Assembly: GCA_030272155.1 (NCBI GenBank)
Contig: CP126205.1
Location: forward strand, 3,274,501 to 3,338,500
DNA: 64,000 nucleotides
Source of the DNA: Tetradesmus obliquus
Taxonomy: Eukaryota; Chlorophyta; Chlorophyceae; Sphaeropleales; Scenedesmaceae
Reading direction: 5' to 3'
The notes under the pieces: generated by a model
What the model saw: the letters and a program-made list of their open reading frames with translations, nothing else
Databases searched by the model: none
What the model was told of the DNA's origin: nothing
Shown: positions 1 through 64,000 of the stretch, piece after piece
Numbering within the stretch: the stretch's first letter is position 1
Layout of the letters: the number at the start of each line of letters is the position of its first letter
Position numbers and translations under genes: made by a program

Positions 1-334
1 TCAAGTGAAGTGCATTGTGCTGTGCATACCATGCTGCAACAGATAGTGCGCAATGTAGCTGCCATGCTGCCTATTGTGATGTTTTGTAGTGACAATTCAG
101 ACAGCTAAGATTCTGTAGCACAGAGTGAGGGACGGAGCCTGAGGGGGGCCTAGCTGACACCCTGTACTCAAACACAATGTCTCAAATCAATCAAACACAA
201 ATGGTCAGAAAGACGCAAAACTGGTCGCTGCAGTGTCCTGTCGGGAGGCTATCTTCTGCATGCTGTCTTTGATTTTAACAAAGGACACCAGACATCGTGT
301 GCCATTCATGTCTGGTCATGTCTGTTGCTTGCAG

Positions 335-2491
335 GACGCTGTGTCGGTGCAGCTGGGCGGCTGTGTGGCGCGCTCACAGCTGTCGCACCTAGGCGACAGC
401 TCAGGGCGGCTCATACTGGAAGACCCCCTCACAGGTGAGCATGAACCCTTGCAATTACCTCATGATAACTTGGTATTCTGGATGTATTTTGTGCAGCTGT
501 CGCCCCACCTAAGAACAGCTCTGGGTGGTGCATCCTGGAAGCCCCACTCACAGGTGAGTATCTGCCCTGTATGTTTGTTATGCTCTTGCAACTATACAAC
601 CGTTGCTCCTAAGGGACAGCTTGGCGCGGCTGCATTGATTCACCCAGGCTCAGCCACTTCAGCGGCTGCTGCACCCCTGCCATAATAACACCGTTAAGAT
701 TGTTTTTCCAGTGGACTCTCACAGAGCTGCGCACCAACGACTGGCTGCCCTGCTGCTGCTGCTGCTGCTGCTGCAGGCCGCGACGTGGCCTCTGGCAGCT
801 ACCGCATCATCGCTGTGCAGATGGCCTTCAGCAAAGCAGCGCGGCGGCTGGAGTCCCTCGCACAATCCAGCAGGGGCAGCAGCAGCGGCCGCATCAATTA
901 CCTGGAAGGTCTGTTTGATGTGGCGAGGGCCCTAGACCGGCAGGGCCACCGGCGCGGCGGCTGGGGCGCTGCTGCTGCTGGTGCTGGAGGCTTGGTGGAC
1001 GAGTACTTTGTGGTGCAGCAGGGCGGCCGCTTTGTGGTGAGTGGATGTGGGAGTGTGTGCTGCGTGGTTTCGGGCGGCAGTGCTGATTGCGTGTTCATTG
1101 CTTGGCTTTGTTGAGGGGCGGTTCTGCTGTCTGCAGCGCTGTTGCTAGCTGCTGCATGCACCAATTACTTGGAGGGTCTGTTTGACGTGGCCAGGGCCCT
1201 AGACAGGCAAGGCCACCGGCGGGGCGGCTGGGGCGCTGCTGCTGCTGCTGGTGCTGGAGGATAAATGGACGAGTACTTTGTGGTGCAGCAGGGCGGCCGC
1301 TTTGTGGTGAGTGGATGTGGGAGTGTGTGCTGCTGCATGGTTTGGGGCGGTAGTGATGATTGCGTGTTCATTGCTTGGCTTTGTTGAGGGGCGGTTCTGC
1401 TGCCTGCAGCGCTGTTGCTAGCTGCTGCATGCACCAATTACTTGGAGGGTCTGTTTGACGTGGCCAGGGCCCTAGACAGGCAAGGCCCCCGGCGGGGCGG
1501 CTGGGGCACTGCTGCTGCTGCTGGTGCTGGAGGATAAATGGACGAGTACTTTGTGGTGCAGCAGGGCGGCCGCTTTGTGGTGAGTGGATGTGGGAGTGTG
1601 TGCTGCTGCATGGTTTGGGGCGGTAGTGATGATTGCGTGTTCATTGCTTGGCTTTGTTGAGGGGCGGTTCTGCTGTCTGCAGCGCTGTTGCTAGCTGCTG
1701 CATGCACCAATTACTTGGAGGGTCTGTTTGACGTGGCCAGGGCCCTAGACAGGCAAGGCCACCGACGCGGCGGCTGGGGCGCTGCTGCTGCTGCTGGCGC
1801 TGGAGGCTTGATGGACGAGTACTTTGTGGTGCAGCAGGGCGGCCGCTTTGTGGAGAGTGGATGTGGCAGTGTCACGGTGCTGCTGCATGGTTTGGGGCGC
1901 CAGTGCTGTTCAAATGTTGGTGGTGTGGCTGTGTTGAGGGGCGGTGGTGCTGTCTGCAGCGTGTTTGCCAGCTGCTGCATGCATCGAGCCAAAGGTGTGT
2001 TATTAGCGGGTTCTGCTGCAGCTGCTGCATGCATCGAGCAGCCGGACTATGTCAACAGCGGTTTTGCTGTCTGCAGCGCTGTTGCCAGCTGCTGCATGCA
2101 TCGAAGTCGTGAGACTTGGTGGCTGGGGGTCGGGTAGAGGTGTGGAGCCCAGGGGCGCCGCCGCTGGCCACACACGCCTTCTTAGCCTTAACCTACCCAG
2201 GAGCTGCAGAGCTGCTTGGGCAGTCACTCACTTACTCACTCACTGGCTGGGGGTGGGGCCGGCTGCCTTGCACGCTCTGGAGGTGTTGCTGTGACGCTCA
2301 CGTGCACAAACCTGCTGCTACCCTCTGAATGCTGCTTGTAGGACACGCCCCCTGACGAGCACTTGCAGCTGCCGCCACTGGAAGGGGAGGGGTTTGGAGA
2401 TTTGGACGAGCTGGAGACATACATAGACAGCATGTACAGCGAGCAGCAGCCCAGCAGATCCAGCCGCAAGCGGAAGGGCAGCAGCAGTTGA
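335..2491 (+). CDS. uncharacterised protein, C-terminal part (5' end outside or unresolved)
   Basis: Three exons join in frame: 335-434, 777-1036 and 2342-2491, with acceptors TTGCAG, CTGCAG and TTGTAG and donors GTGAGC and GTGAGT. They encode about 169 residues ending in TGA. I do not recognise the family. Visible features are LEDPLTG near the first junction, a helical stretch (IIAVQMAFSKAARRLESLA), an Ala/Gly spacer, YFVVQQGGRFV, then an acidic segment (LDELETYIDSMYSEQQ) and a basic tail (SRKRKG) that could be a nuclear localisation signal. No start codon was found, so one or more exons probably lie left of base 1. The second intron (1037-2341) is filled with tandem copies of the tail of exon 777-1036, two of which carry an in-frame TAA. 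The reading is supported by exact phase matching across both introns; the function is unknown. Confidence 0.55.
494..553 (+). repeat. donor-side echo of exon 335-434
   Basis: A diverged copy of the last 60 bases of exon 335-434 ending in CACAG|GTGAGT. It keeps a usable donor but lies inside the intron. A more degenerate third copy can be aligned at about 608-650. Confidence 0.75.
747..776 (+). repeat. (CTG)n tract abutting a 3' splice site
   Basis: CTG repeats run directly into the CTGCAG acceptor of exon 777-1036, in the place of a polypyrimidine tract. Confidence 0.8.
896..1852 (+). repeat. four-copy tandem array, about 273 bp unit, of an exon tail plus intron
   Basis: The exon tail beginning CAATTACnTGGA (896) recurs at about 1162, 1435 and 1708, each copy ending TTTGTG before the splice site (1036, 1306, 1579, 1852). 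Copies 2 and 3 keep the GTGAGT donor but have GGATAAATG where the first has GGCTTGGTG, which puts an in-frame stop in both. Copy 4 has lost the donor (GGTGAG became GGAGAG). Spacing is 266-273 bp. Shorter echoes of the intron part continue to about 2110. Confidence 0.9.
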
Positions 2492-3411
2492 CGATGATGT
2501 GTTGATGTGGCGCCCTGCGCGCTGTATAAAAAATTGCAGGGAACACGCATTGCAGCAGCACAATGCAGCATATTGCGCTGCACTCCTGCAGGACAGCAGG
2601 CAACGAGGCGATGAGGCATGTGCCGGCGCGCCTGGCTTGATCTGCTGGGTTGTTGGCTTGGAGGCTTCGTGGCGCAATGTGGCAGCTTGGCTGCTTGGTG
2701 CAGCGTGGTGAACCGCATTTGTGTGTTGGCTGTACGCGTTGGCTGTACGCGTTAGGCAGGACACCGCTTTGTGTGATGTGCCACGTGCATGCTACCTGAT
2801 GGGAAGGCAACTGCGGCGCTCCATGCACCACGTCAAAACGTAAAGCCGTTGTTTGTGATCATACTGCGTCAACGTGCTTGGGTTCGATTGGACCAGATCA
2901 GCAGAATGCAGGCCAGCCTGACGCATGGGCTCACGTGGCGTGCACACCGTTGACCGTGCTGCGTTGTGCCCAAGTGGCAAGCGCGTGCCGCATGTCATTT
3001 CGTAAGAGCTGGTGTAAGCCACAGATGGAAACGTTTGGGCAAGAAACAGCTGGTTCCAGCCGATGTGACGACGACTGCACACAGAACGGGATGGCGCAGG
3101 GGGAAGGGATGCCCATCCCACACCAACAATTAATAATGGCGATCCAAATACTATAGCTACTCTCCAAAACGCGTATGGGCAGCATTGTTACTTACTCGGC
3201 TCGGGTCCTCGTTATCTGCAAGCCGAGCACTGCGATCACACTGGTATGTAGCTACGCCTGCGCATGATTTGCATCGAGAGTGCCCAAGGCACACTAAACA
3301 GCAACGTTGATAAGCATTCTTGTACGTTGCCCCTTGTGCCACGCACAGCAGCAGATATCGCGAGCCCTCGCAGCACAAAGGACGCAGCACAGCTTGACGT
3401 CTCCCACCGCA
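2492..3411. other. intergenic: 3' UTR of the first gene, septin promoter
   Basis: No coding exon was recognised. A TGTAA motif at 3013-3017 is the first poly(A)-signal candidate after the upstream stop. The remainder leads into the septin ATG; no clear TATA box was seen. Confidence 0.5.
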
Positions 3412-6400
3412 ATGGCTCCCTCAACCAAGGGCTTGAGCCTGTTCAACCTGTCCTTGAAGAAGGACAAGGCTTCTAAGAGCAGTGAGTCGCCTGAGCTGAC
3501 ATCCGCGCAGCGACGCACGTATCTCTAGCGCACCGAAACAGCATGATCAAAGAACCATTAAACTTTAAAACAGCACATAAGTTTTTATTGTTCCGTTTTG
3601 TGGCGGTGTAGCAGCGTCAGTAAAGTGCATTTGGGATAATTCCCCTCGCGGCTTGACTCCCGCGCTGACGCGCCCGCACCTGCTCCGCCGCGCCCTACGC
3701 TTCATTTGTCTTGGATACCGCAGAGAAAACCGAGGTTGAGGGCGGCATGGTCCTCAAGCAGGACGTCAGCAAGCCCGCTGCGCCCGCAGTGGACCCCAAG
3801 AAGGCGCTGCTGCTGTCCGACCCCAAGAAGCAGCAGCAGCCCGCTGCCAAGCCCGCAGCCGAGCCCGCCAAAGATGCCAAGAAGAACGATGAGCCCCTGA
3901 AGAAGGCTCCAGAGCCCGCCAAGCCAGCAGCAGCAGCACCTGTGTCTGCTAAGCCTGCAGCACCCGCCGCCAGCAAGGCCCCTGAAGCAGCAGCAGCCCC
4001 CGCCAGTGCCAAGCCAGCAGCAGAGCAGCAGAAGCAGCAGCCAGATGCACCCAAGAAGGAGGAGGCAAAGAAAACCGAGGAGAAGCCTGCAGCACCCAAG
4101 CCAGCGGCCAGCAGCAGCAGCAGCAGCCCTGCACCTGCAGCGCCTGTGGCTGCCACACCTGTGATGGCACTGGCAGCGCCTGTGGCTGCCCCAGTGGTGA
4201 CCCCGGCCCCTGCTGCACCTGCTGCACCGGCAGCAGCAGCAGCAGCAGCACCAGTCATGGAGGTGAGCTTTCAGGCGCCAGCAAGCAGCAGCAGCGCTCC
4301 CAAGGAGGCGCCAGCAGCACCCAAGCCAGTGGAGACCTCTACCCCAGCAGCGCCAGCAGCGCCAGCAGCCGCCTCTCCCAAGGCAGATGCCACAGCAGCA
4401 CCTGTGCCCCTGCCCCTGGCAGCTGAGGCAGCAGCCAAGGCAGCTGAGAAGTCTGCAGTGGCCAAGGCTGCTGCTCAGGAGGCAGCACAGCGCGAGGCAG
4501 CAGCAGCAGCAGCTGCCGCCTTTGAGGCAGCCAGCAAGGAGGCGGCAGCAGCAGCAGCAGCAGCAGCCACTGCTGCTGCACCTGCCCCCACTGCAAGCCC
4601 CAAGAAGACATCAGGCAAGGCAGCGCTGCAGCCAGTGCCCGAGCCGACCAACCTGTCCCGCATGCGTGCCGAGGACGCCCGCGCTGCGTGGCAGACGCGC
4701 CCCCGCGTGCCTGTGAGGCTGCTGGACAGCTACGTGAACTTCATGGTGGTCGGTGAGTGAAAAGCACCGTGAACATTTGAGCAAACGCCTGCCTGAGGGG
4801 TAACTTCTCGCCTTTGTTCTGCATCACCCTGTGTATGCCTGCAACATGTGTTTCTGGTCTCGATGGCCATCATCATGCAACTTCATCAACAACTCGGTCA
4901 GACTCACCGTAATCACCTGTACTCACCCGTTGTGTTATTTGGCTGTTTGAATTCAAACTGACAGGTGAGAGCGGCCTGGGCAAGACCACCTTCATCAACA
5001 ACCTGGTCAGCAGCTACACCACCACCGGCAAGACACACGACGGCAGCAGCACCAGCCTGGCCGACTTCCAGGTGAGCCGCCCTGTCATTTATGTTGTTAC
5101 ATTGTTACTACGGTATTGCAATATTTAGTTGTAATATCCTGCATACTCAGCTCCTAGACTTGTGCTTGGACGATGAAAAGCGTAGGTCCAAGCACGGCAG
5201 ACGCCCAGCCTAAAAGCTGTCATACACCTTTATCCCTCTGGTGGCCTTGTACTGAACTGCTGCTGCTGCTGCTGCTGCTGCCGCAACAGAGCGACCCCGA
5301 CCGCCTGAAGACCGTGCTGGAGCCCATGGAGGTGCGCGAGGCCGGCAGGAGGCTGCACGTGACCGTGCAGGACATGCCAGGCTGGGCTGATGACATCAAC
5401 CTGGTGCGCTTCCTGCGCATCATGGTCACCTTCATCCTCGCGCAGCGTGCAAAGGTGGGTTTAACAGCCGCTGTTTGGGGTGTGAACTTAAGTGTGAACT
5501 TGAGTGTGAACTTGAGTGTGAACTTGAGTGTGAACTTGAGTGTGAACTTGGGAGTGGATTAAGCCTGGCTGGGCTTGCCAAGGTGGGTGGAGTGAAGTTG
5601 GCTGTTCACAGTAGCATGTTGTTTGTGAAGTTGATCCTGCCAGTCTGCCTCTGCACATGTTATGTTCCCAGGAGTGCAACCTGCTGGCTGGCACTGGGAA
5701 CCTGACCTTATTCCAGCACTCTTGTATGTCACAAAGCAGACCCTGCAACCTCTTTACTGAATTCTACTGCGTAATCGCCCTGCAGGATTACGAGCTGCTG
5801 GCAGGCGGCCGTGCGTTGACTGAGAGCGCGATGTGCGGCCAGCTGCAGAACAGCATCACGGCCTGCGTGTACTTCCTGACCCCACACCGCGTGAAGAAGG
5901 TGGACCTCATCATGATGAGCGCGCTGAGCCAGCTGGTGAGCGTTAGTGACAACTGTTACTTTGCAACATGCTGATGTGGTGCGCGTGGTAAGTCTGTGGA
6001 GGAATGTATGGTGCTTGTAGCATTGACAGACCCTGTAAATCAATTAAACTGCCCTGGTCCAAAGTGGAGCTGGTGGCAGCCATTGCCTTACGCAGCCCCT
6101 GTGCTGTGCAATGCTTACGTCAGGCATGCTCTGCAGTGCTTAAGAGGTTCAAATGCCCGTGTACTGACTCATTTTGCCTTGCCTGCTTCTGCCTTGTGCT
6201 GCTGTGGCCAGGTGACGGTCATCCCCGTGGTGGCCAAGGCTGACACCATGACTGACGAGGAGCTGGCAACATTCAGGCAGGAGGTGAGCGGCTGTTATCT
6301 TGGTGTTATAAGTAACGGTAGTAGTGCCTGTACCGGGTGCTGTACTGGAGGTTCGGCTGCAGCGCTAGTACCACTTGCGCGTCCTGGCCTTACTCGGGGA

Positions 6401-7912
6401 CTAGCAAGCTGCTGCTTGTGCGATAGCTGCTCATACGCATGTTGCGACAGCGTGCATAGCAAGACGCTGGCGCCGCTGGACTTCAACAAGTTGATCACCT
6501 ACTGATGGTCTCAACCCTGCTGCGTGCACTGCTGTCCACGACCCCGCAGATCCGCACGCGCCTGGCCGCACCCTTCAAGTACGTGCACAGCAAAACGCTG
6601 GCGCCCCTGGACTTCAACAAGTTTGCGTTCGATAAGTGCGTCATGAACGCGCTGGGCCTCAAGGACGACATGATGCCCCTGGCCATCATCACCTCCAACA
6701 AGCACGAGCCGGTGAGGCTGTTGAATGTTGTCAGTGACGGTTATGACTGTAAACTGTGTTTGGTAATGGCTGGGCCTCAAGGATGTCATGATGCCCCTGG
6801 CCATCATCACCTCCGATCAGCACGAGCCGGTGAGGGTCTATATGCAGCAGCAGGGTTTGTTGATGTGTTGTGTGGCTGACTGGCTGGCTGGCAAACTTGT
6901 TGCGTTGTGGCCACCATCACCTCAACAACAAGCACGAGCCGGTGAGGCTCTCATTGAATGCTGCCAGTGGCAGCTTGAACAACAGCAACAGATTGTTCCG
7001 GCCAACCAATCTGCGCTGATCCTGATGCCAGCAGTACCCCGCATGTAGCATCAGCTGGCCATCGCCCTTGCCTGCACCTGCCTGACCCACTTCCCCGCCC
7101 GCCCTGCCCCTTGTGACACATTTGTAACACATTTTTCTAAACTTTTCCTCGACAGGTGGAGGACGCCTCGCTGCTCTCGCAGCTGGGCCTGCAGGCCAAC
7201 TCCGAGAAGGTGGAGCAGCCCGTGCGTCAGTACAAGTGGGGCCAGGCCTACGCACTCAACCGCGAGCACTCCGACCTCATCGTGCTGAAGCGCCTGCTGC
7301 TCGGTGACCGCGTGGACAGCCTGTACGCCATGCTGGACCAGTCCTACAAGCGTTACGTAGAGTTCTGCGAGCAGTACGAGGAGGCCGGCAACCAGCTGCC
7401 CCTGATCGTGCAGGTGCGGCTGCTGGCATAAGTGCACTGAGTGTGCATGCGCCATTCTGTCAGCAGGGTCGGCAGTGACCGGCAGTGTGTGCTTGATGCT
7501 CGGTGCTTGATAGCTCCTGCTGCGTGAAGTGCTGCTGCTTGAGTAAATCCCCGCGCCGTGCACTCTTCCTGCTCTCTGCTGTCTGTGCTGCTCCGTCGCC
7601 TGCCTATCACATGACACCTCTGCACTTGCTGTCTTTTACCTTGTGAACTCACAGGATGAGCTGGCCTGCTCAGCCTACCTGGAGTACGATGACTACTCCA
7701 ACGCCAAGTCAGCACTGGACGCTGCACAGCAGGTGCGTCTGAACCCTTGTCAGAGCATAAAACCCCGGTGCAAGATGGTTGTGTATACATTCTTCCTTGG
7801 TGTCGCACCACATGCATAGCCAGCTGTGATTTCATTTTAATCCTGGGCAGACGGAACACGGCCTGGATGTGCTTTTGAGTCCAGTGCAACAAGGGCTGAT
7901 CTCTGGTGCTTT

Positions 7913-7949
<37 letters not shown>

Positions 7950-8058
7950 CCAGGCCATGTCCACGCTGATGGCTGAGAACAAGGTGCTGGTGGAGCGCCT
8001 CAACAGCCTGGAGCGCGAGAAGGGCCTGCGCTACAAGGCCACCACAAGCACCAACTGA
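3412..8058 (+). CDS. septin GTPase with Ala/Pro/Lys-rich N-terminal extension
   Basis: Septins are filament-forming GTPases; green algae usually have one, placed at division sites or membranes. Ten exons join in phase: 3412-3481, 3724-4752, 4965-5071, 5290-5454, 5786-5935, 6212-6283, 6550-6711, 7156-7413, 7655-7732, 7954-8058 (731 residues). The G1 P-loop GESGLGKTT (367-375), G3 DMPGW (430-434) and septin-type G4 AKAD (515-518) are all present. The septin unique element follows (YKWGQAYALNREHSD and the RYVEF region). The last 50 residues are helical and charged, likely a short coiled coil. Residues 24 to about 340 are a low-complexity Ala/Pro/Lys extension encoded by one large exon, which makes the protein about twice the length of a minimal septin. 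The start is the first ATG after a clean leader, giving MAPSTKGLS. The 3' UTR appears very long (first TGTAA at 9805). Confidence 0.93.
5259..5280 (+). repeat. (CTG)n tract before septin exon 4 acceptor
   Basis: CTG repeats lie 10 bases before the acceptor of exon 5290-5454. Confidence 0.8.
5480..5551 (+). repeat. 12-bp tandem repeat, six units, in septin intron 4
   Basis: GTGTGAACTTGA-type unit repeated six times just after the exon ending at 5454. Confidence 0.9.
6451..6490 (+). repeat. upstream echo of septin exon 7 interior
   Basis: Encodes VHSKTLAPLDFNK, as in exon 6550-6711, but then diverges to a stop. It lies in the intron before the intact exon. Confidence 0.85.
6771..6941 (+). repeat. 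two donor-side echoes of septin exon 7
   Basis: 6771-6829 copies the last 59 bases of exon 6550-6711, including CACGAGCCG|GTGAGG. 6909-6941 is a shorter copy with the same donor. Both lie in the following intron. Confidence 0.9.
7918..7947 (+). repeat. (CTG)10 before septin exon 10 acceptor
   Basis: Ten CTG units are followed by CCCCAG, the acceptor of exon 7954-8058. Confidence 0.9.
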
Positions 8059-10310
8059 ACGACTGGTGCTGCCAAGAACCGAGGCTGCTGTCAAGAATGA
8101 GTAGCAGGGGACAGACGCAGGCTGCTGTTGCAGCTGGTGGCTCACAGCTGGTGGCTGGCAACAGCTGGCAGCTGGCAAGTGGCAGGTAACAAGTAACAGC
8201 TGCTAGCCCCTTGGAGGTTTTCTTGCTCAGGCGGGGCGGGTCGTAGCTGGCAGCCGCTAAGGTGACCATGGTTTTGGCAGTGAGGGAGCAGCGGCGGGGC
8301 TGCTGGAGGATTGGAAGGGCAGGAGGGTGCTGGGTTGTGGAGGATGGCTGGCATTGGCGTTGCTTTTACTTTTATCGTGATGCTGGTGCCCGCGTGAAGG
8401 TGGGGCATGGGTTGAGAGAGTGCTTTCAGCACTCAGCGCGCCAGAGGTGGTGAGAAAGAAAAGAAGAAAAGGAAGAAGAGGACTGTTTGGCAGTCAGAAG
8501 CTGAAGTTGCGAGAGCTGCAGGAAGCTCATGGAGTTGAGGATGATGGGATGAGGGGCGGCAATGAGCCCTTGAGATAGGCTTGTTGCCTGCTGACGCTTG
8601 CTGTAGGATGCGCCAGCTTGGCAGACAAGATGCGTCCGGACAAAAGCTGAAATGGAGTTGGATGCTACAGGCAGCTCAAGTGTGGCTGGGATGCAGTGCA
8701 GCTGTGAGCTTGCCAGGTAGGCTTGTTGCTGAGTGGCAGCTGCTGAAGGTCAGCATGCCAGCTTGGCAGGCAGCATGTGTTGCTGTGGAGTTTGATGCAA
8801 AGACAGTGTTGGTCTTTTGGCGGCAGAGCTGCAACATGGCTCTGGGTGTTATGCAAGTACTGCAAAGATTGTGTGTGAGCAACGCCTGCGAGAGCAGGAG
8901 GCGTTTGTGTTGAGGTGTGGTGCTGTGCCCCAAACAAGGTATATCAAACGGTGTGCATGGAAGCCTGAAGAAGGCTTGTTGAAATCTTGTGTGAGAGCAG
9001 GCGAGTGTTGCTGCTGCTCTGCTGTGTTTGGTTTGACGCAAAACATACCATCCCTTCTGGATGATTGATGACTCAAATCCTTTCTTAATGCATGCATGCA
9101 TATGCATACATATCGCATCTCAGTATGTTTTATCATTTGGCGAGTATCGCAGGGTGATGATGGAAGCGTGTCTGGTGCTAGTGCTGTCTGCTGTAGCACA
9201 CGTGTATGGCACACATATGGTGATGCTGACAGCTGACCTGTGTTGTTCAAAGTAGTGATTCGGCTGCTGTTACGTCATCCCTCACATCGTAAGGATGGTG
9301 TTAGTCTGTGCGTTGCTGCAAAGCAATCGCTTGACATGCCACCAGATTGATTCAATCGCGAGTCTTGCCAGCTTGCGTAAGGGCTGCTGTCACTGCCAAC
9401 ATCGGCAGCAGCACGACAGACGGCAAGAGCCCCACAGCCAATATGTGAGCTGTTCAGGGGACAGTAGTGTGCACCCTCATCTGCTGCATGTGTGCTATTG
9501 CTGAGTGCTGCATATCTGCATCAGGGGTGCTGTGCCCCTGGCCAAATGCATGGAGTAAAGCGTTGGTCCACTTCACCACCTATACCACCAGGGGTCTATG
9601 TGTATTGCTGCCAGTGACTCCCTCTACACCTTCAATGCGCTGCAAGTGGCAGCAGACAGCAGCAGCAGACAGCAGCTTGCCGAACGAGAGGTGGTGTTGT
9701 GGCGGCCGGTCTCTTGTGGCCGCAGTTGCTGGCAATGCAGCGTGCAGTACGAACGATGTGTGCAGGCAGAAGCATGGCTGAAAGCTTAAGATATGAATAA
9801 ACTTTGTAACCATTAAGGAATCAATGTCAGATGTCAGATACATGGGTGGTGCACCATATATGATGCATTGCGGCCTGGAGGTGTGTTGCAGCGCTGCATG
9901 CTAACATCAGCGCTGAGCAACAGCTGGTTGCAATGATCATGCTTCATTCTGTGGCTCAGCTGCTGCAAGTCAGCACGTTTATACATAAACTCGCGCGAAA
10001 CCGACCCTCGCCGCAAGCCTGGTGTGCTGTCAACTAGCTGTACTAGAAATGCAAGTGTTTGAATATACAGTGATGACAGATAAGTGCCAGAAGCCTTGGA
10101 CCCCTAACATACACATAACAGGGCACGTATTCAGCGCAATGCCGCTTCGTTGAAGCATATGTATTACGCAGCTTGTTTAGTATATGCCGCAGCTTGCCAG
10201 ATCTCGCTCCCTCGCGTGTAGTGCTTGCGTTGCACGCCCAGTGGGTTACACCACACACCGCGGAACGGCTGAACAAAAGCTGTCGTAAAAGTAGAATAAA
10301 CGCTTTAAAC
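8059..10310. other. long septin 3' UTR and HAD-gene promoter
   Basis: No exon was recognised. The first TGTAA after the septin stop is at 9805-9809, implying a 3' UTR of about 1.75 kb. The remaining 0.5 kb would be the promoter and leader of the next gene. Confidence 0.5.
9805..9809 (+). terminator. candidate poly(A) signal TGTAA (septin)
   Basis: First chlorophycean-type TGTAA downstream of the septin stop codon. Confidence 0.45.
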
Positions 10311-11623
10311 ATGCTGTTTCGTTGCGCTGGTCGAGTCGCAGTCACAGGGTGCAGCAGCAGCAGAACAGCAACAGCAGCAGCAGCAGTAGCACAGCCAAGG
10401 CTAGCAACAAGGCAACTGCGTCAGATGGTCACAGGTAGTTGTCCACAAACCACGGTCTTACAGTTTGAAACTTTTGAATCGTTTTCATGTGCTGACTCAC
10501 CTTGCCTTGCTGCATGTGCCACCTGCAGCATCTGCTGGCAAGCGTGTGGTAGCATTAGACTTTGATGGGTGAGCTGCAGCAGCTGCTGCTGTCATTGGGT
10601 TCTTTATGTCACATTCAAAACATAATATATCTGCTCACCGGGGCTTTGCTACAGTCTGCTTCACAGAGCATTACCAGCTGCCTCAGCACCTGTTAGTGAG
10701 CCCGCAGTTGACTGTTCTGTGTTGATCTCCTGGCGCACGCCACGTGGCCACACGGTTATAGCGTGGGAGGTGTAAAGAGAGCTGCAACCATGCCTTCTGG
10801 GCAGCAGCAGCTTTCTCCAGTCAGCAGTACCAGCAGATTAAACTCAAGTTGCTTCAATCTGTGCACAACAGAGCTATCACAGCAGCAGGCTGCGACACTG
10901 TTGAAAGGCTGACATTGTGCTAACAGTGCTGCGGCCTCACTGTAATGACTTGCAGGGTGGTGTGCGACTCAGTAGGAGAGAGCAGCCTGTCAGCATTCAA
11001 GGTAAGCTGGAGCAGCAACAGCAGCATCAGCAGCAGCAGCAACAACGGACTGAGCAATGCACAAGCAATGTGTGCACAACAGAGCCATCACAGGAGCACT
11101 ATCCAAGCTAAACATGTACTGCTCACACTCTGACTGCCAATGCTGTATGCAAGCCATGTCTCACGCTCAACTGCACCCACTGCTGCCACCGCTGCTGCTG
11201 CTGCAGGCTGCAGCAATCCAGTGGCCGGAGATTTTCCAAACAGCAGCAGCAGAGGCTGCTAAGCCGCAACTGGTGGAGCAGATGCGGGCAGTGCGGCCAG
11301 TGGTTGAGACAGGGTAGGTGTCACTCGGTCAACTGTGGTGTAACACGGTTGACTGCAGTGACGTTGCAGCGTACCAGCAGGGGAAGGAGTAGCCAGTGGC
11401 CTAAATAGAGCAGACAGCACGAATGCTACAGATCAGCTATTGTACAACAGGGCATGGGTGCAACTCAGTGCGCGTGTACTTGTGAGTAAAGTACAGAGGA
11501 CCTGCTTGGGCTCTGTTTGGCCAAGCAGCTGCAGCCCCGTCAGCAGCCCTGGCAGCAGCAGCATACCAAACATCTGACAGCACACCAGCTGCCTGTTCAG
11601 GGCCTGACAGATGCTGCCGCTGC

Positions 11624-11661
<38 letters not shown>

Positions 11662-12051
11662 GGCTGCTGCAGGTACGAGAACGTGGTGCAGATTCGCTGC
11701 CTGTATGAGGGCGTGACAGTTGAGCAGATGCTGGCTGGCTGGCACGACATGTTGCCAGCCAAAATGAAGGAGTGGGGGCTGCAGCGCAGCGAGGTGCGCG
11801 GCAGCAGCACAACATGCAACAACCTTTTATTGTTTTAGTGACACAACTTGTTGGGTATATGTTCAGTATTAATGCTGGTGCCAGGGCACTCTGCTGCTGG
11901 TTGTTGCAATTCTGCACTACTGCAACTGCAAGACTTATGTACAACTGCTGCTGCTTCTGCAGTGCAGGTACTGGAGCTGTTTGGGACAGCTGAATTGCAG
12001 AGAATTGGCAGGCTGTCATCTGCCACCCTTGCTTGATCCTGCACCGCAACC

Positions 12052-12089
<38 letters not shown>

Positions 12090-13627
12090 GCAGCTGGTGG
12101 AGCTGTTTGGGGGTGTGCGGGACAGCTGGATAGCAGATGACCTGGCAGGCTGGCTGGCCCCCAACCGCATCTACCCTGGCGTGGCTGATGCTGTGGCAGC
12201 AGCAATGCAGCAGGACGATGTGTACATTGTGACCACCAAGCAGGTGTGTGTATGCATGGGCTGCTGTCACGCAGCGCAGCCCAATGCACACAGGTTTATC
12301 TAGATGTTTGCTGTGTGGTATCGTCTTCTGCGGTGTGTATTGTGGTGTGCATTGTAGCACAGCAAAGCATATTGACTGTATGCAGTACCCTTAGTGTACA
12401 ACAGGACGGTACGGAAGGTGCTATGTTGCCTTGGAGCAATGACCATGCAGCTGTGGTGGTGCTGCGAGGGACAGCAGCTCGGTAGGCTGCGGATACTAGC
12501 CGCAGTGGTACTGCTAATAGTAGCCATGGTAGCCGGTCAGCCCGCTGCAGGCTGCAGATCGTGATGTCCAACTGCTGCCTAGATGCTGAAATTGGTGCCT
12601 GCAGGCGCACTACACAGAGGTGCTGCTGCGCGACATGGCTGGCATATCCTTCCCGTCAGACCGCATCCACAGCACCACAGTCAGCGGCGAGCCCAAGGCG
12701 TCAGTGCTAGGCCGCCTTGCAGCGCAGCATGCTGATGCAGCCGGGTATATCTTTGTAGAAGACAAGCACAGCACGCTGGAAAAGGTGAGGGCGCTATTGC
12801 ATACCCGAGCAGTGTGGTTGGTTGATGGAGGCATGATTGCGCAGCATTGCTGATGGCCTGCTGCTGCAACATAAAAGTCAGCGGCGAGCCCAAGGCGTCA
12901 GTGCTGGGCCGCCTTGCAGCGCAGCACACTGATGCAGCCGAATACATCTTTGTAGAAGACAAGCACAGCACGCTGGAACAGGTGAGGGCGCTGTTGCAGA
13001 TCCAAACAGTTTCATTCTGTTTGATCGAGGCATGAATGCGCAGCATTGCTGATGCCTTGTGCTGTTGCTGCACAACGGTTAGCGGCAAGCCCAAAGGCGT
13101 CAATGCTGGGCAGGCTTGCAGCGCAGCATGCTGATGCAGCAGGCTACATGTTTGTAAAAGACAAGCACAGCACGCTGGAAAATGTGAGGGCACACGCTGT
13201 CATCATCATGTTGTCACTTGCAGTATACCATTGCAGGTCACCAAGGCGCCATGCGCTGAAGCATGGCTACTGTGCCTGGTTGACTGGGCCTGCATTACAC
13301 ACCTACATCAGCGACTTCTCACTCCTTTCGTGTTGCGCCCTGCAGGTCACCAAGGTGCCAGCACTGAGGCGTGGCAGCTGTACCTTGTTGACTGGGGCTG
13401 AAACATACCTCGCTGCCTTTGCTTTTGTTACTTATAACAAATGAAAACCAGGTCTGTTGTGTTGCGCCCTGCAGGTCACCAAGGCGCCAGGGGCAGAGGC
13501 GTGGCAGTTGTACCTTGTTGACTGGGGCTACAACACGCCCGCAGAGCGCCAGGCGGCAGCAGCAGACCCGCGCATCACGGTGGTAGACTTGCAGCACTTC
13601 CAGCAGCTCATGGGCCTCTCAAGTTGA
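10311..13627 (+). CDS. HAD-superfamily hydrolase, organelle-targeted
   Basis: Eight exons join in frame: 10311-10434, 10529-10568, 10956-11001, 11207-11313, 11673-11793, 12094-12243, 12605-12784, 13475-13627 (306 residues). The first 40 residues (MLFRCAGRVAV, then Ser/Thr/Ala/Arg-rich) look like a transit peptide to plastid or mitochondrion. HAD motif I is DFDGVVCDS with nucleophile D52 and acid D54. Motif II is probably IVTT (191-194), motif III the Lys of GEPK (K227), and motif IV FVEDK (D249). PVVETGYENVVQIR resembles a plant HAD-like family of unclear substrate, so I do not assign one. Exons 6, 7 and 8 each have echo copies in the flanking introns; only the copies listed give a continuous frame. 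A phosphatase or phosphoglycolate-type role is possible but not shown. Confidence 0.85.
11621..11660 (+). repeat. (CTG)n tract before HAD exon 5
   Basis: CTG units run to within 12 bases of the acceptor of exon 11673-11793. Confidence 0.85.
11967..12033 (+). repeat. acceptor-side echo of HAD exon 6
   Basis: After GTGCAG the sequence reads CTGGAGCTGTTTGGG, as in the head of exon 12094-12243, then decays. Its acceptor is intact, and it lies upstream of the real exon. Confidence 0.75.
12050..12087 (+). repeat. (CTG)n tract before HAD exon 6
   Basis: About a dozen CTG units end at GTGCAG, the acceptor of exon 12094-12243. Confidence 0.9.
12877..13183 (+). repeat. two donor-side echoes of HAD exon 7
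   Basis: 12877-12981 repeats the final 105 bases of exon 12605-12784 in frame (VSGEPKASVLGRL...EDKHSTLEQ) with donor GTGAGG. 13078-13183 is a third copy with a frameshift and donor AAT|GTGAGG. Spacing is about 200 bp. Confidence 0.92.
13237..13410 (+). repeat. two acceptor-side echoes of HAD exon 8
   Basis: GCAG|GTCACCAAGG heads occur at 13237 and 13346, before the intact one at 13475. Both copies break the reading frame within 60 bases. Confidence 0.9.
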
Positions 13628-13714
13628 CGGCTGGCCATGCATGGATTATGAATTGCGGTTAGTGCGTCAAGTTGACGGCTGGCCATGCATGGATTATGAA
13701 TTGCGGTTAGCGCG
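13619..13714 (+). repeat. 48-bp direct duplication spanning the HAD stop codon
   Basis: The segment starting TCAAGTTGACGGCTGG (with the TGA stop) is repeated exactly 48 bases later with one or two changes. Confidence 0.95.
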
Positions 13715-16700
13715 TCAAATTAGTGACCAGCGGTGACTCACGGTTGAACCTGAGTGTGACACAGCAATACTGGACAATCTGCAGGACAACAGCGTGTGTG
13801 GATTGTTTCCTAGTTGACCAGCACATGGACTTATGGGCTGTCCAGCAGAGCATTAAGACACTGACGAATTTGAGACGGGTGGAGCGGTGTGTGGGTCTGC
13901 AAACGCACGCCAGTGCCCTGTTGCTCGTGACACATTGGATCATCCGCAGCCTTGCCCCTGTGGAGGTTTCTGTGGGTAACACATGCACTCTCTGGTAAGG
14001 TTACAACCCAGCAACTGCTGGCCTAGGGGGTTTCCATGCTCTACCAACAGCCTCCCAACATCGCCCAGGCAAAAAATAGGCAAAAAATATGATCAAGCGT
14101 TACTCACGACCTACCAGCTGGCCCAGGATCCTGATTGACCTGAAAAAACATTGTATGATACACGGGACAGCTCACGTCCCTCCTCCTGTGCCTGACCACA
14201 ACCCGCCACAACGTCCTCTGCGTGGGCCCACTGCCTCAGGGCAGGCCACATCACACGCAACAACACAGCCATGATGATGAAGTACAGTGCCAATCAACCA
14301 CAGCAGCGAGCCCTGCTAGAGGCTGCCTGGAGGTTTGCCGTTGCCGCGTGCAGTCGAGCAACAATAATACTCATGTTGTTGCAGATGGTGATGTACATCA
14401 TATTCAGCCGCCACCAACCGACAGCTGCCGTAGCACGCCTTTGTCATGACACCGTCAAAGATATGCAGTGCGCTTGCTCAGTGCCGTGCCTGCTGTGATA
14501 TGTGGCAGCACTGTGTTATAATAGCCAGCATGTCCTGTGAGCAACGTGGTTCCGCTCACATTCAAACTCAACATCCACAACGGCTGCCGAGGCCTTGCTG
14601 ATGAAGTTGCTTGCAAGACAGCAATACACGCAATGCCTCTGGCCTTCACACAACACCACTGGCGGAGAACTGACCAATGCAGTTGCACCCCAGAACGCCA
14701 GCACAGCCCACTTGCTGAACCGACATAACTGCTTCAGCAGTCAAATCAACCTTCCAAAGCAGATCATGCAAAGAATCAGTCGCCCTACACACCAGCACCA
14801 ACAACACACAAAGAACCGCAGTGTCCAACCAAATGGTAGGGCACAGCGCATGTCGCCATGCTGACCAGTAGCTGCTGTCACAGCGGCAGTTTCCTGCAAG
14901 CAGCAGCGCTTTCCTGCAAGCACGGACCCTACCATCAGGCAGGCAGGACACACAGGCATGTTCAACCATTGCCCGTGTGTGTGGTATGTATTATACAAGG
15001 GCTGCGTCCCCATGCACATGCGTGCACTGCTGGAATGCAGCACAGCATGCGTAGGAAGAGCACACCAAATGCCGCACTGAAGTATGGCTACAACCAGTGT
15101 ACTGATGTCCAGTACTTGAAAGCCTTTCCCACTGCATTGAAAATGCTCGGCCCAGCTTTCACTGAAAAGAGCACAATCACATGACCGTTTGACAACCAGA
15201 ATCAAGCTGCAGAGGCCCACACACAGGCAGAGGCCCACACACAGGCAATGGTGGCTCAGCACAAGCCTGCACAAAACAAACAGCAACGAAGCACACGGGT
15301 GCACGTCACACTGATTGCAAGCACAATACCTTTTGTAACTACCCTTTGATCGGCCATGTCACATTGCCCAGGCTGTGCCAGCAGCAAAGAGGTTGCCAAG
15401 CACCCAAACACAAAGCAACGCACAAAGCAACGCACACAGTGCTGGCAGCTGCGCAGGTTGCCGCAGCCTTTGGGAAAGTCATGCACACAAGCAGAGGGAC
15501 AGAGGTCCGCTCTGCACACAATGCATTCACAGCAAGCTTTTGCATCTGATGAGATGCCTGCAATGCCCCACCCCAACAGATGCTACATGCGCAGCAACAA
15601 GCCACAACAAAAGCATAAGACAGGCACGAGACGCAATTGCACAAGTGCACAACGGTATGGTACATGCAGTTATAAGCTGACCGCCCTAACCACAATACCA
15701 CCGACACACACCTGCACGCCTTTCTCAAACCTGGCCTGGTTGATACAAGCCGTGCACATGTACACACATTCTAGCATAGGTGACACGCAGCAAGCTACAC
15801 AACAACATGCAGGTACACAAACCCAGTGTGCCAACGGGCACTTTGAGACCACACTTCTGCATCATTTGCCCATCCACACGCGTTATGTAACACATGACAA
15901 TAACCTCCGCATACCCAACGCGGCACACCTGCTTTGGTAGCAAGCAGCATGAAAGCCACACGCATAACATTTCCCCACAAAGAAGCAGTCGGTCAAGTGA
16001 GCTCAAGCCAGTCGAAAGTAGCCACAGAAAGCAAGGCATGAGAATGTATGCGAAGCCTCTGTGAATACATGCAATCGTGTGCACAAGCAACCCCACTGCA
16101 GCACCACTGCAAGCGGAAGCGTGTGCTTTGGTCGTAACATGCTGAAAGCCAAATGGGAAGCAGCACCACCCAAAGGTGTACAGCCAACACACCAGCACCA
16201 GGCATGTAATGTGGCCTGTTCTGTGCCGAAGCATGGTGTGCTGGCACTGCTGCCTGACATTGCACAGACATATATGGAAAGGCACACAATGGCGCTTGCA
16301 CAGTAGCAGCAGCCCATAGCGGCACAGCATGGTGCCGCACACAGTGAAAAAGCATCACATGCTAAAATCTACAGCCTGAGCTGTTCTACTGAGTTAGCAG
16401 CTCACACACTGAACTGCTTGTGTCTACTGCACTAGTAACAAACTACTCTTCGTGACAAGCCAGACAAGCCAGAAAGCCACACTACAGCCAATTGGAGCAG
16501 CTATAACAGCATTGTAACAAGCTCTAAACCAGGCATGTGACAGACTCATCCAGCCAAGAGTAACTGTGACTGATGGCGGATCACAAGCGTTGCATGCTGT
16601 GGTTTGCACGCAGCGGCTGCTGGCCATACACACACGTCAGCAAGCAAGCCAGCCAGACATGTACATAGAACATGCACAGTGACTGGTTGCCACTGCTGTC

Positions 16701-17191
16701 TTGTGCTCTGTTAGTCAACCAGCGTTGACCAGGGTTGACCAAGGTTGACCAGCCCTCACAGGGCACACACGTAACACCAGCAGCAGCAGCAGTGGCAGCA
16801 GTCACAGCGGGCTGCAGACCTGCTCTGCCACAGCTACCCGGGTTTAGGGGACCTAAACCCTAAGGGGATGCTAATGTACAGCAGAGCTCACTGATGCGTC
16901 CGGCCATTCTTACCCAGAGCCAAACAAGTTAGCCCCTGGCCGGACACAACTTCAGCTGAGCAATGAGACACTTGTGGTGTAGCACGTATGACGTGCTGCG
17001 CACTATCACCAACACGCGCAATGCAGGCGAAAGCACTGTGTCCGCCCACAACACACTTCGCAAACAGCACCCCACAACAATCTCTCGATGCAGCTTACTG
17101 CTCTGAGCACAGCACAGTATCCATAGCACCACAAACCCATGTGCCTGCCGCGCAGCCAAAGCCAACAGACACGCATGCACCTGCTGCCCTG
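13715..17191. other. gene-poor convergent interval between HAD and NYC1
   Basis: No exon with a recognisable product was found. TGTAA occurs on the + strand near 15335, a candidate 3' end for the HAD gene. The reverse complement TTACA, needed for NYC1, first appears far away near 14000, so the two 3' UTRs may overlap. Long ORFs here are Cys/Trp-rich or His/Gln-rich and show no family signature. Confidence 0.4.
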
Positions 17192-19193
17192 TTAGTGCCC
17201 TGTGAAAGCTGAAGCATGCGAGTCCAGCGACAGCACCACGAAGCTCAGCGCGAGGCTCAAGCTATATGCAACACCCAGGCTGCTGGTCCTGGCCCGCGCC
17301 AGAGCCTGCTGCCTGGCCGTGGCCTTTGCGCCTTTGCCCAAGATGCGCTCGTGCTCTGGCGCATACACGGGGGCACCGGAAGCATCAAAGAAGCGGCCGA
17401 TGCGGCCGGGCGACGTCAGCAGGCGGTATATGGCGCTGGCTGGGGTCAGGTACCTGCAGGGCAGGAGACAGGCAAACACAGGGCAGCGTCGCATGGTGCT
17501 TGTTGTTTGTTGGTGTTGTGCAGGGGGGCGCCGGGGCTCCACGCATGCAGCCAGTGCGGCCAGGCGAGGTCAGCAGCCTGTAGTTATCGCTGGCAGGACA
17601 GGCAAGCAGGAAGACAGCTTCAAGTGGTGCTTGATGTTTGGAGCACATGGAGGGACTTTGCAGGCATCAAACAAGCGGCCGATGCGGGCCGGGGAGGTCA
17701 GCAGGCGGTAGATGGCGCTTGCAGGGGTCAGGTACCTGCCCGCAGGCAAGTATGGCAGCACGCGGGCATAGCAGCACGCGACTGTCGAGTTACGAAGAAG
17801 TTTGATACTTGACTTGGTGCTTGTGCCGGGGATCGGTGCACAGCGCTGGCTGGGGGTAAGAAACCTGCGGGTGAGTGAGCATGGCTGCAGGCTGCTGCTG
17901 CTGCTGCTTTTGATGCGCGGTGTTATGAAATGTGGCAGCCATGCAGCTCAGGAGAAGCCCCGCAACAGAGCCTCAGGTTGAGCAGTGAGTGGCTGAACGG
18001 CAGGCACCTCCTTCAAGGCAGTGGCCGACGTACAGCCACTCACTGCTCTACCTGCCCCAAGATCAACGTACACATCACCAACATCAATTTGCTGTGAAAT
18101 CACAGCAGTGAGTGGTTATGCACACAACAACCCACTGCGTGTGGGCCCCACTGGGCATATCAGACACCGTAGTGTGCATGCTTGACAGCTGAGACCACAC
18201 AGATACTAACTAAAGAAGAGTGTAGTTGTTGCAAGATGTCACGCCAGTTCAGCCTGTGTATGGCTGAGGAGCCATGCGCAACCTCAACTGCCTTGAAGGC
18301 CCGAACAAGCATGCCTCAAACAACGGCCGATTGTACACAATCGCTCCAAAAACACTCACCGATGTGAAGGTGCCGTTGAGGCCGCACAACACGCCAGAGC
18401 GCACTGGCTGCAGTTCAAATCATAATGCACATCCAGCAAAACAAACCAGCAAATACACAGGTACCCACCGCGTGTAGATGCCGTTGAGGCCACAAGCTTC
18501 TGCAGAGCGCACTTGCTGCATTAAAGCACGTTGCATGCCAAGCCAAACAGCAAAGCACAGGTACCCACTGCGTGTAGGTGCCGTTGAGGCCACATGATTC
18601 TGCAGAGCGCACTCGCTGCATTTCAAACCATAATGCACATCCAGCAAGACAAACCAGCAAACACCCACCGCGTGTAGGTGCCGTTGAGGCCGCAGGACAC
18701 AGCAGAGCGCACACGCGGCACCAGGAAGGCCGCGACAGTCTCCGGGTGCTCACACAGGATGTTGAAGGCCTGCTTGTTTGCTGCTGTAGCACCTTCCAGC
18801 AGCAGCTCAGTCAGCATCATGCCTGCATGGTTTGCAGCAAGGAGTCAGAACAGCAGCAGCAGCAGCAGTGTCAGTAGCAGCAGCTCGGCCAGCATCACGC
18901 CTGGAGAGAGACACAGCAGTCACGGGCGGCACGGCAGCAACAAGACAGCAAGAATGTGGCCCGCCTGCTTGTTGGCTGCTGACGCAGCCCTGACGACTCA
19001 GGCACTGATGCAGCCGCAGGCTTCATGGTTCTGAACCTATTATACAATCAGCTGATTGGCAGCAGCAGCCTTGACTACGTCTGAAGGGAGAGCGCACCTG
19101 GTGACAGCACGTGCACGCCCACATGTGTGGATGCCAGCTCAGCCCTGAGGGAGGCGGCAAGCTGGGGGAAGGAGGCCTTGGTGGCACCTGGAC

Positions 19194-19235
<42 letters not shown>

Positions 19236-21996
19236 TGAGAGTGTTGCAGATGGCTGCAATGACACACCTCTGGCAAACCCTCTCAGCACCACGCACCAGG
19301 CTTCTGCTGTGGCGTATTCCACCAACACACACCGCAGAAATTAAGGTGTTCAAACCCTCATGTATGCCGCATACTGTGGTGTCGCGCTGCCGTCTGCGCC
19401 CGCACCGTCCATGATGAAGATGTGGCCCCCCAGCTGCTGCCCCAGCAACAGCAATAAGGGTGTTGCAAGCGCAGGAACAACACACTATTGGCCAACCCTC
19501 TCAGCACCACGCACCTGGCTTGTGATGCGGTGTGGTCCATCACAAACCCCTCACACCGCAGAAATCAAGGTGTTCAGCCCCTCACCGTATGCTGCGTACT
19601 GTGGAGTCGCGCTGCCATCAGCGCCTGCTCCATCCATGATGAAGATGTGCCCACCAAGCTGCTGCCCCAGCATTAGCTTTGCAGCCTCCCTGCTGCACAG
19701 CAGCGTGCCCAGCAGGTTGGTCTTCACAACCGCCTCTATAGTCTCTGGCTCCTGATCCAAGAAGTGCTTAAAGCTGCCAGAGCAGCCTGCAGACAACACG
19801 CAATAACAGCAGCAGCAGCAGCAGCAGTAGGCATGGGTTGAGCAACTGTACTTGGTCCGTGAAGTGCTTGATGCTGCCGGAGTAGCCTACAGGGGACAGG
19901 AGCACCAGTAGCAGCAGGCATAAGGTTAGCCAGCAGCGTGCCCAGCAGGTTGGTCTTCACCACTGCCTCAATTGTGGATGATCTTGGTCCAGGAAGTCCT
20001 TGAAGCTGCCAGAGTATCCTGCAAGGCAGCAGCAGCAGCAGCATGCAGAAGTTAGCTGGCTGCCACAGCGGGTGAAGCAGCATCAGCATCCGGCAAAGAA
20101 TGAGCAGGCGAGGAATGACTTGAAGGACACCTAGTACAGCAGCAATGCAAGCAGGATGCAACAAACCGCAATCCCATCAAAACAGTCCCATACACAGCAG
20201 AGCAGCAGCAGCACCTGCATTGCAGATCCACACATCAACAGATCCCATCAGCTCCCGCGCTTGCTAAACCAGGGCAACAGCAACGCAAGCAGAACCACAA
20301 CGCAGTGAAGTACCAATCTCCTCACACCTGCGTTGCAGATCCACACGTCGACAGAGCCCATCTGCCGCGCTTGCTAAACCAGGGCAACAGCAACACAAGA
20401 AGAACCACAACACAGTGCAGTACCAAATTTTCCATACCTGCATTGCAGATCCAGACATCCACAGAGCCCATCATCTCCCTCGCTTGCTCAGCCAGTGCGG
20501 CCACCTGCTGCGGCTGCGTCACATCACACACGATGCCCCGCAGCTGTGGCGTGTGCTCGTAGCCGAGGCCTTGCAGCTCACTTTGCAGCGCAGCCATGGT
20601 CTGGGCCAGTGCAGCGTGGCTGCGCCCTGTTGGAGCAAGTGCAGCAAGTGCGGCAGAGAGCAAGGAACGTGCAGCAGAAGCAAACACAGTGAAAGGAGTG
20701 ATCAAAGGGATGCAGCAGAATGCGGATGGCAACCAGCATTCACAGCAGCAAGTATACTGTAGGGCTCGTCCAGGACAATGCGTCCACAGGCACTATCCAA
20801 GCATGTTACAAGATATGTTACATGCTATGTTATAGTGTTACTTTTGTACCTGTGATGACGACGCTGTCCTTGTGTGTGAGGAACTCCCTGGCAAGCGCTT
20901 TGCCCAGGCCCTTGGTGCCACCTGCAGTGTTCATACAAAAAGGCAAAGCAGGTGTCATCAGCACTATCTGTGCAGCGCCGCTGTGGTGCAGTGTGCTTGC
21001 ATCCTGCGCGGTGCATGTTGCACTGCGATGCCTGGTGCGATGCGAAGCATGCGCCTGATCCTGCAGATGAGCAGCTGCTGTGCTGTGCTCTAATGCTGGT
21101 GCAGTAGGTTGGCCCATAGCCCTTGCAATAGAACGAAACAGCAGTAGAGAAATGGTGCGGGGCCTCACCAGTGACAAGGATGTTCAGTGGTGCATTGGGC
21201 GGCCTCCACACGCGCGCTGAGCAGTAGCGGTGGGCTGCAGCAAACACGCCCCCAATGGCAGCGCCAGTCAGCGTGGGGAGCCATACAGGGCCTGGCATGC
21301 CTGCAGGAAAAGGGCAGCAGAAGCATAAATCAAGCATTTCATATAAGCACCCCGCTTGAGATGGCGCAGCAGTCCATGTACGGTAATCAATGTTTGTGAA
21401 AAGCTGGTGGTGAAGTGACTGCTGCCGTGTTGCTGCTGCTGCAGTTGGCAGGAGCACCTGTTCCAAATGCAGCACCACCCATCCTCCTCTTACTGCTGGA
21501 GCTCGCTTGACATAACAATAACATAAGATTCACCAGCCATTGCTCCTCAATCATTAACGTGCACTCCTGCAGGCACAACTACTGTCCTGGCTGTGTTGCT
21601 AAATGCAGGCTACTGCTGCAAACAGAACACACCTGCCACACTAGACGCAGAGCCCAGCACGTAGGCGCCAAAGAGCACGAGCCCCAGGTGCTTGTGCAAG
21701 TCCTCTTCGTATTTGACGCTCCTCCTGGTCAAGATACGTGGCACAGGGGCTGGCAGCAGCGCTGCTGACTGCAGCTGCTCAGCCTCCTGTACAGCCTGCA
21801 CTGCTGTCTCCTGCATGTGCTGTGGCTGGTCACTGTCACCTGCATAAGCCCTGCAGGCACTGCTGAGCGTTTCTGGATCATGGTAACGCCTGTTTGCGCG
21901 CTGCTGAGCTCTACGGACTGGCAGGGCGGGCAGAGCCTGTACTCTGTGTGCTGAGCTGCAGCACCTCCCAGCCGTGCGATTCTGTAGCGCCTGCAT
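17192..21996 (-). CDS. NYC1: chlorophyll b reductase, NYC1 type (short-chain dehydrogenase)
   Basis: NYC1 reduces chlorophyll b to 7-hydroxymethyl chlorophyll a in thylakoids, the first step of chlorophyll b and LHCII breakdown. Eight exons on the minus strand: 21996-21633, 21300-21169, 20921-20850, 20626-20438, 19786-19586, 19187-19098, 18822-18669, 17453-17192 (487 residues; plant NYC1 is about 500). After a transit-like N-terminus come hydrophobic segments (about 100-150), then the Rossmann motif TGGTKGLG (165-172), NAG (251-253), GGHIFIMDGAG, and the catalytic pair Y319/K323 (YGATK). NKQAFNILCEHPETVA and YLTPASAIYRLLTS match NYC1 rather than generic SDRs. A C-terminal hydrophobic helix (YSLSLALSFVVLSL) supports NYC1 over the soluble NOL. 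Exons 4, 5, 7 and 8 have echo copies in their introns. The ATG at 21996 is the first in frame; an upstream exon cannot be excluded. Confidence 0.93.
17560..17864 (-). repeat. three acceptor-side echoes of NYC1 exon 8
   Basis: Copies of the exon 8 head (CAG|GTACCTGACCCCAGC) start at 17864, 17735 and 17589, upstream of the intact exon at 17453. The 17735 copy extends into LLTSPARIGRLFDA before breaking. Confidence 0.88.
18360..18605 (-). repeat. three donor-side echoes of NYC1 exon 7
   Basis: The exon 7 tail (GGCCTCAACGGCACCTACACG, donor GTGGGT) is repeated with ends at 18569, 18479 and 18360, spacing about 90-120 bp, downstream of the intact donor at 18669. Confidence 0.9.
19195..19233 (-). 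repeat. (CTG)n, sense to NYC1, before exon 6 acceptor
   Basis: CAG repeats on the + strand are CTG in the transcript and end a few bases before the acceptor of exon 19187-19098. Confidence 0.88.
19233..19660 (-). repeat. about 215-bp tandem duplication covering the exon 5 tail
   Basis: The block at 19233-19440 matches 19450-19660, including the GGHIFIMDGAG-coding tail of exon 5. In the 19352-19440 copy the donor has decayed (ATACGGTGAGG became ATACATGAGG), so it cannot act as a GT site. Confidence 0.85.
19855..20022 (-). repeat. two acceptor-side echoes of NYC1 exon 5
   Basis: Heads reading GCAG/GTAG followed by G(A/C)TACTC(T/C)GGCAGC lie at about 20020 and 19895, upstream of exon 5 (19786). 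The longer copy reaches the KTNLLGTLL region with a frame-breaking deletion. A (CTG)n tract (19803-19828, sense) precedes the real acceptor. Confidence 0.85.
20215..20385 (-). repeat. two donor-side echoes of NYC1 exon 4
   Basis: The exon 4 tail (GTGGATCTGCAATGCAG, donor GT) recurs with ends at 20338 and 20215, about 100-120 bp apart, after the intact end at 20438. Confidence 0.9.
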
Positions 21997-22354
21997 CTGC
22001 TGCGTCTGTCGATCTAGTCTCAAGTCAAAGCAAAGGGCCTGGAGGAAGCCACGACAGCTGCCAAGGCAGTGCAGAGCACAATGACGTGCAGTTGTTGTGA
22101 GCCAAGCGCTTCCAAAAGAGCAGCTGCCAGAGAATGCCCAGTGAAACAGCTCGGACGAGTTTTCGAATCAATCAAGAGCATCACCGTCAGTCCTAGCTGG
22201 ACTTGTGACCACATCAAGCTGACGCCCGCCAAGTCCGAGTCACAATGAAGTAACGCACAGTCACCATACTATTTCCCCGCCTTTCGAACAATTTCACTTG
22301 TGCTGTTACATATGAACAAATGTGGGCCCTCGTTTGTCAAGCAGCATCAGGTGC
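21997..22354. promoter_or_regulatory. divergent promoter interval between NYC1 and the LHC gene
   Basis: 358 bp separate the two proposed start codons on opposite strands. A TGACGTG core (22082-22088) is the kind of ACGT element bound by plant and algal bZIP factors. No TATA box is obvious on either strand. A shared bidirectional promoter is an inference from spacing alone. Confidence 0.5.
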
Positions 22355-24247
22355 ATGCTGACTTGTCAACCTCACAACAGTGCAGGCAGCATGCAGCAGC
22401 TCTCGAGATCGCCGCTCAGCGTAGAGTGCCGAAAGAAACCTCACACAGGAAATGGTTTGGACCCTATCAGCAGCAGAAGCAGGCATCAGCGGCCTGCAGT
22501 GCACAGAAGCCCTAACCTCACAGGCAGCAGCAGGTTCCGCAGGAAGGCACTGGGACCAAACAGCGGCAACAGCAGCAGCAGCAGCAGCAGAGCCAAAGAA
22601 GCAGGCAGCAGCAGAAGCAGAGACAAGCGGGCCGAGGCAGCTGTGGCAGGGTATGGCTGGCGGCAAATGGTGCCAGGGTGAGCACACGGTTGTTGTGGAT
22701 GGTCAGCAGCTGGCCAACAAGACTCGTCACTACACTGCAGCTGTCTTCATGCCAGTGCCGCTGACAGCAGAAACAGCAGCCTGCATGTCATTCGGGGCAT
22801 GTTGGCGCTGCCTCATGCAATTGAAACGGCCTGCGTGTGTTTCCTGCAAGCAACCATCAGTCAATGCACGCTGTGCGCATGCTGCTGCACCAGTGCCCTC
22901 AGCAACCACTGCAGCTGCATGTGCTGCATTTGCTCCAGATCTGGCCTGCAGCCAACAGATGAGGCTGGAGTTGCTGTAGCAGCAGTTGCTGCAGCACATG
23001 CACTCAACGCAGGAGGCTTAAGTTCGCCAGAACTGCTGTGTGACTGCTGCCGCAGGGACAGCGGATGGGATCTGCTAAAGCTGCGCAAGTCGGATGTGAA
23101 GACATTCAACAAGTTCAGGTGTGCTGCGGTGCCCTGTGTGCGGTGCACAATTTGCATTGCTGTGGGAGGGCAGCAGCAGAAACAGCGCCGGCACTGAGCA
23201 CACACTATACCTGTCAGCTGATGCAAGGCGCAGACATGGCGCGCATGATATGCGCCTTGTCTGGCTTAGGGGGTGGGCCTGTGGCCCTACTTTGGTAACT
23301 TGGTATGATAACAGACAGCAGCTGCAGCAGCACAGCAGGGCGCCTCCCCCCATGCTGCAGCAGCACAGCGTCAACTCATTTGCGAAGCACTTCAAAGCAC
23401 ATCCACTGGTGCTGACAGCATGGAGCTGCATGTATGCACTACGTTACATGCTGCAGGGAGATCGAGGTCATTCATGCGCGCTGGGCCATGCTGGGGGTGA
23501 TCTCCATCCTGCTAGGTGACGTGGTGGACGGGTCGCCTTTCCCGCCACAGCCGGTGAGTGGTCAAACTGCCAGTGTCTGAGGTTGAGTGTATGTGTTTGC
23601 AGTTGAGTGTAGCAAGCGCTGCGTGGTGGGGCATGCTGCTAGCTGAGCCCGGCTTTTGAACGTTATCCAGTTGCTGCTGCTTGCAGTTGAGGTAAGCGAG
23701 TGCCGCGTCCCAGGGGCGCAATGCTGCTGCTGAGCTCGGCACATGATTGTGTGTGTTGTCTGCTGCTGTCTGCAGAATATACATTCATGCTGCAGCTGCG
23801 TTTGTGAGCACTAACCGCGGCGTTTTGCTGTCGCTGAGCCTGGCATCCAGAACTTACGCACCTCTTGCTGTCTGCATGTACTTGTCTTCCTGCAGCTGAG
23901 TTTTGCTAGCGCTGCGCCATGGGGCGCGGTGCTGCTGCTGAGCCTGGCACTGATTGAGTCATACCGGCTAGCAGCACTGTGGGGCGAGCAGGACTTTGAA
24001 AAGCGCACTTACCCTGGTGAGTGCAGGCCGGGCATCGTTTGATGGCGTACAGGTGGCACACGTTGCATATGGTTGGGAAGGGATAAACTTGCTGGGTAGC
24101 TCAGCTTGATGCTTTTAACAACGCTTGTGCGGAAGGGCGCATCGTGCCATGGCCAGATCGCAGCAGGCACTGACGGCCGAGTTGCTGCCTAGCTCTTGAT
24201 GTTGATTGCTGCCCACTTTTCAATGCAACTGGCTGAACGACCATCAC

Positions 24248-24297
<50 letters not shown>

Positions 24298-24968
24298 AGG
24301 CCGCTGGTTTGACTTCCTAGGCTTCACTGGGCGGCCCGCCAAGCAGCAGCAAGAGCAGCAGCAGCAGCAGCCGCCGGGGCTGGGCCTGTGGGCCAGCTGG
24401 GTTGGTGGGCTACCTGGGTGGCTGGCTGGTGGCTGGTGGTACAGCAGGAGGGAGATGACAGAGGTGGAGCTGCTGGACATGAAGAGCAGGGAGCTACGCA
24501 ACGGGCGCCTGGCAATGTGAGCTTTGGCGATCTCTTGGTTGCTCACCACCCTGAAGTACAGCTATATGCTGCACATGTTGTTTCTGTACTCATCATAAGC
24601 AAGTTGCTTAGTTTGAGACGAGTTGATGTTCATAACGTATGCCCTATCAGTGCTTGGTGCTTTACGGCTTAGTGGTGGTCCGCCTGAGGAGTTCACCAAG
24701 CAACTTAGTATGGGCAGTTGTGTTGTGTGTCATGTTTCTGTGAAAGCTCCTCCCAGATCCAGGAAACCTCTTTGAACCACGACCTCTTGCCACCGCTGCT
24801 GCTTTCGCTGCTGCCACTGCAATAACCTGTTGTTTATTTCCACCTTGCAGGGTGTCCTTCATCGGTTGCTGCATGGCGTCAGCGCTCACAGGCAAGGGCC
24901 CCATCACGCTGCTGTTTGAGCACATTGGAGACCCGCTGCACAACACCATTGTGCAGACGCTGCAGTGA
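22355..24968 (+). CDS. chlorophyll a/b-binding (LHC superfamily) protein with unusual loop insertion
   Basis: LHC proteins bind chlorophyll and carotenoids in thylakoid membranes. Six exons join in frame: 22355-22677, 23056-23118, 23457-23553, 23896-24016, 24300-24516, 24851-24968 (312 residues). The basic Ser/Arg-rich N-terminus fits a plastid transit peptide. VPGDSGWDLLKL corresponds to the LHC start motif (PGDxGFDPLGL). Helix 1 is EIEVIHARWAML with E130, H135 and R137; helix 2 is VLLLSLALIESYRLA; helix 3 is ELRNGRLAM with E266, N269 and R271. All principal chlorophyll ligands are therefore present. LTGKGPI and DPLHNTI match the LHC C-terminus, closest by eye to LHCA proteins. Between helices 2 and 3 lies an insertion with a Gln run (about 217-226) and a Trp/Gly-rich patch (LWASWVGGLPGWLAGGWWY) not usual in the family. 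The start could also be the ATG at 22391. Confidence 0.88.
23603..23855 (+). repeat. three acceptor-side echoes of LHC exon 4
   Basis: CAG|(C/T)TGAG/CTGCG heads with the CTGCTG..GAGCCTGGC core start at 23603, 23687 and 23796, before the real exon at 23896. Spacing is 84-109 bp and all three break the frame. Confidence 0.85.
24250..24299 (+). repeat. (CTG)15-16 abutting LHC exon 5 acceptor
   Basis: An uninterrupted CTG run ends at CTCAG, the acceptor of exon 24300-24516. Confidence 0.95.
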
Positions 24969-25079
24969 GGCCTGCACTTGATTGCCATTGGTGTCGTTTT
25001 GAAGACAGCTGGCGGCCGTCAAGCAACAAATGTGACGTAATCAGTGCCATGATGATGACAACTTGTCATCGAATGGGCA

Positions 25080-25262
25080 TCATGCAGACGCTGCAGTGAG
25101 GCTTGCAGTGGGCCATGCTGCTGCTGCTGCTGCTGCAGTTGTGCTGCTGAGCCTGGCGGTTGAGCGTCACTGCTGGTCATCGCGCAAGGGCCCCATCACG
25201 CTGCTGTTCGAGCACGTTGGAGACCCGCTGCACAACACCATCGTGCAGACGCTGCAGTGAGG
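25080..25262 (+). repeat. terminal-exon echo of the LHC gene past its stop
   Basis: 25185-25260 repeats GKGPITLLFEH(V)GDPLHNTIVQTLQ plus the TGA with few changes. A fragment of the last 15 bases plus stop also appears at 25085-25099. Confidence 0.92.
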
Positions 25263-25288
25263 CCTGCATGCACAGGAGGCACGCTTGC

Positions 25289-25293
25289 TGTAA
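25289..25293 (+). terminator. candidate poly(A) signal TGTAA (LHC gene)
   Basis: First TGTAA after the LHC stop, about 320 bases on, just beyond the terminal-exon echo. Confidence 0.5.
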
Positions 25294-27735
25294 ATTTGGA
25301 CAGTTCCACACGAAAAAAGCAAATCTGCGCACCTTCAAGCAGTTTTGGTCCAGGAGACCCCCTGCCCAAGGTCCCCCAGCGCTCCTAGTGGGCTGTCCAT
25401 GCAGGCACGGCTGTCCAGCATCGTGGCACCATAGCAACATGCGATGGTCTCACCTGTAGGCGCAAAGAAGGTTTGCTGTGCTGGCATGTAGTTAGTGGTC
25501 ATCTGGGAGGGCAGAGGGGTCTGCTGTGCTTTCCTGTGCTTTTCGTTGCTGCAGTGTTGCAAAAAGCACTGCTCCAGTGTACTGTTACATGTGTATCACA
25601 GTAGTAGCATGCTGTGATGGTGCGCAGTTCGCAGCGTTAGCATGCAAGCAGTGTACACTGCTGTTCAGTCGTAGTACTGCGGTGTGGGGCCTGTCTCGAT
25701 ATTTGTGCATCGACATTCATCTGTTCATTACCATGCATGTGTGCATCTGTGCAGACAGATGGGTGTGTTGTCCTTGCTGCTTTGCATGAGGTGTGTTGTG
25801 CAGAGTTGACTTTTCAACAGAGTTGCTGCATGTTCTGTGTGGTGTTGCCTGCAGATTGCTGTGTCCGCTGCTTCCTGTTGTTGGCATGAGCTGGCCTGCA
25901 TGTCAATGGCAATCGTCGGCTGTCTCCAGTGTATCCATATGGGACACCTGGCCTTTATACAGGAAGTGTGACACGCTAGATCCTGGTGCTGTCTGCCTAG
26001 CCTGTTGGCACACATGACAAGATGCTGTAAAAGGGGCGTTTATGTTGTGTGGGGCACCATGCGTGATGCTGGTGGTACGGTGTCGTGTGCGGTGCTGCAG
26101 CAGATGAGGCTGCCTCTTGGCAATTTTTCGGATTTCCAGGGTGCTTGGGTGTGACGGTGCTGCATGACAGTTGCGGCTTCGCAGGCTGTTTGTAAGGCCG
26201 ATCAATGCCGCAAGCTGAAGCACTGGTCCGCCGACAGTGTTTCAAAGTGACCAGGCAGCAGATATGGTGATGCTGCAATCTGTTGTAGTAGTCTGTGTCA
26301 CAGCAGTGCTGCGCAGCATGGCTGTGAGAGTTAAAGCATCGTATGTGCTGCCAGAGACTGCGGCTGTTGCTGTGTGCAGTGTGGTGTGCTGCCGGAGATG
26401 GCATATTGGACACTTGTATGCCACGTGGCAGGGTTTTTTAGCATGTTTTAAAGGGTGAGTTTGCATTTTACAACATGTTGTCTCTGTGATATTCGCAGCA
26501 TGCTGGTTGTGGCGCCTTGCGTCCTGCCATGCTGACTCGGCGTGCTGGGCAGCAGATGTGATGCAAGCTGTAAACGGAGAGTTTACAGTTAATTTGTGTG
26601 GCGAATGTGTGAGGTATGCTGCGTGTTGGAAGGCTAACTGTAAAGGCCCACGCTGAGCAGTACAAACACGTGCGTTTTTTCCGATCTGTGTCTCAGGGAG
26701 AGGAGAGAGAGCTGCCCACGTGTAGTGGCGCCGCATGTGCATGCATGGCATGCTGCATCTTCCCAGCTGCAGTACTGCACTAGTGGCTTGGCAAGCATTT
26801 GTGGAGTTTGCAGCTGTGCATGCAACGTGCAGATGTGCTTGCACAGATTTGAATGTGCAAAACGTGTCCACGATGCTTTCATGCCATGCAGTACTAGTGC
26901 GGCACACTGTGCGTCAGTGCCAGGCTGGCAGTGATACGAGATTGCTGCAGGCTGGCATATAATTGCATGGCGATTGTTCAGGCTTTTTGGCATGGAAACT
27001 CTGTGTTGTTACGGATGCAAACATGCTGCACAGGAAAAAGCTCCAGGGAATTCTTCAGGCTTGCAGTACAACTCTGCTGCAATAGAAGCACGCCTGCTGA
27101 TCATGATCAAATTATGACCACTGACCACGAGCAGCCCCGCGTGCAGCATAATTGCTGTGTGACAATTATCTTCACAGCTAACGTTGCTGGTGCTTCACAC
27201 GCTTGTTCCAGAAGGACGACGAACCTCCATGACCGCCTGATTTCTTGCTCGAGTGATGATCATGAAAGGCAGTTCAGCCAGCACTAAAGCAATCATGAAC
27301 TAGTTTTTGTTCTTGTCGTGCGCTTCAAAAGTCGATTGGATGGAGGAAACGCCTGCAGCATCTCCTTACAGGTTGCCAACCCGAGGTTGGGCTTCCCAGA
27401 GAGTGGTGTTCAACTCGCTAAAATTATGAAGAAAACTTTTGAAAGCGATGTTGTTTTGATCCAAAGGTTACGAAGGTTGCGATCGCCATCACAGCATCAT
27501 GCAAGTAGGCGGATAAACGACGACCTGTTCAGCACAGGTTCAGCATGCCCTCAGTCAACCAGACCTGCTGTTTGTTTGGAGCAGCTGGGCAAGGCAGCAG
27601 ATCATTAAGAGGTTGTAGGCTCACAAAAGACGATAAATGCTCATGAAACGTTCGAAACTTTAGAATTGGCCAGTGTTTCCAGAGTAGGCGCAGTCCAGCC
27701 TGCGTGGAAGAAACACGGCCGAACGCAATAAACAG
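25294..27735. other. intergenic, no gene recognised
   Basis: About 2.4 kb with scattered short ORFs that lack conserved motifs. The last part should hold the promoter of the protease gene. No tandem array or RNA gene was seen. Confidence 0.4.
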
Positions 27736-30021
27736 ATGCATCGCTCGTTATGGGTTGCAATTCTGGCATCTCTGTATCTGGTTGCAGGTGAGCAGCGGCG
27801 GACCTGCCGAACCAACCCTTGTGCAGCATCGATCAGCGGTCAAACGCATACCTAAGTGTTTTAAAATCTTGAAATCAGCCGTATTCGGCGCCATGCATTG
27901 GTTCTGGGGCTGATTCGGGTCGCAACGTGCTGCCCTCGTGCACTGCAGTTTCTGTGTCCGCTCAGAGCGCTGGCTGCCCAGCAGACTTTGAGCCAACGCT
28001 TGGACACGATGGTCTGGTCTACCTCAACCCCTGTGTGGCTGAGGCGCAGGGCGCAACCATCGTCAAACGTGAGTCCTCTGCTTTCCTTCTGACCCTTCCC
28101 ACCTTGTAGTCACCTTGCATGCCTTCAGCTTCCGAGCGTTGCACAAGAACAGTCTTGTCTTATACGCTCAGGACTTATTTGTCACTGCTGTTGCACATGC
28201 AGGTGACCAGGGGCAGAGGGTTACAGGGGCCAGGCCTGTGACAGCAGCAGACATGCAGGCGCATGCTGCAGATTCGTTCAATTTTCTGGACTTTGCCAGA
28301 GTCAGGCGCATCACAGCAGCTATGGATGGAGGCGCCACTTCAGCTGTTGGGTGAGCAGCATCTGCATCACTTGCAGGACATGCAGAAGCAGCAGCTGTCA
28401 GAGCGGCTGTGCGGCATTTACTTGGTGCAGTCAGGGGTGCAGCTGCTGGCAGCAGTGCTGAGAGAAATTGAAAGGGCAGCAATGGCATACACAATATCAC
28501 AGTTTCCATACCCAAGCATGCATCTTGCACCATCTGCTGCTGTTAATTATTGATACTTGCGCAGTTGCAGCTCCTGAACCAGCACCTGCCAAAGTGGGGT
28601 GCACCCAGTGACCTTGCATGCTAGCTAGCTTCATCACCCTAGCACTCGCCTCACCATGCTCGCCACACATCTTTCCTGCAAGCTGTTTCTCACAACTCCG
28701 CCTTTTTTCTGCTGTACCACTGCCTGTCCCTGCTCTGACTTGCAGTGCTCCCTCACTCAAGGGCCTCCCACAGGACCGGGTGGTGCTGTTTGACGTTGCA
28801 CGCGGTGCCATCTACGCAACCGCCCAGCCAGCAGCAATCCGTCCAGCAGGACCAACCGCGGCAATCAGCAAACGCGCAGTGCGCGGCACGCCAGGCGACA
28901 TGTTCCGTCCGCAGGAGCAGCAGCAGCCGCAGCAGTCGCCCTCTACGGTACCTGGCGATGATAGCAAGCAGCCGCCAGAGATGCTCACTCCTGAGGTCAC
29001 CGTGGATCTGCCACTGCTGCGAGGCCGCAACAGCCCCAGCCCTAGCCCTGAACCCAGCCCCAGCCCGGAGCCAGTCAGCGAGCCCCAGCAGCAGCAGCCG
29101 GAGGACGGCAGCAGCCACAGCCGCAAGTTGCGCTTTGTGCGCCCGATTGATGAGCGCCGCACCGTCGCCGAGCAGCCAGCCGGCATGCCGCTCGCATCTG
29201 TGGGTCAGCTGCTGTCGTACGGGCAGGAGTGGCACTGCTCTGCAGCCCTCATTGGAGAGCGCACCATCATCACTGCTGCGCACTGCGTGTATGACCGCAG
29301 CAGCGGCTCGTTTGCACGGGGGCTGTACTTTGTGCCGGGCCGCTTCAGGGAGGTGAATGGTGCGATCCGTGCGCCGTACGGCGCGTACGATGTGGCCGAG
29401 GTGTATGTGTCCAGCCAGTTTGTGTCTGGCGAGCCGCAAGACATCTGGGGCTGTGATGTGGCAGTGGTGCGGCTGCAGCGCAACGTGCAGGTCGGCAAGG
29501 TGCTGGGCTACTTTGGCATCGCGGTGCCAGCGGTTGAGGCCGCAGCACCCGCTAAGAAGCCCGCCGCCGCAGCAGCAGCAGCAGCGCCAGCTGGCGGAGC
29601 AGCAGCAGCAGCAGCAGGGGTAGCTGAGATCAAGGCCACTACTGCCACGGGCAGGCAGTCCATGCTGATTGCAGCAGGCGGCAAGCGTAGCCTGCAGCTA
29701 GGCCGCCAGCAGCAGCAGCAGAATGCGCGCTTGTGGCAGGGCCAGTTGTCAACTGCCGGTTACCCAAGTGACCGGCCAGAGGGCACACTGGTGCGCACCA
29801 AGTGCCAGGCTGAGCAGGTGCTGGTTAAAGCAGCTGGCGGTACAATCAAGTTGACTGGCTGCAGCACACACCTCGGCCAGAGCGGCTCTGCTTTGTTCAA
29901 TGATAAGGCGCAGGTGCGGGGTGTGGTGTCATTTGAGATAGTGGGAACTGGAGGCTACAATGGTGGCTCGGCCATCACGCACGCCACCTACCACACACTC
30001 ATCCGCCCATATGCAGTGTGA
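27736..30021 (+). CDS. secreted trypsin-like (S1) serine protease with Kazal-like N-terminal motif
   Basis: Exons 27736-27787, 27949-28068, 28203-28350 and 28746-30021 give 531 residues. The N-terminus (MHRSLWVAILASLYLVA, then VSVSA) is a signal peptide. Next comes a Kazal-like pattern, GCPADFEP...GHDGLVYLNPC, which lacks the usual Cys before GxDG. After a Pro/Ser/Glu repeat (SPSPEPSPSPEP) the catalytic domain begins near VGQLLSYG. The triad is H in TAAHC, D in WGCDVAVVRL and S in GQSGSALF. The GQSGSALFN form and order resemble V8/glutamyl-endopeptidase-like S1 enzymes. An Ala-rich and poly-Gln insertion splits the domain between the Asp and Ser regions. A self-inhibited extracellular or vacuolar protease is possible. 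The last exon is 1.28 kb and uninterrupted, and unlike most neighbours the gene shows no exon echoes. Confidence 0.85.
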
Positions 30022-33000
30022 GCGCCAGCAGCAGCAACGACAGCAGCAGCCGCGCAGATGCAACCGCAGCAGCAGCAGCAGGGGCAGCTGCTGTGCCTGC
30101 TGGCCTGATCCAGCAGCAGCAGCAGCAGCAACAACAAGCGCTGGCTGCCGTCCATCCAGCAGCAGCAAGCAAGCAAGCCCAAACCAGCATCACTGCCACG
30201 CCTCAACAGCCACAGCAGCAGCGGTCCTACTGCAGCGGCCATGGCCCCACCACAGCAGCAGCAGCAGCAGCAGCAGCTTCAGCTGCTGCCAGCTGTGCTG
30301 CTGCACATCCATAACTAGCTGCTGCCCAATCCTGCGTGCATGCCAGGTTGGCAGCAGCAGCAGCAGCAGCACGGCATGTTCTGTCAGTGCAGCTTGCAGG
30401 CAGCGGTCATAGGCAACAGTCGCAGCAGCAGCAGCAGCAGCACCAACGACGGCAGCATGACATGGCACGTCCCGTCACTGCAGCTTGCTGGCTACCTGCG
30501 ATGTACGTTGCAGCAGCAGCAGCAGCACAGTTGCAGTGGCTTGCATTTCCTCCTTGTGCAGTCTCCGTGCCCCTCCAATGCGCAGCAGTCGGCTTGAACC
30601 TTTTGGGGTGTTCAAGGGATGGTGCAGCGTCTGGATCACAGGTTTTATAAGTGCTCTTGGTGCTACACACGTGTGATGCTGCGGTGACCATGCGCAGCAT
30701 GTGGGTAGCGTTTGGCGGATTGCAAAGTATGCACACCAGCTTGTCCTATGGGCCAGTTTCTTTACGTATGGGGTCAGTCATAACAGGGCCAGTGCAGCAG
30801 CTCAACAGCAGTGCTGACCCTTACAACCACAGCGGCGTCTGACCCTCCTGTGGATCACATTTTGTTTGAGAGTGGGGGTAAACTAAGCAGAGGCTAGCAG
30901 CGTGCATAAGATGTGCATGCGAGGAGTGGCCTCTGCGGTCAACAGGCAAACGCTTAATTTGGTGTCTTTGTTTGTTCAACCAGGAGGTGGTTGACAGCAT
31001 GCATGTGGCTTCTACACAAACAGCCCTGCGTGTCGTGGGTGCCTGTGCAGTGAGACAAACACTTGCAGGTGCAGCAGGCTGTGCCCGATGAGTGCTGTTT
31101 GCTGCATGCACACGTTCTGAATAATAAACCAATGTGCTCGCTGGCATGCTGCCAATGCGCCAGCTACAGTCCGGCGATTGTGCCGCTGCAACTGGTCAGT
31201 TCCAACTTGTCAGTTGCAGCTGCTTGATGTCTGGCTACAAGTGCCGCAGTAGCCGACTCATGTTTGGCCACAATTAGGCATGGCTGGTGTGCAATGCGTG
31301 TTTATTTTGACTCGGAAAACATGCAGCTTGCCTGCTATGGTGAGGTGCTTGGAAGCAAAGCTACATGTGCGCTGTTGGCATGTTGTAGGGTGTGTGTTTC
31401 TGTGCCATCTGAATGGCTGCAACTGCTACAGGATGATCGGCAGGAGCACCTGCGCCCAGTGCACACAAACACTAGGTTGTGCTGTGTGTTCCTGATGCCT
31501 GCTGCTGTTGCTGGTTTTGGCGGTTCCCTACAGCTGGGCAGTCACCAGCCAGATGCAGCTGTTTGTCTCTTGTAGATACTGGACCAGAACTAATAAGGTG
31601 CCAGCCCTCACTGTGGCTATGGCTTTTATGCAATGCATGTGTTTTGGATCTGCTGATCGGCTGGTCTGACGGGTGCTTCAGCTGCTTGCGACAGCTGCCT
31701 GTAGCAGCAATGTGTTCTGTGTTGTATGCCATTGCGGGGCTTGCACATGCAGCCTGCTGCCACAACAGCGCCATGAGAGTCCTGCAGGGCTTGCACACAG
31801 CGTATGAAACACATGTATGCTGAGCCGTTGTTTTTTGGTGTGACGTGCTGTGCATGGCTGCTGCTTGTTCTCACGAGTTGGTGACGTGCAGACTTCTTAT
31901 GTAGGCCTTGCACCATTTGCACAATTGCCTGCCAAAAAATATATCAGCCCTGAAGGCTCTACATATATATTCAAGATATGAAGTATGTATGATTACTTAC
32001 ATACATGCCACCAGCTGTATTTGCCTTATGTTCCACACTACGTAGTGGTGCAAGCAGCAGCCTGTGGGGGTGCCTGTGCAGTGCCTACAGCGCCTTGGCA
32101 CCTGCGGGGGTATATAATAAGGCTAAACAGCAACAATAAGATGGCATGACTGCCTGTTCACAACCTGCCTGCCTGGTTTACTTCTTGTGCGGCACAAGGC
32201 GCCAGCTTTTGCTGTTTCACGCGCTGCAGCAGCTGTGAAGTGGGAACGGCAAGGCGATGGTCTGTTCAAGCCTTGTCTGCAGGTGCGCACCATTCAGATG
32301 GTGCACGGATGTCCTGTGTGTGTTTGGTGCGGTGTGTGTGGCATGTATTTGTTGACAGTACACCGCTGCATCGCTGCCTGCTGAGCGAAGCACGATGTCA
32401 AACTGCATTGTACATCAAGATAAGATGGCGTGCATGCTGTGTGGGGGCCCTGAGCCAAGCCATGCTCAGCACCACTGCGAGTGCTGTGACGTACTTGCGC
32501 TCAAGCAGCAGTGTTAAGCTAGGGTTGGCTGGATTGTTGGATGGCAGTGCGTGTGTTATTCTGCCCTTTAGTATTGGGTGCCGTGTTCAGCAGCAGAGCT
32601 TTATGAGCCTGCTACGGCAGATGTGAGGAAATGAAAAGTGCTGCAAAGGCAACAGTAGCGCAGAGCACTGTCGGGCCCCCTTGTCATGTGAGTAACGTCA
32701 GCGTGTGCAGTTTGAAAACAGCGTTGTTCCCGGTTGCTGCCAGCGTTGCTTACTGCATGCGCCAGCACATGTGCTGATGCACCACTTGCAAGCTGGGAAG
32801 TCAAACAAGGCGCGGGTTGTTGAGGATCCAGCATGTGTTGTGTATGCTGAAGGACTTGCGGCAATGCCAGTGGTGGCCAGTGCCCTGCCCAACGCTAGCT
32901 GTGGCATGACTTGTAGGAGTATCGTACCTCCGAGTGGTGTCAGGTGGTGGTGCTGGCTGTGGTATTTATGTAGCGCAACTTGCTGAGCAAATCGGGTGGG

Positions 33001-34039
33001 GCGAAGGCAGCACTTGCTTGTGTGATTATATGCAGTGGCACGTAACACACGTGTGGCACAACTTCTGGCTCTGCTGGCAGCCACATTTGCTGGCTTGCTA
33101 TGATGGCAGAGGCCGCACTTGGGGGGGCAGCAGGCAGGGTTACTTCTTGGGTTACTTCTTGGCCACTCCTGGTTAGCAGGGGTGCGCCACTGCAGCATTG
33201 AAATATACATGAGGCTTGTTGGGTTGCTTTTGCAGCTGCCAGCACGTGGCCAGCTTCGTTTGATTTGTTGAGTTTGTTGTTGTGCTTGGCTGGCGCTGCT
33301 GGCCAACAGGCTTCTGTACCAAGAAGCAGCACTGACACAGCGCTGTGACCTGGCAGCTCTGCCGTATTCATGCATGGAGCAGCGCTGCCACTAGGCAATC
33401 AGGGATGGCCCACATGCCTAACATCAGACCCTGTTCTGCATTGTTGTCAGCATACATTTGTTGTTGACGCATCAATAGTAGTGCTACTGGTGTGTCCTTC
33501 CACGTACCGTGGCTGCTCAGCTTGAGATCTGACAACCGTGGTGGATTTTTGGTTGGCGTCTGTATGCTATGGTTTATTGGTAACAAGACGGTGATCTTTG
33601 CTTGTCCAGAGCAAACCTCGGCCAAGGTTTTGCCACCTGCAGCTAGCAGGACCATAACATCCAGAGCTCGCGCATAAAGCAGCTGAGCAGTTACACATGC
33701 AGTTAATGCTGACTGAATGGCCTGACAACACAGCACCTAGAACCCTGCACCACCCAGAGCCCTGCAGCTGCTGGCACTCAACTTGCTGACGCCCCATAGC
33801 CTCACCTTCACTGAAGGTCTGGCAGACAAAGCAGCTTTTTTCGTTGTAACATACCATCACGCAACCTTGGCCCTGCAGAAGTTCACGAACAAGCATTGGT
33901 TGCATGCCACAACAACAGCAGCACCGCAGGCTGTCAGGCTGACGCACCCCCACCTTGACGTTGAAGCTGTTGCACACCCGAACACCCCGCCACACACCTG
34001 TAGCAGTCATTGCAAGTTGCTGGGCCAAGTCAGGTACAG
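30022..34039. other. about 4 kb without a recognised gene
   Basis: 30030-30460 is CAG-rich and probably 3' UTR of the protease. The rest holds ORFs of 60-225 codons in several frames with no family signature and no consistent splice structure. A 225-codon minus-strand ORF (32698-33375) was examined and not accepted. Confidence 0.4.
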
Positions 34040-34210
34040 GTCCAGGTCAGGAGTCGCCGTCTACCTTACGGTAAGGTGCATTACCTGCAGGTGCAACAGC
34101 AAACTCCATGATAACAGCGAGTCAGCAGCCGGCCGAGCAACAGTGTTGGCATGCATGTGCACAGCAAGTCCTGCGCTGCACCAGGCAGCTGCTGTTGTGT
34201 GGTGTTGACT

Positions 34211-34276
34211 TGCCCCGGCTGGGTTTGAACAAGCGACTCCTGCAAGCGGGTGTTTTGCCAACTAAACTACAGGGCA
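34211..34276 (-). pseudogene. tRNA-like element, copy A
   Basis: 66 bases with a 7-bp acceptor stem (TGCCCTG with CGGGGCA, one G-U), a D-arm GTTT/AAAC, an A box TAGTTTAGTTGG and a B box GTTCAAACCC. The anticodon arm is about five bases too short to fold (CCCGCTTGCAGGAG), so it is unlikely to be a working tRNA. It sits just 3' of the membrane-protein ORF. Confidence 0.65.
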
Positions 34277-34285
34277 TTGGCCCAG

Positions 34286-34311
34286 CTGCAAATGCAGCTG
34301 GGCACTTTTTT
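34286..34311. repeat. perfect 10-bp stem hairpin
   Basis: GCCCAGCTGC, then a 4-base loop, then GCAGCTGGGC, next to a T-rich run. It lies between the ORF and the tRNA-like element of copy A; copy B keeps only part of it. Confidence 0.8.
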
Positions 34312-34345
34312 ATTTTACTTTTTTTTTGTTTTTTTTGTTTTTTTC

Positions 34346-35080
34346 CTACTTTGGTACCAGCTCTGGGTGCTCGGCAATGATGAGTGCAAATGCATCCTCA
34401 AATGACATGTCCAGCAGCTGCTGCTCAAGCACATCACACTGCTGCTGTGCTGCCTGCTCAGCTGCAAAGCGCCGTGCCTTTTCAATGCGCTGCTCTGCTG
34501 TGGCACCCGTCTCAGCCTCAGCCGCACCCAGCCTGGACACATGAGCAGAGGCGTCGGCACGGCTGCGGGCCAGCAGTGCTGCACGCTCCTCAGGTGTCAG
34601 GCGGGGGCGGCCGGCATTGGCTGCAGCGCGGGTGGCAAGCGCAGCAGAGTGGTCAGCAGCATTCATCTGCAGCACAGAAGCAGGCAGCTGGAAGATGTCC
34701 TCGGCAGCGGCAATGGTGCGCTCGATAGCTGCAACCACAGTGGAGAAGGCAGTAGCTGCAGGCTTGTTAGCCAGAGGAGCAGCAGCCTTGCTGGGGCCCT
34801 CGCGCTTGGTTGCTGGGGCCTGTGTAGCAGTTTTGTTTGTAGGAGTATAGAGCAACCTGTTGAACAGCCTGTTGAATATGTAGCTTGTGAAGCAAGTCCA
34901 GCAGTAGATGCAGCAGTAGAAGCACAGGACAACGCAAAAGACAGGCAGCATGGTGCACGCAGCGACAACAAACATGCCACTGACAATAGACACGCAAGTC
35001 AAGGAAAAGAAGGAAAGCATGCACGCAAATGCGGCCAGCAGCACCAACTGGGTCATGGGTAATGTAGACTTCGGGGCCAT
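34346..35080 (-). CDS. small cysteine-rich membrane protein, unknown family (intact copy A)
   Basis: A single uninterrupted ORF of 244 residues starting MAPKSTLPMTQ. Residues about 10-68 hold two or three hydrophobic segments, the last very rich in Cys (CFYCCIYCWTC). The remainder is soluble: a Thr/Ala/Lys linker, then helical, charged sequence (VVAAIERTIAAAEDIFQLP, LTPEERAALLARSRA, AEQRIEKARRFAAEQAAQQ) ending in an acidic helix (MSFEDAFALIIAEHPELVPK). The family was not recognised. A TATA box (TATAAAA, minus strand, 35191-35197) lies about 110 bases upstream. It differs from neighbours in having no introns and in being duplicated in inverted orientation 6.5 kb away together with its promoter and a tRNA-like tail, so a mobile or retro-copied origin is possible. 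Conservation of the frame in copy A argues that it is, or recently was, coding. Confidence 0.65.
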   Translation of the reverse strand: MAPKSTLPMTQLVLLAAFACMLSFFSLTCVSIVSGMFVVAACTMLPVFCVVLCFYCCIYCWTCFTSYIFNRLFNRLLYTPTNKTATQAPATKREGPSKAAAPLANKPAATAFSTVVAAIERTIAAAEDIFQLPASVLQMNAADHSAALATRAAANAGRPRLTPEERAALLARSRADASAHVSRLGAAEAETGATAEQRIEKARRFAAEQAAQQQCDVLEQQLLDMSFEDAFALIIAEHPELVPK

Positions 35081-35190
35081 TGTTGAGAAAGTTGCTTGAG
35101 GTTATCGAAGGTGTTGGAGGTCTCTTTGAAGCGCCGTTTGTACGAGTTGGTGACTGGTACGGTTGGTGAAGTGGCAGAAAATGTGCCGCC

Positions 35191-35197
35191 TTTTATA
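35191..35197 (-). promoter_or_regulatory. TATA box of copy A
   Basis: TATAAAA on the minus strand, followed by GGCGGCACATTTTC, the same as in copy B. Confidence 0.7.
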
Positions 35198-35868
35198 GGG
35201 TCGCCGAAAATGCCTTGCGTAACCAAGCCCTAACCACTTCTGAGTAACACATTAGGGCCCGTAATGCGTTGCAATTGTGGTAATAGGTTTTTACACAGTA
35301 GTTTAAAGCTACAGAGTGCTTGCCGAGTCATGTTTTGAGGCGAAATACACAGTTGAAGTCATCCCCAAATGCCGGTGCACTGACGTCGCAGCGTACACTC
35401 TCTCGCATTCAACACAGTGATGTCAAACCTGTTTTGATTGCATGACCTCCAACAGTAGCAGGCAACATTCAGCAAACACATGCTGCTGTAGTGCGGAACC
35501 ACAGCACCATGAATGTGGCAGACATTGGGCGGGAAGCACGTGCTGCTGCCAATGGACGCGACATCATGATTTTGATGGAAACGTGGTGTCGCATGTGACC
35601 CAGGCATCATTGTGCAGCCATGCCGTTGCACACATTCAGCCATACCAGCCAGCACTGCTGCTGCAGCACTGCTGCAGTGCAGTATGTGGCACAGAGCCGG
35701 CCTCTGCTTCACTTACAACACAGCACATGTGCAGCTGCACCTGCACCTGCATGAGCGCCCAGGACGGCAAGCAACTGCAAACCATAGCAAGCACACCGAC
35801 AGGAGCTTAAAAAGAGCCTTGATATTCCACAGTGCCTACTGCTGCTGGGTGCTTATGCCAGCAATAGC

Positions 35869-35873
35869 TTACA
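35869..35873 (-). terminator. candidate poly(A) signal TGTAA (MGST3 gene)
   Basis: TTACA on the plus strand, about 275 bases past the stop at 36146. Confidence 0.5.
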
Positions 35874-35962
35874 CCGTGGCATCCAGCTTCAACTAGATTG
35901 CCACTGCTAAAACTGCTTGAGGTTCTGCAGCTGCTGCTGCTGGACTACAACCACCCTCCGCA

Positions 35963-36035
35963 AGCGAAGCCCGTCAACACGATTATGACTATGCGTGTTT
36001 GCCCAGCAATGGCGATGCCTGGCAGCCCAGTACAC
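35963..36035 (-). repeat. terminal-exon echo of the MGST3 gene
   Basis: A degenerate copy of the part of exon 4 coding for LPGIAIAG and TYVTMIVST lies in the 3' UTR, downstream of the stop. Confidence 0.65.
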
Positions 36036-36145
36036 AGACATTGCAGCAAGGCTCACTGCTCAGAAGCTCAAAATGATGTTTTATGTGAAGATGGACAGTC
36101 TGTATCCAAAACGATTCAGCAGCACTGCAGCTGCAGCTGCAGCTG

Positions 36146-36527
36146 CTACTGCCCCAGCAGGCCTTGCAGCAGCCCTGCCGCCTTCACTCCAGTGACCCCC
36201 GTGGACACAATCATGGTCACATAAGTCAGCCCCGCAATGGCAATGCCTGGCAGCCGCTTGTTGGGGTCACCCGTGCTGTAACCAAAGGTGTAGATGATGC
36301 GGCCAATGTTCCTGCAAGCAGGCGCACACGCCGTGATGTCATGACAGTCAGCAACACCGTGTCATGTTGCTTGCATTGAGAGATGATACTTACATGTGGG
36401 TCCTGGCAGCATCTTGCGTGGTTTGAGCCGCAACAGGTTGAACACATTGTCTGAGACCAGAAGAGGAGAGTGAGCACCATGAACACACAATGCATACCCT
36501 TTGGCATTGCTTTCTTGGTATGGTGCA

Positions 36528-36579
<52 letters not shown>

Positions 36580-37347
36580 ATATGTAGTGTGTTGATGTTT
36601 GGAGATGGTTCACTGTGCACTGTGGTGTCCAGGATGCGCTGTAGCACAGAAAGCCATGCTGTGGTGTACGGTGTTGTATCGTGCGTGCTGATACGTTCTG
36701 CTCTGCTTTGTGTTGTGCTGTGCTGTGCTGTGCTGTGCTGCGCTGTCCTGTGCTGCACTCCCTGCCAGCTCACCATATCATGCCAAGTGTTGCTGCATAC
36801 AGCGGGTGCTGCAGGCCCTGCACAGCAGATCAAACAACACTGTCTCAGCTACACGGGCACGGCAGAAGGTGGTTGCCTACACACACAAACCCAACACATA
36901 TCAACTTTAGAAATATGGGCAGCTGCCATTTGAAAATGGTGCTGTAGCGGCTGTGTGCTGCCTCACCAGCAGGCATTCCATTGCAAGCAGCGCTGGCAGC
37001 GTCTCCAGGGTGTTCTGGTGTGCGCGCTGCGTGCAGTTGAATGTCTGTGCCGCATCATCCTTGCCCTCGGCATACATCTGAGGGTATGGCACTGCAGCAG
37101 CAGCAGCAGCAGCAGCAGCGGCGGCGGCAGCAGCAGCAAGCAGCAGTGCAGCATCATTACAACGTGAACCATCTGCCGTGCCTAACCCGTGCCTGACTCA
37201 TGCCTGACATTGCTGCTGGGCCAGTCTGAGCAGGGACGATCAACTGCGTAAGCTGGTGCAACCGACAGCATGTCAAATACAAATCATTTGCAGTAAAGCA
37301 GCAATCCCACATGGACCAGCTATCCTTCGGCCACACCTGCCACCGCC

Positions 37348-37383
<36 letters not shown>

Positions 37384-37617
37384 CCTCATCCTACCTCCGT
37401 ACTCCCTCCTGGCAAGGCCCACTCTGATCGCCTGCCATTGGATCAGCGCAGCAGAGAATGCCACACTAGCAGCCACATATCCATACTCTGGGGTCACTGC
37501 GAAAGCCCTGGGGATCACATTTGCACCACGCCCAGCTGGTGCATGTGCAGGCTGCTTGTTGGGCCGGCGCAGCAGCGCACTGCTGCTGCTCCTGTTGCTG
37601 AGGCGTGCGCACTGCAT
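36146..37617 (-). CDS. MGST3: microsomal glutathione S-transferase 3 (MAPEG family)
   Basis: MAPEG enzymes are four-helix membrane proteins that conjugate glutathione or reduce lipid peroxides in ER or mitochondrial membranes. Four exons on the minus strand: 37617-37395, 37091-36967, 36817-36774, 36311-36146 (185 residues, near the 150-residue family size plus an N-terminal extension). TPEYGYVAASVAFS starts helix 1. VPYPQMYAEG and FNCTQRAHQNTLE are the MGST3 signature containing the glutathione-binding Arg/Asn/Glu. IGRIIYTFGYSTGDPNKR is the third-loop motif, followed by the last hydrophobic helix. The first 45 residues (to VIPRAFA) are Ser/Arg-rich. They may be a targeting peptide, or the true start may lie in an unseen short exon spliced at TTTCGCAG just before TPEYGY. 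The gene diverges from the oxygenase gene 498 bp away. Confidence 0.9.
36531..36579 (-). repeat. 16-unit trinucleotide tract in MGST3 intron 3
   Basis: CTG on the plus strand, so CAG in this transcript. It lies mid-intron, unlike the CTG-sense tracts found at acceptors. Confidence 0.9.
37095..37118 (-). repeat. (CTG)n, sense, before MGST3 exon 2 acceptor
   Basis: CAG run on the plus strand immediately 5' (in transcript sense) of the acceptor for exon 37091-36967. Confidence 0.88.
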
Positions 37618-38115
37618 GATCGGTTGTAAGAGAAGCGACTACTTTGTCTTTACAGTAGCTACCGTAAGGACAGATTTGTCTTAATTGCTGCTGCTGGTCT
37701 GTGGCTGTCAAAACAGCAGTACGCAGTTCAGCAGGAGGCTAACCAACTGCGGATCACGATAAGTAGCTCGATGATTTTGTCCGTGATGTTGATCGTGTTC
37801 ACGTGCTGTAAATCACCGAACTGAGCAAGCAGCTGTCATGTCGGGCGTCTGGCTACTACCTGGTAGGGCTTTGAAACCAGTTTGCCGATCATTAGCCAGC
37901 CGAACGCTGCGGCGCAAGAGTTGCGCATTGTTGAGACAAAGGGAACGTTTATCTTCAAAAGAGGAGACCGGCTTTACACCTGGCATAACAGGCGTTCCGA
38001 CACTGCAGTTTCTGCTGCTCACCCAGCACTGCCACAGCCACGGGCTTACTTGAGCAACTATCAAACCATGCCATCACACGTGCTTGCAAACTAGAATAGT
38101 AAGCTCTTATACGCC

Positions 38116-40355
38116 ATGCTTATGCCACTGAAGACGCATGCCATAGCCAGCCAGTGCTGGCATCAGCAGCTGAAGGTCACTTTGAATGTTGCACTGGACG
38201 GTTGCATAGTCCCAACACAATCTGGCGCAGCACGTGTCGACTACTCGCACCTAGTCGTTCTAGATAACTTTTTAGACGAGCCCACAAGGCAGCAGCTGCT
38301 GGATTACATCACTGAGCCTGGCTGGGCAAGCAGCAGCAGCACTCATGCAGACCCGCCACACAGCAAGTGGGAGCAAGCCACTTGTGATGCAGCAGATGCA
38401 GCAAGCAAGCCCAGGGCCCGGACATGGGGCCTCACAGCAGCAGTGCTGCAGAGATTTGCAGCTGAAGATGTTCCTGCAAAGCTGGAGGTGCAGTCGCGGC
38501 TATGTGCGCTGTATCCGGATGCGCTCATCACACACATGCCCTCAGAGCACATCCAGGCAGGCCTGTTGCAACAGCCGCCGCAGCAGCAGCAACCACAGCA
38601 GCAGCAGCAGCAGCAGCAACCATACCAGCAGCAGCAGCAGCAAGAGCAGCAGCAAGAGCAGCAACAGCAGCAACAGCAGCAGCATGGCCAGCAAGAGCAG
38701 CAGGAGGACGTTCCTCCAGCTAGCTGTGATGCCGCAGCCCCTGTCTCCGCAGACTGCTCCTGCTTCCTTGCAAATGCAGCAGTAGCCGGAGACTGCTACA
38801 GCTGGCACGTTGATGCTGACCCATCAACCTTTCCGCAGCCGTCTCCCTGGACAGATGCATTTGGCAGCTACTGCAACAGGGAGCCTGGAAAGCCCCTGCT
38901 GTTTTCGCTGCTGCTGTATCTGGATGGGGAGTGGCCACTGGGAAATGATGCGGAGACGCTGTTTCTAGACATGAGTGACACAGGAGTGTTTGTGCGGCCC
39001 AAGCGTGGCAGGGCGGTGTTGATGGACCAAGATGTGGTGCACAGGTGAGTGCTGTGCAGCTGCGTATTAGGTGTTAGTGCAGGCTGTTGATAGGGGTGGA
39101 CCTGTTAGTGCAGGCTGTTGATAGGGGTGGACCTGTTAGTGCAGGCTGTTGATAGGGGTGGACCTGTTAGTGCAGGCTGTTGATAGGGGTGGACCTGTTA
39201 GTGCAGGCTGTTGATAGGGGTGGACCTGTTAGTGCAGGCTGTTGATGGGGGTGGACCTGTTAGTGCAGGCTGTTGATAGGGGTGGACCTGTTAGTGCAGG
39301 CTGTTGATGGGGGTGGACCTGTTAGTGCAGGCTGTTGATAGGGGTGGACCTGTTAGTGCAGGCTGTTGATAGGGGTGGACCTGTTAGTGCAGGCTGTTGA
39401 TGGGGGTGGACCTGTTAGTGCAGGCTGTTGATGGGGGTGGACCTGTTAGTGCAGGCTGTTGATGGGGGTGGACCTGTTAGTGCAGGCTGTTGATGGGGGT
39501 GGACCTGAATGGTGCAGGCTGTTGATAGGGGTGGACCTGTTAGTGCAGGCTGTTGATAGGGGTGGACCTGTTAGTGCAGGCTGTTGATGGGGGTGGACCT
39601 GTTAGTGCAGGCTGTTGATAGGGGTGGACCTGAATGGTGCAGGCTGTTGATGGGGGTGGACCTGAATGGTGTGTGCCTCAAGTGCTGCGACTGGTGATGC
39701 TGCTTGTGGTATGTGCTGGCTGGTGTCTTGTCACATACAGGTTGCCGATGCAGCGACAGCCTTGTACTATCACTGGCGACGCTTTCCTGCAAGCATTGGC
39801 AGCTTCAGCCTCCCATTCGAGCGCTTAGTCAACAGCTCAACTGCAAGCATTGGACAACTTCTTAACTGCAAGCATTAATCAAGTGCAGCCTTAAAGAGTG
39901 CTTGGTCAACAGCTATGGAGGGCATGTGACACTGCTCCTTTTACCCCTGCCTGCTGCCTGCCATCCTGCGCTGTGTAATCACATTCTATGCGGCACACTG
40001 TTACATGTGTCCATGCGTAACATTTGCAAATAACAGGCTGTCAGCGCCGTCACATGCAGCTGGCAGGCCGCGCTACAGCCTTGTGTGGAAGCTGGTTATG
40101 TTGCCCAAACAGCCTGGCAGCAGCTGCAGCCTGGCGCGGCCCGAGTGGGGGCCACCGACCTACTTTGGTTCTGCAGCTCATGTGCGCGCAGCGGCAGCAG
40201 CGGCGGCGGCAGCAGCAGCGGCGAAGAGTGTACCTAGGGCAACAGCAGGCGCAGAAGTCACAGTAGCAGAAGGAGCGAGGGGAGCAAAGCTGGATAGTGT
40301 GAGGCAGCAAGGTGTTGGCCAGAAACGGCCAGCAACAGAGGAGAAGGTTGAGTAG
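38116..40355 (+). CDS. 2-oxoglutarate/Fe(II)-dependent oxygenase (prolyl-4-hydroxylase-like fold)
   Basis: Two exons, 38116-39044 and 40037-40355, give 415 residues. The domain opens with VVLDNFLDEPTRQQLLDYI, typical of P4H/AlkB-like 2OG oxygenases. The metal triad is H231 and D233 in WHVDAD with the distal H309 in DVVHR; the 2OG-binding Arg is probably R322 in RPRYSLVWKLV. A poly-Gln tract (about residues 153-197) separates the N-terminal region from the catalytic core. The C-terminus is Ala-rich, then charged. Substrate (protein Pro, nucleic acid or small molecule) cannot be told from sequence. The single intron falls between the distal His and the Arg and carries a 31-bp minisatellite. The N-terminus is uncertain: in-frame ATGs exist at 38116 and 38122, and an upstream exon could exist. 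A TGTAA lies at 40480. Confidence 0.82.
39069..39670 (+). repeat. 31-bp minisatellite, about 19 units
   Basis: Unit GTTAGTGCAGGCTGTTGATA plus GGGGTGGACCT, head to tail, in the only intron of the oxygenase gene. Variants are GATAGGGG versus GATGGGGG, and three units with GAATG in place of GTTAG. Confidence 0.97.
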
Positions 40356-40479
40356 CAACGTCTCTTTCGACTTCTTTACAGTAGGCTGTCTCTGGTTTGG
40401 GATGTGATGCAGGCGTCAGTCGATTGTGCTTTTGTGCAGCTGCATTGTTAGCATGTTGTGTGGCAATTGGGCATCAACG

Positions 40480-40484
40480 TGTAA
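40480..40484 (+). terminator. candidate poly(A) signal TGTAA (oxygenase gene)
   Basis: 125 bases after the stop codon. Confidence 0.5.
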
Positions 40485-41438
40485 ACTTGATGGTATTGCA
40501 GCAGCAGAAGGACCACAGCAGCAACACTGCTGTGCGGAGTCCTTGAATGTACTCAAAGTATCTTTGAGCTTTGAGCAGCGACCTGTTGACAATGTTTGTG
40601 CTGTGGGCAGCCAGGCTTTGCCATTGCTGGGCTCACACACAGCCGTGATAAATCAGTCGGGGTTCACGAGCAAGGATTGGGCCTAATCCAGCAGCAGCAG
40701 CAGAACTTCAGGCAGCTTCAGTACTGACAAGTTAAGCGAAGCTGGGTGCTATAATACAAGCTCAGCTTGAACAGGCTGTTCAACAGCAAGTTGCTGGCAT
40801 AAGCAACCAGCAGCACTGCTGAGCAGGCCGCCCTGTGCTATACCATGGCCATTTGTGAGCGTTGGTTGGTGTGCTTGCTACGGATTTGGTTGCTTGCAGG
40901 CCTGGCACGCATGCAGGTGCAGCTGCAAATGTACTGTGTTGTAGATGAAGCAGAGGCCAGCCCTGTGCAGCACAGTGTACTGCAGCACTGCTGGCAGGCA
41001 TGGCTGCATAGGCGCAAGCACCATGGCTGCACAATGACTCTTGGGTCGCAGGCGACACCGTGATTGTCATCAACTTCGTGCTGTCGTGTTTAAAGCAGCA
41101 GCACTTGTTTCCCGCCCAGTGTCTGCTTCAATGCATGGTGCTGTGGTTACAGACAACTGCAGCACGTGTTCGCTGCTTTTTGCCTGCTTCACTTGCAGTC
41201 AACGCAAGCATCACGTTTTTTGGGTTACTTGTATCGCATGTTGAGGTCGTGTACGGCTGCCACGTCAGGGCACCGGCACTTCACATGTGCTTCTCGCCTC
41301 GAAACATGACTCGACAAGCATCTTAAAGGTCTAAACTTCTTTATTATATCACAGTGTTTTATTACAATGCATCACAGCCCCAAATGTGTTACTCAGAAGT
41401 GGTTAGGGCTTGGTTACGCAAGGCATCTTCGGCGCCCC

Positions 41439-41445
41439 TATAAAA
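41439..41445 (+). promoter_or_regulatory. TATA box of copy B
   Basis: TATAAAA, 102 bases before the ATG, in the same context as copy A. Confidence 0.7.
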
Positions 41446-41546
41446 GGCGGCACATTTTCCGCAACTTCACCGACCGTACCAGTGACCCACTTGTACAACT
41501 GGCGCTACAAAGAGACCTCTCAACACCTCAAGTAACTTTTTCAACA

Positions 41547-42307
41547 ATGGCCCCCAAGTCTACATTGCCCATGACCCAGTTGGTGCTGTTGGCCGCATTT
41601 GCGTGCATGCTTTCTTGCGTTTCCGTGACTTGTGCGTCTATTGTCATTGGCATGTTTCTTGTCGCTGCGTGCACCATGCTGCCTGTCTTTTGCGTTGTGT
41701 TGTGCTTTTACTGCTGCATCTGCTGCTGGACTTGCTTTTCAAGCTACATCTTTCACAGGCTGTTCAGCAGGCTGCTGTTCTACCTTGCTGCACGGACAGT
41801 TGCTAAACAGGCCCCAGCAACCAAGCGTGAGGCGTCCAGCAAGGCTGCTCCTCCTCTGGCTAACAAGCCTGCAGCTGCTGCCTTCTCCACTGTGGTTGCA
41901 GCTATCGAGCGCACCATTGCTGCTGCCGAGGACATCTTCCAGCTGCCTGCTGCTGTGCTGCAGATGAATGCTGCTGACCACTCTGCTACGCTTGCAGCGC
42001 CCGCGCTGCAGCCAATGCCAGCCGCCCCCGCCTGACACCTGAGGAGCGTGCAGCACTGCTGGCCTGCAGCCGTGCCGACGCCTCTGCTCCTGTGTCCAGG
42101 CTGGGTGCGGCTGAGGCTGAGACGGGTGCCACAGCAGAGCAGCGCATTGAAAAGGCACGGCGCTTTGCAGCTGAGCAGGCAGCACAGCAGTGTGATGTAA
42201 TCGAGCAGCAGCTGCTGGACATGTCATTTGAGGATGCATTTGCACTCATAATTGCCGAGCACCCAGAGCTGGCACCAAAGTTTAAACAAACAAACAAACA
42301 AAAATAA
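41547..42307 (+). pseudogene. frameshifted copy B of the cysteine-rich membrane protein
   Basis: The ORF begins MAPKSTLPMTQ and matches copy A (34346-35080) closely through both hydrophobic segments and the VVAAIERTIAAAEDIFQLP helix. Near 41993-42002 it has two extra bases relative to copy A (GCTTGCAGCGCCC against GCTTGCCACCC). The frame then runs to a TGA at 42033-42035. The old reading frame continues in another phase to 42307 with the helical C-terminus (LTPEERAALLA, MSFEDAFALIIAEHPELAPK) well preserved, so the break is recent, or the truncated 163-residue protein is still made. Copy B's C-terminus differs by a Lys/Gln-rich tail from an A-rich run. Confidence 0.75.
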
Positions 42308-42335
42308 TAAAAGCGCCAATTGGCAGCTGGGCCAA

Positions 42336-42401
42336 TGCCTCGTAGTTTAGTTGGCAAAACACCCGCTTGCAGGAGTCGCTGGTTCAAACCCAGCCGGGGC
42401 A
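42336..42401 (+). pseudogene. tRNA-like element, copy B
   Basis: 66 bases, with acceptor pairing TGCCTCG/CGGGGCA, D-arm GTTT/AAAC and a perfect T-arm GCTGG-TTCAAAC-CCAGC. It has the same shortened anticodon arm as copy A. A and B boxes are intact, so RNA polymerase III transcription is conceivable. Confidence 0.68.
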
Positions 42402-42974
42402 AACAACACCACACAACAGCAGCTGCATGCTGCCACCGCAGGACTTGCTGTGCACACGCATGCCAACAGGCCACTGACTGTTTGCTGAACCTGCAGGTAC
42501 TATCATCAATGTCTCCTGACCTCAAGCAAGCCTTGCCAACGGCTACCGCTGTGTGGTGGCGTGTCAAGGTGCGCAGCAGCGGCGGCCTGGAAATTGCGTA
42601 TAAACCTCAGCACCTTGTCACCATGCTATGTGCTGATGGAGTTGCAGATAGGCTGTGTGTTGATGAATGGGCAGATGATGGGTGCAAGGTAGAGCATCTA
42701 GTTGAGGGCATGTACACGCAAAGTTCAGTGATGCGCAGGCTGTTGGCAGCCCTGGCAGTGTTGGTGCAAAGGCGTGCGGACCAAACAGTGGTGTTCATGT
42801 GTGAGCAGTGCTGCCGGCGTGTTAAACCATTGGCAATGGTGCGTTGGTTTGTGGCATGTATATTGATACTGCATCACTGCTGCGTGTGCCATCAATACAT
42901 TGGAGCGGTTGCAGCAGCTTTTAGAAGGCAATCGGCAGCATCTGGACGCCAGTCAAGCCATACAGTCATCCGCG

Positions 42975-42979
42975 TTACA
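42975..42979 (-). terminator. candidate poly(A) signal TGTAA (MFS gene)
   Basis: First minus-strand TGTAA after the transporter stop codon. Confidence 0.5.
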
Positions 42980-43267
42980 GAAAGCCAAGCTGCACACATG
43001 AGTCTCACCCCTCAGGGGTGGGCTGAGGCTCAGCCAGGCTGTGTTGCAGAAGGCTGAGCTGCAAAAGCTCCACTCAACTCTCGTTCCTCAACCAGCTGTT
43101 CTAACACCAGGCGGCCTCCCCACACACTGCCAGCTCCCACATGGCAGCACTGCTGCAACAGCGCCATTGCCCCCCCTGCTGCCTCACAGCCTTCTGAATG
43201 CCTTCTGCTGCTGCTAGCCTGCTGCCAGTCGACTGGATGGTGCCGAACATCTGCTAGGCTGCTGCCG

Positions 43268-46200
43268 CTAGCGCAGTGGCGCGGTCATGGTGCTGCGCAG
43301 CAACGTGCTGTGGTCGTCATCTCCAGCTGCCTCCCAATCGTGCAGCTCCACTTCACTCACAACAGCAGCAGCAGCAGCAGCAGGTGCGTGGCTCGGCACC
43401 AGCGCAAAAGCCGCATGCTCGGCGCTGGGCAGCTGCTCTGCTAGCACGACAGGGTCGCCTGTGCAGCTGCTGCGCCGCTTGTCTCTGTTGCAGCAGATGG
43501 CAGCAGCATGCCATGGCCAGTGGGGTCAGTTTTGAAGCATGCAGAAAGATTGCATGGAAGGCATGTGTTGGACTTCAGGTCAAAGCAAGCTGCATGTTCT
43601 AATCTGAAGGGGTTGGATTGCAGGACTCTATCAGCATCAGCACACACGAGTAGGCCTCCTCGTGTGCCCTGGGTTACCACATCACAAATTCACAACAGCT
43701 GGGCTTGTGCCACTCCTGCCTTGCTGCACCCCACGCCCTGGCATCACACGCTGTTCCCACCCACCCACATCTCTGACGACAGCAGTGCTCACAGCTATAC
43801 ACAATGGGGCATATGCAGGCAGGCAGACAGGCAGGCACACAGCCAACAACATGCAATCATCTCAACATTGTAACATGCTGTGCCCACACACCTGGGGTAG
43901 GTGCAGTGCAGGAAACTGTACACGAGCACACAGAGCGTCCAGGGCACTGTGGTGAACAGGGTCAGGGCATCACCCAGCGCTCTGGCCTTGTGCAAGTCTG
44001 GCTGGTGGCGCCTGCTTGTGTGGGAGCTAAGGCTGCTGCAGCCTGCAGGGTAGGCAGGCAGGTTTCAATAGAGGAGACAAGCAGGGCAATGCAGGAAGTG
44101 TACAGGAAGGCATGCAGGCAGGCAAATGCAGCAGCAGTGTATGGTTGGTCCGCCATATCACCAGCTGCAGCAGAACAGGGGCACTGCGCAGAGCTGCCAG
44201 GCAGGTGAATCCTCAACAGCATCGGAAGAGCGCACAGCAAGCAAGAGCAGGCCTGCTGCTGCTCATGTGGTACACGCCTGCACTTGAGCACACTGATGCA
44301 GCGCCCTGTTGTACTAGGCTGACAAGAATGCTGATGTTAATGGCATACACTACACCGCAGGCTGCCCCCATGCTATTCACAACATGCCGCCACACAACAT
44401 CACAACATGCCGCCCGCACCAGCTGCAGACGCTGCCGCCCCTGAGAACCCAAACAGCCGCTGGGCAGCCACGCCAACCATGGGCGCACCCAGCGCACTCA
44501 ACACGCCCTGCAGCATCACAGCAGAAATGCAGAATGAGGCGCAACATCCTGTTCAGCTCGGTTCCATTCGAGTTGGCGCCTGTCTGGCTTATGTGCACTG
44601 ACCGCACTAAGCACGCCCTGCGTCAGCGAAACAGCCAAGCAGCATAAGGAGCAACGGTGACGCTGTGCTTATGCGCACCCAAGCACACCGTGCAGCAGCA
44701 TGACATGCAAGCAGCATGTGCAGGCAGAGTAATGACTGGCTAGGTTGAGTACAGTGCACTCAGCATGCCCTGCAGCCGTCAACCATACAGCGACATGGGC
44801 AAGTGCCAGCTAGCTGCCTCACCTCCAGGCAGCGGTCAAATGCATACACCAACGTGCGCAGGTGCGGCGGCACAATCTCCGCAAAGATTGGGTTGTTACA
44901 CGCCGTGGCCGCCCAGCTGATCAGCACGCCAGTCACCGCCAGCAGCCCCACGTAGCAGCCCACCACCCAGCCGCCGCTGCCCAGCGGCAAACCTTGGAAG
45001 ATCAGTGCAAACATTGGAACGCCGATCCCCACACTGAACTGGCAGGCTGTGATTCTGCCGTGATCTGGGAAGCGCTTTGCGGCCCAATCGCCCACTGCTC
45101 CGCCGAGCAGTGCACCCAGGGCATCAGCTGCGGAGAAAGCAGCCATGGCTGCTGAGGCTGCAAAGTCGCTCCAGCCTTGCAGCTGCAGGAAGAGCGTGGT
45201 GAAGGCGAATGCAGACCAGGGCATGGAGCCAAGGAAACCCTGCAGACAATAAGACAGTGTAATTGAGGGGAACTTCAGATTGTAATGGGCGAGGTTTTGC
45301 AGCTGCAGGAAGAGGGTGGTGTGCGCAAAGGCAGACCAGGGCATGGAGCCCAGGAAACCCTGCAGGCAGCAGACAAGGTAACATGTCCAATGATCAATGC
45401 TTGCATGACACAACATCAGTGACTGCTTGCGAAACCTGAAATGTAGTATTTTGACACATCCGAGTGCAGTGGGCAAAGCTCACCCCGCACCAGCAAGAAA
45501 CCAAGTCAATCCTCACCTGCACTACCACCACGATGAAGCTTGGGGTGCTCAGCACCACCCACACCTCAGCAGCAAGCGGCGAGCGCAGCGCAGCACGCCC
45601 AGCAGCCATCCAGCCACGCCAGCCACCACCGCCGCCGCTGCTGCTGCTGCTGCCAGCTGCGTCACCGCTGCTGCCGACACCCCTGTACAACCCCCACAGC
45701 AAGCTGCCAATTCCCAGGCCCTTGGCTCCTCTACTGCTGCTGCTGGTTGTTGCTGCTGTTGTCGCGCTGTATCTCAGCGTGGTGCTTTGCTGCTGGAAAT
45801 GCGGGTGCAGCTGCCAGCTGCCGCGGTCGCAGCGGGGGTCACGGGCCAGCAGCCACATTGCAAGCCCAGTCACTGCAGATACTGCTGCCACTGATAGAAA
45901 GGCGAAGCGCCAGCCTTGCATGCCAACGATGGTCAGGCCGGCTATGTTGGTGGCGTACACGCTGCTGAGCATGGCCCCCATGTTGCCTGCAGGGCAGCGC
46001 GGCAGTGTGAATACACCAGTTTGTGAATAGATGATGACGTTGGTCGCGTACAACTTGCTGAGCGTCGTGCCCATGTTGCCTGCAGGGCAGCAGCGCGGAG
46101 TGAATGCAACATGCCTTTCAACAGACAGCAACTACCTGTCACTGCTAGTTCCACCTTGGTCAATGCACACCTAGCAGGCAGCGGCTAGTGTAGCAGCGAC

Positions 46201-47470
46201 GCCATCAGCCGCATGCCCCGCTGGAGCAACAACAGCATTTCCAACTCATCCACAGCCAGCAGCATGCCAAACGCGCGCCCTCAATGCGTTGCGTCATAAT
46301 AGTCAGCGATCAGCAACTGCGCATTGGGCACCATCACTACCAGCCCCAGGCCATTCAGCGCCCACAGCACGCTGCCCTGCCAGGTGGCACTGCTGCAGCA
46401 ATTGACTCTCACCCATCTGAGTCCACAAGCTCCATTGCCTCTCATGGCAAACACTGTTTCTGGCAGCGCAAATAGCTGCAGCTATTTCCCACCACTCACC
46501 TACAGCCAGCAGCATACCGAAATCTCTTCCTCTGTGCGTTGCGTCATAGTAATCCGCGATCAGCGACTGTGCATTGCGCACCATCACTCCCAGCCCCAGG
46601 CCACTCATCGCCCACAGCATGCTGCCCTGCCAGGTGGCACTGCTGCAGCAACTTGGTTTGATCTACCCCTTTTGATTCCATACATCTTCATAGACATGAA
46701 TGCAGCAAAACAGCTGCTGTGCTGGCAGCGCAAGTAGCTGCAGCTATTTCCCACCACTCACCTACAGCCAGCAGCATACCGAAATCTCTTCCTCTGTGCG
46801 TTGCGTCATAGTAATCCGCGATCAGCGACTGTGCATTGCGCACCATCACTCCCAACCCCAGGCCACTCATCGCCCACAGCATGCTGCCCTGCCAGGTGGC
46901 ACTGCTGCAGCAACTTGGTTTGATCTACTCCTTTTTATTCCATACATCTCCATAGACATGTATGCAGCAAAACAGCTGCTGTGCTGGCAGCGCAACCAGC
47001 TGCACTGGCCTCACTCACTCACCCACAGCCAGCAGCATGCCAAAAGCTCTCCCTCTGTGTGTAGCGTCATAATAGTCGGCGATCAGCGACTGCGCATTGG
47101 GCACCATCACACCTAGCCCCAGGCCATTCAGAGCCCACAGCACGCTGCCCTGCCAGGTGGCACTGCTGCAGGCAAACAGCGTTGTCATCAGCGCCCAGTA
47201 CCAGCATGTAACAGCCACCAGCCGCGCGCGGTTCAGCTTGTGACCTGCAGCAGCAGCAGCAGCGCAGCAGCAGCAGCGCAGCAGCAGCAGTTTCTTTCAC
47301 ACATACAATGCCAGCAAATGACCGCCAGCAGCCGCGCCGCGTGCAGTTTCTGCCATGCAGCAGACGCCAGCATAAGCAGCAGCATTTGCTTGCGCTTGCT
47401 GTACCGCAGCTGGAGGCCGCCTCAAGGCTGCCAGTAGCTATACAACGCATCATCCCTGGCACCCCATGAG

Positions 47471-47502
<32 letters not shown>

Positions 47503-48318
47503 CACCCAGCAGTCCTCCCGCTGGTGAGGCCAGGGCCTGAGCCAGCAGCCTGCTGAAGGTCATAGCTCCCAGCTGGGCGGGGCTGGCTGCAACAAGGGCA
47601 AATACAGCCAGCGGAACACGGCGCCAGTAATTTGCACAGCTGTTGCAGAATGCACAGGCCGTCAGCAACCAGGGAAAAAGCTGCTGGAGGTATATGCCAG
47701 CAAGCTTAGGCACGGTTGACATTGAGTTTCATGCTAAGGGGGGCAAGAGAGTGCAAGAAAAGCATGCAGAGCATGGGGTGCCAGGGCCTGGGCCAGCAGC
47801 CTGCTGAAGGTCATAGCTCCCAGCTGGGCACGGCTGGCTGCAGCGCAGTGAAATGCAGCAAAACATAATGCAATTGTCAAGGAACAGCCGTTGCTATACG
47901 CACAGACAGTGAGCAATCAGGGACAGCTACTGGAGATCTGCTGCTGGTAGCAGTGTCAGCAGCAGATGCTTTTCCAGCCTGGCACATGTGCAGGAAGCAG
48001 GGTGCACCAACCTGAGAATGCACAGCCCACATACAGGTAGACAGCAGGAAGCAGCGAGGCATCTGTGTTCTCCAGCACTCGAGATATTGCCACCAGGAAC
48101 GTGGTCAGGACGCGATGGTGGTGAACGATGTAGCGCTGTGCTGCTGCTGCTGCTTCTTGGAACTCATCCTGCAAGCTATGATGCTGCTGGTGCAGGCGCT
48201 GCTGCAGGAGGTACGACTTTTCCTCTTCATTTATCGTGCTCAAGTGTTGCTGTTGGTCTCTGGCTGCTGCCGCGTGCGCATCAGCACTGCCTGCGGGAGT
48301 GATGTCGTGCAGGTCCAT
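43268..48318 (-). CDS. major facilitator superfamily transporter, spinster-like
   Basis: Eight exons on the minus strand: 48318-48012, 47586-47506, 47244-47023, 45986-45517, 45239-44823, 44507-44420, 44042-43892, 43484-43268 (650 residues). The N-terminal 70 residues are soluble and Gln/Glu-rich. RVLTT FLVAISRVLENTDASLLPAVYLYVG opens helix 1 and matches plant spinster-like MFS proteins. The loop after helix 2 (GGLLGHKLNRARL) is the MFS motif A position. GLNGIGL-type sequence (LNGLGLGVMVPNAQSLIADY) and GWRFAFLSV follow. A Ser/Gly-rich central loop divides the halves. VPWTLCVLVYSFLHCTYPRDKRR closes the membrane domain before a cytosolic tail. Spinster relatives move sphingolipids or lysolipids, but the substrate here is unknown. 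Exons 2 to 6 all have echo copies, making this 5-kb gene mostly intron. A TTACA (minus TGTAA) lies at 42975, 290 bases past the stop. Confidence 0.9.
44600..44769 (-). repeat. three acceptor-side echoes of MFS exon 6
   Basis: CAG|GGC(G/A)TG(C/T)T heads at 44769 and 44617 keep AG. The copy at about 44689 has lost it (GCAC). The intact exon starts at 44507. Spacing is 72-110 bp. Confidence 0.8.
45305..45359 (-). repeat. acceptor-side echo of MFS exon 5
   Basis: GCAG followed by the exon head coding GFLGSMPWSAFAHTTLFLQLQ, 120 bases upstream of the intact exon, which has FAFTT instead. Confidence 0.93.
46030..46083 (-). repeat. acceptor-side echo of MFS exon 4
   Basis: CTGCAG|GCAACATGGG head coding GNMGTTLSKLYATN, 97 bases upstream of exon 4 (45986). 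Confidence 0.92.
46251..46882 (-). repeat. three donor-side echoes of MFS exon 3
   Basis: Each copy spans about 120 bases of the exon 3 tail (LGLGVMVxNAQSLIADYYDATHRGR). Ends are at 46762, 46500 and about 46251, spacing 249-262 bp after the intact donor at 47023. The first two are open in frame and keep GTGAGTGG; the last has a TGA and a ruined donor. Confidence 0.93.
47246..47291 (-). repeat. (CTG)n-rich tract, sense, before MFS exon 3 acceptor
   Basis: Interrupted CAG repeats on the plus strand next to the acceptor of exon 47244-47023. Confidence 0.85.
47770..47839 (-). repeat. acceptor-side echo of MFS exon 2
   Basis: CTGCAG|CCAGCC(G/C)TGCCCAGCTGG head coding QLGAMTFSRLLAQALA, about 250 bases upstream of the intact exon (47586). 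Confidence 0.92.
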
Positions 48319-49125
48319 TCGGAGCTGCTACGAGCACATACACGAGCAGGAATCTTGTACGCAGCGGCCATTGATATATGTAAGATATGTACGCTGCAGC
48401 GATATACAAATATGCATTAAGGTCGCTGGCCGGACGAAAACAGGGTCCAATGTACAGAGTCAGGTGGGACAGCAACATACGTTGTTTAGGGTCTGCAGTG
48501 GCAGGCCGTTCACGACGTACATAAGCCATCGCAGCAACAGGAGCAACAGAATCATACTACTGCCAATGTCGAGCTCTTACAGATGCGCACCAATACACAG
48601 CTGACGCCCAGCAGAGACACCAGAAGGACACCAGCTGGCTGCAGCACCAAAAGAGAACTGAGTGCAGCAACATGCTACTATCGCAGCAATGTCATGCAGC
48701 AACACCAAGGCTGTAGCTGAAATGAAACAGGCAAGCAGCCTGCAAGTAGGACCTGCACTGACCCCTGCGTTCATCAATACATAAAACATGTATGGTGCAT
48801 TGATTTCATGCAGAGTTTGCCGTAGAACTGTATGCAGTTTTCACCAGCAGTTCACAGTAGACAGAACATTACCGTGTTATGTGCTTGTATCGGTCATGCA
48901 CACAGTATGCATGCTAGCAGCAACATCATACTCCAACCACACCTTCTTCCAGTCTTAGCAACATGCGTCAAAGGAGGTTCTAAATGTCTGTCTAAACAAG
49001 CAGGGCAGTGGCTGCACACAACAAGAAAAAGTTGCCAGCATATTCAACAAGCTCTAATTTGCTACATAAAGGTTGACGCAGCCCTATGCCAGCGCTGCAG
49101 CAGTGGGCACAGCACACGCTGTCAT
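48319..49125. other. MFS promoter region and 3' flank of the next gene
   Basis: No coding exon was recognised. Confidence 0.45.
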
Positions 49126-49130
49126 TTACA
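49126..49130 (-). terminator. candidate poly(A) signal TGTAA (secreted-protein gene)
   Basis: TTACA on the plus strand, 140 bases past the stop at 49268. Confidence 0.5.
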
Positions 49131-49267
49131 TGGCTGTTGCACATGCCCTGCCTGATGCAGCCCCACACAAGGGAGCTACTATTGCAACGACAGCACTGCT
49201 GGCAGCTCTGTCTGGCAGCTCTGGCAGCTCTGTATCTCAGGCGATGCTGTCGGCGCTGCGTGCTGCA

Positions 49268-51093
49268 TCACACTAGCAGCAGTGCTAGCAGCAGCAGGAC
49301 GCTCATAAATACCTGCAAACAGCAGCAGCAGCAGCAGCAGCAGCAAGTTAGGGGACAGAGTGAGCATGCATCGTGATGCCAATGCCAGCAGCAGCTGCTC
49401 GTTGTGCTGCTACGCTGGCTGAGCACCAGGCTAGCAGCTGCCTGTGTATATGCACTGTATCACCTGGCAGGTGATGTCCTTGCATCATGCTTGGAGGCAG
49501 CACTGCTCAGGCACCAGCACTGCTGTGCATCCTCTGTTCAACACAGACAACAGTAGCGCAGCAGCGCATAAGATGGCACCGCACTCACCAGCTGTACTCT
49601 GGCAGCGTCAGCGCTGCTGCTACACATATCCTCTGCTCTCATCTGAACCATAACACTGCTGCACATCAGCAAAGGTGACATCAGCGCAGCACCCCATTGC
49701 ACTTACCAGCTGCACTCTGGCAGTGCCAGCGCTGCTGCCCATGGGCTGGTTGCAGTATGCTGCAATGTCTTCATTGCCAAAGCTCGGCCGCCGCCTGCCG
49801 AAACATTGGAAGAGCTGATCGCTAGACTGCCAGCACTCGGAGAATCGGGGGTCGGGGCAGGTGGCCACAACAAGGCTGGTGCTGTTGGTATCCTTGCAGT
49901 TGGAAAGGGCCTTCTGGCACACGTTTTTATAGCCTGCAGAGGCACGAAGACACAGCAGCAGGAAAAAAACTATATTGGCGCGCGTGCCACATGCTGCAGG
50001 TGCAAGCAGCCAGCCATTGCCATATGCAGAGTGCCAGGGTCATGGTTTGAAGGAAGAGTATATGACACACGAAATCACCGGGAACTGCAAGCACCGCTGA
50101 TGCCTGCGTACAAACACTCAACCCTTACTCACATTGCACGCCGAAGCCGTTGCAGTAGGCCTTGCTGTTGCTGGTCAGCAGTAGTGCAATCCGTAACCAT
50201 CATCAACGCAGCCCCAGTGTGTTGCTGCATAACTGAAAACAATAGCCTAATGTTCTTTCACTCACATTGCACACTGAAGCCGTTGCAGTAGGCCTTGCTG
50301 TTGCTGGTGAGGCTGTACAGCGCTGTGCCGGCCATCATGCCACCCGCAAAGGGCAGCAGCATGGAGGTGCTGCGGTGGCCCGGCTTGTTGTAGGAAAAGG
50401 GGCTGCCGCCTCCAAAAGCCCTGAAATACAACACAGAAATACATTTAAAAACGAACGCAAACCACACAAAACACGCAGCTGTGTTTGCTTGGGAGCTGCA
50501 CTGCAGAGACGTTGCGAAGCTGCGGCTGAGCTGATGAAGATAAGACATGCTAGCCGCGGGCTGCACGTCAAGCTCAGATGACAAGCAGCAGCATATGCAG
50601 ACGTACCATAGCTGCACAATGCTGCCACTTGTCTCGAGTGTGCGCTGCAACTGCATGCTATCAAGTTAACTGCTGCTTTGTTCAAGGGCTGCGATGAATA
50701 CTCTGGGGTGACATGTCGGTAAGCACACCAGAATGTGATGCATGTTTATGTACTACACAATGTGGCTTGCAGGACACTCATTCACCTGGCACCTCCAGCC
50801 ATAGCACCTCCTGCCATTGCCCCCCCTGCCATGGCACCTCCTGCTGCAGGAATGCCAGTCACTGTGCCTCCTGGCCTTGCTGTTGCTGCTGGGTAGCCCA
50901 TCACGGGTGCTGTTGTTGGCCTGTAGCTGCTGGTTGTTGGTGTAGACATTGGCCGGCTGCCAAAGCTGGTCCGTGAGCCACCACCACTGCGTACACCGGC
51001 TGATGCATGCGGTAAGGCTAGCAGCAAGAGCACAGCAGCTGCTTGAAGCAGCAGCAGCTGATGTCCTGAGCAGCGCGTCGTCCGTGCTTGCAT
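49268..51093 (-). CDS. secreted or membrane-anchored cysteine-containing protein, unknown function
   Basis: Four exons on the minus strand: 51093-50786, 50420-50266, 49933-49707, 49312-49268 (244 residues). The start MQARTTRCSGHQ is followed by a strong hydrophobic core (LLLLQAAAVLLLLALPHASA), a clear signal peptide. The mature protein begins Gly/Ser/Thr/Pro-rich, then has four GGAMA-type repeats. A hydrophobic patch follows (SMLLPFAGGMMAGTALYSL), then a Cys-rich region (about nine Cys, e.g. VCQKALSNC, FSECW, YCNQP). The last exon is only 45 bases and supplies a 14-residue hydrophobic tail (SVLLLLALLLV) right at the C-terminus. That suggests a GPI-type or tail membrane anchor. I do not recognise the family. 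A cell-wall or surface role is an inference from targeting only. Confidence 0.75.
49320..49343 (-). repeat. (CTG)8, sense, just before the final-exon acceptor
   Basis: CAG run on the plus strand separated by a few bases from the acceptor of exon 49312-49268. Confidence 0.88.
49591..49630 (-). repeat. donor-side echo of secreted-protein exon 3
   Basis: A copy of the exon tail ending GTACAGCTG|GTGAGT. The intact exon ends GTGCAGCTG|GTAAGT at 49707. Confidence 0.85.
50133..50180 (-). repeat. donor-side echo of secreted-protein exon 2
   Basis: A copy of SNSKAYCNGF(G)VQ-coding sequence ending GTGCAAT|GTGAGT, 133 bases after the intact donor (50266). Confidence 0.9.
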
Positions 51094-53416
51094 GACTGCG
51101 TTAACCGTTAGCAATGCAAGTGACTTAAACAAGCAAAAGACGATGAGAGGTGAGCTGCTGCTGCTTGCACACGGGTAATCAAGTGGGTGTCGAGCCAGGG
51201 TCCGTCAGGTGCGACGCGGAGCGTGTGTATGCGTTGCGATCTATGCATATATAACCAGTAATGTGTTAAGCAGTGCTGTACCATCGTGCATAGCGCCATG
51301 ACAGCTTCCTGACGAGAAGGTCAGGCTGACAGTGATTCAACTTCCGACGGTGTCCTGGTGACATGTGCCAGAGCTTGAGTTGAGCGATGAAGCCTAACGA
51401 TTTCAAGTACATTCAATCGATCACCTCGAGCACGCCCATGCTCTCATGTGGAAAGGCTGCGCAGTAGCAACTGACCTTCAGAAGACCTTCACTGCATGCA
51501 TGCGGACCTGCTGCACCTGCTTGCAGCACCGGTACTCTTGCCCGGGACCACAGTGCGTACATCATGGTTACAGCCGTCTAGATTCATGATGTACAACCCA
51601 CAAGTATACAACTAGGCCAAAGCACCAGCTATGCCTGGCCCAGGCGGGATCCAATGGCACCTGCACAGTGCCCAGCCTGCGAGCCAAGTGCACTCAGCCG
51701 TGGTGCAAGAGCTGCGTGTAAGCGCACCTCACAACAGCACCACAACGGTAGCCACTGGCACCAGTATACCAAGCAGGGTCAGCTTCCCAAACTGCTACTC
51801 AGTGAGGGCTGCAACCTCGGTCAACTTAAAAGCGCCAAGGTCAAACTTGAAAGCGCCAAGGTCAAAACAGCGGCATAACAGCCCTGCGACATGTACGTGT
51901 ACATTACCATCAAATGCCACCACCTCCCTCACATAGAACGCTTCAAACTGCATTGTACTGGTACACCCAGTATGCCCCAGGCTCTGGAACAACAGGTCAG
52001 CTAAAAACCCTGAGACCAGGGCACACCCATGCAAAACCCCAAGAACAGCTGGGGCTCAGGTCTGCACCTTCACCTAAACCGCGTGCTTGCTCAGACCCTG
52101 TGTCAGTCAATCACACTCAACCTTTCGGTGCTCCGAAGCACAACAGGGCTTAACACAGCGGTGCGGAGTGACGAGGCATCTCAGAGACCTTTGCGCATGG
52201 GGCCACACGACACGGCAGGACCTCATGTCCTGCCCAGTACACGGAACATGCGCGCTGCAGCAGGAACGCACACTCAACCAACAGCCAGTATGTGCGACAG
52301 CTCAGCAGAAGCAGCTCCAACTGACAGCAGCTGCACGAGGACACACCAGCAACATGCTGACCATAGCATGCAGCAAATGGTCCAACTTCTTGCCGCAGCA
52401 GCCACAGCTCACACATCGTGCGGCAGCAGTGCTGCTGCATTGCAGCATCACCCAAACCTGACGCTGCATACAGTGCAGCAGCCCAAAATCGCTGCCGTGA
52501 TGCACTCTGCTGTGTTTCTGTACACATATGATGCATGCGACGCACACCCACATACAAGGCATGCAGCAGACATGCAGGCATGCAAAGATAAATGACAACG
52601 GCACCGGCTGTCAAGCCTCATGGCATGGGGTCAGTGCCGCTGCTTGCGCTGTCATTGCAATGCTTCGCATGTGCGCTGCATGCAGCCTGATAGCAGCAGC
52701 ATGCATCTGCCCATTGTCCTTCACAGCAGCATCACAGCCCACTCACTCGTTTTGTTGGCAGCCATACACCACGTCACAAGCGCAGACAGACAGGGAGGTT
52801 CTGCAGCCTCTTCTTCTGCTGCAGCATTGCAGCACTCACCCACACACGCGCGATGATGTAATCCACTCAGCACACACACGGCGCACAGTCGAGCTGCGCG
52901 CATGGAGGACGCACTACATAAAAGAAACAGCCACATGACAGCACACCTTTTCTACGCCTTGCAGCACCCCCAGAAGGCTATACAGCCACCTGTTGCAAAC
53001 AGCTGCCGCAGCAGCACCAACTGTCAGCACAGACAGTCAACTGCGACTAATGAAGCGGTGGGCCTAAGCAAGCAAGAGCGCTGCACGCCGCTTAAGATGC
53101 TCAGGTGCTGCTTGGTGCTGCATTCTCATTGCAGAAAGTTGAGTTCAAACCTTCGCAGGCATAGTGGCTGCATCCCTCGCTGCAAGTAGAGATTGCAACG
53201 CCACGTGCCACATTGCGCCACATTTCAAAGCCTGCCAAAGCATTACCACAGCTGCAGAACAAGCTGCACACAGATAAACCAAAAAATCAGCAGTTTCAAT
53301 TGCAACTCGAACCTGAGAGCCCTAAGACAAGCCTGCCGCTGGCCGGTCTGTGCAGCTCCCGCAGTGCACTCAGTGCGCTGTCAGTTGCTGCTGCCAGGTG
53401 CTGCATGACGAGCAGC
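51094..53416. other. intergenic: promoter of the secreted-protein gene, 3' flank of PDK
   Basis: A TATATAA-like run near 51245-51255 (minus sense) could be the TATA region of the secreted-protein gene. The rest shows no recognisable gene; ORFs are His/Gln/Cys-rich and incoherent. Confidence 0.4.
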
Positions 53417-53421
53417 TTACA
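53417..53421 (-). terminator. candidate poly(A) signal TGTAA (PDK)
   Basis: TTACA on the plus strand about 515 bases past the PDK stop. Confidence 0.4.
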
Positions 53422-53639
53422 GCTGCCTCCTCACAAAAAAATAATAGCCTGCCTGCTGCCATAGCAATAGCCGCCTGCTGCAACAGCCATACGCATAGCC
53501 TGCCTGCCGCCCGCCAAGCTGGCACACTGCTGAAGCAGGCTAGCTACAGCATGAGGTGCAGCACGCCGGCAACTGCTGCAGGCTGCACGGGCATCTCGGT
53601 GTGCAGGCCCAGCTGCAGCAAGAGCTGCGGCTGCTGCTG

Positions 53640-53930
53640 CTGCACTGCCACAAGAACACACAATGGCTGCAGCACATAGCCCAGCCTACTGAGGTGCAGG
53701 GGGCCTTGCTGCTGCTGCTGCTGCTGCTGCTGCAGTGCTGTCACAACTACGGCAGCGGCTCCTGCACGTTGCCCAGCCTGTTGAGGCGCAGGAAAGCGTC
53801 CGTGCCACCACGCTCATTGAATGATCTGCACGCTGGCTGCTGCTGCAGTCAACACTAGAGTAGCAACAGCAGCGGCAGCAGCAGCGGCTGCTGCCCAATC
53901 TGCTGAAGTGCAGGCTTCACTGCTGCTGCT
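53640..53930 (-). repeat. terminal-exon echoes of PDK after the stop codon
   Basis: Copies of the tail coding [14 protein letters not shown] occur at about 53750-53815 (best), 53890-53925 and 53645-53700. They lack the intact stop context and lie in the 3' UTR. Confidence 0.82.
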
Positions 53931-53932
53931 GC

Positions 53933-56095
53933 TTACGGCAGCGGCTCCTGCACATTGCCCAGCCTGTTGAGGTGCAGGTAGGCGTCCGTGCCGTATCCCT
54001 CCATGGAGATGATCTGCAGGTCGCCGCCAAAGTAGCGCGCATACAGCCTCGATACCGGCAGGCCATAGCCGTATCCGGCCAGCACTGCAGGCCCATCTGT
54101 GTCATCCTGCAAACACAAAAGAAAAAGCGGCATCAGCAGCAGCACGTAGCACAGATGACGACGCGTACAACATAGGCTGCTGTGTGTCACAAGACACTAC
54201 ACCGCACATTGCGCAAAACACCCAACCAGAAACTGGTGATAACTGCCGCAGAAGCCCCAGCAGCATCACTTGGCCCATGAAACACGACAACCCTGCGTTG
54301 GCTGGCCTGGCCACTACTACAAGATTGCAACAAAACGAATTGTTTGTGCCCAACGGTGTGTTGCGCGTACACAACACTTTTCCAGCCCATGCACCTGCAG
54401 CTCCTCCATCTGCACGCGCGACTTACCGGTTGAGTAGAGGTAAGTCCATCCGCATGCATAGACAAGCAACCACTACATAGCTCAAAACAAAGCAGGCGCA
54501 CGGTACCAACCTGCAGCTCCTCAACCTGCACGCGCGTCTTAGTGGTAAAGTAAAGGCAGGTATTGCAAGCAAGCACTAGGGGCCATCAAAAGTAACACAC
54601 ATCTGACGCAAGCAGGAGCACAACACGCACCTGCAGCTCCTCCATCTGCACGCGCGACACGCGCGGTCGAGTAGAGGAACGCCAAGATTGCAAGCAGACA
54701 CAAGCAATCACTACATAGCTCAACACCCAGCAGGCGCACGGTACCAACCTGCAGCTCCTCCGACTGCATGCCCGACTTGGCGGTAAAGTAAACGCAGGTT
54801 CAATTGCAAGCAAGCACTAGGGGCCATCAAAAGTCAGTCAGAATCTGACGCAAGCAGAAGCACAACACGCACCTGCAGCTCCTCCATTTGCACGTGCGAC
54901 TTGGCAGTCAAGTAGAGGTAGGTCCAAACGCAAGCATACACAAGCAGCCACCAACTAGCATCTGACATAGCATGCGCATAACACGCACTTCATCATCAAC
55001 GAATTACCAGTCAAGCCACAGCAATAAAGCTGTCGGCCCAACTACACGCACCTGCAGCTCCTCCATCTGCACGCGCGACTTGGCGGTCGAGTAAAGGTAG
55101 GTCCAGATGCGCGCCAGACCGCTGCGGGGGATGCCGCCTCCCTCATCAGACACCTTGATGGTCACGTCCTCACCTCCCTCAGCCACGACAAGCCTGCGGC
55201 GCAGCACAGAGTAAGTTGCAGAGTGAGATGGCAAGACCGCGCGCAGTGTGACATGTGAGCCAGATGTGCAGCACGTGTGGTCATGTCTGCGCCGTCGCAG
55301 GGGTTCTGCTGCTACAATCATACTAACAGATGACAACATAAATGATTAAGCTGAAGTCATCACACTGATCCGCGGCGGATAGGCATCCGCGTCTTCAAGC
55401 GTCCTGCACCATCACCACTATCACTTATATCACCTATCAAATCCTAATCTTTGCATCATAATTCATCATCCACTTGTTGACAGCAGTATACAAGACAATC
55501 ACCTGATGGGCGGCGGCTCGTCGTCCGCGTCCTCGAACCTGTCCTGCACCGCACGCAGGCTGTTCTTCACCAGCTCAAACACCATGTGGTGCAGGTGGCT
55601 GGGCACGTACGCAAACACAAAGTTGGGGTCGCCGTAGATGGACACGTCGGGCGCAGCGCCGTACTCGCGCATGCAGATGGAGCGCGCGTCATTGATGGCG
55701 TCCTGCGCCACCTGCAATGGGATGAACAAAAGTGCAGCACGGTGTTGGCGAAAAGAGCCAGGAAGCCATGGAGCGGGCAGCTTGTGGGCGGCAGGGCGTT
55801 GACTAGCCAGCTGCACATGGTGTGCAACTGAACGCAACCAAGCCACGCGACACGCACATGCTGTGTCGGACAGCAGCTGCAGGTTGTTGAAATGTCAAAC
55901 GCATGCTGTGCGACATGGGCTGGCATTCAAAGGAAGGCAACAGATGGTGGAGGATATCGGCTGACAGAGCAGCAGACCGCACAAAGGTGCAGTCTCGCAT
56001 AGGCTGCCGGCCGCACCTGCCATGGCGAGCACTTGGTGCAGATGAGGCCTATGTGATTGGCCTTGGAGGGCTCGTGCAGCGCTATATGCTGGCCT

Positions 56096-56145
<50 letters not shown>

Positions 56146-58318
56146 GATGTTGTGAGAGTGGTGCTGCTGCGTCACCGTTGCACAGCACTGTCGCAGGCGG
56201 CTCACACCCCAATCACACCAGCTGGCAGCCTGCCATGCAGCTACATCCAGTTAACTGACAGCTCATTTCTGCAAACATTTTCTAAATGATCTCACTGATG
56301 AGCATGCGGATGCCAATGCGGCTGAGGTAGAAGCCGCATCAGCAACCCTGCAGCCAAACCCCTCATTTCAGCTACATCATCTAAACGCTTGGAGTCATAT
56401 GTCACTCACCGATGAGGATGCGGATGCCGATGCGGCTGAGGTAGAAGCCGTCCAGGAACTGGTGGATCTCCGGCATCTCGGTCAGCACCGCGCGCTCACT
56501 CAGCTCGCGCTTGAGCTCAGCCACACCCTGCAACACAAACATGGGGCACGCATGATTCTGTTATAAAAAAACGAACAGCAGACAGGGAAGACAGGACGCA
56601 GCGCTGCAGCTGTACGACGCCTGCAGGAGAGGCTGGCGGCAGGCACAGTTCTATGTCAAAGTACGTGCCGACTGAGCGGTTTGTGGATCTCCGATAGCAC
56701 CGCGCGCTCACTCAGCTCGCGCCTGAGCTCAGCCACGCCCTGCAGCACAAACACGGGGCACGCATGACGGCGTAAGACCGTGTTGATGACGAACACAATG
56801 CAGACAGGAAAGCCAGGATCAAGCAGCGCTTCAGCTGTACTGCGCACTGCAGGGGGGGGCAGCGGCAGGCACAGTTGCCGTGACAAGCTACATGCGGATC
56901 AAGCAATGGTGCATCTCTGGCATCTCAGTCAGCACCGCGCGCTCACTCAGCTCGCGCTTGAGCTCAGCCACACCCTGCATGTGATGATCGCAGAGGCAGC
57001 GCATCTGAAGGAGCAAACACCATGTCATTTGTAAAACAAAAAGGTCCAAACACAGCATGACAGCGGGAACAAGCAGAAGAGCCGGGCCAGGAACTACACC
57101 TAGAAAACATGCATCCCACCAAGCAGCTGCAGCAGCACATCATTGCTGGGATCAATACGCACACATGCACACATACAGACACCTACAGCACCTACCTTGG
57201 CCATCACAGGCACCACGTTGGCGTGACGCCGGTAGATGTGGCAACTGCAACCAGCACTGCTACCAGACAGCTGCAGCCGCAGCACACTCAGCCACACGCA
57301 CATAAAGGCACGCACATGCGCCTTGCTCCACTCAAGCAGGTGCAACATCTCAGCCGCCAAAAACGTCAACAGCAAACACACATCACACACGCAGCCTCAC
57401 CTTGGCCATCACGGGCACCACGTTGGCGTGGCGCCGGTAGATGTGGCGCAGCAGCTCCGTGAACTTGAGCTCGTCGTTTGCGTCACGGATGTGCGGGAAG
57501 GTGCGCAGCTCCTTGAACGACTCCACGTACCAGTCGCGCACCTGCACAAATTAAGTTAATGGGACGTGCAAGAGGAGTTGCTGAGGCGCTGACGTGCAAG
57601 TAATGATGTGCATTCTGCGCTGATGATGCAACCCTGCTGCTGGGAACATGACGTACGGCTGCTCAGCGAAACACGATGCCAGCAGCGCTGCTTTCTAAGC
57701 ATTGCTGCGACTGCTAACAGTCGGCTGAACTAGGCGAGGCCGAGCGCTGGCCATGTTGCAGGATGGGCACTAATACAAATTACAAAAATGTTTCAGGCGC
57801 AGGGGCATGCAGGAGTTTCCTGCAAGCCGGCCGTGTGTCAAACACCACGGTATGCGGCTCCATTGCCACTGCCGTACCAACCACGCTGCTCCTGAGAGCC
57901 CCTTCTGACCCATATGCAGCAACGCAAGTGGCATGTCGACAGAGACGCTTACACAACCCCAAGATCAGCTCACCTTGAGGATCGAGCTCTTGCTGGACAG
58001 CCCATATGGCAGGTTCTCTAACTCAGCCACGCGGTGTGCCAGCCGCACTGGCAGCTCCTTATGCAGGAACTGGCTGCTCAGCACCAGCTGCCGCTCAATA
58101 GGGCTGCTGCCAAAGTCCAGCATGTATTTCAAACTGACGCCGGTCTGTTTCTTCAGTGCGTGTGCAAAGATGTCGTCCACTACTTCTCGCGCCTGTGTAT
58201 CTGCCAGGCGGATGCCTTGATTGAGGCCCAAAGAGCCTGCTGCTGCGGCACGCACTGCGAGCCGCGCAGCAGACGATACTGCCGACATTGCTGCGTTATA
58301 CACGGGTTGCGCGGCCAT
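53933..58318 (-). CDS. PDK: pyruvate dehydrogenase (acetyl-transferring) kinase, mitochondrial
   Basis: PDK phosphorylates the E1-alpha subunit and switches off the mitochondrial pyruvate dehydrogenase complex. Seven exons on the minus strand: 58318-57974, 57541-57401, 56527-56410, 56093-56017, 55711-55503, 55193-55052, 54106-53933 (401 residues, typical for plants). The Ala/Arg-rich start ([16 protein letters not shown]) fits a mitochondrial presequence. The N-terminal four-helix domain has [25 protein letters not shown] and [14 protein letters not shown]. The GHKL ATPase domain has the N-box ELVKN (E273, N277), the G1 box DEGGGI (313-318) and the G2 box GYGYGLP (355-361). The end, [23 protein letters not shown], is diagnostic of PDK. 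Exons 2, 3, 5, 6 and 7 have echoes, with five copies of the exon 6 tail in one intron. The ATG at 58318 gives the presequence; no upstream in-frame ATG was evident. Confidence 0.95.
54395..54910 (-). repeat. five donor-side echoes of PDK exon 6
   Basis: The tail coding ...MEELQ with CTGCAG|GT recurs with ends at 54873, 54749, 54631, 54511 and 54395, after the intact end at 55052. Spacing is about 116-124 bp. Donors alternate GTGCGTG and GTTGGTA, which shows a dimeric higher-order unit of about 240 bp. Confidence 0.95.
55370..55415 (-). repeat. degenerate donor-side echo of PDK exon 5
   Basis: GTGCAGGACG...GACGCGGATG..CCGCCG resembles the exon tail ending at 55503, with indels and no clear GT donor. 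Confidence 0.6.
56096..56144 (-). repeat. (CTG)16, sense, abutting PDK exon 4 acceptor
   Basis: An uninterrupted CAG run on the plus strand directly before (transcript sense) the CTGCAG acceptor of exon 56093-56017. Confidence 0.95.
56295..56340 (-). repeat. donor-side echo of PDK exon 3
   Basis: A copy of the tail coding [13 protein letters not shown] with donor CATCA|GTGAGA (intact: CATCG|GTGAGT at 56410). Confidence 0.88.
56640..56974 (-). repeat. two acceptor-side echoes of PDK exon 3
   Basis: GCAG|GG(T/C)GTGGCTGAGCTC heads start at 56974 and 56739, upstream of the intact head at 56527. They diverge within IHQ/IHK. Spacing is 212-235 bp. Confidence 0.93.
57197..57245 (-). repeat. donor-side echo of PDK exon 2
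   Basis: A copy of [14 protein letters not shown]-coding sequence with donor GTAGGT, about 205 bases after the intact end (57401). Confidence 0.92.
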
Positions 58319-60746
58319 GCAGGCGAGGGCGGGCGCTGCTGCTGCTGCGGAGGGCGGCCGCTGGCACTGCAGGGGCGGCAGCAACGGGCGGCAACAGGAT
58401 TAGGTGCGTGCTTGCATGCTCTGCGGCGAATGATCAAAACACCCATGCTGGTGCCTGCTGGTGTCTTGGTTCATGTTCAGCTGAGTTGTAAAATGCTGCT
58501 GCACCTGGCGCTGGTGGCTGTTGGTTGTGCCTGTTGTGTGCATGATGCTGCTGCAGGGAATGTGCAGCATCTTGCAGGACTTGCAGGACAGTCAAGTGTT
58601 GACCCTGCGGTGCTGCCATACACAACTGGTGCACGGTTTCTGCTGCAACAGACTGAAAGATCTAGTTACTACAACTACATAGTGACGTAATGGGCGTGGC
58701 GAAGGAGGCAAATCAGCAAGGTACAAAACTTCTCTGGCACAGCGCTGCATCCTGATTCTTTGCTGCTGCTGAAGTGGCAGTCTGAGCACAGCCCTCAACA
58801 GCAGGCCAGAAGGCACGAAAACAAATCGCTGCTGCCAAACGTCACCATACCTGCTACCCTGTCACCACTTTAGTTCCGTGCTGGCCCTGCTGCACCTAGC
58901 CATGGAGCCGGTGTGCACTAACAGCACTGCTGTTGGCGTTGAGAACTACTACAGGTGAAAAACCGGGTATACTCTGGTGGTTTTTGCCTACTAAAAAGAT
59001 GGTTTCTAGGGAGAGCGGTGCTGCTCATTGAGCTGCGCCAAGAAGGAGCTGATGCTGAGGTTGCACGCGCACGATGCGTAGAATGCACTTAATGTCTGAC
59101 AATGAGGGCGTAAGTTATGCTCGTGAGTGGAATGGTGCTAAGTTCGTAAGAGTGTGTGAAAGGTGGCTTCGGGGTGACCTGGCAAACTGACAGTTCTTTC
59201 AGTGATCCCGTTAAATAGACAAAACTGCAGCCGTTTTCACCGTGATCTGACTGCAAAGGCACATGGAGCATGTGCACCCCCATGGATCACCTCACCGCGC
59301 CATGTGGACAGGACTAGACTCGTAATTGCTGCTAGCTGAGAGAACTCACTGGAAAACCACAAGGCTCTCAGATAGCATCTTTGAGCAGATGCATTGATGT
59401 TTCGAACAAGGTAACAATATGTTGAGCTATGCAATCTGCAGGCTGCTGCCCCTGAGGGTGCCCAACCTTCAGGCAACTGCAGATCTGATGCTGGCACAAC
59501 TGACAGCACACGGGATGATATGGCAATCACAGCCATGTGTGAGTCCCCGAAGGATCACAAACCAACACACAATGTGCCATGCACCGTTGCTTGGCTGGGC
59601 CTGACGGTGCTGCAACTGCACGGTCTGCTTGCCAGGCCTCAGGCTGGTAGCGTGCCTGGCGGGCCCTGCCAGACTGCCACTGCATGACCTTGCCCATGTT
59701 TAATTGAACACCAAAAGCAGCAACTGCATGATTGCAGATGGAAACAGAAGAAGCACACGCCTGGGGAGGCTAGCAGCACACAGGTAGCTGGCTGTCCATA
59801 GACCATATGCGTAAGGCTTGCCTCAGACCAGCTCAGGAAACTACAGCCCTGGTTGGCCAGCAGGATCAATGGCAGACGCCAAACGGTCCTGGCAGGCAGC
59901 TGGCCTGCAACCATTCGCAGCCTTAAAAACAGCACCACCAGCACCTGCTTGCGACACCACTGTCAGCAGCACGTGCAAGCGATGTGTGCACCACAAGACG
60001 GCACCATCAAGTTGGCACCCACACAGACCAGTCATCTTGCCAGTCACACGACCTACTGCTGTGCTGGCAATGTCACCGCCACGGATGCGTGACCTAGCCT
60101 AAAGGAGGACAGTGACACAACATGTCTTGTAAATCATCGCCACGCCTCACTGGGTGTTAGCATGTGCAAAACCCATCATGCACAGCTGTCAGACGCTCTG
60201 CAGAAGCGCGATGAGAGCCAAGGCATATACATGCACTGATGGTCATGTCATTTGTCAACACCGCACGTCTGACTTGCCTAGTGGCCTTTCCTCAGGGCTG
60301 AGGCCAACGCACGAAGCCACCTACAAGAATTCAATTCAAGTTGGTCAGCCCAGTAAACATCTGATACATGCTGCCTGCCTTATGCGGGATGCTTGCAGTG
60401 GCGGGTGCGCACACAGCTACACAAAGTAAGAGAACTCGCCACCTGCGGCTGAGAGGTGTGGGCTTGCAGGCTGCTGCACGCCCGCACCATCTTGCACAAG
60501 AGCACCGCACATGAAAGACCCTATTTGTTCAAACACCTCTTGGTAGCGGCCAGCTGGGTGGCGCGCTTAAGCAATAGTCTTCGCGATAGTAATACACTTG
60601 GTGCATATGTGATACACAGACACACATGCACAGATGCTTCCCCTACAGTGGCTAAACCTGTGCGCAAGCGCGACAGGCACAAAAAAAGCTGACACGCAAC
60701 CGGCCACCCTCCCTCATACACTGGTGCAACCTGTACACTTCAGTTC
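58319..60746. other. PDK upstream region, no gene recognised
   Basis: About 2.4 kb. No exon with conserved sequence was found on either strand. Confidence 0.4.
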
Positions 60747-60751
60747 TTACA
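60747..60751 (-). terminator. candidate poly(A) signal TGTAA (STI1-like gene)
   Basis: TTACA on the plus strand, 66 bases past the stop at 60817. Confidence 0.5.
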
Positions 60752-60816
60752 CGCCGTGCAGATGCACACCATACTGCGCAGGCTGCTGGCCTCAGGTCCG
60801 CCAAGCAGCTGCATAG

Positions 60817-61927
60817 TCATTGCCGCTGCTGCTGCTTCACCTCTTCTGCCACTACGTCAACCACAGCACCCATGCCCCCGCCGCCATCCCCCAGCACCTG
60901 CTCAAGCAAATCCAGTGCCCTGCTCACCAGCGGCTCTGAACCCCAGCGCCTAAGCCCTGCATCAGGGTTTGCGCGGATGTGCGCAAGCGCGGTGCGTACT
61001 GTGGGGTTTGCCAGCAGTCCTGCAAGCTCCTTATCGGCAGAGACTGCTGCCAGCACCTGAGTGGGGCTGGTGCCTGCTTCCTGAAAGGCTGCTGCTTCGT
61101 TGAAAGATAGGTTCTGCTCCCCTAGGAGCCGCTGCATCACACGCATGACCTGGAAGCAGCATAAAGTTTGAAAGGTGGCGTAACATGATGTCAGGCGCTG
61201 TGCATGTAAAGCTTTGCCTGCATCAGAGGCAAGATAGGCAGTGCTTGTGCATGATAGTTACTCTTGTACAGTGCAAGCAGAATCACTGCTGTTGCCCCTG
61301 GAATAGCTGCAGCTGCTGTATATGGCGCTCCTGTGCAGCTACATGTGCCGCAGGCATCCTGCAGTCCGCCAAGCCTGCTGCAGCTGTCATCGAGCCTACC
61401 TTTGCGTTTGAGGCGTGCTTCTGCAGAGCTGCTGGGTTGGCTGCAATGTCTTTGATGGCTGCTGCTACCTTGGGGTCATCTAGCAGTGGCGACAGTGCAG
61501 GGTCTGCCCTGAGCTCTGCCACTATACCCCTGCAGACAATGGACGCAACAGCAGCGCCAGCAGCAGTTGCCGTGCAAAAGCAATAGTAAGTCGCGAGCTG
61601 GTCAGACGTTTTGGCTGTGTCTTGTATTGCAGGACAGGTTCATAGATGTCATGCCAGCACCTAGAAAACTCGGTGCACAGGCGGCAGCAGCAATCAAGAC
61701 AGAGCCATGGAGGCAGACCCGGTCAAACAACCAAAACCTGGCCTGAGTTTGAGCAAACTTCCACAATGGCTTGCAGGATCATCCACACTAGCAGCAAGCA
61801 TGGAGCAAGGTGCATCAGGGCTGCCTGCAGGCAGCTGGCAACTCAGCTGTCCTGATGGCATCATGTTGACTACGTGCCCGCTGCCCACAAAACTCACTGC
61901 AGCTGTGCTGTGGCAAACTCAGCATCC
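60817..61927 (-). CDS. STI1-like (chaperone-adaptor repeat) protein, 5' end unresolved
   Basis: Three exons join in phase on the minus strand: 61927-61898, 61529-61400 and 61149-60817, ending in TGA (163 residues seen). The first is a 30-base micro-exon (DAEFATAQLQ). The joined sequence LQGIVAELRADPALSPLLDDPKVAAAIKDIAANPAALQKHASNAKVMRVMQRLL has the DPxV...AIxDIxxNP...KVMxV pattern of STI1 domains, which bind hydrophobic client or chaperone segments (Hop/Sti1, ubiquilin, Tic40 families). A second similar unit follows (NPTVRTALAHIRANPDAGLRRW). The C-terminus is Gly-rich, then charged. The start and any N-terminal domain lie above 61927; I could not choose among candidate ATGs (for example near 62099), so the exact family is open. 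Confidence 0.55.
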
Positions 61928-62274
61928 CTAGGGAACATGCGCGGCGCTGCTGGCCGACCCCTGGGCTGCTGCTGCATGCTTGGAGGCTTCAGCAGTACAA
62001 GAGCAGGCTGGCTGACTGCGGGAGCCGTAGAGCGCCTGTTCAAAGGTCAAACGGTAATCTATAAGCATCATGAGTATAATTGAACCTAGCTTGAAGCTTG
62101 CCATGCCCTGCTGACTGCTTGCCTGGCACCATTGTTGCCACGCCCGCCTGTTGACAGCCTAGCATGACCAAATCCTGACTGCAACATCCCTCAATCACCC
62201 TCCTAAGTAGTTCAGTTTTAAACTTGTAAGTTTTGACGTGATGAACACACAAAGTGCACAATCAATTGCAAAAG

Positions 62275-62403
62275 ATGGAAGACACTCCGGACGCAACGCA
62301 GGTACTGGCGCGATCGAGAACTCTTGATCAACACGTTCTCGTGCAGTTCTTTGTGGCAAGCACTAAGTCCCTCCACGTACTCGAAGCACCCGTACGTACC
62401 CAG
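62275..62403 (+). CDS. possible first exon, 43 codons
   Basis: ATG at 62275 opens MEDTPDATQVLARSRTLDQ and continues to a strong donor CCCAG|GTGAGA in phase 0. It could be exon 1 of the OMA1-like gene, via an acceptor such as GTGCAG at 62904, or belong to something else. There is no recognised motif. Confidence 0.3.
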
Positions 62404-62988
62404 GTGAGAAGCCCTGGTTGAGGTCTTATCAACTGTCATTCATTCGCTGCAAGCGTGGCTTGCGTGTTCAAGCGAACTGCAGCGGTTCTCTTTTGAGTAA
62501 CAGTTTGCTGCTGAGCAAGATCGAAAGCGAGCGGACCAGTATCAACTGCAACCCTAGGACAGCACAAGGGCAGCAGGCAAGAGCCTGCGAACAACAGAGT
62601 GTTCATTGAGATTCAACAGTGTTGGCGATGCACATTTGCGCACTCTGCGGCTCGCACGTTGCAGTTGCATGCCACAGCAGCAATAGCATCAGCAGGCATC
62701 ATTTGCAATATTGTGTTGCTGCATCCATCCATGCAGCCGCACAACTGCATCCTGGTTCAGCCATAGCATCAGCATGCATAATTCGTTCAAGTTTATAAGT
62801 CAATCCCATGTATGCCTGTATGCAGGGCTGCAAAGCAAGCATACGAGCATTGCCCAAGGTGGTGACAGCACCTTGGACTGCGCCTGCTAGCCAACACAGT
62901 GCAGAAGCACTGCACAGGCGCACAGCTGCAACAAGCACAACAAGCAGCATTTCCAACGAAACAAGCAGCAGCAGCAGCAGCAGCAGCA

Positions 62989-63975
62989 ATGGCGGTGGGC
63001 GACGTGCTGGACAAAACATCCAACCAGCCCAGCAAGCTGAGGGCCTTCTTCAACCGGAGGTGAGGTCACGCAGCCTGCTTACACCAAGCAGCTCACAGCC
63101 AAGAAACCCACACGCAATCACCAGCTTACACCAGCGGGTGGCAGCACACCAATCAACAGTAGACTGCTGTGCTGTGGTGCAATTGTACGTTTCGCAGGAG
63201 AACAGTTGCTGTGCTGTGCTCATGCTGTTGTAGCGCATGCATGACGGTGCATGCAAACCCTCACCAACAGTGCTCGCCACCAGACACCAGCTGGTCATGC
63301 CTGGTGTACAATCAAATCAGCAAGCGCCCTTTGTCTTGCTGACAGTACTGCTGCTGCTGCTGCTGCTGCTGCTGTCACCCTGCAGGAACCTTGCTGGGCT
63401 GCTGGGGGCGGCAGTAGCAGGGCCTGGCCTGAGGCTGGGACTGCCGGGCATGGTGGTGGGCTATGTGGCCTGCAGATGGATCTACAGCAAGACAGAACAG
63501 TGAGTGCGTTTGTGTGCAGAGCTGCGGCGGTCTTCCACTTTTTGTGGTGTTGTGAGTTGTGCCTGCAGGTCGATTCTACAGCAGGACAGAACAGTGAGTG
63601 TGCATTACCATGCACTGCAGTGCAGCACGTGTGGTGTTACTGCAGCTGCTGGAGTTCATAGTGGTGCAGTGCGAATGGTTCAGAGACAGCATGCTGTGCT
63701 GCATGCAGCGTATGCAGGCACCCGCAAATGCATTGGTTACTGGTTTGAACCTACTCCTGCTATGCTGCTGCATACTTCTGTCCGCAGCATGGCTTCTCCT
63801 CACTCTCGTCAGTGGCAACATGTTGTACGACTACTGCTGCTGCTGCTGCTGCTGCTGCTTATTTAGGTTTGTGCCCTTCACCAAGCGCCGCCACATCATC
63901 CTCATGCCGTCAGTGGCAGAGGCAGTGCTGGGCGCACACCTGTATGAGTCCTTCCTCATCGAGCAGCACAAAAAG
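62989..63975 (+). CDS. OMA1-like M48 metallopeptidase, N-terminal part (continues beyond the window)
   Basis: Exons up to 63059 (in frame from an Ala-rich run and the ATG at 62989), 63386-63499 and 63867-63975 join in phase and end at a donor GTGTGT, so the gene runs off the right edge. The reading MAVGDVLDKTSNQPSKLRAFFNR, then a hydrophobic Gly/Ala/Leu segment (LAGLLGAAVAGPGLRLGLPGMVVGYVA), then FVPFTKRRHIILMPSVAEAVLGAHLYESFL. The VPFTxRxHxxLxS plus A(L)GxxLYxxF block is characteristic of OMA1-type peptidases just before the HExxH zinc site. That site is not in the window, so catalytic competence cannot be judged. OMA1 acts in mitochondrial inner-membrane quality control; a plastid location is also possible in algae. 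The true start may lie further upstream. Confidence 0.7.
63350..63373 (+). repeat. (CTG)8 before OMA1-like exon acceptor
   Basis: CTG run 12 bases before the acceptor TGCAG of exon 63386-63499. Confidence 0.85.
63561..63593 (+). repeat. donor-side echo of OMA1-like exon
   Basis: GCCTGCAG(G)T(C)GAT..CTACAGCA(G)GACAGAACA|GTGAGT copies the tail of exon 63386-63499, 94 bases downstream. Confidence 0.92.
63833..63860 (+). repeat. (CTG)n before OMA1-like exon acceptor
   Basis: CTG run followed by TTATTTAG, the acceptor of exon 63867-63975. Confidence 0.85.
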
Positions 63976-64000
63976 GTGTGTGTTGAACACATTGTCTCCA

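What the first reader, a model, noticed from the sequence alone, without database searches (positions are those of the whole stretch)
335..63593. Exon-edge echoes: introns built from repeated copies of neighbouring exon ends with their splice sites
In ten genes of unrelated function, on both strands, intronic sequence next to an exon contains one to five tandem, diverged copies of that exon's tail or head together with the splice site and adjoining intron. I count more than 30 copies (genes at 335, 3412, 10311, 21996, 22355, 37617, 48318, 51093, 58318 and 62989). A strict positional rule holds: donor-side copies lie only downstream of the intact exon, acceptor-side copies only upstream, so the intact exon is always the outermost one. 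This fits repeated local tandem duplication across exon-intron borders as a main mode of intron growth in this genome. It leaves many decoy GT or AG sites that the spliceosome must ignore or may use. Part of the rule follows from selection, since other placements would break the gene. Duplications wholly inside introns would be harder to see, so the true rate is probably higher.
Basis: partly seen in the sequence, partly recalled or inferred. Interest (0 to 1): 0.88.

Follow-up and report, generated by a model that had tools for sequence, protein, structure and literature searches.

The report
Exon-edge copies that lengthen introns
In this green-alga-like genome, short stretches straddling the ends of protein-coding segments are repeatedly copied next door, and the spare copies decay inside the introns, so introns grow out of worn copies of their neighbouring exons; the process is of a known kind but unusually frequent and easy to see here.

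Summary
I list 43 echoes at 26 edges. In 23 other loci (230 kb) of the same 105-Mb genome: 75 of 530, against 20 of 480 and 7 of 530.

Best explanation: recurrent local tandem duplication, nearest copy at a median 124 bp, spanning an exon edge; the outer copy stays in use and the other decays. Non-synonymous echo changes include stops at the random rate, 11 against 11.0 expected. Stop-codon edges carry echoes too (8 of 36), start-codon edges hardly (1 of 34), so the positional rule is geometry plus survival. A paralogous intron is 1192 bp with four echoes and 218 bp without. "Main mode" of intron growth is unproven; visible echoes span 27% of intron bases. Two things stay unexplained: surplus synonymous divergence between exon and echo, and no traceable intron half in about a third of units. 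Splice-site use was not testable.

The parts
494..553 (+). Echo of the tail of exon 335-434 with donor site
   Evidence: identity 0.79, reaches junction, CAG|GTGAGT kept
1158..1852 (+). Three tandem echoes (1158-1306, 1431-1579, 1704-1852) of the tail of exon 777-1036
   Evidence: identity 0.89-0.91; last copy lost GT; the first two carry TAA where the exon has TTG (read from the alignment)
6451..6492 (+). Acceptor-side echo of exon 6550-6711 (septin gene), interior of head
   Evidence: identity 0.93, starts 32 bp inside the exon
6769..6941 (+). Two donor-side echoes (6769-6829, 6908-6941) of exon 6550-6711
   Evidence: identity 0.92 and 0.91, both keep CCG|GTGAGG
11972..12015 (+). Acceptor-side echo of exon 12094-12243 (HAD hydrolase gene)
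   Evidence: identity 0.80, 14 bp from junction
12876..13182 (+). Two donor-side echoes (12876-12981, 13070-13182) of exon 12605-12784
   Evidence: identity 0.93 and 0.88
13237..13405 (+). Two acceptor-side echoes (13237-13303, 13346-13405) of exon 13475-13627
   Evidence: identity 0.78 and 0.87, CAG|GTC kept
17521..17735 (-). Two acceptor-side echoes (17521-17597, 17664-17735) of exon 17192-17453 (SDR gene)
   Evidence: identity 0.73 and 0.90
18364..18620 (-). Three donor-side echoes (18364-18412, 18469-18520, 18570-18620) of exon 18669-18822
   Evidence: identity 0.81-0.86
18876..18900 (-). Short acceptor-side echo of exon 18669-18822
   Evidence: score 35, identity 0.88
19362..19447 (-). 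Donor-side echo of exon 19586-19786; all 11 differences synonymous
   Evidence: 0/0/11 by codon position over 86 bp; donor broken
19931..20014 (-). Acceptor-side echo of exon 19586-19786
   Evidence: identity 0.84
20215..20385 (-). Two donor-side echoes (20215-20275, 20328-20385) of exon 20438-20626
   Evidence: identity 0.87 and 0.80
23604..23752 (+). Two acceptor-side echoes (23604-23653, 23688-23752) of exon 23896-24016 (chlorophyll a/b-binding gene)
   Evidence: identity 0.77 each
25201..25260 (+). Stop-codon-side echo of the last exon (24851-24968), downstream of the stop
   Evidence: score 105
36001..36027 (-). Echo of the interior of last exon 36146-36311 (MAPEG gene), downstream of the stop
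   Evidence: score 44, controls 15 and 17
45297..45359 (-). Acceptor-side echo of exon 44823-45239 (MFS gene)
   Evidence: identity 0.89, CTGCAG kept
46039..46079 (-). Acceptor-side echo of exon 45517-45986
   Evidence: identity 0.80
46250..46910 (-). Three donor-side echoes (46250-46398, 46502-46648, 46764-46910) of exon 47023-47244
   Evidence: identity 0.88-0.92
47780..47837 (-). Acceptor-side echo of short exon 47506-47586
   Evidence: identity 0.95; source of the single wrong-side hit
49589..49620 (-). Donor-side echo of exon 49707-49933
   Evidence: identity 0.91
50133..50178 (-). Donor-side echo of exon 50266-50420
   Evidence: identity 0.93
53748..53806 (-). Stop-codon-side echo of last exon (53933-54106) of the BCKDK/PDK-type kinase gene
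   Evidence: score 98
54395..54926 (-). Five donor-side echoes (54395-54448, 54511-54561, 54631-54688, 54749-54802, 54873-54926) of exon 55052-55193
   Evidence: identity 0.83-0.91
55365..55410 (-). Donor-side echo of exon 55503-55711
   Evidence: identity 0.79; GT lost
56297..56336 (-). Donor-side echo of exon 56410-56527
   Evidence: identity 0.95
56687..56974 (-). Two acceptor-side echoes (56687-56739, 56907-56974) of exon 56410-56527
   Evidence: identity 0.91 and 0.96
57196..57242 (-). Donor-side echo of exon 57401-57541
   Evidence: identity 0.96; GTGAGG in exon, GTAGGT in echo
63545..63593 (+). Donor-side echo of exon 63386-63499
   Evidence: identity 0.80, ACA|GTGAGT kept

Best explanation
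The echoes are leftovers of recurrent local tandem duplication, most often of roughly 90-150 bp. When the duplicated segment spans a splice donor, splice acceptor or stop codon, the gene keeps working with the outer copy and the other copy, splice site included, becomes intron or 3' flank. It then decays with little or no coding constraint while the kept exon is held by selection, so the exon part of the pair stays recognisable longest. Repeats of the process and array expansion give up to five copies and lengthen the intron. The positional rule follows from geometry and survival: a copy on the other side would need a re-use of sites that breaks the protein, and start-codon copies would add an upstream ATG. 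Shown here: the excess, the sides, the spacing, stops and radical missense changes at about random rates in echoes, longer introns, independent births in two paralogues. Inferred: tandem duplication as the event, use of the outer splice site, and loss of start-edge copies by selection.
For: 25 of 112 edges on the right side, 1 of 86 on the wrong side; 75 of 530 against 20 of 480 in 23 other loci. Nearest echo at 90-150 bp in 43 of 71 edges, median 124. The intron part of the unit is more similar than intron flanks of other genes at p<=0.05 in 34 of 67 edges, 3.4 expected. Echo changes: stops 11 observed, 11.0 expected; mean BLOSUM62 -0.40 +- 0.10, random -0.52 (103 echoes); 44 of 51 gaps shift the frame. 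Septin paralogues: echo-branch changes 12/10/14 by codon position, exon-branch 1/0/2. Paralogous introns 1192 bp with four echoes against 218 bp without. Stop edges 8 of 36, start edges 1 of 34. Longer echo-bearing introns, p=0.0007.
Against: Exon-echo differences lie at third codon positions (142/124/382) more than neutral echo plus fully free synonymous change in the exon allows (59% observed, 44% expected; cluster bootstrap 0.55-0.64). Simple duplication from the same allele does not predict this; allelic divergence before the copying would, but that is not shown. Gaps per substitution are fewer in exon-echo alignments (0.128) than in intron pairs (0.294), and first- and second-position divergence is lower in the 20 bp next to the junction (0.031-0.038) than at 20-59 bp (0.071-0.083); both hint at some constraint on echoes, or at alignment selection. 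Contiguous intron-side homology is seen in only 12 of 43 window echoes, and 21 of 67 units show no intron-half similarity (p>0.2). Gene models are mine, without RNA.
Confidence: 0.8

Rival explanations
1. The echoes are functional alternative exons or alternative splice-site extensions, kept by selection and spliced into some mRNAs.
For: Third-position excess between exon and echo; fewer gaps in exon-echo alignments than in intron pairs and lower divergence next to the junction; splice dinucleotides intact in 84 of 96 junction-exact echoes; some echoes read as in-frame exons in my gene finder (497-553; 46500-46639 and 46755-46901); 19362-19447 differs by 11 synonymous changes only.
Against: Stops among non-synonymous changes at the random rate (11 against 11.0 expected) and missense about as radical as random; 44 of 51 gaps shift the frame; copies are mostly partial exons whose use would insert intron sequence; echo-branch changes 12/10/14 over codon positions in the polarised septin pair.
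Confidence: 0.09
2. The echoes arose by unequal exchange or template switching between strongly diverged alleles, so that each echo already differed from the present exon at synonymous sites and introns when it was made (a special form of the best explanation).
For: Surplus synonymous divergence (382 third-position differences, 352 synonymous) while non-synonymous echo changes look random; in the gene at 335 the exon part of the first unit is more diverged (identity 0.91) than the intron part (0.94); a third of units have no traceable intron half; no source elsewhere in the genome for three echo regions (capped searches).
Against: No polymorphism data; recombination after an ordinary duplication in a diverse population would leave the same signal; septin echoes are close to their own exon.
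Confidence: 0.25
3. A splicing-linked process (reverse splicing, or copying from pre-mRNA) creates the copies, which is why they end at splice sites.
For: 39 of 43 window echoes come within 3 bp of the junction, although the search stretch ended there, so this is weak; 21 of 67 units show no intron-half similarity; duplications are enriched at exon edges (96 of 120 clusters against 56.6 expected).
Against: Stop-codon edges, which are not spliced, carry echoes at a similar rate (8 of 36); duplications of similar size occur outside genes (11 of 120 clusters); intron sequence is part of the unit in at least 34 of 67 edges at p<=0.05, 3.4 of them expected by chance.
Confidence: 0.05
4. Introner-like mobile elements inserted into many genes.
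For: Many unrelated genes carry intronic repeats.
Against: Copies match their own neighbouring exon: no hit in other genes' introns in 112 x 60 draws and none elsewhere in the genome for three echo regions.
Confidence: 0.01

Closest known systems
Internal (intragenic) gene duplication, Gao and Lynch 2009 (PNAS 106:20818; not held; known here from citing papers PMC4974935 and PMC3443670, passages read, and recall)
   Same: Tandem duplication inside genes, including segments with introns, common in eukaryotes.
   Different: There, as cited, the interest is new introns and duplicated whole introns; here mostly existing introns are lengthened by partial exon copies, at 22% of edges in the window, with nearest copies typically about 120 bp away.
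[quoted passage not shown] passages in PMC4974935, PMC3443670)
   Same: Tandem duplication supplies ready-made splice sites.
   Different: No new intron is needed: the duplicate lies in an intron that already existed and its sites are spare.
Novel Drosophila intron positions by sliding or tandem duplication (PMC2891723, abstract and other passages read)
   Same: Exonic duplication followed by one copy becoming intron.
   Different: There the duplicated segment is coding with a proto-splice site; here the segment spans a real exon-intron border and the intron position does not move.
Introners (PMC9860276, search listing with the start of the abstract only)
   Same: Repeats found in introns of many genes.
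   Different: Echoes are private to each exon and local.

Membership tests
Internal gene duplication | Duplicated segment lies within one gene, same orientation, near the source | tested here: met
   42 direct local pairs, none direct beyond 3 kb, 1 inverted within 3 kb; other genes' introns none
Internal gene duplication | Tandem unit continues on both sides of the exon border | tested here: inconclusive
   Met in 34 of 67 edges (p<=0.05 against intron flanks of other genes), not seen in 21 of 67 (p>0.2); contiguous extension in 12 of 43 window echoes
Internal gene duplication | Independent births in related genes | tested here: met
   Septin paralogues carry different echoes; the exon 4 and 5 echoes share paralogue-specific bases with their own exon
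Intron gain by AGGT tandem duplication | A new intron arises inside a former exon | tested here: not met
   Septin paralogues share the intron positions that I compared; length, not position, differs
Alternative or mutually exclusive duplicated exons | Copies are coding sequence under selection | tested here: not met
   Stops 11 against 11.0 expected, missense near random severity; third-position excess and fewer gaps point the other way
Alternative or mutually exclusive duplicated exons | Copies are included in mRNA | not testable with these tools
   No RNA data
Introner elements | Same element in introns of many genes | tested here: not met

The most novel reading that the evidence does not exclude
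This algal lineage has a high-rate, exon-biased process that duplicates about 120 bp in place, and this is the chief source of new intron sequence, explaining why its introns are longer than those of relatives. The surplus synonymous divergence between exons and echoes would then mark copying between strongly diverged alleles, so that introns keep a fossil record of past exon alleles. Some spare splice sites would still be used.
Probability: 0.2. Interest if true: 0.78.

Novelty: new variant of a known kind. Interest (0 to 1): 0.58.

Why it matters
How introns get longer without transposons is, to my knowledge, poorly documented. Here single events can be read off as worn copies of the neighbouring exon, with built-in controls (wrong side, stop against start codons, paralogues). 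It gives a test bed for how a spliceosome picks one of several near-identical splice sites about 120 bp apart. It also warns gene annotation: my own gene finder took several echoes for exons.

Tried and rejected
Rejected: chance similarity, mobile elements, functional exons as the main reading, a splicing-specific mechanism (stop-edge echoes). My first impression that homology is cut sharply at the splice site seemed to vanish (50 of 67 intron halves above random stretches), but that control used arbitrary stretches; with intron flanks of other genes as control the count is 34 of 67 at p<=0.05 and 21 of 67 show nothing, so the sharp cases stand for about a third. Gene conversion from exon to echo was considered for the third-position excess and dropped: it would reset all positions and give at most the same 1.7-fold ratio (reasoning, not a call). 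Echo-against-echo comparison (67/77/116) and within-group polarisation (exon-unique 12/5/28, echo singletons 50/39/72) were ambiguous, because changes in the exon between two echo births look like echo changes.

Weak points: the masking was too strict and missed at least one echo (57196-57242). Gene-finder runs 15, 17 and 18 over-chained or merged genes, one search failed; models were then curated by hand. The start of the gene at 335, the first exons of the gene near 22355, and the outer exons of the genes at 38116 and 51093 are uncertain. One search counted 175 sample hits including masked-base artefacts and is superseded (114 echoes with at least 20 aligned bases and within 3 bp of the junction; others dropped). 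leave out locus L018 (near-identical microexon array, 11 of 114 echoes). Intergenic and genic classes rest on automatic gene calls. Ten paper searches (two searches returned no paper) listed no title or abstract opening that describes exon-edge echoes; I read passages of PMC5966456, PMC4974935, PMC3443670, PMC3488318, PMC3449122 and PMC2891723, no paper in full. Gao and Lynch 2009 and Hellsten 2011 are not held. The organism was not identified by any search; Scenedesmaceae is a guess from composition and recall.
Full report
What was checked. The window lies at G000:C15:3274501-3338500 in a 104.66-Mb genome of 17 contigs, GC 51-61% by 2-kb bin. No call names the organism. A published table gives Tetradesmus obliquus GC 57% and mean intron length 462 bp, against 230-302 bp in four other green algae (PMC5966456, passages read); the window fits that species or its kin, but this is inference.

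Observation. Masked self-comparison gave 42 direct repeat pairs within 3 kb, none direct further apart, one inverted pair within 3 kb and seven inverted beyond; 20 shuffles gave none. I trained a small gene finder on the window and curated 13 genes with 56 canonical introns, 13739 coding and 22480 intron bases. Sixty-base exon tails and heads were compared with the adjacent introns: 25 of 112 edges match on the expected side, 1 of 86 on the other, 0 of 112 in reverse complement, and none in 60 draws per edge from introns of other genes. All hits listed: 43 echoes at 26 edges after dropping one low-complexity row. Gene families are unrelated: septin, HAD hydrolase, BCKDK/PDK-type kinase, chlorophyll a/b-binding, SDR and MFS. 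Four of the 13 genes showed no intronic echo at this threshold: the trypsin-like, MAPEG and STI1-domain genes and the gene at 38116 (families).

Genome-wide. In 23 further loci of 10 kb, chosen by fixed coordinates, automatic gene models gave 75 of 530 edges on the expected side, 20 of 480 on the wrong side and 7 of 530 in reverse complement. The higher wrong-side count may come from echoes taken for exons by the gene finder; I did not test that. Tandem arrays of period 40-500 were found in 18 of these 23 loci.

Anatomy. The nearest echo lies 90-150 bp from its exon edge in 43 of 71 edges, median 124 bp (without the microexon locus L018, 42 of 65, median 127). Splice dinucleotides are intact in 84 of 96 junction-exact echoes. 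Echo donors in the window score a median 5.2, real donors 6.9, any GT -1.2. The intron half of the nearest unit is more similar than intron flanks of other genes in 34 of 67 edges at p<=0.05 (3.4 expected), while 21 of 67 show nothing (p>0.2); identities run from 1.00 to background. A tandem unit whose intron half decays on both copies and whose exon half decays on one predicts the first group; the second is either older, rearranged, or copied from a source with a different intron.

Decay. Over 114 echoes (37 window, 77 sample) the differences by codon position are 142/124/382. Neutral echo plus freely changing synonymous sites in the exon predicts at most 44% at third positions; 59% is seen (p=1e-13; 0.55-0.64 by bootstrap over 71 edges). 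Of the third-position differences, 352 are synonymous and 30 not. I first read this as selection on the echoes. A sharper test went the other way: among non-synonymous changes stops are as frequent as random (11 observed, 11.0 expected) and missense changes are about as radical as random (-0.40 +- 0.10 against -0.52; 103 echoes, L018 left out; gap-free echoes -0.33 +- 0.13 against -0.50). So most echo change looks free of coding constraint, and the surplus most likely lies on the exon side or predates the copying. Two results sit less well with fully free decay: gaps per substitution are 0.128 in exon-echo alignments against 0.294 in intron pairs, and divergence at first and second positions is lower within 20 bp of the junction (0.031-0.038 against 0.071-0.083 at 20-59 bp); both may be effects of how local alignments are chosen. 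A simple split gives about 0.06 changes per site on the echo branch and an extra synonymous divergence of several per cent; ancestral allelic divergence is the likeliest source, but no polymorphism data were available.

Natural experiment. A septin paralogue on contig 17 has different echoes. Intron lengths in the paralogue against the window (lengths read from the junctions printed there): exon 2-3, 589 bp with three echoes against 212 bp with one weak one (score 33, below threshold); exon 3-4, 1192 bp with four echoes against 218 bp with none; exon 4-5, 473 bp with an exon 5 echo and a short exon 4 match against 331 bp with none; exon 5-6, 227 against 276 bp, none in either; exon 6-7, 301 bp with none listed against 266 bp with one echo, which goes the other way. 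With each paralogue polarising the other, echo-branch changes are 12/10/14 by codon position and exon-branch changes 1/0/2. Two poorly aligned echoes supply 16 and 8 of the 36 echo-branch changes, so this is a small and uneven sample.

Positional rule. Stop-codon edges carry downstream echoes in 2 of 12 window and 6 of 24 sample genes; start-codon edges carry upstream echoes in 0 of 11 and 1 of 23 (pooled 8 of 36 against 1 of 34, p=0.03). A copy after a stop is harmless; a copy before a start adds an upstream ATG. The rule is therefore geometry plus survival and needs no splicing-specific process. Of 120 local duplication clusters in 294 kb, 96 span a predicted exon edge (56.6 expected at random), 7 lie on exons (16.5), 6 in introns only (21.5), 11 outside genes (25.4).

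Intron growth. Echo-bearing introns have median 396 and mean 561 bp (20), others 310 and 313 bp (36), p=0.0007. The stretch from exon edge to farthest junction-reaching echo sums to 6158 of 22480 intron bases, a rough measure of what this process has visibly added but not proof that it is the main mode.

Verdict. Real, seen across the sampled genome, and best explained by recurrent local tandem duplication with largely unconstrained decay of the spare copy: a known kind of event at an unusual density, with a preferred size, an unexplained synonymous surplus, and a third of units without a traceable intron half.

Noticed in passing
window 34346-35080 (-) and 41546-42035 (+): Two very similar single-exon reading frames in inverted orientation about 7 kb apart, each next to an Rfam tRNA match (34210-34276 -, 42336-42402 +). 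ARAGORN reports no tRNA, and no Pfam family was found for the 41546 protein.
   Followed up: partly
window 39072-39664: A 31-bp minisatellite of 19 copies (96% matches) fills more than half of an intron of the gene at 38116.
   Followed up: no
window 750-776, 7916-7953, 24249-24299: Long CTG/TGC runs end at or next to splice acceptors, as if replacing a polypyrimidine tract (sequence).
   Followed up: no
L018:5798-6157: A 79-bp tandem array (4.6 copies) whose units hold a 37-bp exon-like piece flanked by AG and GT; my gene finder reads several as exons.
   Followed up: no
L020:16-3959 and 4115-6039: Large tandem arrays of 279 bp (14 copies) and 345 bp (5.5 copies).
   Followed up: no
window 17974-18054: An 81-bp imperfect palindrome inside an SDR-gene intron, the only inverted local pair in the masked window comparison.
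   Followed up: no
window 13619-13718: A 48-bp tandem duplication (98%) that includes the stop codon region of the HAD hydrolase gene; not counted among stop-edge echoes because the 60-bp test did not reach threshold.
   Followed up: partly
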